In this document: piece after piece, positions 1-64,000 of the stretch
Numbering within the stretch: the first letter of the stretch is position 1
Layout: each line of letters opens with the position of its first letter
Assembly (NCBI GenBank): GCA_964017235.1
Contig: OZ024928.1
Span: 83,509,566-83,573,565, forward strand
Direction of reading: 5' to 3'
DNA length: 64,000 bases
Source of the DNA: Sabellastarte sp. h YS-2021
Taxonomy: Eukaryota > Annelida > Polychaeta > Sabellida > Sabellidae
Notes under the pieces: model-generated
The model's database searches: none
Told to the model about the DNA's origin: nothing
What the model saw: only the letters and a program-made list of their open reading frames with translations
Translations under genes and position numbers: made by a program

Positions 1-640
1 ATGTCATTTTTCTTGCAAGAGGTTTGGATCTTTTGTGACCACATAATTAATGATCACAAACCAGATCTCCACCAAAATGTCACCGTGGTGTTGGGTGACA
101 CAAGCATATTATTATTAAATCAGCATATTAAAACACATAAAGTTCCAAAAGATGTTTATTAATTTTAAAGGCCTAAACATAAAAACTCTGGTTATTCTGG
201 TACAATGATCTTGCTTCACTCTCAACCCAAAAACTGTGCCCAATCCTTCCAAACCTGCCTTGAGCTAGCTACTAGGAATTCTGGGAAATAGGTAAGTTCC
301 ATTAACACAATGGGTAAGTGGGCTTTCCTAGCAATATGTTTGGTGTATTAAACTTTGTAAGAGAAAGTGGAATAAATATATCTAAAATCAACTGAGTAGA
401 ACTTGTGACATAAGGAAACACTAATTACATAGAGGGCTAGCCAAAATTGATAATCTGAATGAGAATAGGTGTTATAAGAAGTCAATGTATAAAGCTATCT
501 TTCTGTACAATTAATAGACTTTATTAAGTAGCTAGACAAAGAACTAGTCAGCTACTGCCTGTGTGCTTTGCACATGCTCATATCTCAAGACAAAGCATAA
601 CCTTGACCCTAAAGGTATGAGTAGCCAGCCAAATCCAGAT
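1..640. other. non-coding, nothing recognised
   Basis: AT-rich sequence with no convincing open frame and no repeat family that recurs elsewhere in the window. It ends where the first dispersed repeat begins. Confidence 0.5.
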
Positions 641-659
641 AAGAGTAGGTGTAAATTAA

Positions 660-1870
660 GAAGTGGTTACACTATGAAAACCTGTCTCTGAAAAATTTTA
701 GCCTCATTTTGAAAAACAAAATGGCCGCCATAGCTCATTGTTTGAAAATCGTAAAGGTGCTCTAAATCTTGAAATATTCCAGCTAGCTTCATCAAATTTG
801 CACAAAAGCTATATGGCTAGAAAAGCTAGCCTGATAATAAATTTGACCTAGTTCAAAAACAAAATGGCCGCCATATCGCATGTTTAATGTCAAACGGGAT
901 TATCCTATTAAAAAGACCTTATATCTCCCCAAATATTGCTCCTAGAGGTTCGGAATGTGAAAACAACTTGTACGAAGTCATGGTCTGGTAATCTTTTCCA
1001 TGTGTTGAATTTGACCTTTGACCCCTGCTTCAAGCTCGTCACACTAAAACGTCCTTATTTCTCCCATATTATTGGTGCTGTGGCTTCAGATTGTAAAGAC
1101 AGACCATGAAAAGCAAAGGCTGTGGTCTAAAATTGTAAACAGCTTCCATGCGTGTGTGCATCTGTTTGTGCATCCGTCCGTGCATCCGTTTGTCAGGTTT
1201 CAGCATAAACCTTAATATCTTATTCATTTATAAAGACATCTTCATCAAATTTGCAAGGAATGTTTATGCAAAATTTTGGCCTCATTTTGAAAAACAAAAT
1301 GGCCGCCATAGCCAATTGTTTAAAAGTCATACAGTTGTTCTAAATGTCGAAAATTCCAGCTAGCTTCATCAAATTTACATTTTAAGAGGCCTTCTATCTC
1401 CCCTAATATTGCTCTTACAGGTTCAGACCATTAAAACTCTTGGCCTTCAAATGTTTTGTCTGAGAAAAATTTTGGCCTTATTTTGAAAAACAAAATGGCA
1501 ACCATATCCAATTATTTAAAATTCATTAAGATGCTCTAAAACGTGAAATATTGCAGCTAGGTTCATCAAATATGCGCAAAATATATATGGCCAGGAAAGT
1601 TAAGCTGATAGTAATTTGACCTAGTTTCGAAGCCAAAATGGCTGTCTTATCACATGTTAAATGGGATTATCCTATTAAAAAGGCCTTATATCTCCCTTAT
1701 CATTGGTAATAGGGGTTCCAAATGTGAAAACAACTTAAAGGAAGTAAAGGCCTGAGACTGCTGACTTTTACCTTTGACCCATTCTTCAATGTCAAGTGGG
1801 GTTATCTTACTATAAAGCCCTTATCTCATTTAGTTCTCCATTATTACTGATTCCAGGCGAGAGATAAATG
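660..1870 (+). repeat. dispersed repeat R1 (GGGAGATA family), copy 1
   Basis: A composite repeat. Its modules recur near 7.5-8.1 kb (inverted) and 34.7-35.7 kb: a block with AAAACAAAATGGCCGCCAT, a block reading TAGCTTCATCAAATTTGCA, and a block with TGACCTTTGACCCC followed by TTATxTCTCCC. Here the AAAATGGC module occurs several times, so the copy is internally tandem. It ends with GAGATAA followed by TGCGGCAGTGGCCTTG, matching the right end of the 34.7 kb copy. No transposase is encoded. Open frames within it (for example 1148-1363) are not conserved between copies and are not genes. Confidence 0.7.
1013..1025 (-). promoter_or_regulatory. DR1-type nuclear receptor motif in repeat R1
   Basis: TGACCTTTGACCC, the complement of GGGTCAAAGGTCA. 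This is a near-perfect direct repeat of two receptor half-sites with a 1-nt spacer. It lies inside a dispersed repeat, so function is only a possibility. Confidence 0.4.
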
Positions 1871-1879
1871 CTGCGGCAG

Positions 1880-2440
1880 TGGCCTTGTTTTTAATGGAAC
1901 TTTGAGTATGGAAAAACAAAGTATTTTGAGTACAGTTCTTCCATGGGTGATGAATGAATTTTGATGATCAAGTGTACACTTGACAATATGAGGTATCTTT
2001 CAGGAAGGATTTATGGTTATTTTTGGGGTTGGTGTAAGGGGCTATTCTACTGTCATGAACCATCAGGAACCTCCCTGATTAACCATTTCTTTGTGTTCCT
2101 TGCTGCTCTGGAGTAAAAGTACTTGATTTTGAAGCAAACAACTCTTTCCTTGCTAACTACTGACACCCTTCCAAATCAAAAGGTTATTTCATGCAGGTAA
2201 GGAAACTGCTCCAAATTGATTCCTGAGAGAACCAAGGGTGACCAACAACATAGGAACTGCTCTACTTACGATATTCAGGAGTGATTTTTAACAACTGGGA
2301 GCAGTGGAGCATTTATTTCAGTGATCAAAGCCCCACTGAACACCAGAGAAAATCTTTAGCTGATAAAGACTGGCTTTTGCCAAATTCACCCTTTTCCTTG
2401 TGTGTGTCATAATAAAAGACTAGACCTACTCATCGGAGAA
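1880..2440. other. non-coding, nothing recognised
   Basis: No long open frame and no match to the repeat families seen elsewhere in the window. Confidence 0.4.
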
Positions 2441-2865
2441 CCGATGCCAATTTGTATCCACCGGAAAGACAACTCACCAAAGCCAGTGAACCATCGTTTG
2501 ACCTTGGAGGAGGGGGCCAAAGGTCAAATCTGACCACATCAGAAGATTCCCAGGCCATGATATCCGATTATTTGGTTTCACATCCTCGTTTGACCTTGAA
2601 GGAGAGGCCAAAGGTCAAATCCGACCACACCAGAAGATTCCCAGCCCATGATTTCCTATGTGTTGGTTTACCACCCCAAACCTCTAGGACCAATAATAAG
2701 CGAGTTATAAGCACTTTTAAGTTTGGGTATCCTTGTTTGGCCTTTAAGGAGGGGTCAGAGTGAAATCTGATCACTTCAAAAGATTTCCAGCCAATGATTT
2801 CCTATAAGTTGGTTTCATATTGCAAACCTCTAGGACCAATAATAAGTGAGATATAGGCAATTTTT
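2440..2865 (+). repeat. dispersed repeat R1, ~150-bp unit array
   Basis: Three successive diverged units, each with AGGTCAAATCTGACCAC, an AAGATTCCCAGGCCATGATTTCC-like segment, GGTTTCACAT and CTAGGACCAATAATAAG. The same unit recurs at about 7.0-7.1, 29.6-29.8, 35.1 and 62.7-63.1 kb. The open frames across it are by-products of the repeat. Confidence 0.65.
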
Positions 2866-2980
2866 AAGTATGCTATGTAGGTTACTCTGACACTCCATGG
2901 ATGACTTTGAATTAAGAGCTTCAAGGTCAACTGTCTGCCATATGAAGAGATTCAACCTGAGAAACACCCAGTAGAATAAT

Positions 2981-3785
2981 AGCATCAGAGATGCCCGTAC
3001 CCCACAGCCTGGGAAAAAAGTTTTCAACACCATGAGATATAGAAGTGGTGAAACAGTAAAAGATCTGGATACTTTCAGAGCAGTGTCAGTTATAAAAAGC
3101 TCCAAATAATGTTTAAGTCAAGAAAATAACATCTAAGAGAAAGAAAATAAAGTAAATAAAGTACTAAAACAAGGCAATTCAATAGCAAGATGGCAGCATT
3201 TATTAATTGGCATTTATTAATTGGAGAATAGCTGTCAATGGAAATAGCACAATAATGTAAAAGTTCATATAATAATCAGTTGAAGCAATCCATACATATT
3301 TGTCATGAGAGAAAGATGTCTCAAATATGATAGGTGCACACGCTTTGGAAGAGCGAAAAGGTCAAAACATGATGCACACCTACACCCCCAAATGTCCCTA
3401 CCAAGTGTCAACCTTCAACACCTTATGGAATCAAAGAAATAACCCAGACAAGATTTTAAAACTCAGTCACTATGACAAGGTCAGAGGTCAAATCAAGGTC
3501 ACACCTTGACGCTGCACACCTACACCCCTTAACCAATGTCCCTACCAAGTAACAACTTCCTACACCTTACGGTTTCCGAGACATAGCCTGGACAAGATTT
3601 TACAGGTCAAGGTCACTACGGCAAGGTCAAAGGTCAAATCAATGTCATGCTATGATATTGCACACCTACACCCCCTAACCAATGTCCCTACCAAGTATCA
3701 ACTTCCAACACCTTATGATTTCTGGGATACAGCCCGGACAAAATTTTTCCCACCACACACCCACCCACCCATCCGGACACCATGG
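2981..3785 (-). repeat. dispersed repeat R2 (GACCTT-rich), inverted copy
   Basis: Read on the minus strand it starts near CACCCATGGTGTCCGG and runs through about three diverged ~140-bp units (GGTGTAGGAAGTTG, TTGGTAGGGACATTGGTTAG, GTGCAACGTCATG, GACCTTGATTTGACCTT). It ends with TCATGGTGTTGAAA...CAGGCTGTGGGGTACGGGCATCTCTGATGCTATT. The same order of parts occurs on the plus strand at 44.1, 47.9, 50.5 and 54.1 kb. Confidence 0.7.
3624..3636 (+). promoter_or_regulatory. perfect DR1 nuclear receptor motif in repeat R2
   Basis: AGGTCAAAGGTCA, an exact direct repeat with 1-nt spacing. This is the classic site for RXR/HNF4/COUP-TF-type receptors. It sits within the dispersed repeat, so it is a candidate site only. 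Confidence 0.45.
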
Positions 3786-3799
3786 GTGAAAACAATATA

Positions 3800-4032
3800 T
3801 ATCATTTTCAAAGAAATGCCTGGGGTGGCCATCTTGTTTTTCAGAATGAGGCTAATTTCAGTCCCAGAGAAGCTTACCCCCCAATGAAGATATCCTGCAA
3901 ATTTGGTGAACCTAGTTGGTGTAGTTTTCCTCTGAGAGCGTGAATGCTGAAAATTTCTCTACACGCGGTGGTGGCGGCGGCAGCGTAGCGAACGCTAAAC
4001 CAAAGTATCCACCGGAAGCTTCCAGTGGATAC
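3800..4032 (+). repeat. repeat R4 ending in a GTATCCACCGG hairpin, copy 1
   Basis: About 230 bp (TTTTCAAAGAAATGCC...GGCCATCTTGTTTTTCAGAATGAGGC...AAACCAAA) recurring at 7235-7463. Both copies terminate in a 28-nt near-palindrome, here 4005-4032, whose arms are GTATCCACCGG and CC(A/G)GTGGATAC. The terminal hairpin is conserved as a shape although its loop bases differ. Confidence 0.65.
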
Positions 4033-4439
4033 AATAACAATAGGTACATTTACACAGTGCAAAATCAATGGGGATCCTCCTAAATGTGCAGGAATCCAAA
4101 AAGCAACGCTCCAAAACTGCCCAAAAGTCACATGGTGGTGGGTCTGCTAGTGTAAACAGGTAAGTCTTGAGTTGACTCCTACAATACTCAAAATGGTCCG
4201 CTACCTATTTGGGTAGGATGTCTTCATCAGGATAAGCATTTGGGTTAAACATCTTACTTGGCATTCACCTCACTTAGAAAATATTTTGCATTCAGGACTG
4301 CTTTTTTTATTTAAATCTGTTGAAGGCTTTTCCCTTTTAAAAAAATTTATGCAGAATATTTCATTTGTATCTGAAAATATTTTTGAATAAAGAATGTCCA
4401 CATTTCCTTTGAATTTCTGAGAAAAACTAGAAATAGGAT

Positions 4440-5616
4440 GCCCTGTTGATAGTAGCTGCGACATATGAATAGAAACAGGATAGCATAGAAGAACACACAT
4501 TATCATGTGTAATGTCCACCCCATGAACCTTTTGCAAAAATTGTACAGTAGTCTTACAAGACCCTGTTTCATTTGTAAAATATATCAATGATGCTTAAAT
4601 ATTTATTAGTATACATGTAAATTATTTCAGTTCATGCCTTTTTGCATTGGTTGGGTCAAAAATTTCGACGAAATCGCTCTATCTTGCACGGTTACGGAGA
4701 TAGAAGCAAATTTCTGTTTTTCAATTTTTGGCAAAAATTCGAAAATTCAAAATGGCCGCGGTTTTTGGGAAGAGGAAAATTTTTTAAAAACTGCCAAGAG
4801 TACATTGTTTAGATACCCTGTGGGTCGAAAAATTTTGACGAAATCGCTCTATCTCGCACGGTTAAGGAGATAGAAGCAAATTTGGTTTTTTCCCCATTTT
4901 TGACAAAAATTCGAAAATTCAAAATGGCCGCCATATGTGGGAAGAGGAAATTTTTTTGAAAATTGCCAAGAGTACATTTCTCAGATGGGTCGAAAATTTC
5001 GACGAAATCGCTCTATCTCGCACGGTTAAGGAGAAAGAAGCAAATTTGGATTTGGCCATTTTGGGCAAAAATTTGAAAATTCAAAATGGCCGCCATTTTT
5101 GAGGAGGGGAAAATTTTTTGAAAATTGACAAGAGTACATTGGTCAGACACCCTGTGGTTCGAAAATTTCGACGAAATCGCTCTATCTCGCACGGTTAAGG
5201 AGATAGAAGCAAATTTGTGTTTTCCATTTTTGGCAAAGTAGCTAAGTAGCTATTACTCAGTCAGTTATATAGCTATTACCACTAAAATCAATCCCAAGCA
5301 AGCTATCGACCTAAGTAATGCTCATACTAAATTTGGTAAAGATATGTCAAATATTTTTCCTTAAAATGCCCGGAAACAAAAGAAGTACACAAAAGTAGCT
5401 AAGTAGCTATTACTCAGTTAGCTATCGACCTATCTTCACCAAAAGCAATCCCATGCAAGCTATTAACCCAATAAACACCCATACCAAATTTTGTAAAGGT
5501 AGGATAAATACTTTTCCTTCAAATGAGCGGAAACCAAGGGTCTGGACGGCGGACGACGGATGACGGACACTGGAAAAAGCAAAAATAATATGTCCACCCC
5601 CCACTGGGGTGGACAT
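4440..5616 (+). repeat. dispersed repeat R3 (TGTCCACC / ATAGAGCGATTTCG family), copy 1
   Basis: The core is ~3.5 tandem units of about 168 bp. Each has CGACGAAATCGCTCTATC, CACGGTTAAGGAGATAGAAGC and TTCAAAATGGCCGCC. The array is followed by GTAGCTAAGTAGCTATTACTCAG segments and a terminal palindrome TGTCCACCCC...CTGGGGTGGACA. An inverted copy with the same flanks lies at 48990-50165. Non-coding. Confidence 0.75.
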
Positions 5617-5649
5617 AAAAAGAGAATTTATCTTTTGGGCCATACGTTG

Positions 5650-6410
5650 GAGGAGTTCTGAAGTTGCTAATAGTTTTAAAATCAGGACATTTTTTTTTGT
5701 TCAGATATGGAAGCCAGTTGTGTGAGTGCCGCCAGAATACAGAAGGACAAAACCCATTTTAAAATGGGAGTACATCCAAGCACATGAATGGATAAAGGTG
5801 ATCACTTATTTATAAAACACTGTTACCTCAAATATTACATACTGTAATCATATAATTGTAATCAGTAATTGTGATATGATACTGTGATTTTACCACCATA
5901 TGGAATAGATCTTTCCTAAGAAATGGAAATGTAACCAGGAAGATATGACTTTGGTGAAATCATCTTTCTGAGTTCACTTTTGTAGGTCTAACCTTGCTTT
6001 CCATGGGTTGTTTTACATAGAAACCTGAGACAACACAAGGATAACTATACATCATCCCAATGGATGTACATAATATTCTTCACTATATTTTAAACACAGT
6101 ATCCAGGTATCCATGTCCAAGCATTGGCTCTAATATAAAATCCTCTACAAGAATTACAGAATCATAGAGAAATAAATTACAAGATAGTATGAAATGCAAG
6201 TAAGTATGTGAGTTACAGTGTGAAGTCACTGTTTTGTGCATATGTACATTATCATATTGTAAAATCAGCTTTTTAATTTACCAAACCTTGTGAGTTACAC
6301 CACTTTATGCCATTAAATCAGTGTCCAATACATCAGTAAGAAAACCACAATACCATAATTTGATTAATGGTTCATCCTTGAGAACTTAGATTACATGTTT
6401 ACGCACAAGT
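5650..6410. other. non-coding, nothing recognised
   Basis: AT-rich, with no long open frame and no recognised repeat module. Confidence 0.4.
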
Positions 6411-6427
6411 AAAAAAAAATTGTTAGT

Positions 6428-7012
6428 TTACACTTCTAGACCTTTACAACATCCCCTCACTTGTTCCAACTTAGGTAATACCCCATTCACATTACAGGTG
6501 GTATCACCAACGGTAACCCATGTTTGGTAAAACGTCCCTGTCTTTGGATCACCATCTAACGTCTGTATGTGACCTTACAAGTCAGTGGTGAACCGTCCAT
6601 TACTTTGCACGCACTACAGAATTTTTAATATGTTTAAAATTTCCGCCTCTAAATTTGGTCCCATGAACATGTGTATACCATATGTAGTCAACGGTGTACA
6701 TAAGGTTGTGATTCGGTTGCCATAAGGTGGCAACGTCTGTATGTGACCTTACAAGTCAGTGGTGAACCGTCCATTACTTTGCACGCACTACAGAATTTTT
6801 AATATGTTTAAAATTTCCGCCTCTAAATTTGGTCCCATGAACATGTGTATACCATATGTAGTCAACGGTGTACATAAGGTTGTGATTCGGTTGCCATAAG
6901 GTGAGTTAAAAGCATTGGTCGTTTCGCCACGTGTTCGTCCGACAGCTACTGAAGGTGAGTTCTTAGTGACTAATGTTTGTAGTACAGTCATCCCAAAAGA
7001 TTCGCAGCACAT
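6428..7012. pseudogene. possible decayed coding fragment, strand uncertain
   Basis: Base composition is less AT-rich and more codon-like here than in the flanks. On the minus strand 6428-6574 is open for 48 codons before a stop (contains TGTFYQTWVTVGDTTCNVNG). On the plus strand about 6790-7070 gives a peptide with one stop (contains KFGPMNMCIPYVVNGVHKVV and then SPRVRPTATEGEFLVTNV). Neither joins into a full gene without frame breaks, and I recognise no family. It could be a transposon protein remnant or chance. It overlaps the 173-bp tandem duplication. Confidence 0.25.
6559..6904. repeat. perfect tandem duplication, 2 x 173 bp
   Basis: Two adjacent copies (6559-6731 and 6732-6904), each starting AACGTCTGTATGTGACC, appear identical over their whole length. 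Perfect identity in a region of degenerate repeats means either a very recent tandem duplication or an assembly artefact. Confidence 0.85.
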
Positions 7013-7120
7013 GATTTCCTATAGGTTGGTTTCACATTGCAAACCTCTAGGATCAATAATAAGGGAGATATAACCACTTTTAAAGTCCACTATGTGGGTT
7101 ACTTTGGCACTCTGTGGATG
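7000..7120 (+). repeat. dispersed repeat R1 unit
   Basis: One unit with ACATGATTTCCTATAGGTTGG, CAAACCTCTAGGATCAATAATAAGGGAGATATA, matching units at 2.5-2.9 kb. Confidence 0.55.
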
Positions 7121-7234
7121 ACCTTGAAGAGCTTCAAGGTCAAGTGTCTGCAAGGTTGTAGAGGACATATATATCTGTTGTACATATCACCTATGAAGAC
7201 ATTCAACCTTCTACCTATGAGAAACAGCCAGTAG

Positions 7235-7463
7235 AAAAATGTACATAATTTTCAAAGAAATGCCCACAGCGGCCATCTTGTTTTTCAGAATGAGGCTAAT
7301 TTCCTTCCCAGAGAAGCTTACCCCCAATGAAGATATCCTGCAAATTTGGTGAACCTAGCTAATGTAGTTTTCCTCTTAGAGCGTTAACGCCGAAAATCTC
7401 CCTATGCATGGCGGCGTAGCAAATGCTAAACCAAAGTATCCACCGGATGCCTCCGGTGGATAC
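7235..7463 (+). repeat. repeat R4 ending in a GTATCCACCGG hairpin, copy 2
   Basis: Same order of sequence as 3800-4032, ending in GTATCCACCGG-ATGCCT-CCGGTGGATAC (7436-7463), a perfect 11-bp-arm hairpin. Confidence 0.65.
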
Positions 7464-7474
7464 AATAAGATAAC

Positions 7475-8130
7475 CCCACTTGACATTGAAGAAGGGGCCA
7501 AAGGTAAAAGTTAGCAATTGGAAAAGGGTCTCAGGCCTTGACTTCCTTTAAGTTGTTTTCACAACTGGAACCCCTAGTAGCAATAACAAGGTGATATAAG
7601 GCCTTTTTAACCTTGAAGCAGGGGTCAAAGGTCAAATTCAACACCTGGAAAAGATTTCAAGGCGATAACTTCCTACAAGTTGTTTTCATATTCCGAACCT
7701 CTAGGAGCAATATTTGGGGAGACATAAGGCCTTTTTAATATGATTACCCCATTTGATATTAAACATGTGAGATGGCAGCCATTTTGTTTTTGAACTAGGC
7801 CAAAATAACTCTCAGGCTAGCTTTTCTAGCCGTATGTCTTTTGTGCAAATTTGATGAAGCTAGCTGGAATATTTCAAGATTTAGAGTACCTTTATGATTT
7901 TCAAACAATTAGCTATGGCGGCCATTTTGTTTTTCAAAATTAGGCTAAACTTTTGCAGAGGCAGGTTTTCATAGTCATAAACAAATTTGGTGAAGATATC
8001 TTTATCAATGAATGAGATATTAAGGTTTATGCAAAACCGTGACGAATGGACGGACGGATGCACGCATGCACTTACGGAAGGCGTTTCATAATCTCCCGAC
8101 CACGGCCTTCGGCCGCAGGTGGGAGATAAA
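7475..8130 (-). repeat. dispersed repeat R1, inverted copy
   Basis: On the minus strand it starts TTATCTCCCACCTGCGGCCG, runs through AAAATGGCCGCCATAGCTAA and GACCTTTGACCCCTGCTTCA, and is cut off near 7470, where the R4 hairpin begins. It has the same left end as the 34669-35699 copy. No protein is encoded. Confidence 0.7.
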
Positions 8131-8159
8131 AATATGGAAATAGAAGTTGTGTCCAAACA

Positions 8160-9730
8160 TTAAATTACATGATTCAAACACCAGCTTTCAAAAATCAAAA
8201 TCTAATGTACCTTAGAACAAAGTACATAAATGTATTCTGTATGCATAGACATTACAGAAAATTTACATGAACTATAGACGATTTGTAAATTCAGGTTTAT
8301 AAACATCATGGTTCTGTAAACTGACCAGATAGGTAAAACAAAGGCTTAGTTTAATTAAAAACCAACAGATAAGATCTTATCAATAGAGTGGATTCATCTG
8401 ACTTGCAATTGTCTAGAGTATTGTATTCTAAATGGATATTTGCAAGTGAAATTGCTGAAGCTGTCACTGAATTATGTGTACTTATTTACACATTAAGTCA
8501 AATGCAACATTGCAGAAAACTGTTTCCACAAACACCTAGTATATATAACCAACATTTGTGACAAAGCTTTGATAAGTATTCAATTTTTGCAATAAATTAG
8601 TCAGATAAAATGTTTAAGTATTGGAAAGTCTTGAGAGTGAAACATGGTTTAAGAAAAAAGCTCATAGTAAATTCTTATTTTAGAGAAAATGTGACTTTAA
8701 GTAAAAGGCTTGCAGTAAATTGTTACAGGTGTAAACAAACAGGTTTATTCTAAACCCACATCCTATGTCGTCCTTTAATCAGGATCAAACTTCAAACACA
8801 CTGTCATGTTTTAAAGGGAAAACATGGCTTAATAGGACAAAGTACACATGAAATAGATACCTTCGCAAAATAATCCTGTTATCTGTTTCATCAACTGCTT
8901 TTTGCAAAAGTGTATCAGATGGTAAAAGAAGGCTACCACTTAAATAATCTTGGCAACAAAATACTGCATTTGACTGATTGCCTATGTACAATCCTCCCAC
9001 TGAAAATTCCCTTTATAAATCTCTAATATTTTGCCAGACTTGACTTAAAAATGAAGTTTTAACACTGAAATGGAGTGCCTTTCAAGTGAAAAATTGAAGA
9101 TTTCCAATGGGTGATTTTCAATGGAGGCATACTGTCTGTTGTGTTTTAGGGTTAAAATAGCCTTGCTGAAGGCTCAAGTTCCTTTGCAGTTCGGGAAAGT
9201 TTTCAGTTCAGATAATGGAGTTTCAGTTTCTATAATGTACTCATACATGTACTGACTTTTAAAGAAACAAACAGCTAAGAGAAAGAAAGCCTTCTTCTGG
9301 AGAGCTTGCCTTCTTGCTTTGAAATTCTGAATGCGTACCTTATGACTGCCAAAAATTTCTGCACCTATTCTGAACATATTATACACATATGGGCCTTAAG
9401 CAAGGCTAGGGTTAAAATTTCAAATGTGTAAACTTTCCACAGTGTGCCCAGTGAGAAAATCCCACTCTAAATTGTTGTGCCAACTGTCCCTGCTTCAACC
9501 ACAAACTCACAATTATTTTATTATTTTGAAGTTTAACACCTCAATGATAGTATAGTAAACAGAACAATTAATCATGTTTTTATTTACGATTCATGAAAAA
9601 ATCCTGTTTGTACACTTATTATTAAGTAGAATTAAATACAAAGTCCTTTTTTTTCTACATAAATTCACCCCATTTTCTGGAGTTCCCAATTGAATAGTAG
9701 AAGTGGTTACCTGCTCCCTTGTGATCTGAT
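8160..9730. other. non-coding, nothing firmly recognised
   Basis: AT-rich sequence. On the minus strand 8863-8998 reads as an open segment bounded by an AG and a GTATCT, but splice context and composition are too weak to call an exon. Confidence 0.35.
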
Positions 9731-9737
9731 TTGATTA

Positions 9738-9818
9738 TTTAGGTTTTAACATCGCTTATAACACTGTATAGGTCACATCATGACAGGTAGTTTTATGCGC
9801 CACCGTAGCCCCCTTATG
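9738..9818 (+). mobile_element. SINE remnant
   Basis: GGTTTTAACATCGCTTATAACACTGTATAGGTCACATCATGACAGGTAG matches, with changes, the central part of the intact SINE at 45722-45956. It then jumps to GCCACCGTAGCCCCC, matching the SINE head, so this is an internally deleted copy in the same orientation. Confidence 0.55.
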
Positions 9819-9962
9819 ATCTGATTTAACACTATTCATCTATGCCTGCTTTATAACAAAACAGGGGGCTACAAACTGTACTCATACTTATATGTGGCTT
9901 CAGCTTATCAGACTTCAAAACAAGTTTAATTGCTATATTACCACCCCATCACGCAAACTTAC

Positions 9963-10092
9963 CATATTCACAATGGCCTGTAGACTCTCGCCATCTAGAT
10001 TAATAGCTCCCCCAGCTGAAGGACGGAATGTAATGTTGTGGTTTGTACCTGTCATGAAAATCAAGTGACCATCCTGGCTCACAATCTTTGGT
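9963..10092 (-). CDS. orphan internal exon, product unrecognised
   Basis: A 130-nt segment on the minus strand with strong splice signals. The acceptor is a pyrimidine-rich run ending TCTTTTCAG just before it; the donor is GTAAGT just after ATG. It supplies one base to finish a codon and then 43 full codons, so it enters in phase 2 and leaves in phase 0. The peptide includes IVSQDGHLIFMTGTNHNITF and ends GESLQAIVNM. Alternating hydrophobic residues suggest beta strands, and there is one N-glycosylation sequon (NIT). The pattern loosely recalls sarcoglycan ectodomains, but I cannot confirm that. No partner exons were found with confidence on this strand, so the rest of the gene may have large introns or lie outside the window. 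Confidence 0.55.
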
Positions 10093-10379
10093 CTGAAAAG
10101 ACATAAAAAGCATGTGTACATTGTTCAAACTTCAGTAGGTTCTATTTGCATGCCTGTAGTCAGAATGGCCCAAGCTGGGTTTTATCATAACCTTGGTATT
10201 GATACAGATCTTTAGTTTTCCCTACACAAGGACATGAGCTAGCTGGATTTAAACCCACAACCGAGCTTATGACAGACAGAACTAACAAAAACATTTATGA
10301 CAGTGTAAACACATTCAGGTGGATGTGGATAAGGACCTGAATCACAATCTAGATGTTGGTCAAAAACTCTTTACAGGAA

Positions 10380-10685
10380 TTAATTTTCCCAGATTTGAAT
10401 GCCAATCATACCCATTACAGGAATTAATTTTCCCAGATCTGAATGCCAATCATACCCATTACTGGAATTCGCTTTCCCAGATCTGAATGCCAATCATACC
10501 CATTAGAGTGATTGATTTTACCAGATCTGAATGCAAATTGGACCCTTTACAGTGGTTCATTTTCCCAGATCTGAATGCCAATCAGACCCTTTCAGCAATT
10601 GATTTTACCAGTTCTGAATGCCAATTGGACCCTTTACAGTGGTTTATTTTCCCAGATCCAAAAGCCATTCAGACCCATAGTTTTA
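10380..10685 (+). repeat. 44-bp minisatellite, ~7 units
   Basis: Seven units spaced 43-44 bp, each with TTTTCCCAGATCTGAATGCCAATC(A/G)-type sequence and CCCATTACAGGAATT or CCTTTACAGTGGTT. The period is not a multiple of three and frames break, so the short open frames here are not genes. Confidence 0.85.
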
Positions 10686-11013
10686 TCTGAATTCAAATAT
10701 TTTCAACAGATTGCCAGAAACATGCCATTTTCTGAACTTTATCAGCATATTACCAGCAAGGAAAACACCTTCATTGTGCAAAATTTAAGTTGAATCACTC
10801 ATTTTTACTGTTGCTTCAAAACAAATACATCCCATGTGTGATTTAAATTAAATTCTAAAGCTGATAAATCCGGCTTTGAATCTGTTTTTACCACAAAGGC
10901 ACCTTGGGGCAGATTTGATTTCATGAAAGGGATCAAGCCTGGTCTCAGACCCTAATTTGAGATATTTGGCTAAAATATTTGACACCACATATTCAAGTCC
11001 TCAGACTTTGATT

Positions 11014-11582
11014 TAAGGAATTCGATGTGACTCCTGTCACGGCATCGTGGTTTTAAGTTTTTGTCTAAAGTCACGGCATTGCACTAAAAATCAATGAGTC
11101 TGGACAACTCAGTTAATTTATTAGCGGTATATTTGCTTGACAATTGCATAGAATATATATGAGGTCACAGAATTCTGTGGGGTTTCCCAACAATGTATGT
11201 AGAAATACTTGATACCAAATACTTTACTTGAAGATCAAAACTCGCAGACAGCTCATTAATATTCATGAGGTCACGGATTTCCATGGTCGTTTCTTACCAA
11301 TATTTTCTGCTTTAACATCAAATACTAGATGGACTTCACAGCTCATGAATATTTATATATGTGTAGGAAATATTTGACTCCATTGCACTTTAAACAATAT
11401 TTTACTTGAAGATCCATATTTCTGGACTACGTACTTATTAATATTCATGAGGTCATGGTATTCTGTGGGGGTTTCGTGACATATTTTATCTGTGCGAATT
11501 GATGGTATTATTTGCGATGCCGTGACTTTAGACGAAAACTTAAAACCACGATGCCGTGACAGGAGTCACATCGTAAGGAATT
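11014..11582. mobile_element. MULE-like non-autonomous DNA element with long TIRs
   Basis: The element spans 11023-11573 (551 bp). Its ends are inverted repeats of about 60 bp with only about two mismatches, beginning CGATGTGACTCCTGTCACGG. It is flanked by a perfect 9-bp direct repeat TAAGGAATT at 11014-11022 and 11574-11582. Long TIRs with a 9-bp target duplication are typical of Mutator-like elements. The interior has several copies of TTAATATTCATGAGGTCA and no transposase, so it would depend on a partner in trans. Confidence 0.85.
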
Positions 11583-11589
11583 TCACAGA

Positions 11590-13030
11590 GATTAACTTGA
11601 AATTTTACCACATCATGGGCTCAATTTTAAGTCTAAATATAACTTTAGCTCAGTTCAGCTCAGTCTCAGTTGAGAAGTCTTTTGTGAAATTGGCTATAGA
11701 AAATTAAGGGTGTACGGGTTTCCATGACCCTAACATGTACCTCTTATTAATTAGAGCTCATGCTAGGGCCTGTACAGCACTGTAAATATGGTCTAGAAAT
11801 GATTTTCTACCAAAGAATCTAGACCAAACAAGACACACTGACCATGTTTGTCTAAACAATTATCATTTATTTTCATTCTGAAAATTTGAAAAAAATGATT
11901 GAAATGCTAAGATTTATGAGCCATATCAAAATTATGACAGAATTTTCCTGTTATATACAAAGGCACTATTTCAAGTAATCTCTGGACATCAAATCACTGG
12001 CCTTCCAATCAAGAGAACATCAGATTGCATTGTTAAGCTCTGCTAAAGCTCAAGTAGACAGATAATGCTTTTGGTTTACAATAGCATAGCTCATTAGTAC
12101 TCCACTAATCTATCTAGCAGCAAGTATTTACGAGATACCATAAACAATTTTTGTCACTGTATTTGGAGATATTATCCACCCACAAACCAAGATGCCTGTT
12201 GAGGTATTGCATATCAACCAGGTAACAGTGAAATCAGTGTCCAAGGTTTATTGAAAAACTTTTCCAGGTCCCCCAAACCTGCAACTCAAACATGCTAGTC
12301 TACTTTAACTTCTAAGAAAGATAATTACAATGTATTTTAAGTACAACTAATAATTGAAAAAATATTTTTAAAAAGCATCATCTTTATCATGCCATTCAAA
12401 TTTTGCTTTGATTTATTTAAGTAATATATTATCCTCACAAAAGTAAGCAAGAGGATGTTTTGTAATTGCCAAGTGTAAAACTTGAGGAATAAGCGTTTTT
12501 TTCCTTTCAGCTATAGCTTTTAAAATTAGACTCCCTGATTAAATGGTTAAATGTGATGCAACAGGTTGAATGGGTTCAAAGAAAAGTAAATTTTAAATTA
12601 GTTACATCATTTCCAGGTGGGCATTATATAATCATATCTGCAGCCTTATGCAAAAATACTGTACAAAGTATATGTAAAAAAATCATAACTTTTCTTTAAG
12701 AAAAAAGTAGTTTTTGATCTAGATTTCAAAAAGACTGTAAGAAGCCTTCTTTATGTACTCACTGTATGCCATTTGAAGCAGTATCACGTTCAAACCTTGA
12801 GCAATAAACATGCAGCACTAACACTAAACAGACACACAGCCTTGGGATGATGTTACCATCCATGTTGCATTTTCTATCTGAATCCAGTCCAAGGATTGTG
12901 ACTGCTTTTATATTTCTTGACACAAGCAAACTTGCTCCCTATATCATGTGGCCGTGGCCTTGCCACAGGCGTGTATATTATGGACAAAAGAAAAAAAAAT
13001 TAAAGAAAAAGTTCTTGTTTCGCATTCACA
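11590..13030. other. non-coding, nothing recognised
   Basis: AT-rich with no supported exon or repeat. Confidence 0.35.
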
Positions 13031-13044
13031 TTCACAGCTAAGAT

Positions 13045-13275
13045 TAGAGTAAGAAATCTGAAATTCACCACACATCTGAAATTCGCCACATGTGGAAATA
13101 CTAATAAAATAAATGAACTGAGGTGATATTTACTGAATGCATAGTAAATTAAGGTTTTCTGAACTAAAAAATACAAGTTTACAAAGTTTAAAACAACCAC
13201 TTTTCCACAAAATTAAGTAAGGTTTTAGAGGTGGTGAATTTTAGATCTCTGGCGAATTTTAGATTCCTTACTCTA
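13045..13275. mobile_element. TA-flanked MITE, copy 1
   Basis: Element 13047-13273 with inverted ends GAGTAAGAAATCTGAAATTC and, on the other side, the complement of GAGTAAGGAATCTAAAATTC, flanked by TA on both sides. A second copy of the same length class lies at 36300-36524. TA target sites suggest the Tc1/mariner superfamily. Non-coding. Confidence 0.75.
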
Positions 13276-13449
13276 CATTGACACAGTCCATCAGTACATT
13301 CCCACATGTTGTCATGAGTTGGATTAAAACCTGTTGACTTACAGATAAGAGAAAAAAAAAATGTTCAAAAACAAGAAACACGAGCCCAGTGATCATATAC
13401 CTTTGCTCATTTTCACAATAATTATTGTGAAGTTTTGGGGGATACAAAG

Positions 13450-13775
13450 AAAACTTCACACCGGTTTGAAACAATCATCTAGAAGTGTTCATGGCTTCTA
13501 GGACACTTGATACGGGTTTGAAATAAATATTCTGGAAGTATTCATGGCTTCTGGAAAACACGATACAGTTCTGAAAAACAAACATATGGAAATATACTTG
13601 GCTTTTAGGACACATGATACAGGTTTGAAAAAAATCATCCGGGAGTTTTCATGGCTTCTAAGATACTTTACGCAGGTATGAATCATTCATCTAGAAGTTT
13701 ATGGAGATGCTAGAAAGATTGATACAGGTTTGAAATAATCATTTATGTTTAGAGAATACAAGAGACTTGATACAG
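13450..13775 (+). repeat. ~54-bp minisatellite
   Basis: About six diverged units with CATGGCTTCTAGGACACTTG, ATACAGGTTTGAAATAATCAT and CTAGAAGT. Successive starts near 13490, 13543, 13599 and 13650 give a 51-56 bp spacing. Confidence 0.75.
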
Positions 13776-13779
13776 GTTA

Positions 13780-16700
13780 GCATAGGTGTTAAGGCTGTGT
13801 TTGTTCTACAATCTGACACCTCACACATAGCTGGAGACACACTGAGAACTTGGAGCCTCAATACACACACTGGGATCATTTCAACCAGGTACAAATATAC
13901 ATGTTTTTAAAAACAAAGTCATCTAACTAGATCTAGACTTGCTTCAAGTTAGACTTTCCTTGAGTCCTTTTGTCTTAAAGTATTATATGAGGACTGAATA
14001 ACTTTTTTACCAGAATGTGGGGCTGTTTTTCAGATAAGTCCTTGTATTGTATGTATTCTTAATGATTCCATGTATGTCAGATTTGGTGGAATAAGAAATA
14101 CAAAGACTTGGAGCAAGTCTAGCTTCAAGTTTTCATACTTGTAATCACCAACTCATCTGAATACAATTTTAATGTGAAACTAACAGTAGATCATTTTGAC
14201 ACAAGGATTCCAGAGGAAGAAGGATGCTACCAAGAAATGCCACTTTAGTCCAGGGCTGAAAAAAAGACAAAACACACTGCGGGACTGAAAAGAGGGAGGG
14301 GAACACTGCTCAAAGGTTGCGCCAAATGAAAAATATAAAGAAAAATAAGCACTGTTTTAGGATTAATATGCATGGTTATCAATGGTGTTTTCTTGGCACT
14401 GGAGTTGTCATTGTTACTTCCATGTTGTCTCAGGTTAAGATCCTGTAAGACCCCAGTTACACATCCAAGGATGGCCCGCCGGATCGCGCCAGGTTTCCTA
14501 ATATGGAAAATGTTAATTGATTTACGGATCATTCCATAACATATATTTTCTATTTTCTCATAACATAATGATTGTTTTTCATATTATCCTTCTGATGAAA
14601 TCAAAAGTAGAGGAGCATTGTTAATTAGGTTATGACCATGTGACAAGGAAAAATTCCATAACAGAATTAAGGTTCTGCAATATTTTTTTCTTACATTTTC
14701 TTAAATCAAGACAATTAAATAATTCTTTTAAGAAAACTTTTTTTTAGAAATTTCAAATATATTATTAATTTAAACATTGAGTTGAAAATAGTCTCTTGAA
14801 ATTATCTGTAACATTATCAGATTAATGTTTATTACGACAGAAACCCATGAATCATCAAACAACAGATATTAGATCAAATGACATTTCAGATTGCTGTCAA
14901 ACTTTGTACATCTACATATGTGCAGTTACTTCTATCCCTGTCCCACTTTTACAATCAAGTGTAAAAACAAGCCAAGTTTAAAATCTCAATAGATCTTATC
15001 TTAAAAATCTGAAAAAATTAAGACAGTAGTGATTTGTCCTTGGTAAAATTATTCAAAAGATCAGCCTTAGAACCTGTTCCTGATGTCTTATCACCCTGAA
15101 AAACTGAGAAGATTACTCAGCCCCCCTGTAACAGAACTGTTCCTTTATTGTGATGGTGTCCCCAAATGGAATACGATCTCTCATTTTTGCCATTCGGGAG
15201 ATCAATCTTTTCAATTGGAATGATCTTAAAGCCATCGCAAACTATCATTTGGACACTGTGTATGGAAGTTTCAGTACTTCCGGAGTGTTTCCCAATTGGA
15301 TGCGTTCAAGAGTCCATTGGGAACAGTTTATGACACCTGGTTGAATTTCATAAATTTATTCCAATGCTTATCAGGTCCTGCAATCAGGAATATATACATA
15401 ACCCATTTTAAACCTATGTAACTGTTCATAAAGTCATCTTTTTGATCTTACAGTGATCTTTAACCTATATGTTTCAAACTTAAGTTGATTTTTAAGGTTC
15501 GTAAACCAATCGGATGGATCGGCAAACTATCGGAAACATTTAAGGAACTTATCAGAATACTTCTTCAAACAATCATAGCATCGATCGGAAAGATATCAGG
15601 AAATATTGGAACCTCTCTTAAACTTATGCTAAAATACACCGATGGATTGTGAAGATTTTCATTTGTCCCAATTGGGAAGTGGGTTTTATGATTGGATTGC
15701 AATAACAGAACAGTCCCGTAAGATTTATCTCTTGTGGCAAGATCACTCAGCTCCCCTTTAGCAGAAAGACTGGTTGCATCATGAAAGGAACAAGACATAG
15801 CATGAAAAAGGTAGTTCATAACACCCAAAAAGATCAGTTACAAGTACATGTGAGAGAACAAATAAGCATCAGGGGTTTTTAAACATGTGGAATATTTTTC
15901 ACAGGCCAGTATGATTGCTGCAATTACACTCATGACTGGAAAGGATTTGTCATGTGATCAATGAGATTATGCCCAGGACTTAAAATCAGGGTGGTAGGAA
16001 CAGAATTTGTAATAGTGAAACAGGGATAATATATGTTGTTGTTGGTAATTGTTCATGTGGTATTCTTAGTAGTGTGACTAGGTAATGTGAATAAGTATGT
16101 AAAGAAAAAAAAATCATCTAGTCATATTCTTTTGTGAATAGTTCTTCCTGTGAGAAGACTTACTATAATCTTTGTTGATCTTGCCTGATTGCTTCAATAA
16201 ATGATCTGAATATTTACCCAAAATATGATAACTTCCACTACAGTCAGTTTGAAGGAATGGCATTTCATTGAAATATGTTTCATTCACCATTACAAAATAA
16301 TTGTTGCTGTAATTATACAAAGGTTTATTGCATACGGAATATACCATAATATGAGAAAACTATGCAGCTAGACTTAAAGAACACAACCATATCATAGTCA
16401 TTTTAGTCAGAATTTGGGCTTTGACAGGTACAAATAAATGGTGTTTTCAGATAATTGATTACTGAAAATGCATGTCATTTTAGTGATCTGTTACTTCAGT
16501 GAGGTTTGTTATAGGAGATCAGATATTGTGTTTTCAAAAAAAGAGAAGTCAAACCTTGTTTCAGATCTACCAGTATCCTTATTACAAGAATGTCTCTGAA
16601 AACCTCTGAAATATATCATCACTACTTCAACAAGAATAATATATTAAGGTTAAGACAAAAACTTATGAATATTGTCTTAACAGGAAGAAAATTTCTGCCC

Positions 16701-17570
16701 CGAATTATTTATTTTTAAGTCTTTTCAGGCCTAAGTAGCCTTGCTCAAAGCTTTAATTGTGAGAATTTATTAGTTTCTGTAACATTCTCTTGCAGATACT
16801 TGTTTTAAGTTCAAAAACTGCTGGCACAAGCTGCCATGTTCATATCTGCTAACACTAAGACTGTGAAGATTTAGTTATGTACATGTTTAAAAAGGTGTTT
16901 TGGCACAGGGGTAGGGCCCAAGTAGACATATACTTTTCATGTCCTTCACAATCAACTCACCAGCAATAGATTTGTGGGTACCAGTAACAGTTATCCCATA
17001 ATGTACTCCAATAGGTATCTGGCCCAAAAGAAACTAAATTTTTATTTTTCATTTTTATTCTCAATTATTTCAAAGTATGCTTATTAATGTATTTTAAACA
17101 TGATTTAAGAAGTATTAAGTGGAAACTGTTGTTCAATCTTTATTGACACATAAAAAAACACAGATAAGTATTTTTCATAATGTTCTCATATATTTACTTA
17201 GCCTAGCTTGCTGTCTTCCAGACTAGAAAGGCCTCTGATGCAGTGTGCAGTATGGCAAAAATAGTATACTTTGCATTATGGTTAAGACAGCCTGGAAGGC
17301 CAGGCTAAAGCTTGTACAAAGACTTATTATAATCAGCTGATTTTTTTCTGATTGCTTCAATAAAATACTGCTTATGAAACTTGTACATTAAGAAAGGTTC
17401 TATTTTTGAAACAAAGGCAACAGAGTAAATAACACAAAGTGAATATTTTTTCACTCAATATAGTTATGGAACTTTAAAAACACCGTGTACTTTGGACTAA
17501 AGTCAAGTACACAGTTTTGCTAGCATACTTATCCATAAATAAAAAATCCCAGTTTCAGATAAATGTTACA
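13780..17570. other. non-coding, no supported gene
   Basis: AT-rich. A moderately GC-rich open segment on the minus strand near 14400-14510 is flanked by possible AG and GT sites, but no conserved peptide is apparent. Nothing else is supported. Confidence 0.3.
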
Positions 17571-17987
17571 TGTTATTTATTATTATATTTTACAGGTATT
17601 TCACATGTTCTTTATCAAAAACTGTTACTGTAGAAATAAGGGATATAAATGCTGTTTCATGTTGAAATTCATCACCATTCACAGAGTAAAATAGTCTTCG
17701 AAGACTATGTTGTATGCATTTTAAACATTCATATTGACAGTAAAAGATGCTATGAGGCATAAGAGTGCTACTGTACACAACTGGTGTACATATAAACTGG
17801 CATAAAAACTAAGATGCATTTTTAATATGTGATTTTCATAAGAAGTGTCTCATATTTACTATTTACAGTATACATAATTTTCATGCACATAATACTGATC
17901 CTGGCTTCATTATTTACTTTCAAACAATCTTTAACAATGAATAAATACAATAGCACAAAATGTAGTATTCTGTAACAATACAAAGAA

Positions 17988-19157
17988 TTACAGTACAGCC
18001 AATGTGGTGAACTGATCAGTGTTTTTCTGGTTAAATACATTGTCTTTGTTTCTGCCACCATTCCTGACTTTCTTAAAGTATCTTCCGATGGTTTTGAGCT
18101 TCTTTTTCAACACTTTCTTCCTGTCTTTGCTGATTTTGGGCTGATTTACCGCTGATTTACACATGGGTTTTTCCATAAAGTCTGTCATGTCTGAAGTCAT
18201 TGTGACACCCAGACTTCTGTCACAGGTAGAATTCAGAGTAGTTTCCTTCATAGAAGATGCAGCACTGCTGAAAGATCTGGTGGAATGAACTGAGCCATAG
18301 AAAGCACTATATTTTGATGTGTTGCTAGACCAAAATGTGGTGGATATTACTGTGTTGATGCCATTGTTTTGGTGACCATTACTTATTGGATCATTGGTCC
18401 TTTGAGAATGACAGCAATGAGAGTCTTGAATTTCAAAGATACTGGAAAGCTCCTGCTCTAAGACAGCTGCCACTGAACAAAGGTCACTGTTGTTTAGACA
18501 ATTATTGCAGGATTGGATGTGGTTCACAAACTCATTCTGCTTGAAGGATCTGTTGGTCAGGTCATTCTGACTGTATGAAAGCTCACATGTGGTACAGCTG
18601 GCATCCATGGTACTGTCATTCCACTCAGGTTCAAGTTCAGATCTCTCCACACTACAGGTGAGTGATCTACCAAGATTGCTGAGTGTACCATTATGAGTTT
18701 TTCTGATACTTTGTGGAGAAGATTCTTGTCCAATACAAGGAGGTCTGGGACCCAAAGGGCATTTATCAGAAGAAAAGCTTGGCACTTCACAATATTTGGT
18801 GTATTTAGTATAATCTAAGTCTGCAGTTTTAGTTAAGTTACTACAACATTCTTCAGTGGGACTGGCTTTTCCACAGCTTGATGATACAGATCCTGTTGAT
18901 CCAGTCTCCAGCCCAGAATCTGTGCTCCCTCTGCAGCTAGAGTTGTAAAATTTTCTGTCCATTGTGTTGCTGTTGAAAGTGGCAAAGCAAACTGAACTTT
19001 CACTGCTGCTACTGATGAAACTGTCATCAAAAGAAGAGTAGCTCTCTGAAGGGTTTGTGGAATGCAAGCGCCTGTGGATGATTGGCATTTTCTGTTGAGA
19101 AAAGTTTGCCTGGTTCTTCAGATATCTCTTATGGTAAGAAGTACACTGAGAAGACAT
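17988..19157 (-). CDS. gene A1: intronless Cys/His-cluster protein of an unrecognised family
   Basis: Encodes 389 residues in one exon; function unknown. In order: Ser/Thr-rich region with acidic patches (1-100), PSFS (126-129), PLGPRPPCIG (134-143), a Cys/His cluster with C188, C191, H213, C217, C220 and C227 suggestive of metal binding, a helix-like LEQELSSIFEI (233-243), TTFWS (273-277), TDFMEKP (325-331), a highly basic helix-like segment RKKVLKKKLKTIGRYFKKVR (346-365), and the end FTTLAVL. The start is supported by identity with gene A2 and by a stop in the 5' leader in this frame. There is no signal peptide or membrane segment. The basic stretch could serve as a nuclear signal or bind acidic partners; this is inference. 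A TATA box lies ~100 bp upstream. It is nearly identical to A2 and clearly related to B1 and B2. Confidence 0.88.
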   Translation of the reverse strand: MSSQCTSYHKRYLKNQANFSQQKMPIIHRRLHSTNPSESYSSFDDSFISSSSESSVCFATFNSNTMDRKFYNSSCRGSTDSGLETGSTGSVSSSCGKASPTEECCSNLTKTADLDYTKYTKYCEVPSFSSDKCPLGPRPPCIGQESSPQSIRKTHNGTLSNLGRSLTCSVERSELEPEWNDSTMDASCTTCELSYSQNDLTNRSFKQNEFVNHIQSCNNCLNNSDLCSVAAVLEQELSSIFEIQDSHCCHSQRTNDPISNGHQNNGINTVISTTFWSSNTSKYSAFYGSVHSTRSFSSAASSMKETTLNSTCDRSLGVTMTSDMTDFMEKPMCKSAVNQPKISKDRKKVLKKKLKTIGRYFKKVRNGGRNKDNVFNQKNTDQFTTLAVL

Positions 19158-19251
19158 GATGCTAGTTCTTCACTGTGTTTTCCAATGTACTGTATTCTGT
19201 ATACAAGTTGTTGTACAACTGTTTAATGAATCTCACTGGTAAGGTCTGTCC

Positions 19252-19258
19252 TTATATA
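19252..19258 (-). promoter_or_regulatory. TATA box of gene A1
   Basis: TATATAA on the minus strand, 101 bp before the ATG. Sequence around it is nearly identical to the A2 promoter. Expected transcription start is about 30 bp downstream. The A1 leader carries 16 extra bases directly before GCATCATG compared with A2. Confidence 0.7.
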
Positions 19259-19717
19259 ACCTCAACAGACCATCATCAACAGATAGGAGAAATAATCAAG
19301 GTGATAAACACACAGCAGGATCTACAAAAAAATGACAAACAGTAATTTTACATGAAGTGATAGCTTTATGTATTTAAATACATGTGGCTAAAACTATTAA
19401 AAACCAATTGTAGTCATACCAGGGGGTAAAGTAGTTTGACAAGCCAAGATCTGCCCAGATATTAAATTGCAATTGAGGGTTGATCCTAATCAGTTCACCA
19501 GTGGAACATATAGTGCAGTCTGGCTGAATGGGATTCACTTTGAAATAATCTAGTGATTTTTGTGTATAATATAATAACTGACAAACTATGGACTATTTAC
19601 TGCAATATTATTGTACTGAACTGACATCCTTTGTCAGGATTAGCTTAACAAATTCTCTGGGGACATAAGGATATGTAGAGTATGTTTATTGAAGTGCCAA
19701 AAAATTGTCATAAACAT

Positions 19718-20723
19718 GTTCCAATGGAATCCGGGGAAAAATGCCTAGTGGAAAAAAGCCTGGTGGAAAAAATGGCAATTCAAAGAAAGCCTGGTGGAAA
19801 GAAAGCCTGGTCTGTTTTGGGAAAAAATGGAAAAAAGTTTGGGGGTCTTTTTTTAGGTTTGATACATATTAAGATTAATGATGAAGTAAAATTAACATGT
19901 TATTTCAACCATTTGATTTCAAAATGTGTTTTGTAAATATAATTTATTTTTCTAGTACAAATGATTTTTATCAATGCAGAATACAGAATTATGTAAAATT
20001 TATTATGCTTTTTAGAGGTTGTTTCAAAATTATGTCACTAAAGGAAATAAAAGTTTTCTAAACATGCAATTATGGTTGGATTCCCAGGGAAATGCTGGAT
20101 GTGTATGTCACTAATTGCAAGTAGGTACTACCATTTAAGAGCCAATCCTGTGTAGATACAATGGTCCATTTGAAGTGTGCTCTGGTGTTCTTTTATCACC
20201 TTACAATTTAGGGTTTCTGGATTTTCAATTAAAGTTTCTTAACCAGACTAACAGTGGAACACCTTTTGGTGGGATGTATAAATTAATAACTGCAAATATG
20301 CACTAGTGGAGATAAGTCTATTGAAGACTTTTTGCAGGGAATTGGCCATTGTATAAGACTTTGTTTGAAAATGAAAAAAAAATGTAATATGATTTTTCTT
20401 TTCTTCACATCTACAAAGTGCTGATTTAACATTTGTGTATTTTGTGTTTCATTTTCAATCAAATGTATAAAAGGTTGTTTGTAGAGCATGCATATAGTGT
20501 TACTTTGTATTTCTTGTTTTAATCAAATGATTTGGAATAAATTAATGTTTTAGTTCTACTTTATTATTATTTTTGATATGTACAGAAAAAAAAGAAACAC
20601 CAGGCTTTTTTCCATGTTTTTCTTTACACACCAGGCTTTCTTTCCACCAGGCTTTTCTTCCACCAGGCTTTCCTTCCACCATCATTTTTCCACCAGGCTT
20701 TTTTTCTGCGCACCGTTCCAATG
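19718..20723. mobile_element. non-autonomous DNA transposon in the A1 upstream flank
   Basis: The element is 19727-20714 (988 bp) between two copies of GTTCCAATG (19718-19726 and 20715-20723), a 9-bp target duplication. The paralogous position in unit 2 (about 24465-24485) reads straight through GTTCTAATTCATCCATTGCAC, the empty site. The ends are imperfect inverted repeats dominated by subterminal AGCCTGGTGGAAA copies, direct on the left and inverted on the right. The short open frame at 19682-19936 is a by-product. Superfamily is uncertain (MULE by target length, hAT-like by subterminal repeats). Confidence 0.85.
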
Positions 20724-20729
20724 CATCGA

Positions 20730-22560
20730 TTGCACAATTTGAATGATCCTTAATTCATTCTGCAAGTTCCATTTCAATTGTTCAAAAATAATTTAGGAAT
20801 AAATTCACTGAACTGCTTTTTTTTCTTCATATCTTTTCAATATAAAAATGATTAACAGAATTTTTGTTGCTTACCTTAAATACTGTTATATCTGCTGAGT
20901 GGCTCCAATTATTACCTTTACAGCATGCAACAAAATAAACAACTTCAGTTTATATACAGTAGTATTTATTTTTTTTAAAAATAGTTCACAAATAACTGAT
21001 TGAGCATTATAAACATGATCACAATTAATATTTCAGTGTTTCTGAAGGGAATATTTATTAAACTAAATATGATTCCTTGTTATTACTGTCTTAACAATAC
21101 CTTCAATTATTCAAATTTAACATTCAATATACTTTAAAAAGTGTATATTTACAATTACAAACTCTTTCCATTCACTGACCAACCAATCGCATCATTAAAT
21201 TGTGAACGATTAACTGAATGATTATATGTTTCCGTCAAACTCAAGCCAGATATTTTTTTACCTTGGACCACCATTATTTGAAGCCAAAGGAAATATTGTA
21301 AAAACACAATTACTTTCATGTGTACCGGACAAGACAGTACAATTAAATCTTGCTATTTGTACTGCCCTTGTCATTCTATTTAGTTTGGTATATGTTAATA
21401 TTGCTAAAAATTGACCAAAATATGAGATAACTAAAATATGTTTATTGAAATTCAATTGATAACACTGTAAATAGCCAATCTGAGAGGCACTCAGCACTGC
21501 ACCAGTTAAATAATATAGACAGTTGCTCCAGTTATTAAAATTTAGAAAAATTTACAGTCATTTTGTTACATTTTGAAAAACCACTGATACGTTATCTGCA
21601 TAACAGTTGGAATATAAGACAGAATATAATCAGCAAATAGTATTATCTTGCAGTAAAATTATATACTTATCAATCTGTTTAACATAATTATTTCATTGCA
21701 ACCAGATCAGGTTGTGCTTTAATTGTTATTATCTTTTTATGTTTCTCTTTGTACACAGATATCTGAGTGAAAAACACATACATTTGTACCTAATACTTAT
21801 ATGCTAAAAGTCACTTATAAGCCCTATGGGGCTGGGCAAACATTGTTAATTTCAATTTCTGTTATTGTAAATTTGTATTTGCATGTGACTATAATAAATA
21901 AAATAATATATAATATACTCCACCCAACAATAAAATTTCCACTTTCTGAACCAATAAATTTACTCCTTTCACAAATCAAAAGGCTAACTCATCAATAGCT
22001 CATCTCATATTTTTCTACATTTTAGTCCAATATTTACACAAGGAGACAAAAGAGGTCTAAAGATTATAATCCACAATTTCAACACCTCTTTTGATAGATT
22101 TCTCTTCTATGCTATTACAAAGGGGAGGATCAGCCAGATTCAGTAAATACAAAGACAAATATCCACACAGATTGGACTGTGCTCACTCTTTGTTTTGAAT
22201 TGGACATAAATCACTCACTAATTAGGTATTTCACTCAGAAGAATGGAGACAAAAGAGTTTGCCCACCACACAAATATTTTATTGAAAACCCCATGACAAT
22301 TGTCCAGAGCAAGATAGTTTTTGCTGTCATTGAGGTAGGTCATACCTAAATGTGTGATATTCACCAACAAAGGCTTTTTAACTGGAAGTCATTAGGACAA
22401 TAATCCACACAGTGTTACTCATAATACACTGTTTATTGCTGCTCAAAGAGTTTGTATCTATCATTCCCTTCATTTGAGAAACTCTCCTGTTACATATTCT
22501 GAGTGAAGTGACACAATGCTGTGTGCTTTCAAACTTTTATTCACACAAGATGTATATTAT
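20730..22560. other. 5' flank of duplication unit 1
   Basis: AT-rich and non-coding. Blocks match 24480-24560, 25280-25350, 25540-25680 and 25665-26160 in unit 2, so this is old duplicated flank interrupted by insertions. Confidence 0.55.
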
Positions 22561-22762
22561 GAATCAACATATACAACTTTATACAGTTTAAATAAGTGAT
22601 AGCAATATAACAGGTGTATCATATCTACAATATACAGTGTACACTGAGTTAATTTTCATGCACATAATACTGATGCTGGCTTCATTATTTACTTTCAAAT
22701 AATCTTTAACAATAAATAAATACATTAGCACAAAATGTAGTATTCTGTAACAATACAAAGAA

Positions 22763-23932
22763 TTACAGTACAGCCAATGTGGTGAACTGATCAGTGTTTT
22801 TCTGGTTAAATACATTGTCTTTGTTTCTGCCACCATTCCTGACTTTCTGAAAGTATCTTCCGATGGTTTTGAGCTTCTTTTTCAACACTTTCTTCCTGTC
22901 TTTGCTGATTTTGGGCTGATTTACCGCTGATTTACACATGGGTTTTTCCATAAAGTCTGTCATGTCTGAAGTCATTGTGAGACCCAGACTTCTGTCACAG
23001 GTAGAATTCAGAGTAGTCTCCTTTATAGAAGATGCAGCACTGCTGAAAGATCTGGTGGAATGAACTGAGCCATAGATAGCACTATATTTTGATGTGTTGC
23101 TAGACCAAAATGTGGTGGATATTACTGTGTTGATGCCATTGTTTTGGTGACCATTACTTATTGGATCATTGGTCCTTTGAGAATGACAGCAATGAGAGTC
23201 TTGAATTTCAAAGATACTGGAAAGCTCCTGCTCTAAGACAGCTGCCACTGAACAAAGGTCACTATTGTTTAGACAATTATTGCAGGACTGGATGTGGTTC
23301 ACAAACTCATTCTGCTTGAAGGATCTGTTGGTCAGGTCATTCTGACTGTATGAAAGCTCACATGTGGTACAGCTGGCATCCATGGTACTGTCATTCCACT
23401 CAGGATCAAGTTCAGATCTCTCCACACAACAGGTGAGTGATCTACCAAGATTGCTGAGTGTACCATTATGAGTTTTTCTGATACTTTGTGGAGAGGATTC
23501 TTGTCCAATACAAGGAGGTCTGGGACCCAAAGGGCATTTATCAGAAGAAAAACTTGGCACTTCACAACATTTGGTGTATTTAGTATAATCTAAGTCTGCA
23601 GTTTTAGTTAAGTTACTACAACATTCTTCAGTGGGACTGGCTTTTCCACAGCTTGATGATACAGATCCTGTTGATCCAGTCTCCAGCCCAGAATCTGTGC
23701 TCCCTCTGCAGCTAGAGTTGTAAAATTTTCTGTCCATTGTGTTGCTGTTGAAAGTGGCAAAGCAAACTGAACTTTCACTGCTGCTACTGATGAAACTGTC
23801 ATCAAAAGAAGAGTAGCTCTCTGAAGGGTTTGTGGAATGCAAGCGCCTGTGGATGATTGGCATTTTCTGTTGAGAAAAGTTTGCCTGGTTCCTCAGATAT
23901 CTCTTATGGTAGGAAGTACCCTGAGAAGACAT
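22763..23932 (-). CDS. gene A2: intronless paralogue of A1
   Basis: Encodes 389 residues in one exon and differs from A1 at roughly a dozen positions. The Cys/His cluster, PLGPRPPCIG, TDFMEKP and the C-terminal FTTLAVL are all intact. A longer open frame begins 21 codons upstream (ATG at 23995). I prefer the ATG at 23932: it matches the A1 start, and the upstream ATG falls at or before the transcription start expected from the TATA box at 24011-24017, while in A1 the same upstream frame hits a stop. The basic C-terminal segment reads RKKVLKKKLKTIGRYFQKVR, with one Lys to Gln change relative to A1. About 125 bp of 3' UTR is also shared with A1. Function unknown. Confidence 0.88.
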   Translation of the reverse strand: MSSQGTSYHKRYLRNQANFSQQKMPIIHRRLHSTNPSESYSSFDDSFISSSSESSVCFATFNSNTMDRKFYNSSCRGSTDSGLETGSTGSVSSSCGKASPTEECCSNLTKTADLDYTKYTKCCEVPSFSSDKCPLGPRPPCIGQESSPQSIRKTHNGTLSNLGRSLTCCVERSELDPEWNDSTMDASCTTCELSYSQNDLTNRSFKQNEFVNHIQSCNNCLNNSDLCSVAAVLEQELSSIFEIQDSHCCHSQRTNDPISNGHQNNGINTVISTTFWSSNTSKYSAIYGSVHSTRSFSSAASSIKETTLNSTCDRSLGLTMTSDMTDFMEKPMCKSAVNQPKISKDRKKVLKKKLKTIGRYFQKVRNGGRNKDNVFNQKNTDQFTTLAVL

Positions 23933-24010
23933 GATGCTTTCCAATGTACTGTATTCTGTATACAAGTTGTTGTACAACTGTTTAATGAATCTCACTGGTA
24001 AGGTCTGTCC

Positions 24011-24017
24011 TTATATA
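24011..24017 (-). promoter_or_regulatory. TATA box of gene A2
   Basis: TATATAA on the minus strand, 85 bp before the chosen ATG, in a promoter nearly identical to that of A1. Confidence 0.7.
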
Positions 24018-24589
24018 ACCTCAACAGACCATCATCAACAGATAGGAGAAATAATCAAGGTGATAAACACACAGCAGGATCTGCAAAAAATGACAAACAG
24101 TAATTTACATGAAGTGATAGCTTTATGTATTTAAATACATGTGGCTAAAACTATTAATAACCAATTATAGTCATACCAGGGGGTAAAGTAGTTTGACAAG
24201 CCAAGATCTGCCCAGATATTAAATTGCAATTGAGGGTTGATCCTAATCAGTTCACCAGTGAAACATATAGTGCAGTCTGCTTGAATGGGATTCACTTTGC
24301 AATAATCCAGTGATATATATATATAATATAATAACTGACAAACTATGGACTATTTACTGCAATATTATTGTTCTGAACTGACATCCTTTGTCAGGATTAG
24401 CTCAACAAATACATAAGGATATGTAGAGTATGTTTATTGAAGTGCCAAAAAATTGTCATAAACATGTTCTAATTCATCCATTGCACAATTTAAATGGTCC
24501 TTAATTCATTCTACAGGTTTCATTTTAATTTTGGCAAAATTTTATTTTCATGAATTTGTTGGACCTGAATTTTTAGGGATACAGACAAA

Positions 24590-25112
24590 AAGTATTTAAA
24601 CAAAAAGTACTAACCTAAAGAACAGAGACATAAAGACAGAAAGAATTGCATACCAGAACAAAAAGTATTTTATATCTCTACTTTAAACATTTATTATTAT
24701 ATACCTGTAGATAAATATGTTTGTATGAATACACATCTTGTTATTTAGTACATTTAGAACATACATTATTGTAACTTATAATTCTTATGTATACTATTCT
24801 TTTAAGCTAAATGTACTTAGGAAACTTAAATTAATAATCAATTTTTCTTTGATACTAAAGACAAGAAGATAGGGAAGCCACATTGCATAAGGAAGCCACA
24901 TTGCATGAAGTTCTGAGTGGTCATGTTAATTTCAAAGCCTAATGTAGGATTGTTTATATGCAAGTGATTATAATATATTTAATAAATCAAACTAAAAATA
25001 CAGAACTATAAAGATACATAATATGTTTAATTTGGAACAAAAACATAAAATTATTAAGAAATACTTTTTGTCCTGATAGTGCAATACTTTATATCAAAAT
25101 ACTTTTTGACCT
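24590..25112. mobile_element. candidate non-autonomous element in unit 2
   Basis: Present in duplication unit 2 but not unit 1. The left side has CAGACAAAAAGTATTTAAACAAAAAGTA; the right side has ATACTTTTTGTCC and AATACTTTTTGACCTG in inverted orientation. These give inverted ends CAG(GT)ACAAAAAGTATT with subterminal repeats, the same design as the A1 insertion. No clear target duplication was found, so boundaries are approximate. Confidence 0.45.
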
Positions 25113-25119
25113 GCAATCG

Positions 25120-27130
25120 CATTTTAAACAATGGTTCCTTAAACAGTGTTGAAGGAAAACCAATTGACTTAACCTTATAAATTAAAAAAAAGATTCATAA
25201 CAATAATCATGATCAATAGATAAAATTTGTGTTAAAAGCTTTTTCAGAAATATTATTTATAAGAAATATGCCTCAATAATAATTCTAGAATCCTGCATAT
25301 ATCTTTTAAAAATACAAAAAAATGATTACATAATGTATTTACTTACCTTCATTTATATATATTGCTATTTCTGTTCACTATCCACAATTTCTACTTCAAT
25401 ATTATGCAATACAGCAAATAAATTATCTACTCAATATTTGAATTACTTCCCAAATAACACTGATCAATTTATATCACCTTCAATATTTCAGTTTTTCTAT
25501 AAAAATATTTCTTTGTTACTAATGCCTAACAGTGTCTTTACTTTTACAAATTTATTATTTAATATTCCTAGTAAAGTGTATATTTATGAAGACTCAAAAT
25601 TCTTTCAGCACAGTGATCAACCAGTTTCATCGACAAATTTAAATTTAAATTAGGTTATTTTGACTTGCTGATTATATATACTCATCCAACAACAAAACCT
25701 GTACTTTCTAAGCCAATAAAATTACTCAGTTCACAAATGAAAAGACAGATTCTTATCATCAATAGCCCATCTCATACTTTTCTATATTTTAGTCAAATAT
25801 TTGCACAAGGAGACAAAAGAGGTCTGAAGATTATAATCCACAATTTCAACACCTCTTTTGATAGATTTCTCATCTAGCTATTACAAAAGGGAGGATCAAC
25901 CAGATTCAGTAAACATAAAGATAAATATCCACACAGATAGGACTCTGCTCACCCTTTGTTTTGAATTGGCCTTAAATCACTCATTAATTAAGTCTCTCAT
26001 CAGAAGTATGGGGACAAAAGAGTTTGTTTAACATACAAATATTTTTATTGAAAGCAGTGTGGCTATTCACTGAAGCAAACTTGTTGTTGTCTGGTCTTCT
26101 GGAAGGTCATAGCCAATGGTGTGATACTCATTAATTTGCTGTTATTGTTAAGACCCCTAACCTAAAGTTTTTACTGCAGATTACACATGGGAAGGTTTGA
26201 GTTAAATCATTGGTGTTCAAATTAAATGGCAATTAAAAAGCCTGTTGAAAACATTATTTTTGATTACATTTCAAGATAAGGCTTGACTAGTTGTGTCCAT
26301 GTTTAAAACCCAGAGTTAGAAAAAATTTTCACAAATCTAGATCACTTTTTTCTTGCTGGTAAAATTATGGATATTTCAAGAGTAAAACATGTGACTCTTG
26401 CTTTTTTTTAACTGCATAAATGTTTGATATCAACTTTTTCTTCTTTTTCTTGAAGTTTTTATTTACATGATAAGAGATCAAATAAATGATATGGGAGGGG
26501 ATGGCCTGGAATGTCTTTCTGTGTGTGTGTCTCCACCTGTTCATAAAGTTGTTTGCTTTTTGCTGTTAACATAAAAATTTTATAATTCTGGGGTTTCACC
26601 CTTCCCCAAAGAATTGAGGAAAAATCCTTGTGGGAAAAATGTCTTGTCTGTTTTGAGGAAATGGTAACATTGTTTCCAAATTTTCATTCATTTGAAGTAA
26701 GTTTTTGTAAAACATGTTTTATCTATGTATCACAGTATTTGTGTGATAGTTGAGTATAAGTGGTTAAAATAAACAAAGTCTGAGATGAACCTATAGCTTT
26801 TGAAATATTGTCTTTTACTATACACTTTCTTTACATTGAGTATGAGTATTGTCCATCATTCATGGTTTTCCTCTATGATACAGTGATTTTCCCCCTTTAC
26901 ATTTTAGTAGATCTCATAATTTTTTTTTATGTTTTTAATGTATATCTGATTCTTTGACAAAGAATAAATATTTCTTTCATATTGTTCTATCTTGTAATAA
27001 TTTCTCTAGGATTACAGTGATTCTCCAGTGATTTGTCAACCCCTCTTGAAATTGGTTCCGGGGCTTTTGTCCTAGTAGCCACATTTTTCTGAGTTATTGT
27101 CCTCCAGGGTTTGTCTATTTACCGAATAAA
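25120..27130. other. flank of duplication unit 2 and non-coding sequence
   Basis: To about 26160 this is the 5' flank homologous to unit 1. Beyond that it is AT-rich sequence in which I recognise nothing. Confidence 0.4.
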
Positions 27131-27149
27131 GGAGGGGGGGACAACCAGT

Positions 27150-27179
27150 GTGTGTGTGTGTGTGGGGGGGGGGGGGGGA
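27150..27179 (+). repeat. simple repeat (TG)n followed by a G run
   Basis: TGTGTGTGTGTGTG then an uninterrupted run of 13 or more G. A likely site of polymerase slippage and assembly error. Confidence 0.85.
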
Positions 27180-27234
27180 GTCACAATCAATCCATTGTCC
27201 CTTGTGGGAGTGGAACCCCAGCCCACAGGTGAGA

Positions 27235-28573
27235 CCGGTGTAACGCCATATTTTACACCCCTGCCATATTTTACACCCTCTCTTTGATCTTTTAGGGGGT
27301 GCATTATATGGCAATCATATTTTACACCCCTAACAATAGGGGATTTAGGGGGTGTAAAATATTGCTGCCATATTTTACACCCCCATCAAAAGTTACACCC
27401 CCTACTGGGCCATACAGAGCAAATCAGTTGGGGAGTAAGAGCAAACCTTTTATTGGTTAGATTGCAATTGAGTTTGTAATTGTCCATTGTCTAAACCACT
27501 GCTTAGAACTTGATTTGTTTTACTTCTGGGGTGTGACAGAAACTGGATTAGATTATAATATGTCTATTGTTACAAGACTCTTTAAATTGATTTGTTTGGC
27601 TATGTATGTGACTTAGTAAATGGCTTAGTCTTAGATTTGCCTTTTGTTCTAGCATTCTTTTAAACTTAATTGTTTCACTTGTGGTTAAGTTATTATTATT
27701 ATTACATAGAAAACTGTAAAATACCATTGTTAATAAAATACTCTGATATGCAATAACATACAATGTGTTCAGGTATCATAAAATATATTTCAATATTCAT
27801 GGATATCAATAATATATTACAATTCATTTAATTTATGTACATATGTCATTTTTGCTTGTTCATGGTTTCTAGATGAGAAGCCACAGATAAGTTGTTCAAT
27901 GGACCCATTTTGTTCATTATGTGATGTAAATCCAACCATAAGAAACAATGGATAGATATAATTAACTAATCACTAACTTATCATAGAACAATAACTTATG
28001 TATCACCTATTACTGTAAGTCTTTTTAAAGTCAGCAAAATGAAAACACTAACAATTAATAAACAAGAACCCCCAGGTGAGAAGCCACAGAAGCTTAAAGC
28101 CTTGGACATGGTTGTAGGTCTAGTAGCAAGATTCCAATCAAAGTGCTATGGTGACTTAAGACAAGAATAGGGATATTTTCAATTAGGGACTAGCCTAGTG
28201 AATACAAATCAACAACAATGGGTTGGCCTATCACTTCAAAGGATAATATAATAATATATAGAAAGGATTTTGTCCCACTGTATTAACACAAAATATATTT
28301 TATTTAATTCAGTTTGTTATACTTAGACATATAACAATTTGTAAGCAAAGGAATTATTGTCTTTGAGTTTTAATGCTTAATTTGTGGATGTTTATAGCTG
28401 TTGAACTTCACTTATTTCATAATATAGTAACTGTAAAAAAATCCACCAAGGGGTGTAAAACATGGCAGGGGGGTGTAAAATATGGCAAAGGGTGTAATAT
28501 ATGGCAAGTGAACTTGCCATATATTACACCCCCATGCATTTTATGTGGGGTGTAAAATCTGGCGCTACACCGG
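27235..28573. mobile_element. non-autonomous DNA element with GTGTAAAATATGGC subterminal repeats
   Basis: The left end CCGGTGTAACGCCATATTTTACACCCC is matched in inverted orientation by the right end GGTGTAAAATCTGGCGCTACACCGG. Both ends carry several further copies of TGCCATATTTTACACCC. The interior is AT-rich without a transposase. No certain target duplication was seen. Length 1.34 kb. Confidence 0.7.
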
Positions 28574-28587
28574 AATAAATAGGTGTG

Positions 28588-29522
28588 TATGGACATTTGT
28601 CCACAGGACCTTTGTCCACACAGACCTATGCCCACAGGACTTTTGCCCACAGGGACCTTTGCCCACAATACTAATAAAATAAGGCCTGTAATATTTTGTA
28701 TTTTTTTATTATATTACATTAATCTACAACACTTAGATCAACTTTTGGTTGGTATAATGACCAATCAAAATAACCTGTAACTTTTAAGCAATAACTGAAG
28801 TACAATAATAAATCTTTAAACAAAATCTCTTAAGCACTTTGGTTCATTGTGTTTTATTAGTGTTTTAGTTAAGTTTTTAGTTGAAACACTATCTAAGGCA
28901 GTACTAATTGTAATATTAAAAATGGAAATCCTATTAACACTTAAAGAAATGGTAATGAGACCAATCTTATATACTTTTTACAAAATGCAATTAATGTTTG
29001 GCCTGTCTTGTGTGGGAAAAGTTAAATTTTGGCAAAGTGCAATTAATGATTTTTACAAAGAAAGCAATACATCCTGAGCTGGTTTCAAAGGGGAACTCTA
29101 TTGTATGGTTGATCTCTTTTACAACTATGTGTCCTGAGGAGATATTTAAGGCAGTACTAATTGTAATATTAAAAATGGAACGTTTTGGTGAAAAGCAATT
29201 ACTGCTCTTTTAAATCTATATATCTTAAGAAGTTATCTAAACATTGTTTAAATGTTACAAAAGAAACGTCATAGGCTGAAGGGATGCCTTATGTAAAGTG
29301 CATTTTATACTTGGTCTCTTTTAAAACTGAAAAACTTCTAAAGCAGTTTTAGCCAGTAATTGTACCAAAAATAACTTACTTTTGTACCAGATAAAGTTTA
29401 TACATTTATAAAAATATTTATTAGTATTGTGGGCAAATGTCCTCCCGCGTAAAATTTGCAGTGGGCAAAGGTCCTCTGGGCATAGGTCTGTGTGGGCAAA
29501 GGTCCTGTGGGTATAACTAAAT
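28588..29522. mobile_element. non-autonomous DNA element with TTTGCCCACAGGACC subterminal repeats
   Basis: The left side has GGACATTTGTCCACAGGACC, then more copies of CCCACAGGACC, then CCCACAATACTAATAAA. The right side has the same set in inverted order (TTTATTAGTATTGTGGGCAAATGTCC ... GGGCAAAGGTCCTGTGGG). It starts about 15 bp after the preceding element ends. The interior contains a duplicated segment GGCAGTACTAATTGTAATATTAAAAATGGAA (28898, 29151). No transposase. Exact ends uncertain. Confidence 0.65.
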
Positions 29523-29589
29523 GGGCAACAACATCGAGATTTGGGAAAATCTTTGGAACAACTTCAGTTGTATGAAGCATACAGAATCT

Positions 29590-29825
29590 ACGAGATGTTG
29601 TTCACAGGTTATGATTTCTTACAAGATGTTTTCATATTTTGAAGCCCTGGAAGGAATCATATAGGGAGATATAAGACCTTTTAGCAGGATGACCCTACAT
29701 GACCTTGAAGCAGGGGTCAATGGTAAAATTTGACACTTACAAAAGATTTGCAGACCACGATTTCCTAAAAGTTGTTTTCTCATTTCAAGCTCCTAGGACC
29801 AATGGGAGATATTTTCAATCACCTT
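29590..29825 (+). repeat. dispersed repeat R1 fragment
   Basis: Two diverged units with TATGATTTCTTACAAGATGTTTTC, GGGAGATATAAGACC and GACCTTGAAGCAGGGGTCAA, as at 7.5 and 62.9 kb. Confidence 0.55.
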
Positions 29826-30410
29826 TAATTTTCTGCGTGTGGTTTAAAATGGCGAAACACTCGTGAACGTTATGCATAATTATGGCTGAATTCTGGAGAA
29901 AACTATGTATGGGTACGTTGTGGGTACGTACAGGTGTTACGTAGATTACGGGAATTGGAAATTTTATGTGGTTTTAAACACATTTAATCCAATATGATAA
30001 AAAAGTGAAGTTAATGTAATTGGATATAAAAATTTAGTAGTTGGGGAAATTAGATTAGAATGAATATGTGAAAATGTATGTATACAAAGTAATTACATGG
30101 TGAACGCAGTACCTTCATGTGTACGTTATGTAAAAACCAGTAGCTCAATCGTATTCATTCATAAACAATATTTTATTAAAGCAATTAGGCAAAATCCCAA
30201 AACAGATTATATTAAGCCTTCTCGCAGGAAGAAATATTTACAACAGAAAAAGAGAGAAAATAAAAATATACAAATATACAGTACATAGTAAATAAATTAT
30301 TAATTAAATAAATAAGTGAATAAGAAATACACAAAAAAGAAGTAATAGGATAGATTAAAAAAAAGAGAATGAATGAAAATGATGATAGGCGTGTGGACCC
30401 TTCAACTGTC

Positions 30411-30635
30411 AAGCCCCATTTCCATATACGCGTGATCCGGCATGCGGTATACGGCATGCGATATGCGGCTATTTTAACTTTGCAATAAAAATGTAAGAGG
30501 TGTTTCTATATATGCGTGTACGGTATGCAGATCCGGTACTTATACTTTATGTAGAACTCATCAGGCTTCTAGCACTTTGAATAGCCGCATACCGCATGCC
30601 GTATACCGCATCACGCGTATATGGAAAAGGGGCTT
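30411..30635. mobile_element. 225-bp MITE with GC-rich palindromic TIRs
   Basis: Left AAGCCCCATTTCCATATACGCGTGATCCGGCATGCGGTATACGGCATGCG is matched in inverted orientation by the right end. The TIR of about 55 bp is built of small self-complementary words (CGCG, GCATGC, GTATAC). A third related stretch lies in the middle (TATGCGTGTACGGTATGCAGATCCGG). The target duplication is not clear. Confidence 0.75.
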
Positions 30636-31140
30636 TAGAGGCTACATAAAATGCTTAGTTTCATTGAAAAATGTCTGGACTGCATTAAATATGGTTTTGT
30701 TTTGTTCAAAATTAAGATCAATATCCCCAAACAATAATATTTCAGTGGACAAAGGAGGAAGATCTGAAAGTTATTCATCATAATTTGTCTAGGTTTGTCA
30801 TGGAGAACACAATGAAAAAGAAAATGAGTACTATTTTCGATATCCATGCCACATTCACAATTACAGTCATTAGTTACATGCAAATACTTTGAAAGGTGTT
30901 CATTTAGTGGGCTACACTTCATTCGCATCCGGGCATGGATTGTATTCCGAAAGCGATCGCCAATGTTAAAAAGTTCTTTTCAGAATTTGTATACTTTTTC
31001 TTTGCCTTGGCCCTGCTGTTTTTGCAATTTATATTTGAAGGATGACAATGTGGTAGAAGATTTCAAGGAATGATCCAGCTCATTCCATAGCTTTATTCCA
31101 ATTGGAATAAACGAATCTCTGTGTGTCAATCGTATCATTC
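30635..31140 (-). pseudogene. 3' end of a non-LTR retrotransposon (LINE) ORF2, broken
   Basis: On the minus strand the frame reads as the C-terminal tail of a LINE reverse-transcriptase polyprotein. First DSFIPIGIKLWNEL, then FKYKL, then the Cys/His motif CNCECGMDIENSTHFLFHC followed by an Arg shortly after. One in-frame TGA (near 30985) breaks it, and everything upstream (RT and endonuclease) is missing, so it is a 5'-truncated dead copy. The stop codon directly adjoins the right end of the MITE at 30411-30635. Family level (for example Jockey/CR1-like) is not decided from this tail. Confidence 0.8.
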
Positions 31141-31149
31141 ATACTAACA

Positions 31150-31890
31150 CATTCCATGACAAAATTGGTTAAAAATTTTAAAAAAAATTAGAATAAAACC
31201 TACGACCAGTTGTATACGCCAATACAATTTTTTTAACGAAGCACAATTGTATACACAGACACAAGTTATTTAACATTACATGGGCTCATAATGCGCACAT
31301 ATAGGGTGTAGGTTTTCTCAAAACTCATACAGTAACAAATACAGCACATATTTAAAAAATCACGGTGCTATATCGTAACGTACATAACTTCATGTTTATT
31401 TTCATGAATTTTACTCTCACCTCTGAAAACATTGTCCACTTGTGAGGTGGAATGCAATGAAGTTCTTCACAGAACCCAACTGCCGCCTGACCAAAGTCCA
31501 AATCCTTTGATCCAGTGGTCATGTGACTTAATTTTGTGATTTCCATTTTCCTAAAATTGTCTATAAAAGTTAGTGTATGTATTATATTGCTTCATCCCCT
31601 CAACTGCCTTTCGTGATAGGAGCTCAAACATAAATTACTCAAGTCGTGCCTGGGTGTCTACCACAATAAAATGAATTATTCAGTGCAAACGGGCACTGTG
31701 GCTGCAACCAAACATTTACATGCATGTGCTGCCACGGTAATAGAATATTTTACTTATTAACAAAGGGTTAAAATATTGCAGAAAAGTATTGAGATATAAC
31801 AATGATGAGAATTCCAGCGACCATTGTAATTTGTAGCTTAATATATTTATCCATCTTACTGAGAATCATGGTTACCTAATTTTGTATACT
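31150..31890. other. non-coding, nothing recognised
   Basis: AT-rich, without supported exons or repeat families. Confidence 0.35.
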
Positions 31891-31899
31891 GTAACTAAT

Positions 31900-32480
31900 C
31901 AGCTGGTAGAAATAGCAGCTTTCCTACAGAGTTTTTAGTTTATGAAACTAAGATGTTATTTTAAAGCTTCAGTCTTATGTAAAATTAATAGCAATTTGAG
32001 TAAAAACATGCTTCATTTTGGATACTCTTGGGACTCAGCTAGTAGAAATATCTTTTATAGATTTGCCATCAAAGTGGCATATCTAAGTGAAATGTCAAAA
32101 CAATCAGCACTTTTCCAATTGAGGTAAACCAATGTCAATAATTCAAAAACTAAGACTTTATTTTTGGTCTTCAGTCTTAAACATTTAATTGCAATTGGAC
32201 TTTTAAACCTTAATGCTTCATTTTGGATACTCTGAAGTAACTCAACCAGTAGAAATATTTTGTTTAAGATTTTCCAATAGTTGGCCTGTCCCTATTTCTG
32301 TTTTCATAGAGAAAAATCAAAACACTCAACTTTCCTCTGTTTTATTCAGTCTGAAAACCTAAAATCTCATTTTGATTTGCCAGCTACAAAAAGCTAATTG
32401 CAATTGGATTAAAACAAATCAAGGTCAAGTGTGGCTAAAATGCCAAATAAACCCATTATACTCCTGCTGTGACTTAATCT
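31900..32480 (+). promoter_or_regulatory. three ~205-bp direct-repeat modules upstream of B1
   Basis: Diverged units marked by TTCATTTTGGATACTCT, CAGTAGAAATATTTTGT and TTAATTGCAATTGGA recur about every 200-210 bp (for example 32187 and 32394). Three related units occur in the inverted arm upstream of B2 (about 39660-40130). Their position just ahead of both promoters suggests cis-regulatory modules; this is inference. Confidence 0.5.
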
Positions 32481-32607
32481 CATAAATAAAAATATTGGTA
32501 CAAAGTGGAGGCAATTGATGTGTGGCTTTTTGTCTATGATGAAAGGAATGGTTGACTCTTTCTCACACTGTTGTTACACCAGATTGTCTAGACTGGGCAT
32601 ACTCTCC

Positions 32608-32617
32608 TATATATAAA
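32608..32617 (+). promoter_or_regulatory. TATA box of gene B1
   Basis: TATATATAAA, 97 bp before the ATG. About 300 bp of upstream sequence, including CACCAGATTGTCTAGACTGG, is almost identical in the B2 promoter. Confidence 0.75.
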
Positions 32618-32693
32618 AGACTGAGTTTTGTACTCTATCATAAACATTTTCATTCTACATCTAATTACAAGTTCAGATAAGTAGTCACATCTT

Positions 32694-32702
32694 ATGTGTT
32701 AA
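32694..32702 (+). promoter_or_regulatory. minimal upstream ORF (Met-Cys-stop) before B1
   Basis: ATGTGTTAA ends two bases before the main ATG and is exactly conserved before B2. A two-codon uORF this close to the start could reduce or regulate translation by termination-reinitiation; this is inference. Confidence 0.45.
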
Positions 32703-32704
32703 AT

Positions 32705-33883
32705 ATGAACAAGTTTTTATCTTCACCAAGTCTTGCAGTGCCAAACAATTCCATGATGGAGGAGTCCTTTCTATCTGATGACTTTTCAGATGAATCTCTG
32801 ATGTCCAGCTCTGTGACCAAATATAGTAACCAGGATTCAAGAAACACACGTAAAATTATGGAGCCAGAGACACCTTATGCAAGGCACATTATGGACAGTT
32901 ACCATAGCCATCAGACTGAAATTCCTAGTTTTAGTAAATACTCAGTCAATGCACAGAGCAAATGTCTGAAAAAAGCTACCAAGTCTCAACAGTCTGTCAG
33001 GCCATCTTTTCTGGAAGGCAGATATGACACATATCACAGCTCCACTCAACTCAATAACTCTATCAATTCCAGTAATTCCAGCCTTGATGCCACTCCACTT
33101 GGAAAGAGACCAGCCTGTATTGGAAAGGAGGCCACACCAGTAGGCAAGAACCTCTTCAAGACTCTCTCCAGTTTTGGACAGTCTCCAAGTTGTGGTCTTA
33201 ACTTCACTGAGTTGGACTCTGGATGGGACAACTCTGAACTGGATGCCAGCTGTTCTACTTGTGGAATAACCAGCACTTCCTATCAGGATGAGGAAGATGT
33301 TTACTATGATCACAACAATGACTCAAAGAGTTTACCTCAAGTGAGATTTATGAGGCACCTCCGACTCTGTAGAATGTGTAACACTGGAGAACTCTGCTCC
33401 AAAGCACTCTTACTGGAGAGAGAATTGCCCAGTTTCTTTGAGATTGGATGCGAGACACAGATAGAGTCTTCACTAACACGTAATTCAACTGCATGCAGTA
33501 CACTGTCCAGTGAAGTTTCACATTTTTCAAGGTCAGAAGAGAAGAGAGTTAAGTCTACGGTATTCTGGAGTGAATCAGTCAATACAACCACTTCTTTATC
33601 TACATCATTTGTATCAACTTGTGAAGACCAAGGTATCACAAACTCACCATGCTACACAGAAATTGAAGAAAGCTTTGCTGTCACTGTTGCTTCTGATAAG
33701 ACAGACTTTATGGAGAAACCAATCACCAAAGTACCAGTAACTGGTCATAACATTCCTCTGAAAAGAAAATCCCATTTAAAAAGAAAGCTCAAGAAAATAG
33801 GGAAATATCTACATAGAGTTAAAAATTGTGATGTACCAGCAACTGAAATAAAGGGGCAATTTACCACATTAGCTTTCTTGTAG
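32705..33883 (+). CDS. gene B1: intronless Cys/His-cluster protein, same family as A1/A2
   Basis: Encodes 392 residues in one exon; function unknown. The open frame extends a few codons further 5', but the first ATG in frame is at 32705. In order: Ser-rich acidic start (SFLSDDFSDESLMSSS, 21-36), PSFS (74-77), PLGKRPACIG (131-140), Cys/His cluster C183, C186, H218, C222, C225, C231, LERELPSFFEI (237-247), STVFWS (284-289), TDFMEKP (333-339), a basic segment RKSHLKRKLKKIGKYLHRVK (354-373), and the terminal FTTLAFL. These motifs occur in the same order as in A1/A2 although overall identity between the A and B types is low. There is no signal peptide or membrane segment. Candidate poly(A) signals are three overlapping AATAAA at 34098-34111. 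Confidence 0.9.
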   Translation: MNKFLSSPSLAVPNNSMMEESFLSDDFSDESLMSSSVTKYSNQDSRNTRKIMEPETPYARHIMDSYHSHQTEIPSFSKYSVNAQSKCLKKATKSQQSVRPSFLEGRYDTYHSSTQLNNSINSSNSSLDATPLGKRPACIGKEATPVGKNLFKTLSSFGQSPSCGLNFTELDSGWDNSELDASCSTCGITSTSYQDEEDVYYDHNNDSKSLPQVRFMRHLRLCRMCNTGELCSKALLLERELPSFFEIGCETQIESSLTRNSTACSTLSSEVSHFSRSEEKRVKSTVFWSESVNTTTSLSTSFVSTCEDQGITNSPCYTEIEESFAVTVASDKTDFMEKPITKVPVTGHNIPLKRKSHLKRKLKKIGKYLHRVKNCDVPATEIKGQFTTLAFL

Positions 33884-34097
33884 TCAAACGTTTGCTTTAT
33901 ACATTTGCATTGGTAGGCAGCATGTAGAGTTTTAAAGATAATGTACATATTTTGTATCATACAATGTAAATAACCTTAAATTATTTTTAATTTATATTAT
34001 GTATTAGTGTAAAAGTATTTTATATTATTTCTGAAAATCCTTTGTGCTTACTTGTTATCATCTGTTGGATCTGTTATAACTTATTACACATTCACAA

Positions 34098-34111
34098 AAT
34101 AAATAAATAAA
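34098..34111 (+). terminator. poly(A) signals of B1
   Basis: Three overlapping AATAAA hexamers about 215-230 bp after the stop codon. Confidence 0.5.
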
Positions 34112-34119
34112 AACTAACA

Positions 34120-34660
34120 ATGACTATTTTTTGGTATTGAGAAGTAACTAGCAAATACATGTACTATAACCCAAGCTTTCCCTTTCCCTTATAGGGCTTT
34201 GAGAACTAACATAAAAAGAATTAACATAAAATGTCAAAAAGTAAAGCTATGCTGAGGTCACCTTGAATAATAATTTTTTTCAAAAGTTTGTTCAGTTGTG
34301 TCCTCAATTTATATCTTTACTCGAGTAAATGAATGGTTTATACTTTGGAATCTTTGAATGTGCAAATGACAGCCATTTTTGTTAAATGTTTTTTCTGTCT
34401 TATATAGTTTTACAATAACTCTGACTTGTAATTGTAAATGAACAGCAGAAATGCCGTAGCCTAGTGACAGACAGAACTTGACCCACAAACCACATTCTAG
34501 TGTTTCTTATTTACTTATTTGTTTGCATATCTACCTCTTATTAGTGTTACATGACATTATTACATCAGATCAATGTTGGATAAAATTTGTAGTATGTTTC
34601 CCATTTTAATTCAAATAAGAAATGATTAAATTGTGGTGGCATCATCATTTCACTTTATTT
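34120..34660. other. non-coding, nothing recognised
   Basis: AT-rich spacer between B1 and the R1 element. Confidence 0.35.
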
Positions 34661-34668
34661 TATTGTTA

Positions 34669-35699
34669 TTATCTCCTGCCTGCGGCTGTAGGTCGTGGTC
34701 GGGAGATTATAAAATGCCTTCCGTACATGTGTGTGTACATCCATCCATCCATTCGTCACATTTTTACATAAACCTTAATATCTCATTCATTTATAAAGAT
34801 ATCTTCACCAAACTTGCAGGAAATGTTTATGGCTATGAAAAACTGTCTGCAAAATTTGGTCTCATTTTGAAAAACAAAATGGCCACCATAGCTAATTGCT
34901 TGAAAATCATAAAGGCACTTTAAATCTTGAAATATTCCAGCTTAGCTAGCTTTATCAAATTTGCACAAAAGCTATATGGATAGAAAAGCTAGCCTGATAG
35001 TAATTTTGGCCTAGTTCAAAAAACAAAATGGCCGCTATATCACATGTTTAATGTCAAACGGGGTTATCCTATTAAAAAGGCCTTATCTCTCCCCAAATAT
35101 TGCTCCTAGAGGTTTGGAATGTAAAAACAACTTGTAGGAATTCATGGCCTGGGAATCTTTTCTAGGTTAAATGGGGTCGTCACACTAAAACGTCCTTATT
35201 TCTCCCTTATTACTGGTGCTATGGCTTCAGAATGTAAAGACAGAGCATAAAAAAGTCCTGCCCTGCAAATGTTTTGCCTGAGAACAATTTTGGCCTTATT
35301 TTGAAAAACAAAATGGCTGCCATAGCCAATTATTTTAAAATCATTAAGATGCTCTAAAACTTTTGCAGCTAGGTTCATCAAATTTGCACAAAATTTATAT
35401 GGCTAGGAAAGTTAGCCTGATAGTAATTTACCCTCTTTTTGAAAACAAAATGCCGTCATATCACACATTTAATGTTAAATGGGATTATCCTATTAAAGCA
35501 GCCTGATATCTCCCTTGTCGTTGCTAGTATGGGTTCCAAATGTGAAAACAACTTACAGGAAGTCAAAGCCTGAGACTCTTTTCCAATTGTTGACTTTTAC
35601 CTTTGACCCCTTCTTCAATGTCAAGTGGGGTTATCTTACTACAAAGGCTTTATATCTCCTTTAGTTCTCCATTATTACTGATTCTAAGGCGGGAGATAA
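34669..35699 (+). repeat. dispersed repeat R1, most complete copy
   Basis: 1031 bp starting TTATCTCCTGCCTGCGG and ending GGCGGGAGATAA, so the ends form a short imperfect inverted repeat (TTATCTCCYGCC). The interior carries several AAAATGG(C/A)C modules and GACCTTTGACCCC-type modules. No protein is encoded and no clear target duplication is seen. It probably represents a non-autonomous element. Confidence 0.7.
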
Positions 35700-35709
35700 C
35701 TGCGGTGGT

Positions 35710-36290
35710 AGTGGCCTTGTTTTTCCTGCACCTTTGACAGCCTGTTCTGAAAGACTCCTTATCTTTGTACTTTTCATTTCTTCTGTATCATATTGTGTCG
35801 AGTGCTGTTTCATGAAGCTGTGTGATATGGACATCTCTGATGCTATTTGTTTCAATTGCCTTGGGAAGGCAGGTTACTGTTCTAAAATGGACGTGTATTG
35901 GGGTTCTGGAATATGAATCCGTATAGATAAATTACAAAATCATTGTACATGTACTACAGTGTATTTTAATTGGACCGGTCTAGGTGTTGCCTCATTGCAC
36001 TACAGTGTATTTTAATTTGGTGTTGCCAAGGTCTATTATATTGTTTCAAGTTGATATACAGATCACCAAATTTTAGTCTAAAACCACAAGAATGGGTGAG
36101 ACCCTAGATGATAAAATATAACATAACAACAAACATTGATATACTTTCACCCACCTGACAGGTGTTTGTCACTTGCATTTTAGAACAATATAGAAACCTC
36201 TTTATAATTAGCCTTCTTTGTACAGGTGTACAAAACTGTAAAAATAACTTTTTCATTTGATTCAATATTGCTTATCCTTGATAGTTTTGA
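35710..36290. other. non-coding spacer
   Basis: Nothing recognised apart from a short local duplication (CTACAGTGTATTTTAATT at about 35954 and 36001). Confidence 0.35.
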
Positions 36291-36297
36291 AAGAGGG

Positions 36298-36526
36298 TAG
36301 AGTAAGAAATCTAAAATTCGCCACATATCCGAAATTTGCCACATGTGAAAATACTAATAAAATAAATGAATTGTGGTGAGATTTGTTGACTGTATAGTAA
36401 ATTAAGGCTTTTTGAACTGAAAAATACCAATTTTTGGACAAAAACATCATTTTCTTCATAAAATTAACTAAGGTTTTAGAGGTGGCGAATTTTAGATTCC
36501 TGGTGAATTTTAGATTTCTTACTCTA
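36298..36526. mobile_element. TA-flanked MITE, copy 2
   Basis: Element 36300-36524 with inverted ends GAGTAAGAAATCTAAAATTCGCC, flanked by TA on each side. It is the partner of the copy at 13047-13273. Non-coding. Confidence 0.75.
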
Positions 36527-36529
36527 ATA

Positions 36530-37970
36530 AATTTGGTTGGGTGGGAATAGTAATAGAAACATTAGTGGCAAAAAATTGATGAGGATCATCTAGTGTGCTG
36601 GAATCCAAAAAAGGGACAGTCCCAAACCGAGCAAAAGTTGTAACCCAGCAAGCGCCTGGCTATTCTATGTAGAGTCACAAATCTATGGTGCTTTAAGAAC
36701 ATAAACATGATTAAATTGAATAAAATGTCCTGTTGAGGAGCAGACAATTAGGCTACATGAAATTACATATATGTACAAAAAGATGTGTTCTAGAATTGTT
36801 TTTTTTTTAAATACTCAATGTAATTTTTGTGGTGAAAAGTGTTCAATTTATCCACTAATTAGTGTTTTCTCTAGGTTTTTGTTTCCCCATCTTTTTAAAA
36901 CTCTAAAACTTTTGAGTTATTTTCAATATGCCCAATTCAAGGAATCCATAGAAATTTTGCAGAGGGCCACACATAAAATAAATTAACCTATATTTATTAA
37001 TATTTTATAAAAGAAATGCTAAATAGACAATTTTTAAAATAGTGTTTTGACAATATCAAACATTTTGGCTCAAAACATAAGAACCCATGTTATCTAAACA
37101 GGGTGAGGAAAAATTTGTATTTGCAAAGATTTGTAAAATAAAAGGACAGTTGAGAATATATGAAGCAAAACTTTAAAGTGAAAAGGAGTATTAAAATTAA
37201 ATATTTAATAAATATTAAATAATATTAGGGGTTATGATGGCCAAAGATGTACTCCATAAGTGTAAATGAGGGTGCTAGTAGGAAACCATGGCTAAGTAAC
37301 AAATTAACTTGTGTAAGGTTCAAATTTGCACTATATCATTTTCAAACATGTTCACAAATGTTTGATATGCATAAAACACTCATACACGTTAGGTGTTATA
37401 AGCTAACCAAACTGTCAAAGCTGTATGCTGAAGAAAAAGCTCATATATGTAAGAGTACTACTACTATATATGTAAACTGAAAATTTATCATGTAAAATGA
37501 AAGTTTTGCTGAATCATAAAGAAACTTTAAACAAGGCTGCAAATTGGTATTCAGCTTACTCTGACACCTCTTTAAGGAAGAAACTCAAATCATATTTGGT
37601 CTCCGAGGCCTTTGTACCATATTTTGTTATTCAGCATATGGCTCTGGTAATGACCATTGCTATGCCCCATGGACTGATGAATTTTCAATAATCCTTTTGA
37701 TTGTTTGACTGTAGACTCTCCTTAAATGCAGAGATTAAGCATTATAAAATTCCAGAATAGAATAGAATTAACCAGTCACATTTGATAGTTAGAAGCCCTA
37801 ATTCACTAAATTCAGTTTGTACATTTTGAACATCAACATGTTGTTGCATACTGATTGTTCAACCTGGACATTGTTGATTCACCCAAATTATTTCACCTGA
37901 AAAGACAGCCTCAAAAATACCCTTTTTGAGAGTGTGTAGCACATGTTTCATAAAACAATACACTTGTTTC
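36530..37970. other. non-coding spacer between B1 and B2
   Basis: AT-rich. Near 36585-36640 a short stretch resembles 4060-4125 (CTGGAATCCAAAAA...AGCAAAAGTTGTAAC), a repeat fragment. Nothing else is recognised. Confidence 0.35.
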
Positions 37971-38165
37971 TGTTTTTTATATATTTTTATTTTCTTTTAC
38001 AAGTAATAACAAATTATAACAAATACAATAACAAACATAACACATGAGTACTTTAAATTATTTCCCAATAATATAATGTGTCTATGTTTTTTACAATGCA
38101 TGGTATTTAATACTTTCAATGGTAAGCATAATTATTGTAAATACATAGAAATAACAAAATTTCAA

Positions 38166-39344
38166 CTACAAGAAAGCTAATGTGGTAAATTGCCCCTTTA
38201 TTTCAGTTGCTGGTACATCACAAGTTTTAACTTTATGTAGATATTTCCCTATTTTCTTGAGCTTTCTTTTTAAATGGGATTTTCTTTTCAGTGGAATGTT
38301 ATGACCAGTTACTGGTACTTTGGTGATTGGTTTCTCCATAAAGTCTGTCTTATCAGAAGCAACAGTGACGGCAATGCTTGCTTCAATTTCTGTGTAGCAT
38401 GGTGAGTTTGTGATACCTTGGTCTTCACAAGTTGATACAAATGATGTAGATGAAGAAGTGGTTGCATTGACTGATTCACTCCAAAATACCGTAGACTTAA
38501 CTCTCTTCTCTTCTGACCTTGAAAAATGTGAAACTTCACTGGACAGTGTACTGCATGCAGTTGAATTACGTGTTAGCGAAGACTCCATCTGTGTCTCGCA
38601 TCCAATCTCAAAGAAACTGGGCAATTCTCTCTCCAGTAAGAGTGCTTTGGAGCAGAGTTCTCCAGTGTTACACATTCTACAGAGTCGGAGGTGCCTCATA
38701 AATTTCACTTGGGGTAAACTCTTTGAGTCATTGTTGTGATCATAGTAAATATCTTCCTCATCCTGATAGGAAGTGCTGGTTATTCCACAAGTAGAACAGC
38801 TGGCATCCAGTTCTGAGTTGTCCCATCCAGAGTCCAACTCAGTGAAGTTAAGACCACAGTTTGGAGACTGTCCAAAACTGGACAGAGTCTTGAAGAGGTT
38901 CTTGCCTATTGGTGTGGCCTCCTTTCCAATACAGGCTGGTCTCTTTCCAAGTGGAGTGGCATCAAGGCTGGAATTGCTGGAATTGATAGAGTTATTGAGT
39001 TGAGTGGAGCTGTGATATGTGTCATATCTGCCTTCCAGAAAAGATGGCCTGACAGACTGTTGAGACTTGGTAGCTTTTTTCAGACATTTGCTCTGTGCAT
39101 TGACTGAGTATTTACTAAAACTAGGAATATCAGTCTGATGGATATGGTAACTGTCCATAACGTGCCTTGCATAAGGTGTCTCTGGCTCCATAATCTTAGG
39201 TATGTTTCTTGATTCCTGGTTACTGTACTTGGTCACAGCGGTGGACATCAGAGATTCATCTGAAAAGTCATCAGATAGAAAGGACTGCTCCATCATAGAA
39301 TTGTTTGGCACTGCAAGACTTGGTGAAGATAAAAACTTGTTCAT
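38166..39344 (-). CDS. gene B2: intronless inverted paralogue of B1
   Basis: Encodes 392 residues from the ATG at 39344, equivalent to the B1 start. It differs from B1 at roughly 20 positions. All family motifs are kept: PSFS, PLGKRPACIG, the six-member Cys/His cluster, LERELPSFFEI, STVFWS, TDFMEKP, the basic segment and the terminal FTTLAFL. It points towards B1, so the two are tail to tail. Homology with B1 runs through the promoter and coding region but stops at or within a few bases of the stop codon; the 3' UTRs are unrelated. A possible poly(A) signal (AATAAA on the minus strand) is at 37986-37991. Function unknown. Confidence 0.9.
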   Translation of the reverse strand: MNKFLSSPSLAVPNNSMMEQSFLSDDFSDESLMSTAVTKYSNQESRNIPKIMEPETPYARHVMDSYHIHQTDIPSFSKYSVNAQSKCLKKATKSQQSVRPSFLEGRYDTYHSSTQLNNSINSSNSSLDATPLGKRPACIGKEATPIGKNLFKTLSSFGQSPNCGLNFTELDSGWDNSELDASCSTCGITSTSYQDEEDIYYDHNNDSKSLPQVKFMRHLRLCRMCNTGELCSKALLLERELPSFFEIGCETQMESSLTRNSTACSTLSSEVSHFSRSEEKRVKSTVFWSESVNATTSSSTSFVSTCEDQGITNSPCYTEIEASIAVTVASDKTDFMEKPITKVPVTGHNIPLKRKSHLKRKLKKIGKYLHKVKTCDVPATEIKGQFTTLAFL

Positions 39345-39346
39345 AT

Positions 39347-39355
39347 TTAACACAT
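39347..39355 (-). promoter_or_regulatory. minimal upstream ORF (Met-Cys-stop) before B2
   Basis: ATGTGTTAA, then two bases, then the main ATG. Identical in B1. Confidence 0.45.
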
Positions 39356-39454
39356 AAGATGTAACTACAATTAATGTGAGAACTGGTTTTCTTATCTGAA
39401 CTTGTAATTAGATGTAGAATGAAAATGTTTATGATAGAGTACAAAACTCAGTCT

Positions 39455-39464
39455 TTTATATATA
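39455..39464 (-). promoter_or_regulatory. TATA box of gene B2
   Basis: TATATATAAA on the minus strand, 120 bp before the ATG. The leader is 23 bp longer than in B1 because of an insertion just before GTTACATCTTATG. Confidence 0.75.
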
Positions 39465-39659
39465 GGAGAGTATGCCCAGTCTAGACAATCTGGTGTAACA
39501 ACAGTGTGAGAAAGAGTCAATCATTCCTTTCATCATAGACAAAAAGCCACACATCAATTGCCTCCACTTTGTACCAATATTTTATTTATGAGATTAAGTC
39601 ACAGCAGGAGTATAATGGGTTTATTTGGCATTTCAGCCACACTTGACCTTGATTTGTTT

Positions 39660-40130
39660 TAATTCAATTGCAATTAACTGTTTGAGGCTGACAAATCTAA
39701 ATAAGATTTTAGTTTTTCAGACTGAATGCAATGGAGGAAGGCTGCTGATTGTTTTGACATCTCACTTTCCTAAAAGAGACAGGACATCTTTACAAAATCT
39801 TAAACAAAATATTTCTACTGGTTGAGTTGCTTCAGAATATCGGAAATAAAGTAAGTTTTTTGTCAATTGCAATTAGCTGTTTTAAGACTGAACATTCAAA
39901 AAAAAGTCTTAAATTTTGCTGAACAAACTAAAATCTCAGGAGGTAAACCACTGATTGTTTTAATATTTCACTTTTGAAATGGGGATAAGCCATTTTGATA
40001 GCAAAACTTTATCAAGATATTTCAACTTCTACAGAGTATCCAAAATGAGGTACCTTTTAGTCAAATTGCCATAAATTGTACAAGACAGAGATTCAAAATA
40101 ATGTCTTAGTTTCATAAACTAAAGACTCTG
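39660..40130 (-). promoter_or_regulatory. ~200-bp direct-repeat modules upstream of B2
   Basis: Related units with ATTGCAATTAACTG or ATTGCAATTAGCTG (39667, 39868), a weaker ATTGCCATAAATTG (40068), and TCAACCAGTAGAAATATTTTG. They mirror the three modules upstream of B1 in the other arm of the inverted duplication. Confidence 0.5.
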
Positions 40131-40149
40131 GAGGAAAGCTGCAATGGAT

Positions 40150-41650
40150 GCATAACCAGGATATACTTATTATTTACTTATTGAAATAGATAAAAAAATC
40201 TACATTAAAAAATTATTGTTTAACTGTGGTGTAATAAATATAAGGCACTTCTGTTTTAACTTTCAGTTCTGGATTGAGTCTCTTTATATGCATACATATT
40301 GCCATCATAACTCGTATCTAAGACTTAAGTAAATGTGAAGTATAAAGTGTATAAAGTTTCCTACTGTTGAAATTCTGTTAGTTTACTATGAAGTACAGCC
40401 TCACCAGTATGTGTTTTTCTGACATTGTTGACCAATTTACCTAACCTATTGCAGTATTTTAGTTTTGCTTAAGTTGAAAGGAGGGTAGGGGGGTGGGGTG
40501 GAGTGGGGATCCTAAATTGCAAATTTTACCCGTCTTTGGTAAATTTTAGTTGTGCTTACTCTGCAAATTAATGCACAGTTTCTGTTTTACATTTCATAAA
40601 GCAATAAACAGAAAGAATTCATTGGTTTATTTTTAAATAATTTATAAAATCGCTCATTGTAAAATCCCATAGTTGTAATTGTAAAATACTTTTCAAAAAT
40701 ATACAAAAGTAATTTTTGCTTTAATTTGATACAAATTTAAATGGTATCCTTTGATAAGAATGATATAACATGCCCTGGTGATAAAACAGCGCTCATCAAA
40801 TGTGTTTATGAGTACATAGGACTTCTGCGATATTTCTTTATTGGACAGGGGATGTGTATCATAATGTACTCATATGTATACATTCAAAATTAAAACTTAT
40901 TTCTATATTGCAAATTTTATGTTTGAAACAACAACCGTTTTTAATTCATAGAAAATTCTGCTGAAGGGGGTTTAAATGAATTTATATAATGATAAAGACT
41001 ATCACTAGTCTTTAAGTCACTAAGATATATTAATTGCCTGATGATGATTATTATTATTTTTGAAATTTCAAGCAGCCTACTGAATTAATCATTACTTAAT
41101 GTTAAAAAATCGTTACATTTTCCAATATTATGTACAAAAGAATGCTCTCTTGATGAATGTGACGTTAACTTTGACACCAGTCATTTGTATTGTGCCTTTT
41201 TCTTGTTGACCACTTTAGTGTAATCAATCTTAGTGTAAGTGTCATTCATTTCACATGGTGCTGATTAAGCTGAGTTGACGGATCACCCTTATGTACAGAA
41301 AGCACTTTGTTTCACTTATCTCCTTCACCTGTGTTTATCATCCAGAGGTCCTGTTACGGTGGAGTTTTTTTTAATCACAGTAAACACAGACTTCAAGTGA
41401 TCTGGTTCTTATTACCGTCATATTTGTGTGTAATTTATTAATTTGACATTTTTTGTCAGAGATTTTATTTTGGATATTAAAAGTTATATTGTGATTGACA
41501 CATAATCACACCTTACTTTGAATATTGAAATAAATGTGAACTTTTAAAAATCAAAATCTTGTGCACTGACAGTGTGTGTATGAAGTTAATTATGACCTAG
41601 GATACAATAAATAAATGACTATTTCAAAGAGTTAACTTTAATGGTGTATG
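40150..41650. other. non-coding, intergenic and presumed promoter region of the cadherin-type gene
   Basis: AT-rich with a G-rich stretch at about 40480-40510 (GGAGGGTAGGGGGGTGGGG). No clear TATA box is evident close to the next start codon. An in-frame stop at 41652-41654 precedes that start. Confidence 0.35.
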
Positions 41651-41657
41651 TTAAAGT

Positions 41658-41733
41658 ATGATATCTACAAGGAGTCTTTATTTGTGTGGTGCCATCCTTT
41701 TGTTGTGCCACTGTAGTGGAAGTGAGGCACAAG
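41658..41733 (+). CDS. cadherin-type gene exon 1 (signal peptide)
   Basis: ATG at 41658 gives MISTRSLYLCGAILLLCHCS then GSEAQ, a short basic start, hydrophobic core and small-residue cleavage region. Donor GTATGT. One leftover base (G) joins TG of the next exon to give Val. An in-frame TAA lies just upstream. Confidence 0.75.
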
Positions 41734-44700
41734 GTATGTACATATGTTATTACCTCCGCCAAGAAGGTATTGTTTTCATGACCGTTGTTTGTCTATTTGT
41801 GTTAGCAGGATTATGCAAATAGTACTGGTTAGAACTTCATTTAAAAAAAATCAGAAGATAGGGTTTGATCCATCTGCTACTAAAAAAGTTATCTGCAAAT
41901 TCCTATGTAGTTATTATTGCGTGCCTTGGCACAGGTTTGCATTCTCCTAGTGCTCATGTTATTTATAACTTTGTTATCAGTCTATAGATATATTAAAACT
42001 CTTACATACAATCTTTTTTTCCCATAAATAAAATTTGTACATAGCTGATGATGAAGGAGGAATTAATGTAATTTTACTTTGTGATCGTTGCCTTATTGGT
42101 GATAAAATATGTTGAAATGAAATTTTATATTGGTCCTCTGCCTAGGTTGTAGAGTATTTGTAACCGAACCAAAGCATCACCGGTTGCCTGAAAAATAGCA
42201 AATGATTTCTTACTATAATAGTACAACTTATACTTTTAAGACCTCAAATATTGATCCCTGTACATTGTTCCATAATTTATTTCACATTTCCAACATACAT
42301 AGCAACCAATAATCTGTTTCATAATATCCAAACACACAAATAGAAGCAATGCCAAAGTTGTTGCTGCATGAGTTAAATGTGATGACAGTTGAGATTAGAT
42401 CTGAAACATCTCCATGTTAGGAACAAGCTCAAGATCTATTTTGAGGCTCCATGTTTCACCAACTCAGCCACTCTCTCCAATGCAGGTCCTTATCATAACC
42501 CATTTTATAATTTTAACCTATGACTAAAACATATGTAGCTTCTGAAAAGTTCTGTTTTATTTTTTTTCCACTTTTCCCAAATACATGATGATTACTTGTA
42601 ATACTGCTCCCCCCACACAAACACCTGAATTAAAGTACAAGCATTGGACTATGTGACTTAATGTCCTTTTATTTGTCACAATTAAAAGCTTCCAGGTTTT
42701 TTTAAATCTTTAGTACACATGCACAATAGAATCTCTATTACTTTTTATTATTGAAATAAACTTGAAGTCTCCAATCATGTTCTTATTTGAGAGATTGGCA
42801 GTTGTGCTAGATTAAGGTTCTTCCAGTGAGAATTGCTTATTATCATTCTTTTGATGTTGCCTGATATCTTCTGTAAAATATTATTCATCAAAAATATTTT
42901 ATATGTGAACTTGTTGATTATCATATTCACAAGTGAACATCATCCAGCTTTCCAAAATTCGGTTTGTTAAGTTTTCTTTGAATAATGAATTTTTCCTTGT
43001 ATTCATATGAAATAAAAATGTGAAATTTGTCACACCTGCATGCTTTAAAATAAGACCAAAGCATTAGAATCTGATCACAATTTCATCAAAGGATATCATT
43101 GGCCTAATAGGGTCAAATAAATCACAGAATTACATACAAATCAAGGAATTAGAAGAGGTATTCCCTTTTTTGCAGAATATATCAAGGAATTAGAAGAGGG
43201 ATTCCTCGCACTGGTGAATTATACATACTCTGATGAATTTCAAATGTATTACTGTATAAATACCTTTTGAAAAGTGTTACACTCTAAACATAGCTGAATG
43301 CTGCTTCACAAAATGCTTAGAAAGTGTCTCCTGCTTTACTTGGATTTTTTTCTTACCTGGTTGATATCAAATAACATACATTTTTTTCAGTAGACCTGCA
43401 CTGGATGTCTTCTAAACATGTACTTGAAATTTTGAAATAAGACACAAAAAAGTATCTTGGTATATTGACTGATATTATTTCTGGGAATATTAAGCCCCTG
43501 TGGCAGATTGGCTCACAATTTTTGCTGCAACTTTATTTCAGCTGTTCTGATATTATTTGTGCCTGAGGGCTGACTGGGTGGCATCGAATCACCTATGTGG
43601 ATTTAAATGTCTTCCAACACCCCATGGCCAAGTAGATTGAAATGTTGGCCTATGGTATGCTTGGTATTTTTGGATGTTTTGTCATCAAAATGGCCTTGCA
43701 ATCAGTCCATGAGCCTATGTTTGACATGTCATCTGTATTGTTACTCAAAAACAAGAAGAAAGATTCTGTGTACAAAGGTTAAACTGTATGATCACTTTTT
43801 TATGGCTACCCCTCTAGTGTGTGCTGAAAGTGGCAGGTATGCTGGACTGGATGCCAGTGATGCAGGCAATGATCAACAGGAAGACATTGGAAACACTTAT
43901 ATCCTGCATCAGTATGGTGAAATCACCTGTACAGGTGTTATAAGTGTAAGTTTTGCTTTTCAAAAGTTTTTATTTATAATATTTAATCAAACCTCTTGAT
44001 GGAAAAGTCTGTCAGATAGAAATCTCTTTAAGTAGAACAAAATATCATATCTTTCAATGTTCATTTCTGGTGGAATTTATATTGCTAACTGGAATTCCAG
44101 GATAAAAACTAGCATTTTTCACCCATGGTGTCCGGATGGGCGGGCGGGCGGGTGGGCTTTTGTCCGGGCGGGCAGGCGGGCAGCGGGAAAAGTTTGTCCG
44201 GCCTGCATCTCAGGAACTGTAAGGTGTAGGAAGTTGATACTTGGTAGGGACATTGGTTAGGGGGTGTAGGTGTGCAACGTCATGTTGTGACCTTGATTTG
44301 ACCTTGCCGCAGTGACCTCGAGTTTGAAAATCTTGTCCGGCTATACCTCAGAAACCGTAAGGTGTAGGAAGTTGATACTTGGTAAGATCATTGGTTAGGG
44401 CGTGTAGGTGTGCAACATCATGGTATGACCTTGATTTGACCTTGCCGAAGTGACCTTGACCTATAAAATCTTGTCCGGGGTATATCTCGGAAACTGTAAG
44501 GTGTAGGAAGTTGATACTTGGTAGGGATTTTGGCTAGGGGGTGTAGGTGTGCAACGTCATGGTCTGACCTTGATTTGACCTTTGACTTTGCTGTAGTGAC
44601 CTTGACCTATAAAATCTTGTCCGGGCTATATCTCGGAAACCGTAAGGTGTAGGAAGTTGATACTTGGTAGGAACATTGGGTAGGGGTGTAGGTGTGCAAC

Positions 44701-47700
44701 GTCATGGTCTGACCTTGATTTGACCTTTAACCTTGCCGTAGTGACCTTGACCTATAAAATCTTGTCCGGGCTATATCTCGGAAACCGTAACGTGTAGGAA
44801 GTTGATGCTTGGTAGGGACATTGGTTAGGGGTTGTAGGTGTGAAGCATCATGGTGTGACCTTGATTTGACCTTTGACCTTGTTGTAGTGACCTTGACCGT
44901 TAAAATCTTGTTGGACCTTTGGGTCTGTCTTTTGATACAGATTAAGCACTGTTAAAGTCACATTAGAATTCATTAAGAATTTTACTTTTACAACTTCCCA
45001 TTGTAACAGATGGAATTTCATCAAGTTAGCCACAGATTTTCCTCCAACACCACACATAAGCATTCATTGAATGTATTACCACTTCTGTATGCATGGTAAT
45101 ATTCAAAACATCTAAATCATAATTCAGCCACGCCAGATGTAGATAAAGAGTACATGCATTATCTTTCTCTTAGACATTATTTTCTCTATTTAAACATTGT
45201 TTGGGCCTTTATATAACTGACAGTGCTCAGAAAGTATCCTGAACTTTGTACTGATACAGTACTTCTATATCTCATGGTGTTAAAGATATTTCCCTAGACT
45301 GTGGTGTACGGGCATCTCTGATACTATTTTTTTTAATATTAACTCAGACAGGGTTCAATATTACATGAGAATAAAGATTCACTAAACATAAAATTTGCTT
45401 TTGCCACCAGTTAAAAGTCAGAAGTCCAACACATAGAAGCAAGAGGTAGACATTTTCAATACTCATTTTCTCTTGTAAGTCCTTTCATTTTTGGCCTAAA
45501 TATTTTAGGTGAATCATAAGAATATATTTGTAAATTGCTTTAGATTTTATTAAATAATTTGTAAATTAAAGAATACATGTCTATCAAGATTAGAAAATTT
45601 ATTGTACATTTATACTCAACACAATATCTCCTTGTACTACAGGACTCAAAGTGTTATTGACCCATCCTGACTGAACAAGTACAGCCCAAGCTCTCAAGTG
45701 ACTGCCATTCCCTTAACTGTATTTATTTATTTATTTGGGGTTTTACGTCACTTTCAACACTGTACAGGTCATATCACGACGGGTAGTTGGAAGAGCAGAG
45801 GAAACCATTACATACAGTTGGTCAAGGTTCTGTACTGTAAACTGCCGACCAACGGCAAGTAACTACCAGCTTTCCCACTTGAGGCTGTGCCGGGAACCGA
45901 ACCCCAGCCTCAGAGGTGGGAGGCGAGAGTGTTACCACTCTGCCACCGTGGCCCTCTCCCTTAACTGTAAGACAGATGTACTAAGACTAAGTATTGGTGT
46001 GCAAATCTTCATTTAAGAAGTATATATTGAGTTATCTGATAGAGGATCACTTTAGGCTAACAGTAACTTGTAGGAAAAGTCTCACAATGTCAAATATCAA
46101 AGTTGGTGTTATGTTTCTTTTAACAAGCAAGAGTCAAGTGAAAGCCAAACTTGTTAACCACTCAAGTCTTTATTTGCTCACTTTGGCATGTTGCCTCTGT
46201 GTGGTTGACTCCTGCAAGTGGTAATGCTCTGGATCTGGCCCAATATGACCTTGGCTTTTGAACAGGACGTTGTATTATATTGCACATTTATACTCGGCAC
46301 AATGTCTCTTTGTACTACAGGATTCAAAATGCTATAGATCAATTTCAACTGTGCAATTACAGCTCAAGCTCTCAGGTGACTGTTGTTCCCCTAACTGAAA
46401 GACAGAAGCTCAAGGATCACCATGATCAATGTCCTTGAGATTCTTTAGCCTGCCAGTGGGGATACAGATCTTTTTATATGCATTTTATTGTAACATGTTA
46501 GAGATTGATCAACGGTATTGCCCAAATCTCATGTGTATGTATATAGTCTCGTGAACCTAACAACTAAGGTCATACCTTGCATGCTTAAATATGACTGATA
46601 TATATCTATTAACCTTGCATGGTTATTAGCATGAATTTAGATGTTTTGTTTTGCAACCTTCACATCACAAAAATCACAGATATGTGACAATTTCAAATCA
46701 CTCATTAAATACTTGTAATTTTTTTTAGGACTGGTCATTTCATAAGACAGGTCTTTGTGAAGATTTGAAACTTCAGGTGTGGAGAGGAAGCAATGACTAT
46801 ACTCTAGTTGGTGAAAATAACTATGATGCCTCAACTGAAAACTGTCAGTCGAATGTCCAGGAACAAGTCCATGTGTACATTCCAGCACATAAACAGATCC
46901 CTGTTAAAACGGGTGACATTATTGGCTGGTAATTTTTTTAAAAATATATCTTATTACTAATTACACTAGAGTCTTACAAGAACAGTAAGTGTCCCTGAAC
47001 TTAGTCATCATTATCATTCATCAGTATACTTTTGTCATTGTTCTTGTAATGAATTAATTATCTTTTGTTAATAGATCGTTCAGCAAGAAGGCTTGTTATA
47101 ATGTTTTTTTATTTTAGTCTAGTGTTGAACAAAAAATATTTTTTGTGAGATATATGATAAAATTGTGTGATTTTTATTTTTTATTCATTTTTAACACATG
47201 TAAAAGTAAAAGTATCACAATAAACATAAATTAATACAATACAAATAAAAAGCAGTCCTGTTCAGAAGATACAAAGGGCAGTCATTTATTCACTACAAAA
47301 AAAAAGATATAAAATTAATGTATTTAAATTACCCTAAGACACAACTGTCAGCTTGGCAGAAGCTAGGAAGAGGATTTGACTATTCCAATGTCTTCACAGC
47401 AGCTTATTGATTTTAGCTTAGAAAAAGACCGTTAAAAGATGTCAAAAGTTGAGCACCTTTATATTGCAGTGTGTTCAACTCTTGTCAACAAAAAAAATAG
47501 GTTCTCAGAGAATACTTGCAGCTGTTATCAATAATTTCTGTTGAAGTATAAGTAATTTTCATGTTCCTCAAAACTTACATAATGAACAGGGTTTGTACTT
47601 CACATCCCACTGAATTTTGATAAAGGAGAAAAGGTCACATTAAAAGGTGAAAATGGCCTATTTTTGACAAAAACAGCAATTTATTAGGTGTTGATAGTGG

Positions 47701-50700
47701 TCCCCTGCACCATTTGAGTAGCAACATAGTGTTCTGGGTGATCTACAGTCAGAACCATGATCCAGATTTTTACAAAATGTTCAGGTTATGTTTTATCCAA
47801 AGAGATAATAGCACAACAAAGGTTATGGGCAACATCGAGCAACATCTGTTACCATCGCAACACTTTTTTTATCCCACAGCCCTTAAGGGCTGTTGGGGTA
47901 TTGTTTTAACCCATGGTGTCCGGATGGGCGGGTGGGTGGACGCGGGAAGAAGTTTGTCCGGCCTGTATCTCAGAAACCATAAGGTGTAGGAAGTTGATAC
48001 TTGGTAGGGACATTGGTTAGGGGGTGTAGGTGTGCAATGTCATGTTGTAACCTTGATTTGACCTTGCCGCAGTGACCTCGAGTTTGAAAATCTTGTCTGA
48101 CCTTGATTTGACCTTTGACCTTGGTGTAGTGACCTTGAGTTTGAAAATCTTATCCGGGCTATATCTCAGAAACCGTAAGGTGCAGGAAGTTGATACTTGG
48201 TAGGGACATTGGTTAGGGGGTGTAGGGTGCAGCGTCATGGTGTGACCTTGATTTGACCTTTGACCTTGCTGTAGTGACCTTGACCAATAATGCCTTGTCT
48301 GGGCTATATTTCGGAAACCATAAGGTGGTTGGAAGTTGATATTTGGTAGGGACATTGGTCGGGGGTTATATGTGTGCAACGTCATGGTGTGACCTGGATT
48401 TGACCTTTGATCTTGCATATCTGATGCTATTTGATCTCTCTACAGGGATATCAATTACTGTTTGATCTCTCTTATATTTCTGTCATATCTTTTACTTGAA
48501 TCTTGGTTGTTGCACCTTTGGGTGTCTTTTGATGTAGATTAAGCACTGTTAAAGTCATATTAGAATTCATTAACTGTTTTACTTTTCCAACTTCCCATTG
48601 TAACAGATGGTATTGCATCAAGTGAGCCACAGGTTTTGCCCGAACTCCACACAAAAGCATATGTTGCCACATCTATATGTATGGGTAATATTCAAAACTT
48701 GCAAACCATAATTCGACCATACAAATGAATATCAAAATGGGAGAAGTCGTAAAGCTTCATAATTTTTAGTTAACTGAATTGTTCTGTTTTAATACTTAAT
48801 CTTTACATGCAGTTTCTTTCTCTTAGATGTTATTTTCTCTACTTAAACATTATTTGGACACTGACACTGCTCTGAAAGTATCCCAATCTGTGTACTGTTT
48901 CACTACTTCTGTATCTCATGGTGTTGAAATCTATTTCCCCAGGCTGTGGGGTATGGGTATCTCTGATGCTATTTTCTGTTATTTTTTATGTCCACCCCAC
49001 TGGGGGGTGGACATATTATTTTTGCTTTTTCCGCCGTCTGGCGTCCGGCGTCCCACTTGGTTTCCAGACATTTTAGGCAACAGTTCTTATCCTATCTTTA
49101 CCAAATTTGGCATGCAGGTTTATTGGGTTAATAGCTTGTATGGGATTGCTTTTGGTGATGATAGCTCTATAGCTAACTGAGTAATAGCTACTTTGCTACT
49201 TTTGAGTAGCTCTTTGGTTTCCAGACATTTTAAGGAATGCTATTAAGCCTAGCTTTCTGAAATTTGGTATGGAGGTTCATTGGGTTAATAGCTTGTATGG
49301 GATTGCTTTTGGGGATAATTGCTTCATAGATGAGTGAGTAATTAATTAAATAAATGAGTAATTGGCTATTTTGAATACTGAAAAAGGCAAATGTGCTCAT
49401 ATTTCCTAAACCGTGCGAGATAGAGCGATTTCGTTGAAATTTTCGACCCACAGGGTATCTAAGGAATGTACTCTTTGCAATTTTCAAAAAATTTTCCCCT
49501 CCCCAAAAATGGCGGCCATTTTGAATTTTCGAATTTTTGCCAAAAATGGCAAAACACAAAATTGCTTCTATCTCCTTAACTGTGCGAGATAGAGCGATTT
49601 CGTCGAAATTTTCGACCCACAGGGTATCTAAGAAATGTACTCTGCAATTTTCAAAAAAAATTTCCCCTCCCCACATATGGCGGCCATTTTGAATTTTCGA
49701 ATTTTTGCCCAAAATGAAAAAACACAAATTTGCCTTAACCGTGCAAAATAGAGTTATTTCGTTGAAATTTTCGACCCATAGGGTATTTAAGAAATGTACT
49801 CTTGGCAATTTTCAAAAAATTTTCCTTTTCCCAAAAAGGGCGGCCATTTTGAATTTTCAAATTTTTGCCAAAAATAGAAAAACAGGAATTTGCTTCTATC
49901 TTCTTAACAGTGCAAGATAGAGTGATTTCGTCAAAATTTTCGACCCAATCAATGCAAAAAGGCATGAAGCTGAAATAATTTACATCTACACTAACAAATA
50001 TTTAAGCATCATTGATATATTTTACAAATGAAACAGGGTCTTGTAAGACTACTGTACAATTTGGGCAAAAGGTTCATGGGTGGACATTACACATGATAAT
50101 GTGTGTTCTTCTATGCTATCCTGTTTCTATTCGCACCTACTATCAACAGGGCGTCCTATTTCTAGTTTCGACTTGTAATTTTGGGTGCTCTACAAACCAA
50201 TCTTCATTCTGAATCCTTGTACAGATTATTACCAACTTTTTTAGGATTTATTTATCTTTAGCGGAACTGAAGCTGATTAGGTTTTGGGAAATATATGACA
50301 ACAACAGGTGCCATGGCAACACTTTTTTCAGTTTTTGTACTCGTAATTTTGTGGGTGTTTTATAGTCTACATCACTGTATGGAGTATTACCAAATTTTCA
50401 GTATATATGGATCCCAAACGTGGAACTAAAGCTCATTAGAATTGGGGATACTTGGTGAGGACATTGGTTGTAGGTTGCAGGTGTGCAACGTCATGGTAAC
50501 CTTGATTTGACCTTTGACCTTGCCGTAGTGACCTTGACCTATAAAATCTTGTCCGGCTATATCAGAAACCATAAGGTGTAGGAAGCTGATATAGTAGGGA
50601 CATTGAGCAAATATTTTGTTTCAAATTTGAACGGGCTTTATCTCGGCTATATCTATATCGATATCTCATTTGAGACATGTTTCTCTTATGAGAAAGATAT

Positions 50701-53700
50701 ATGGATTGCTGCAACTGATTATTATATGTACTTTTACATAATTGTACTATTTCCAGTTAATCAATTTTATAGCTCATAATTTTTAGTTTACTGATTAATG
50801 CTGTCACCTTTCTGTTGAATTGTCTTGTTTTAATGCTTCATCTTTGTCTACATATCTATTCTCTCTTAGACATTATTTTCTCAACTTAAACATTATTTGG
50901 AGCTTTATATAACTGACACTGCTCTGAAAATATCCTGATCTTTGTACTATTTCACTACTTCTATATCTCATGGTGTTGAAAAATATTTCCCCAGGCTGCA
51001 GGGTACGGGGATCTCTGATGCTACTTTTATATTTATATCAGGTTGTAAAAAAATCCAATACAAAGTATTTCATGTACTTTTAGGACACGTGTAAATCCTA
51101 TATATAATAGAGTCATGATACGCTACACAGCCTTCACTAATTTCTATACTGCTAAGAATTTTGGAAGCTGCAATGGACTTCAGCCGGGTGAAAACACAGC
51201 TACTACCTGCTCTAATCAACCTGATGTATCAAAAGGGTTTCGTCTGCAAGCACATGTGGTAAAAGGTGACAAATTAATTTTATTATAGACTGTTTTGTTT
51301 GCTCTTGTTTTAACTATTTGAATGTTGAGTCTCATAGTTTTGTATTGTTTAAGCAAAGTACAGGAATCTATATTATCTCCAACCTTTTATTATCCAGATA
51401 TTACTTTATGAATTGTCTATTACTGTGACTTGTGGGATATTCTTTCCACATTTTTGTGAACTATAATGGGCCCCTGATCTTCCCTTGTACAAAATTGGCA
51501 TAAACCTTGAATATTCTGCCCTCACATTCACCTTTCTTACACTATTTTATTTTGTATATTTCAGTAATACAAAAGTAAGATTATATAATATGTTTTTGGA
51601 AAAATTTTCAATTTTGTTCGCATTATTGTACTGGTTTATTTTCGTTAACATCTAGGTCTAGAACCAGACATTGGCAATCTACCATACACAGTGAATATAA
51701 CAGAGAATACTCCTCCCAAAGATTTATATGTAGTTGAAGCTTCACATGAAAAGAATAATGTGGGGCGAAATGTGGCATGGTGGAACCCTACTCCTGTGGA
51801 GCTGCAGTTCTCACAAGTTTCATCACCTGTGTATGGCTTGTTTTCCATCAGACGTGAAAACAATGGTGGAAATCCTGTGTACACTGGTATGTATGGTGAA
51901 TGAAACAGATTATGATAGATTCTACATTTGCAAAAACATTTTAAAACAAATTTACATTTAATGGAATCAATTTTGAAGGTCTGTAAAAATGGCAAAAAAA
52001 TGAATAGTTTTTTAGGGTATATAAATGAAAGTTTGCCACAACTGGCACCAAATTCTGTGGGCATTGAAGGTTTTGGTGTTTCTGGTTCTACTGTGTAAGG
52101 ACTGAAAACGTCCTCAGACAGAATGGTCTTACATTTTCATAAAATACTTTGTGGAAAGTTATTTTAATGCCAGTAAGAGCCATATGCATGATAAGACAAA
52201 TTAATTTGTAGTGTGTAGAGAGAAGATTAAAAAACAGTCAGTATATTGTATACTTGCAAATTTGAATTGCCTTAAGTGATAAGAGCCATTGTGTAAGGAC
52301 TTAGGAGTTTATATGTTTTAGTTTTACATATGGTTGATTTTAATTGCAAGATGCAGTTCCTTGCAGTGATTCCAAACAAGTCCCTAACAATAAAAAATAA
52401 AGTGATATTTTGAATGTAGTAACACTGATCTAAGTATGTATGAAATATATAGCGATACTAAGAAATAATGGGTGATCCTCTAGGAATGGTCAGTACTACA
52501 GCAGAGTTAGACCACAAAACAGTTAAAATATAATGTGCTAATTGTGTCAGTAGGACTTTATTAAATTTAAAACATAATTTGTTAATCCCATAGGAATTGT
52601 CAGTACTACAGCTCGGTTGAACTTTGAACAGCTACAGGAGCACAATGTGACAGTGACTGTGACTGGGCAGGGTCTGGAGACTTCATCAGTTCTCACAGTA
52701 CGAGTTATAGATGTGAATGAAGAACACAGCATTAACAATCTGCCTGACACTATAGATGTGTCTGTCAAAGGTGCCCAAATTGGAGATGAGGTAATCAACT
52801 GCTTTGTCATCAGTCATTATTAATTGTTTTCATTAGAAAATGATATCCTATTTAAGGTCCACATACATGGTATTCGGTGTAATTTCAGAATATTTTCTTC
52901 AGGCTCTGAAAACCGCATCGATAAAGATGTTAGCAAGTTTGGCATTTAATTGCTTAGGTCTCACTTTTGAGGCTGAAAATTAAATTAAAGTAACAGGTGG
53001 AGTGTACTGAGGTCCAGTCTTGATATGACCCAAACTGTTAAAGTGACATAAAACCCACCAATCAATGTGTTACAGCTGGTCAAAAGTCTCAAAGGATTGA
53101 TACAAGAGTTCGATATATGACAAGAAAATGTCCAACTAAATGAATCCCATCTCCCTCTACTCAGGGAACATTGTTGACAGTTTCCACACACAAACATATT
53201 AAAAAACCATTGTATCTAATGAATGTGATGTTAATAAACCATGTATTCTAGAAATGGTGCAGGGTCAGAGACATACATGTTCCACTTCCATACGACATTG
53301 CTGTGAAATAGTATCCATGAGCATAGAGTGTGAATATATATTGTTACCTTATGGAAAACATGTCATTTGGTTTAAAATAATTTGAGCTTAACTAGTGTTT
53401 CCAAGTGCACCGTCTATGTTATTTATTCCCCCAATCCACATCTTTCAATGTACCACTGTTAAGAGAAAATATACATGGACAATGGTGCAAATATGATGAA
53501 CATGCTGTTGCATCTGAGGTCTGCCAGAAATGTTGCAGAGGTTGGTTACATGACAAAAGTTCTCCCACTTAAGTCCAGTAGACTGTTGCATAGGTAGAAC
53601 CAGTCTCAAGTTTTAATGTTTAGTTTAAGTGGAACCAATTTTGAAGTCCCAACATCAGAAAATCCAGTACTTTGGTAGATGAGAGTAGCAGTTAGGCATA

Positions 53701-56700
53701 ACTAGAATCAAATCCTATGGATATTGGATGATCTAGTTAGACACAGTTTACTGTGTAACACTTTCAGGAAACTATTTATGGGCAAAGGTGTGAACAGTCA
53801 GTGTAAATCCTAATGTGTTTAATGATTGTGAAGTTATTGAACTGTGTCTTGTGGAATTGATGGGGGTGGGGGGATGCAATACAAGAAAAACTCTTTCATT
53901 TAACCCCTGCATCTACAATCTCTATCTGTATGTTTTGAAAAGTATCAACGCAAAAACTGGGTTAGTGAAGTGGTTTGAAATCAGAGTGCTTAACAAGATA
54001 TAATTATGCTTAGTGTATTTATGCAAAAACTGTTCAGGTAATGGTGTTTACCCTGCTGCATTTAAAGGCTGTGCGGGTATTGTTTTCATCTATGATGTCT
54101 GGCTGAGTGGGTGATAAGCAGGAACAATAATCTTGTCTGGACTGCTTCTCAGAAATCATAATCTATAGAAAGTTGATAGTTAGTAGGGTCATTGGTTGGG
54201 GGTGTGGGTGTGACCTTGATTTGACCTTTGTCCTTGCTGTTGTGACCTTTAGTTTTAAAATCTTGTCTGGGCTATATTTCAGAAACCATAAGGTGTAGAA
54301 TGGTGATACTTGGTAGAGACATTGGTTGGGGGTGTAAGTATGCAACATCATGGTGTGACCTTGATTTGACTTTTGATCTTGCCGTAGCAACCTTGACCAT
54401 TAAAAACTTTCTACAGGCTGTATCTCAGAACTACAACTGATTATTATATGTACTTTTACCTTATTTTGCTATCTCCTGTGGCAGCTCTACTTCAATTAAG
54501 AAATTTTACAGCTGATTCATAGCTTTCAGTTTACTAATTAATGCTAGCATCTTGCTATTGCCTTGTTTTGAAACTTTGTCTTTACATTTGCTCTCTTACA
54601 TGTTATTTTCTCCTGCACCTTCATTTACACTGACCATTCTGAAAGTCCCCTCACTTTTATACTGTTTAACCTCTATATGTCATGGTGTTTTATGCAATTT
54701 CCCCAGGCTGTGGGGTACGGGCATCTCTGATGCTATTTTTAACCTTGTTTTTTTTTTAATTTTCTTCACATATTCCAGGGCCAGTATTCATGAATATGGA
54801 TAAAGTTCATTCTCTTCAGTCCATCTGAGTCTTTGCCCTTTTTTATGTTACCTTTAAATTGAACTGTGTGTGTAGTAATATAAACATATGTAAATCATTA
54901 ATCATAATGAAATTGTTGAATAACCCTCTGATGAAAATACCATCAGGTATAAAAACAACTGCCTCTGTTTTCAAACAGACTTGTTAATCATGTTTGACAG
55001 TTATACAAATGCAAAACAAGCACAATGCAATACTCTTGCAGATCTGTAACGATATTAATGTAAATCTACAAAAAGAAATATTCTCCACTGAAGTAGGCTA
55101 ACCATTTAACTTCCTTGTTGCATGATTTATGTATGCACGTGTTTTTATATCTAATAGCTGGTATGAGATGATATTTCAAATTATGGGCATATTAATTTTT
55201 AACAATCAGCTATTGCTCATATGTATAGTTTTACCTGATGTCAAATTGACAGTTATACATTACTTTTTTCAATATATCTACTGATATTTTATCACATGTT
55301 GTGACAACTTCCCTGTTACTGAGTTATTAGTATTTTGTAAGTTTGTGAAAATGAGGTATTTTGTACAATATGGTGTCATCTTTAGATCTTTCAAGTGACT
55401 GTAAGTGACCCAGATACCATCAATCCATCAGTTATTGAGTACTTCATCACTTCAAGTGATCAAAGGGATCCAGCTCCACCATTTTTGATTGACCAGTACA
55501 CAGGTGAGCAATTTGATATTCCTTCCAACATCTGTGATTGTAACTCAAAACCATCTGCTATAAGATAACATTTTGTAATATGGTAATAAAATCTAATAAG
55601 CCTGGGTTTTATTTATTTAGAAAATTTTAATATTTAGTACCTTTATTTAGTGACTCTCTTAAGAAAATGCTTACAGAAAGAATTGTAAGACATAATTTTA
55701 GTTGACAAAAGGCCTTATAAAGTACCATATATATTTGATAGCATTGTTTGTTTTCTGACTTCTAAAGTCTGATTGCAGCATTTTCACAATTTTATAATTG
55801 GGCATGTCCTGTTTGGCCTATTAGTTGTACACCATTACAACCTGCACAGTTTATGTGAATTCAGCCTTGCTATTCTGTTGTCTTGATGTGTAAGTTAAGT
55901 TTAATCAACTATTTCATCTCTTTTACATTGCAGGGATTATCAAGATAAGTGAAGATGTCACTCACTGGTATCAGCCTACAACGTACATTTTGGAAATCAC
56001 CGCCACTGATTATATGTATAATGTGATAGGCCAACTGACAGTGAATTTGATTGATACAAAAAACATCTCTATCATTACCAACCTAAATGCCACAATTCCA
56101 CTGCCAGAAGATGCTCCTGATGGATCAGAAATATTCCAGGTTATTATTATTACTACCTGTTACCAATGCCTCAGGCAAAATATGATGGCTCTGTACAAAA
56201 AAAAATTGTGAAATAAAAAGCAATGTGTCAAAATATACAAGTTTTGCTAAAGTTAAGTAGCTCCAACGAGATGTAAGGTTTACTGCAAGCCACTACACAC
56301 TGCAAGCCAATAGCTGAAAATATCCACATACACACATATATTGCATGTGAGCAAAATAACAGTTCTGCCTTACATACATATGGTACATAGCATCACAGTG
56401 ACTGCTAGAATGGGTTGGTAATAAAATGTAAATATCAAAATTTTGTAGTGTAGGGTTTTTTGTGCAACCAGCACACGGATAGATTGTGGATCCGACCAAA
56501 AATGGTGAAATTGTCCAAACTATGTCATAAATACACCAAAAGACATTTAATTCAACACTATTCTACAGTATGCCTCAATCACTTAAACATGCTTGAATGG
56601 ATTAATGAAAAGAGTGGATTGTTATTATTTTTAAAAGAATTTATGCAGCACCAGAGTTATAGGTTCTCTGTGGCACTGAGTATTTAAATGGTTTAATCAG

Positions 56701-59700
56701 GAGATAACAACATCTATCAGTTGGTACAACATTAATTGGAAATACAATTGAGTACAACACAAGTTGACAAACTAAACACCCAAAATTCATTCTTTTCTGA
56801 AAAATAAAATGCTTTATGTGATAATTGTTTAAATTTTTACAATGCAGTGACATTCACCATTTCTTTTAAATATAATACATTATTAACATATTTTTTATAC
56901 TTTGTTTTTTTTAAATGATAATCAATAAATAAAAGTGTATAGCTTTTTTGAAGTGGAATAAATAATAATCTAACCAACATAATCTTTATGTCTTGCTTTG
57001 TTCACAATTCTGTGACTCTTAAGTCACTCTCAGAACTTTTCATACAAGATCTTTCTGATATAACTTTGTATTAGCCAGGTCTGCTCAAGCTCTGGTGTGT
57101 TTTTGTCAGGTACTGGTGTCTGGAACACCACAAGACACATTTCTTTATAAGATAACAGAAGTGCAGCCTTTTGATATTGCAGTTAAATTTGGAATTCACC
57201 AAGGTAAAGATATGTTTTAACTTGTACCAGTGTTCATGTTCACCGGTAATTACCCTCCAAATTGCCTGCGAATCCATTTTGGTGCTTACTCTAACAAAGA
57301 GAATGTTATACACAACTACCAGTTTTTCTTGAATACCAATTTCGAAGATCTATGTATCACACAACTTGAGAATATTCAATTTTAAATCTCTCAGCTCAAT
57401 GAAAGTTCAGTAAAACTTGGAGAATGGATGAAACCATACTGGACAAGGCACCCCTTTTTAGCACCATAAGGCCCTCATTTTTTGGATATAAGACATATAC
57501 CCAGTGTCTTTTTACAAAAAAGCCCCACAAATTAGACATGTAATTGTTGAAAGTCTTGTGTAAATCAGTTGATGTGAATGATAATATGGTTTTTAAACTT
57601 ATAAATAGGTTTTTAAACATTGAGAACAAGTAATTTTAATCAGTTGTAATGTTCTTTAAGATAAATATTTTCATAATCTGATTTATCATTGGTTGTTATT
57701 GATTTTAATTATAATAAATCACAGTATCTATTTACCTGATGTAAAATTTAATTGCCACTATTTAATGGATAAAGTAAATACATGTCTGTCTGAAAATTGC
57801 AGATGGATGGATATATTTAACATCAGAAGGAGACTTGGACTATTTTGATCATGGAACTATTGTTATTTCTGTAAGATTTTTATTGATTTAGTATTTAACT
57901 TTCTTATTCTTAAAGTTATTCCAAACAGATATTTTCTGAGGGTATACTTAAGTTTTGCATACTTAGTTCAGATTTTCTCAGAATTATCTTGGACAAATTT
58001 TGTGAATAACAAATTGCCATTAATATGTATTTCTATTCACTACTTCCACCACAAATATATTCAGACTTAAGTCTCTATCATAACTTTAAATTCTACCTGC
58101 TATCTGGACAGTTATTCCATCCATTTTTCACTATACTCTTTCGAATTCTAAAACATTTTATGAATGTAGTAATTCTTTTTCTCAGAAAAAAGCTGTTTTA
58201 TCAGAAGATAAATAATTCCAGAAACAACAGTGATAGTAGAAATCGTCCTTTTTGAGGACATTTGTCAGATATATAATTGCTTATTGTGAAGCATTATTTA
58301 ATTATTTATATGCAACTTATGCCAAATCTAGTTGTCCATGTTATGGCACTGAATACAGTAACTTCCAATACAGAAAGTGATATAATATCTTAAAATAGCC
58401 ACAACTGATAAGAACCATAGAACTTTCATGTCATTGTCAAACTGCATTGCAAATTGAACAATATTACTTTGCAGGTTCAAGTTCTTGATGGGGAACTCAA
58501 GAGTATCGTAAAGTACCTCACCATTGACCTTGGTTGGGTCAATGAACCTCCTGTGTTCCAGCCAAAGCTTTACAGAGTGAACATGCCTGAAATGTGTGGA
58601 CAGGTAAATTTGTATATTATTATAGCCAGAGTAAGAAATATAAAATTTATCAAATGTGTTTAAAGGCTAGGCAAAACCATCAAAATTTGTGTCAATTTTG
58701 TATCAGGAGAGATCAAAGGCCTAATGTATTCACAGAATGCCTAAAAAGGTTTAGCTTAATTTTAGGCTTTTGAGATTTTTTATAAAATATTGCAGAGTTA
58801 AGCATAAGAGCTGGTTAAGGTCTTTGATGAATGTGGCAACAAAAGTATTTTCCTTGTTGCTCGAGAGATTAACTTATAGGTCTCATACTGCTATATGCTA
58901 GCACTGAAATGAGTCATTTTTTGTGTTAAAGTACCCTTTAAGCATAACTCTAATCTTTAACAGGTACTCTTTTCAGTGTAAAAATAGCCAGTTTTTAACT
59001 TGATTTTCTATTTACGGTTTCAGAAAATAATTAACTGATTTGAGATCAATTTTATGAAGTTCTCTTTAAAGCTCTATGATACACCAACAGTTAAGTATTA
59101 GACAATGACCTCTTTGTTTTGACAGGTTGATGGTTTATTACCAAGCTGTGAAGTTGAAGACCTTACAATTTCCTGGACTCAGAGAAATAAGCCAATATTT
59201 CATCCCTCATGTGACATCTTGCCCAGTCATGGTTCAGACAAATTTCGGATTACCACCGGCTGTACCAAACTGAATGTTGATGCCATAGATGTGAATAATG
59301 ACCCCACCCTAATGAGCGTAAACCTGACACTGACTATTTCTGACGCAGGACCTCCACAACTAGGAGACACTGCCAGAGTGTTCATATCTGTGTATGATAT
59401 CAATGATAACAGCCCTAGATTTAATCCAACCACATATGCAGCTACTGTTGATGGTAAGTGTGGCAATATTCATCTGGTGTAGAATATACACAATCAATAC
59501 ATAAACGGCTAATATAAAAAATTAGTAGAAGAATAGAATAATTTTAAAAATGCAGAGGTGAAGTCAGATGTAAACCTATCCTGTGTCTTTTACTACATTA
59601 TGTTTAGCATTCCCAGCTTTACATAAATATATATACTGGTAACAAGTTTAAAGTGTAAACATACCAGAAATGGCTTGACGATATGAGTAGAACCTCCACT

Positions 59701-62700
59701 ATTTAGTCCTATTGGCAATAAGGTTTTTCATTAGCATCCCTTTTAACTGAAGAAAATAGTCAAAAACTGTCAATATATCCCCATAATAAAGATGTTCTGG
59801 TCAGTTTGTAGGTGTATGGTTTATGCTGACAATACCTATGGATCAGTACAACTTTGAAAATTGTTTCTGGTTAGAATAGACAAAGTATGTCATATTATAG
59901 TTTGTATCATTTATTATCCAATCAAATTGTCTGGATGTGCAGGCCTTTAAATGAGTTTATGAAATTAATCATTCAGAAAACAGAAGTTTGAATAGTAGAA
60001 TTTCTACTGTATATTGTTTACTTTTAAAATACCAGTGTATTGTAAGTTGGTTGCAGCACAAAACATTTACATTGTCTGTGAAAAGTTATATCACCATTTC
60101 ATGAATAATGTTACAACTAGTAGAATATTGTATCAGTATTGTTATTTTATACCACATGGTTATCATGAATGTTTTAGCCAATGACATTGCAAACAACAAA
60201 TATTAAAAGTGATAATCAAGCCAAGTAATAAAAGATGGAAGAGATCCAGTTATTTGTACATTTGTCATTTATTCCGAAACAGTGTTTGCATGTTATGGTA
60301 CATAAAACTGATAAATTCACACTGCTGTAACACACACCCTGGGCGATGCACTTTTTTTTCAAATGAGTGAGGTTTTTATCATAAAAAACCTCTGGTATGA
60401 GACTTGGTCACAGAAATAAAACTTTTCAATCAGTTCTTTCTCCAGTATTATTGGACTTACTTTCTTTTGGTGTAATTAACAGCCAACAAACATGTCCAGT
60501 AAATTAATAACATTGCATTTTATTGCATACTCATAATTATGCATAGCTTCTGTTAAACTTAAGTGGTAATATGAGTGTTTTATTAGAATTTTGCTAAGAG
60601 ACAGGAGGTGTTTGCAGAAATTACTATATATTTGAAATGGCTCTGTTTTAAGAAAACACTCCGGGTGGCGTAAGTTTGTTCACAGTGACGGCCACTGACA
60701 AAGACTTTGACAGGAATGGAGAGATTTATTACAGTATCACTGATCCAATTGGTGGTTACTACTTCCAGGTAAATGTGTTTCTTGTGTTGACTGAGGTTGT
60801 TGTTTCATCTGGGAATTTGTTCCTATATTTGTTTACTTATCACTCAATGACCCATAAAAAATATTACCTGTGAGTACAATAAGTCAAGGAATAACACATC
60901 AGTGATAAAGATAAATTTTATTCACATTACACGACAAAATGCCCTGAAATGGTTTGACCAACTTGTCAAGAAACATGTCAATGAATTTTCAAGCAGATTA
61001 GATTTTGAACATCTTACTAAATTGTATTGAAGTTATTTTTGACTCTGTCTCGTAAAGGCTAATGAAAAAGTTCCCTCCAAGGCTATGCTGAATGCAGTGG
61101 GTACAAAGCTTATTGGAACTCTACAGACCATACTGTGCATTGATTTCTTCATTTTTTTTTCTTGGACATGTTTCTGCCCAGATTAACTTAAGTCAGTTTG
61201 TGTTTAGCACTTTCTGTAGGACTTAGCATTATGACTTAACCAAATATTTAGTAAATGTGTACAACTGTGATTGCTAGAGCTGTATTTTGGGGCAACATTT
61301 GACAAACTACTATTACCATGGCAACATATGCAGAGTATCTTCAACCCACATGGAATATGTAGTAATTAGTTTTTGGAGCAAAATCAAACAAACTTCTGCA
61401 CACATTCTTCCCAATGTAGTTTAATTTTTGTTTTGCCCCACAAGTAAATAATGCTTGTTAAGCATTTTCCCAAAATAAATCTTTTTCCCTGTAATTTTTA
61501 GCAGCCGTCTTGAATTTCTGCGTAAAACTCAGAAACCTCAGAAACGGTGTGAGATGGAGTAATTTCAGCTGAATCTTTGGCCTAGTGGGTTTATGCAAAG
61601 TCACATGCTCATTTTTTTTAAAATTGCCTCACCATTATTCACAGCCATCTTGAACTTCTACGTAAATAACGAAAATGAAAAATCCTCAAATTCTCAAAAA
61701 GGGTGCAAGATAGAGTGATTTTGGTCAAAAGGTTTTGCAGCAGAGTGATATGTACACTTTTCCAAAAATTTGTTCTCTCAGCATTTTTGACGGCAATCTT
61801 GAAGGTCTGCATGAAAATGCAAAAAAACCAGCATATTTATTTCAGATCATTTGCTCCAAATGAATCCCTTTTAAGAACTCATGGACATCCACACTTAAAA
61901 TAACCTATAAATTTCCAAATGTCCACTTGATGCTGTGTAAGCTTGTGATTTTTACATATGAAGATGGTATCAGTGCAATATGCCTTGATGAATCTTGACC
62001 AAAATTTCTGGAAATGAACACAACTGTAAAATAAAGAACTGATTAAGTTTTTCCCATAGATCTAGTCGAAAAGGCTTTGTGATTGCATATCTCAGACTTT
62101 GTTTTGGTACTGTGAAGCAATTAACTCTTAATCCTGGTGCTTACGTTGAGTTGGTGTTGTTGTTCACGAGTGCCAACTCTGGCACTGTTTAAAATTGTAC
62201 TGCCTTTAACACATTTTAATGCAGTAAATTGAGATATACTGAAAATATCAAATCTTTGTGTAAAGCATTACTTTAATATCAAAATATGATTGTGACTAAA
62301 GATCCAAGTTTATTGTTGCTGGAGTTTAACAATGTACATTACTTGTAGGTTGCCCCATTTACTGGAGTGCTATCCACTAAGCATCCTGTAGAATATGATT
62401 TCCAAAATGGTGACAGGAGTTTTACATTTCCAGTTATAGCTACAGACAGAGGGTTACCAAATAGCAGATCTGACACAGCCACGGTGACAATAAATATCAA
62501 TGATGTCAATGACAATATGTAAGTTATCAGCATGCTTAACTTATACGTACAGTGTCACAGGAAGACATCATGCTTTGTTAATAAAATAAACATGAGCTTT
62601 ATATCTTCATTATTATTGCTCCTATGGAGGAAAATCTGAAACTAACCTACAGTAAGTCATGGACTTCAAATCTTGAGTAAAAGCCGCATTTGGCATTTGA

Positions 62701-64000
62701 CCCCTGTATCGAGGTCAGGTTGGGTTACCATACTAAAAAGCTCTTACATTGCCTTTATTTTTCGTTCCAGGGCCTTTATTTTTCGTTCCGTTCGCTTCAA
62801 ATGTGAAAGTAACTAATAGGAAATCATGGCATGCAAATCTTTTGCAAGTGTCAGATTTGACCTTTGGCCCCTGCTTCAAGGCCAGGCAGGGTCATCATGC
62901 TAAAAAGGTTATCTATCTCACTTATCATTGGTCCTAGGGGTTTGGAATGAGAAAAAAAACTTATAGGAAATCATGGCCTGCTAATCTTTTGCCAGTGCCA
63001 AATTTGACCTTTGACCCTGGCTTCAAGGTCAAGTGGGGCCATTATAATAAAATGGCCATATATCTCTTATATATTGGTCCTTGGGCTTGGGACTCTGTTT
63101 CAAGGTCGCACTACCATTTTTGCTTAATTCTCAGTGGGAGACTACCAATCACTGCAGTGGTCTTGTTACATGTGTATCTATGCTAGAGAAACTATTGCTA
63201 TAGGATAGGCTTCCATCAAAATTGATACATACCTTCCTGTTGTTTAAAGAAATCCTCACATCATGAATCATAAATGAATGTAAGTTTTTCCACTTCTTCA
63301 ACTGCACAAAAGTTCTTAAATCTGACAACATCTTGTGGATTCTGTATACTAACAACTGAAGTTGTTCCTTAGATTTTCCCAAATCTCAATGTTGTTGCCC
63401 ATTCAGTTGTACATGCGAGTTGGGGTTGTTGCCTCCTGAGGCTGGCTATGTTTAATAAATTTCATCGTTTATACTCTAGTTTAACTATCATGAGTTTGCC
63501 ACCCAACTTTCCTTAGTTGTCAGGTACACAATCTTGTCAATGCACTACCTGTTGTATTTCCATGGTTATCCAGCATATATTGATTTATTATGTCTAGGTC
63601 ACACCTTTACATATGGTTGTTCTTGTACATATCTGATTTCCAACACACAAGCCACCCTGCATAGCCATTCCATCCCCATTCCTCTAGTGTGTACATTTTA
63701 GTTTAGCTTGTAAGAGCTCGGAGAAAGTTGGTCCCAAATGCAAATTTGTTCTGTGTTAAGTCACAAGCTGTTCATTTGTAGCTCATGACCCCAGCATGGA
63801 AAGATGTGACCTAGGTGTAAATATGATAGGCCTTTTTATTATAGTTTATATATAAAATACTTTGAATATTCACAGGCCAGTTATCAACTGTTGGTATTCC
63901 CATACTTATCCAAAGGGTGTAGATCCGTATGATCCAAACTATGAGTGTTTCTACAACCTGGATGTGAGATATGATATTCTTATCAACCACAACCTCATGA
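41658..64000 (+). CDS. large cadherin-repeat secreted or membrane protein, 15 exons traced, 3' end outside window
   Basis: Fifteen exons with GT..AG borders join in phase into 789 codons (2368 nt) without a stop. Residues 1-25 are a signal peptide (MISTRSLYLCGAILLLCHCS...). Residues 26-195 form a Cys-containing, beta-rich region with VWRG and IPVKTGDIIGW, resembling N-terminal adhesion modules of uncharacterised invertebrate proteins. Five cadherin-type repeats follow, ending at about DVNE (312-315), 415, WVNEPPVF (521-528), DINDNSPRF (634-642) and NDVNDNMP (742-749). Repeats 4-5 keep calcium motifs (DINDN, ATDKDFDRNG, NDVNDN), while repeats 1-3 have degenerate ones. No membrane segment is reached. 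A role in calcium-dependent cell adhesion or as an extracellular receptor is inferred from the family. Introns range from ~430 bp to ~4.2 kb and hold R2, R3, R1 and SINE insertions. Confidence 0.85.
43818..43945 (+). CDS. cadherin-type gene exon 2
   Basis: Acceptor CCCCTCTAG, donor GTAAGT. 128 nt encoding residues 26-68 (contains CAESGRYAGLDASDAGNDQQ and YGEITCTGVIS). The longer open frame upstream to 43607 is intron read-through. Confidence 0.8.
44138..44156 (+). other. G-quadruplex-like run
   Basis: Five GGG tracts separated by single bases (GGGCGGGCGGGCGGGTGGG), at the head of R2. Confidence 0.6.
44867..44879 (-). promoter_or_regulatory. perfect DR1 motif in R2
   Basis: TGACCTTTGACCT, the complement of AGGTCAAAGGTCA. 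Other perfect copies are at 48109-48121, 48254-48266 and 50508-50520. Confidence 0.45.
45709..45969 (-). mobile_element. tRNA-derived SINE with 13-bp target duplication
   Basis: The body is 45722-45956 on the minus strand, flanked by perfect TCCCTTAACTGTA copies (45709-45721, 45957-45969). The head has a polymerase III A box TGGCAGAGTGG (45935-45945) and B box GGTTCGGTTCC (45893-45903) in tRNA-like spacing. A central segment GGGTTTTACGTCACTTTC follows in complement order, and the tail is AAATAAATAAATAAA. Deleted relatives lie at 9738-9818 and 53005-53065. The perfect target duplication points to a recent insertion into this intron. Confidence 0.9.
46729..46928 (+). CDS. cadherin-type gene exon 3
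   Basis: Acceptor TTTTTTTTAG, donor GTAATT. 200 nt, 66 codons plus two bases. Starts DWSFHKTGLCEDLKLQVWRG and ends IPVKTGDIIG. The VWRG...LVGENNY pattern is a beta-sandwich-like module, residues 69-134. Confidence 0.8.
46930..47890. other. intron sequence, nothing recognised
   Basis: AT-rich intron before the R2 copy at 47908. Confidence 0.4.
47908..48972 (+). repeat. dispersed repeat R2, intron copy
   Basis: From ACCCATGGTGTCCGGATGGGCGGG through about three ~140-bp units to TATGGGTATCTCTGATGCTATTTT. Contains two perfect DR1 motifs. R3 begins within 20 bp of its right end. Confidence 0.75.
48990..50165 (-). repeat. dispersed repeat R3, inverted copy in an intron
   Basis: Begins with the palindrome TGTCCACCCCACTGGGGGGTGGACA. 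It contains about four ~166-bp units with GAGATAGAGCGATTTCGT and GGCGGCCATTTTGAATTTTC and ends in the flank shared with 4440-4640 (ACACATGATAATGTGTGTTCTTC). Open frames such as 49230-49808 come from the tandem units, not from a gene. Confidence 0.75.
50455..51027 (+). repeat. dispersed repeat R2, short intron copy
   Basis: About one tandem unit with a perfect DR1 motif, then the shared right end TCATGGTGTTGAAAAATATTTCCCCAGGCTGC...GGGGATCTCTGATGCTA. Confidence 0.7.
51084..51265 (+). CDS. cadherin-type gene exon 4
   Basis: Acceptor TACTTTTAG, donor GTGACA (weak at positions +4 to +6). 182 nt, encoding TRVNPIYNRVMIRYTAFTNF and a Cys-containing stretch SCNGLQPGENTATTC, residues 135-195. Confidence 0.75.
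51656..51886 (+). CDS. cadherin-type gene exon 5
   Basis: Acceptor AACATCTAG, donor GTATGT. 231 nt, residues 196-272. Starts cadherin repeat 1 with LPYTVNITENTPP, the usual Y-x-V-x-I-x-E-N entry strand. Confidence 0.85.
52494..52544 (+). pseudogene. vestigial duplicate of the start of exon 6
   Basis: CTCTAG followed by GGAATGGTCAGTACTACAGC mirrors the real exon border (CCATAG, GGAATTGTCAGTACTACAGC) exactly 100 bp downstream. The duplicate frame reads GMVSTTAELDHKTVKI then stop, so splicing into it would truncate the protein. Confidence 0.6.
52594..52790 (+). CDS. cadherin-type gene exon 6
   Basis: Acceptor TCCCATAG, donor GTAATC. 197 nt, residues 273-338. Has GIVSTTARLNFEQ (the LDRE-equivalent LNFE) and VRVIDVNEEH closing repeat 1, then the start of repeat 2. 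Confidence 0.85.
53005..53065 (-). mobile_element. SINE fragment
   Basis: On the minus strand GGGTTTTATGTCACTTTAACAGTTTGGGTCATATCAAGAC matches the central part of the SINE at 45722-45956. Confidence 0.45.
53080..54080. other. intron sequence, nothing recognised
   Basis: No repeat module or exon seen. Confidence 0.35.
54084..54740 (+). repeat. dispersed repeat R2, diverged intron copy
   Basis: About two tandem units (GTAGGGTCATTGGTTGGGGG, GACCTTGATTTGACTTTTG) then the shared right end TCATGGTGTTTTATGCAATTTCCCCAGGCTGTGGGGTACGGGCATCTCTGATGCTATT. Confidence 0.7.
55386..55503 (+). CDS. cadherin-type gene exon 7
   Basis: Acceptor CATCTTTAG, donor GTGAGC. 118 nt, residues 339-377, with IFQVTVSDPDTINPSVIEYF from repeat 2. 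Confidence 0.85.
55934..56139 (+). CDS. cadherin-type gene exon 8
   Basis: Acceptor ACATTGCAG, donor GTTATT. 206 nt, residues 378-446. Ends repeat 2 (YILEITATDYMYNVIGQLTV) and begins repeat 3 (PLPEDAPDGSEIFQ). The linker lacks a DxNDN motif. Confidence 0.85.
57110..57203 (+). CDS. cadherin-type gene exon 9
   Basis: Acceptor TTTTTGTCAG, donor GTAAAG. 94 nt, residues 447-477, VLVSGTPQDTFLYKITEVQP. Confidence 0.8.
57803..57870 (+). CDS. cadherin-type gene exon 10
   Basis: Acceptor AAAATTGCAG, donor GTAAGA. 68 nt, residues 478-500, with GDLDYFDHGTIVIS, where LDYF stands in for the LDRE motif. Confidence 0.8.
58475..58603 (+). CDS. cadherin-type gene exon 11
   Basis: Acceptor ACTTTGCAG, donor GTAAAT. 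129 nt, residues 501-543, with VQVLDGE and WVNEPPVF, a cadherin linker whose first Asp is replaced by Trp. Confidence 0.85.
59126..59453 (+). CDS. cadherin-type gene exon 12
   Basis: Acceptor TTTTGACAG, donor GTAAGT. 328 nt, residues 544-652. It carries most of repeat 4, with three extra cysteines (PSCEV, PSCD, TGC) in its first half, DAIDVNNDP, and the calcium linker DINDNSPRF. Confidence 0.9.
59460..60640. other. intron sequence, nothing recognised
   Basis: AT-rich, with no repeat module seen. Confidence 0.35.
60653..60768 (+). CDS. cadherin-type gene exon 13
   Basis: Acceptor CTGTTTTAAG, donor GTAAAT. 116 nt, residues 653-691. ENTPGGVSLFTVTATDKDFD then RNGEIYYSI, the canonical calcium-binding entry of a cadherin repeat. 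Confidence 0.9.
61500..61770 (+). repeat. degenerate R3 unit in an intron
   Basis: Two weak units with GCCGTCTTGAATTTCT or GCCATCTTGAACTTCT, AAAAATCCTCAAATTC and GTGCAAGATAGAGTGATTTTGG, resembling the 168-bp unit of R3. Confidence 0.45.
62349..62518 (+). CDS. cadherin-type gene exon 14
   Basis: Acceptor ACTTGTAG, donor GTAAGT. 170 nt, residues 692-747. FTGVLSTKHPVEYDF, FPVIATDRGLPNSR and NDVNDN complete repeat 5. Confidence 0.9.
62640..63115 (+). repeat. dispersed repeat R1 fragment in an intron
   Basis: About three units with TTTGACCCCTG, ATAGGAAATCATGGC, TTTTGCAAGTGTCAGATTTGACC and GGTCCTAGGGGTTTGG. A DR1-like TGACCTTTGACCC is at 63005-63017. Confidence 0.6.
63876..64000 (+). CDS. cadherin-type gene exon 15, cut by the window edge
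   Basis: Acceptor TATTCACAG. Open to the last base. Residues 748-789 MPVINCWYSHTYPKGVDPYD then NYECFYNLDVRYDILINH. The sequence is less typical of a cadherin repeat and contains two cysteines, so a different domain may start here. Confidence 0.8.

Follow-up and report, generated by a model that had tools for sequence, protein, structure and literature searches.

A stretch of 64 kb of an annelid genome (the window) carries four compact genes of two types, A and B, and we asked whether these form a small local family or belong to something larger, what kind of proteins they encode and whether they are likely to be switched on together.

Four genes in the window and about thirty in the genome

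At a minimum length of 200 aa with an ATG start, four open reading frames are the complete list for the window. Genes A1 (17988..19157, minus strand) and A2 (22763..23932, minus strand) are single coding exons of 389 aa that are 98% identical, and B1 (32705..33883, plus strand) and B2 (38166..39344, minus strand) are single coding exons of 392 aa that are 95% identical. The A genes lie in tandem and the B genes convergently (tail to tail), just as the preliminary description had placed them. Its statement that the two types differ greatly yet remain collinear was also borne out, with B1 and B2 both 38% identical to A1 and the shared blocks in the same order. What did not survive was the idea of a four-gene family. 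A search with the C-terminal consensus gave 30 matches in the same genome, corresponding to at least 29 open copies and one broken copy on eight contigs. The open frames of the 29 copies span 278-566 aa, and the thirtieth, at C2:164.148 Mb, is interrupted by a stop. Judged by sequence, A1, A2, B1 and B2 account for only a few of the about 30 compact genes in a dispersed family, the other members of which carry L-numbers (L013, L039 etc.) as labels. The proposed expansion within the genome with retention of reading frames thus holds for 29 of 30 copies. The transposon insertions reported nearby are represented by a transposon-like insert of 989 bp with an 8-bp flanking repeat upstream of A1, which A2 lacks. 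The genes had further been called intronless, and this stands for A and B. Several other members have a splice-acceptor-like sequence (recognised by a sequence rule only) just 5' of the large coding exon, so the family as a whole is apparently not wholly intronless.

A conserved tail, a Cys/His module and distant likenesses

The hallmarks of the family are an RPPCIGxExSP motif and a C-terminal box that contains a basic amphipathic segment and mostly ends in TLAVL. In A1 this box (17991..18206, minus strand) reads SDxTDFMEKP..., followed by the basic amphipathic segment and the end FTTLAVL; its counterparts lie at 22766..22981 (A2, minus strand), 33683..33880 (B1, plus strand, with the end FTTLAFL) and 38169..38366 (B2, minus strand). 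After exclusion of seven near-copies (A2, B2, L015, L041, L068, L076 and L055), 22 non-redundant members remained, of which 19 had the C-terminal end pattern (mean of 0.0 in shuffles), 13 had RPxCIGxE (0.0 in shuffles) and 9 had a W motif (0.3 in shuffles). The amphipathic character of the tail was assessed as the hydrophobic moment of the best 18-residue window within about the last 75 residues, a choice of window that in itself favours amphipathicity. It reached 0.71 in A1 and 0.70 in B1, values equalled by 5 and 1 of 1000 shuffles, respectively; this does not extend to all members, since for L036, L042 and L074 as many as 164, 89 and 90 of 1000 shuffles were as high. The structure prediction that had been recommended for these proteins (AlphaFold, four rows in two runs) did model the basic C-terminal segment as a long helix, at very low confidence (mean pLDDT 31.1 and 30.9), and because of this, disorder and helix are only suggested. 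A simple hydropathy scan found a transmembrane-like segment in none of the 29 family proteins (highest Kyte-Doolittle 19-residue mean 0.95), in agreement with what had been described for the four. We also looked for signals of regulated turnover, for which there is no support because the relevant patterns were not enriched over shuffles in the 22 non-redundant members: the beta-TrCP phosphodegron DSGx2-4[ST] occurred in 5 of 22 versus 3.2 in shuffles, and KEN box, RxxL and SP/TP patterns were no more frequent than expected. LxxIxE likewise showed no enrichment.

Database searches agreed with the earlier impression that no described domain is recognisable. In a Pfam scan of 19 members no score reached the cut-off wherever a cut-off was compared (best E 0.0025; 12 families weakly matched), NCBIfam gave no accepted match for the members scanned, PDB searches by sequence and by profile returned either nothing or weak matches, and prokaryote relatives were absent at the search threshold. 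Protein phosphatase inhibitor 2 (PF04979) was weakly matched only by B1 (residues 42-104, E=0.017, 16.3 bits) and B2 (residues 44-104, E=0.076, 14.2 bits), in both cases below the cut-off of 25, and the other 17 of the 19 members showed no match at E 1. Such a gene family was not described among the matches listed from the open-access literature, which is no proof of absence. The single large coding exons and the scatter over eight contigs might suggest that the family stems from a DNA virus or a transposon and was domesticated in the worm. We regard such an origin as very improbable, as two scans of viral contigs with the module and C-terminal profiles found no relative at the search threshold, the best PHROGs match was unnamed (E 0.0064), and possible 5' introns in several members as well as TATA promoters speak against it.

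A and B share one further feature, a Cys/His module that is confined to a single clade of nine members (support 93/85; separated from the rest by one branch in 92% of 200 bootstrap trees). In the A1 form it reads W..DxSCxTC..F..HxxxCxxCx6C..A..LE..LSSxFE, with 16 invariant columns over the nine aligned members. From the alignment, with coordinates derived from residue numbers, it lies at 18429..18623 (minus strand) in A1, 23204..23398 (minus strand) in A2, 33224..33445 (plus strand) in B1, where it takes the form HxxxCxxCx5C, and 38604..38825 (minus strand) in B2. After H-x3-C-x2-C, the spacing is x5-C in six of the nine members and x6-C in three (A1, A2 and L016). The ligand spacing of the His(Cys)3 region of NuoG/NDUFS1 (PF10588) is H-x3-C-x2-C-x5-C, and the NuoG pieces that we compared show the same. 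This raises the question whether the module could be a genuine His(Cys)3 [4Fe-4S] domain inherited from the complex I subunit NuoG/NDUFS1 or from a hydrogenase, which would make the A/B clade iron-sulphur redox or sensor proteins. The likeness is found in sister paralogues of A and B, where the spacing HxxxCxxCx5C follows a helix-like stretch: L014 matched NuoG 8e9g over a stretch of 57 residues that takes in ASCTT (E=0.019), the NCBIfam NuoG model gave E=0.00056 (L014) and 0.0012 (L015), and seven of nine matches in a PDB search with the module profile were chains of NuoG, of the 75-kDa subunit of complex I or of NiFe hydrogenase. Moreover, the score to 8e9g was reached by only 0, 0, 8 and 29 of 1000 shuffles with C and H fixed for L013, L014, L016 and L019, respectively. 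A1 and B1 themselves, however, did no better than such shuffles, either to 8e9g (159 of 1000 for A1 and 482 of 1000 for B1) or to the other two chains, L016 did no better for 8iuf (211 of 1000), and the NuoG pieces for this test had been picked as best database matches. The curated cut-offs compared were missed, with 13.5 bits against 27 for PF10588 in L013 (unlisted for the other five members scanned) and 18 and 16.9 against 802 for NuoG in L014 and L015, and the E-values of the module-profile PDB search were all 0.19 or worse. Descent of the module from this iron-sulphur domain seems improbable to us.

A palindrome upstream of dispersed members

The claim that the four genes are TATA-driven is in line with TATA boxes 85-120 nt before all four ATGs: TATATAA at 19252..19258 (minus strand, -101) in A1, and boxes at 24011..24017 (minus strand, -85) in A2, 32608..32614 (plus strand, -97) in B1 and 39458..39464 (minus strand, -120) in B2. 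Several members other than A and B also have a TATA box near the ATG. Further upstream lies the palindrome ATTGCAAT, at 19466..19473 (-316) in A1, 24223..24230 (-298) in A2, 32397..32404 (-308) in B1 and 39667..39674 (-330) in B2, with a second site in B1 (32188..32195, -517) and in B2 (39866..39873, -529). Its presence in dispersed members had been overlooked in the preliminary description. To count it, six of the 29 genes were left out as near-copies (A2, B2, L015, L041, L068 and L076), and two of the 23 remaining upstream regions had only 12 and 36 nt before held-out stretches were added. In a ranking of 8-mers that had to occur in at least 6 genes (the control took the 400 most frequent of those in 5 genes or more), ATTGCAAT came first, in 10 of 23 genes versus 0.61 expected; in 2000 first-order Markov resamplings the number of genes averaged 0.88 and never exceeded 5. 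We counted 14 sites in 14.0 kb of upstream sequence, none in 26.6 kb of coding sequence and a single one in 16.1 kb of downstream sequence. The held-out test on five unseen upstream stretches yielded 8 sites in 10,486 nt, in three of five genes, compared with a single site in eight control loci that total 30,144 nt. Overall, with the discovery set included, 15 of 23 genes carried 26 sites between them versus 1.2 expected; the sequences against which site counts were set are family coding, family downstream and the eight control loci. Where a member may have a 5' intron, what we call upstream may be intron instead. The palindrome was absent from eight of the 23 regions as read (L014, L018, L020, L030, L036, L042, L054 and L081), of which one belongs to the module clade and two were among the held-out regions.

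Known promoter elements were not enriched in the upstream regions of the family. Su(H) had 2 sites versus 3.9 expected, the full heat-shock element had none (core ratio 1.51, P=0.059), and SRE, CRE, AP-1, NF-kB, octamer, CARE and the full C/EBP site, searched as consensus strings, showed no enrichment; ATTGCAAT as a promoter element had no match in the open-access literature searched.

Taken with the protein features, this would fit a dispersed, co-regulated family of about 30 genes that encode mostly disordered intracellular adaptors or competitive inhibitors, an account, with its inferred role, to which we give somewhat less than an even chance. One ATTGCAAT-binding transcription factor would turn on much of the family together, and TATA promoters and short genes would allow fast and high expression. 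Within the cell, the basic amphipathic segment could tether the protein to a membrane surface or to nucleic acid, the free TLAVL end could dock in a groove of a partner, and the module of the A/B clade might coordinate metal, either zinc or an iron-sulphur cluster, and so provide a second binding face. A known multigene set of comparable build is the Bearded family of insects, small single-exon genes that inhibit or bind Neuralized and have promoters with Su(H) sites. Like the worm proteins, those of the Bearded / E(spl) m-alpha family have short motifs, an amphipathic helix and a C-terminal end that is conserved, and their genes form a set that Notch controls in common (PMC1310631). Their helix is in the N-terminal part, whereas that of the worm family is C-terminal (in low-confidence models), and the worm genes lack enrichment of Su(H)-type sites. 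The bolder version of our account, namely an undescribed annelid (perhaps spiralian) regulatory class that is mostly one regulon under a dedicated ATTGCAAT-binding factor, with a metal module in one clade, the TLAVL-type end as a new docking signal in most members and perhaps expression in a burst in the early embryo, in the germline or under stress, is doubtful. About 30 dispersed genes, most with a common protein tail and upstream element, would be a regulon-like arrangement in an animal group of which few regulons have been studied, and its present interest is testability rather than a result. The palindrome offers a way to the factor and then to its stage or signal, and pull-down and metal-binding work could start from the TLAVL end and the Cys/His module. 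Relatives in other annelids would point to a shared unknown regulator, their absence to a large recent invention.

Selection and the likeness of neighbouring copies

Open frames in all four genes had been taken to imply selection. For A and B alone this is weak evidence, because a neutral simulation leaves no stop with a chance of 0.60 (A) and 0.31 (B) and the nonsynonymous counts are compatible with neutrality (P=0.16 for A1/A2, P=0.07 for B1/B2); the dN/dS comparison advised for these pairs thus does not exclude it. Selection is better shown by other pairs, two of which reject neutrality in the same simulations (P=0.006 and 0.031), by dN/dS (NG86) of 0.16 and 0.19 in two further pairs, and by the invariant columns that persist across divergent paralogues. 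The copies might still be recent, nearly neutral products of transposon-driven duplication with no coordinated function, as the A and B counts, the broken copy and the insert adjoining A1 would allow. With 29 of 30 copies open, neutrality rejected in two pairs, motifs retained at 22-38% overall identity and the palindrome common to members in the held-out test, we consider this quite improbable.

The extent of homology between neighbours gave a further clue. A1 matches A2 mainly over 17838..19725 (minus strand; A2 side 22607-24473), and B1 matches B2 over 31915..33884 (plus strand; B2 side 38165-40142), ending 1 nt past the stop codon. In the inverted pair L039/L041 the homology ends exactly at the stop. 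Both B1/B2 and L039/L041 (dS about 0.05) remain 97-98% alike as far as the stop codon and are followed by unrelated sequence, which suggests gene conversion in these two pairs; exchange between neighbouring copies would then keep some coding exons alike. It is not general, because the neighbours in the inverted pair L015/L016 are not each other's closest kin in the tree. Alternatively, duplication break points may have fallen at the stop codon by chance. The comparison is based on a single genome without population data, and elsewhere the homology ends at varying distances past the stop (+150 nt in A, +51 in L074/L076, +64 in L067/L068 and +39 in L014/L015); with dS of 0.47 in L040/L043 and 0.34 in L054/L055, blastn may simply miss unconstrained flanks. 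Two low-dS pairs that end at most 1 nt from the stop speak against chance break points, which we consider a real but lesser possibility. Conversion also has a precedent for coding-only homogenisation in the inducible hsp70 clusters of Diptera, which are intronless, include some inverted pairs and have homogenised coding sequences with diverged 3' UTRs (PMC3071340), much like the alike coding and diverged 3' ends seen here. Within the reach of the family searches, the worm genes are unrelated to hsp70 in function and sequence, and they differ in their dispersal over eight contigs and in lacking heat-shock element enrichment. Of the open copies that are neighbours at no more than 12 kb, with A2-B1 set aside, seven of eight pairs were inverted (P=0.035), or seven of nine with the broken copy included (P=0.09), which is no more than suggestive of a preference for inverted neighbours in the family.

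A dispersed gene family with a conserved C-terminal tail

An ORF scan of the 64-kb window (G000:C2:83509566-83573565) returned exactly four ATG frames of at least 200 aa, the genes A1, A2, B1, and B2. The A genes lie in tandem and are 98% identical, the B genes are convergent and 95% identical. Between A and B identity is 38%, and the conserved blocks are collinear. The cluster arrangement proposed in the preliminary description was thereby borne out. Its view of the genes as TATA-driven also agreed with our data, since a TATA box was found 85-120 nt 5' of the ATG in all four, and the same holds for the claimed lack of a transmembrane segment, as a simple hydropathy scan of 29 family proteins gave no membrane-like segment. 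What had to be abandoned was the idea of a four-gene family. Searching the species' own genome (1,785,957,881 bases in 647 contigs) revealed paralogues of B1 and A1 on other chromosomes, and the consensus of the C-terminal box, the conserved tail of these proteins, had at least 30 matches (a lower bound), 29 of them in open frames that span 278-566 aa and the last interrupted by a stop. The open copies are spread over contigs C1 (5), C2 (7), C3 (3), C4 (5), C5 (3), C8 (1), C11 (4), and C21 (1). The published genome description (PMC13234546) gives an assembly of 1,786.39 Mb in 723 scaffolds, with the five largest chromosomes at 193.65, 190.50, 189.25, 181.91, and 155.04 Mb and a mitochondrion of 15.35 kb.

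Three hallmarks were apparent in an alignment of 19 members: RPPCIGxExSP, a Cys/His module with an HxxxCxxC knuckle, and SDxSxFMEKPLC...KKKSLxxKLKKIGK...TLAVL at the extreme C-terminus. The module consensus had at least 10 matches in the genome (again a lower bound), corresponding to nine module members, A and B included, and one partial copy. On the family tree, in which 10 of the 26 inner branches are drawn open, these nine form one group (support 93/85; 92% of 200 bootstrap trees), within which A branches before B provided that the root lies outside. All but one of the nine terminate in TLAVL or something close to it; the exception is L013, which ends in QKLENKQ and may be truncated or mis-ended.

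The coding part seen is in each case one large exon. For A and B the description as intronless stood, with no splice acceptor near their starts by a simple rule (pyrimidine run plus AG). However, an acceptor-like site lies directly 5' of the large exon in other members (e.g. L020, L036, L039, L041, L054, L055, and L081), and although this rule also fires within some coding sequences and is a pointer only, the family as a whole is, judged from sequence, probably not intronless.

Among 22 non-redundant proteins, several motifs occurred far above their frequency in shuffled sequences: SDxSxFM (21/22), the C-terminal end (19/22), RPxCIGxE (13/22), and a W motif (9/22). Degron, KEN, RxxL, and SP/TP patterns were not above shuffles in this set. 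Many members, though not all, show a high hydrophobic moment in their basic C-terminal segment. AlphaFold, run twice on the four proteins of the window, reached a mean pLDDT of 31; the best-modelled part was the C-terminal helix (pLDDT 53-62 in blocks of ten), and the HxxxCxxC knuckle is surrounded by two weaker ones. From these models we infer proteins that would be mostly disordered, with a helical tail. Separately, the N-terminal parts of several members contain additional short motifs that recur between subfamilies at differing positions, among them GPxxST (6 of the 22 members versus 1.2 in shuffles) and [ST]SVW[ST]. Such mobility suggests that these may be shuffled docking motifs.

In some members the module may resemble part of NuoG. 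Two module members, L014 and L015, matched the NCBIfam NuoG model (E=0.00056 and E=0.0012, with scores far below the NuoG cut-off), and a 57-residue stretch of L014 aligned with 8e9g NuoG (E=0.019). The module profile had nine PDB matches, each with E of at least 0.19; seven of them were NuoG, the 75-kDa subunit of complex I, or a subunit of NiFe hydrogenase. When sequences were shuffled with Cys and His fixed, the 8e9g score was reached by 0 (L013), 0 (L014), 8 (L016), and 29 (L019) of 1000 shuffles, indicating similarity beyond the cysteines, with the proviso that the NuoG pieces were picked as best matches, which favours high scores. No similarity beyond such shuffles was found for A1 and B1 against 8e9g (159 and 482 of 1000) or for L016 against 8iuf (211 of 1000). 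We regard the NuoG-type resemblance as a lead and do not claim membership in that domain family.

A palindrome in most of the upstream regions

Over 23 non-redundant upstream regions the top 8-mer was the palindrome ATTGCAAT, present in 10 genes versus 0.61 expected; the maximum in 2000 Markov resamplings was 5 genes. In 100 resampled sets the most extreme 8-mer reached P 7e-7, short of the 6e-8 of ATTGCAAT. Its sites are concentrated upstream, with 14 in 13,981 nt, compared with 0 in 26,628 nt of coding and 1 in 16,100 nt of downstream sequence. In a held-out test on five new upstream stretches we found 8 sites in 10,486 nt (3/5 genes), whereas eight control loci (30,144 nt) yielded a single site. 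Overall, discovery set included, there are 26 sites in 15 of 23 genes, with 1.2 expected. Twenty patterns were tested, and clear enrichment was confined to three of them: the TATA box, ATTGCAAT, and a longer version of ATTGCAAT. By eye, AATTGCAATT occurs in several promoters. The module genes L014 and L015, which carry repeated CCTGAGCAG/CCTGAGTAGG-like units 5' of the TATA box, have no ATTGCAAT within 700 nt upstream and may be under different control.

Selection and probable homogenisation of gene pairs

Frame retention in the four window genes had been taken to imply selection. By NG86, dN/dS was 0.38 for A1/A2 and 0.41 for B1/B2, and in pairs elsewhere in the genome 0.18 (L039/L041), 0.19 (L067/L068), 0.37 (L074/L076), 0.34 (L054/L055), 0.40 (L040/L043), and 0.16 (L014/L015); maximum-likelihood values were higher in all eight pairs (0.21-0.54), yet all remained below 1. 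Four pairs were also simulated under neutrality. The number of nonsynonymous changes fell significantly below the simulated values in L039/L041 (P=0.006) and L074/L076 (P=0.031), but in A1/A2 (P=0.16) and B1/B2 (P=0.07) it did not, so neutrality was not rejected for the latter two. The selection argument is therefore weak from A and B alone, whereas it holds at the family level.

Coding divergence was 1.28% for A1/A2 and 2.80% for B1/B2, with no indel, while the 500 nt upstream differed by 3.7% and 8.7% and the 500 nt downstream by 40% and 48%, respectively. BLAST homology ended 1 nt past the stop in B1/B2, 0 nt in L039/L041 and L054/L055, and 3 nt in L040/L043, versus 39-150 nt in L014/L015, L074/L076, L067/L068, and A1/A2. 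L039 and L041 are 98.2% identical over 923 nt, with homology starting ∼17 nt 5' of the predicted acceptor. Because dS is near 0.05 and unrelated sequence begins right past the stop, which is unexpected under plain duplication, gene conversion, confined to the stretch where homology remains, is the likely explanation for B1/B2 and L039/L041; in older pairs the flanks may simply have been lost to blastn. A published parallel is hsp70 of soldier flies, where homogenisation is stronger in the coding parts than in the 3' UTRs (PMC3071340).

Possible working of the family and further observations

We envisage that a common factor acting on ATTGCAAT would switch these compact TATA genes on jointly, and that the proteins would remain intracellular. 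The basic amphipathic tail could then serve as an anchor, the free TLAVL end would dock a partner, and the A/B clade would possess a metal-stabilised second face. The likeliest role would be that of an adaptor or competitive inhibitor. Of these points the family itself, the palindrome, and the conserved tail are established by sequence, and the remainder is a proposal.

Upstream of A1, and absent from A2, lies a 989-bp insert (window 19726-20714) with GCCTGGTGGAAA-type inverted repeats recognised by eye. It is flanked by gttccaat (19718-19725 and 20715-20722), an 8-bp repeat that points to a putative hAT-type element. An open frame at window 59123-59482 contains a DINDNSPRF stretch that appears cadherin-like by eye; a Pfam search of this frame (E up to 0.1) gave no match, perhaps because the frame covers only a fragment of an exon. 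Finally, the mitochondrial contig (G000:C647, 15,345 bp; loci L084 and L085) carries genes on both strands, with cox1 (by Pfam) and cox2 and cox3 (by eye from ORFs) on the plus strand and nad4, nad4L, and nad5 (by eye from ORFs) on the minus strand, an arrangement that is, to our knowledge, unusual in annelids.
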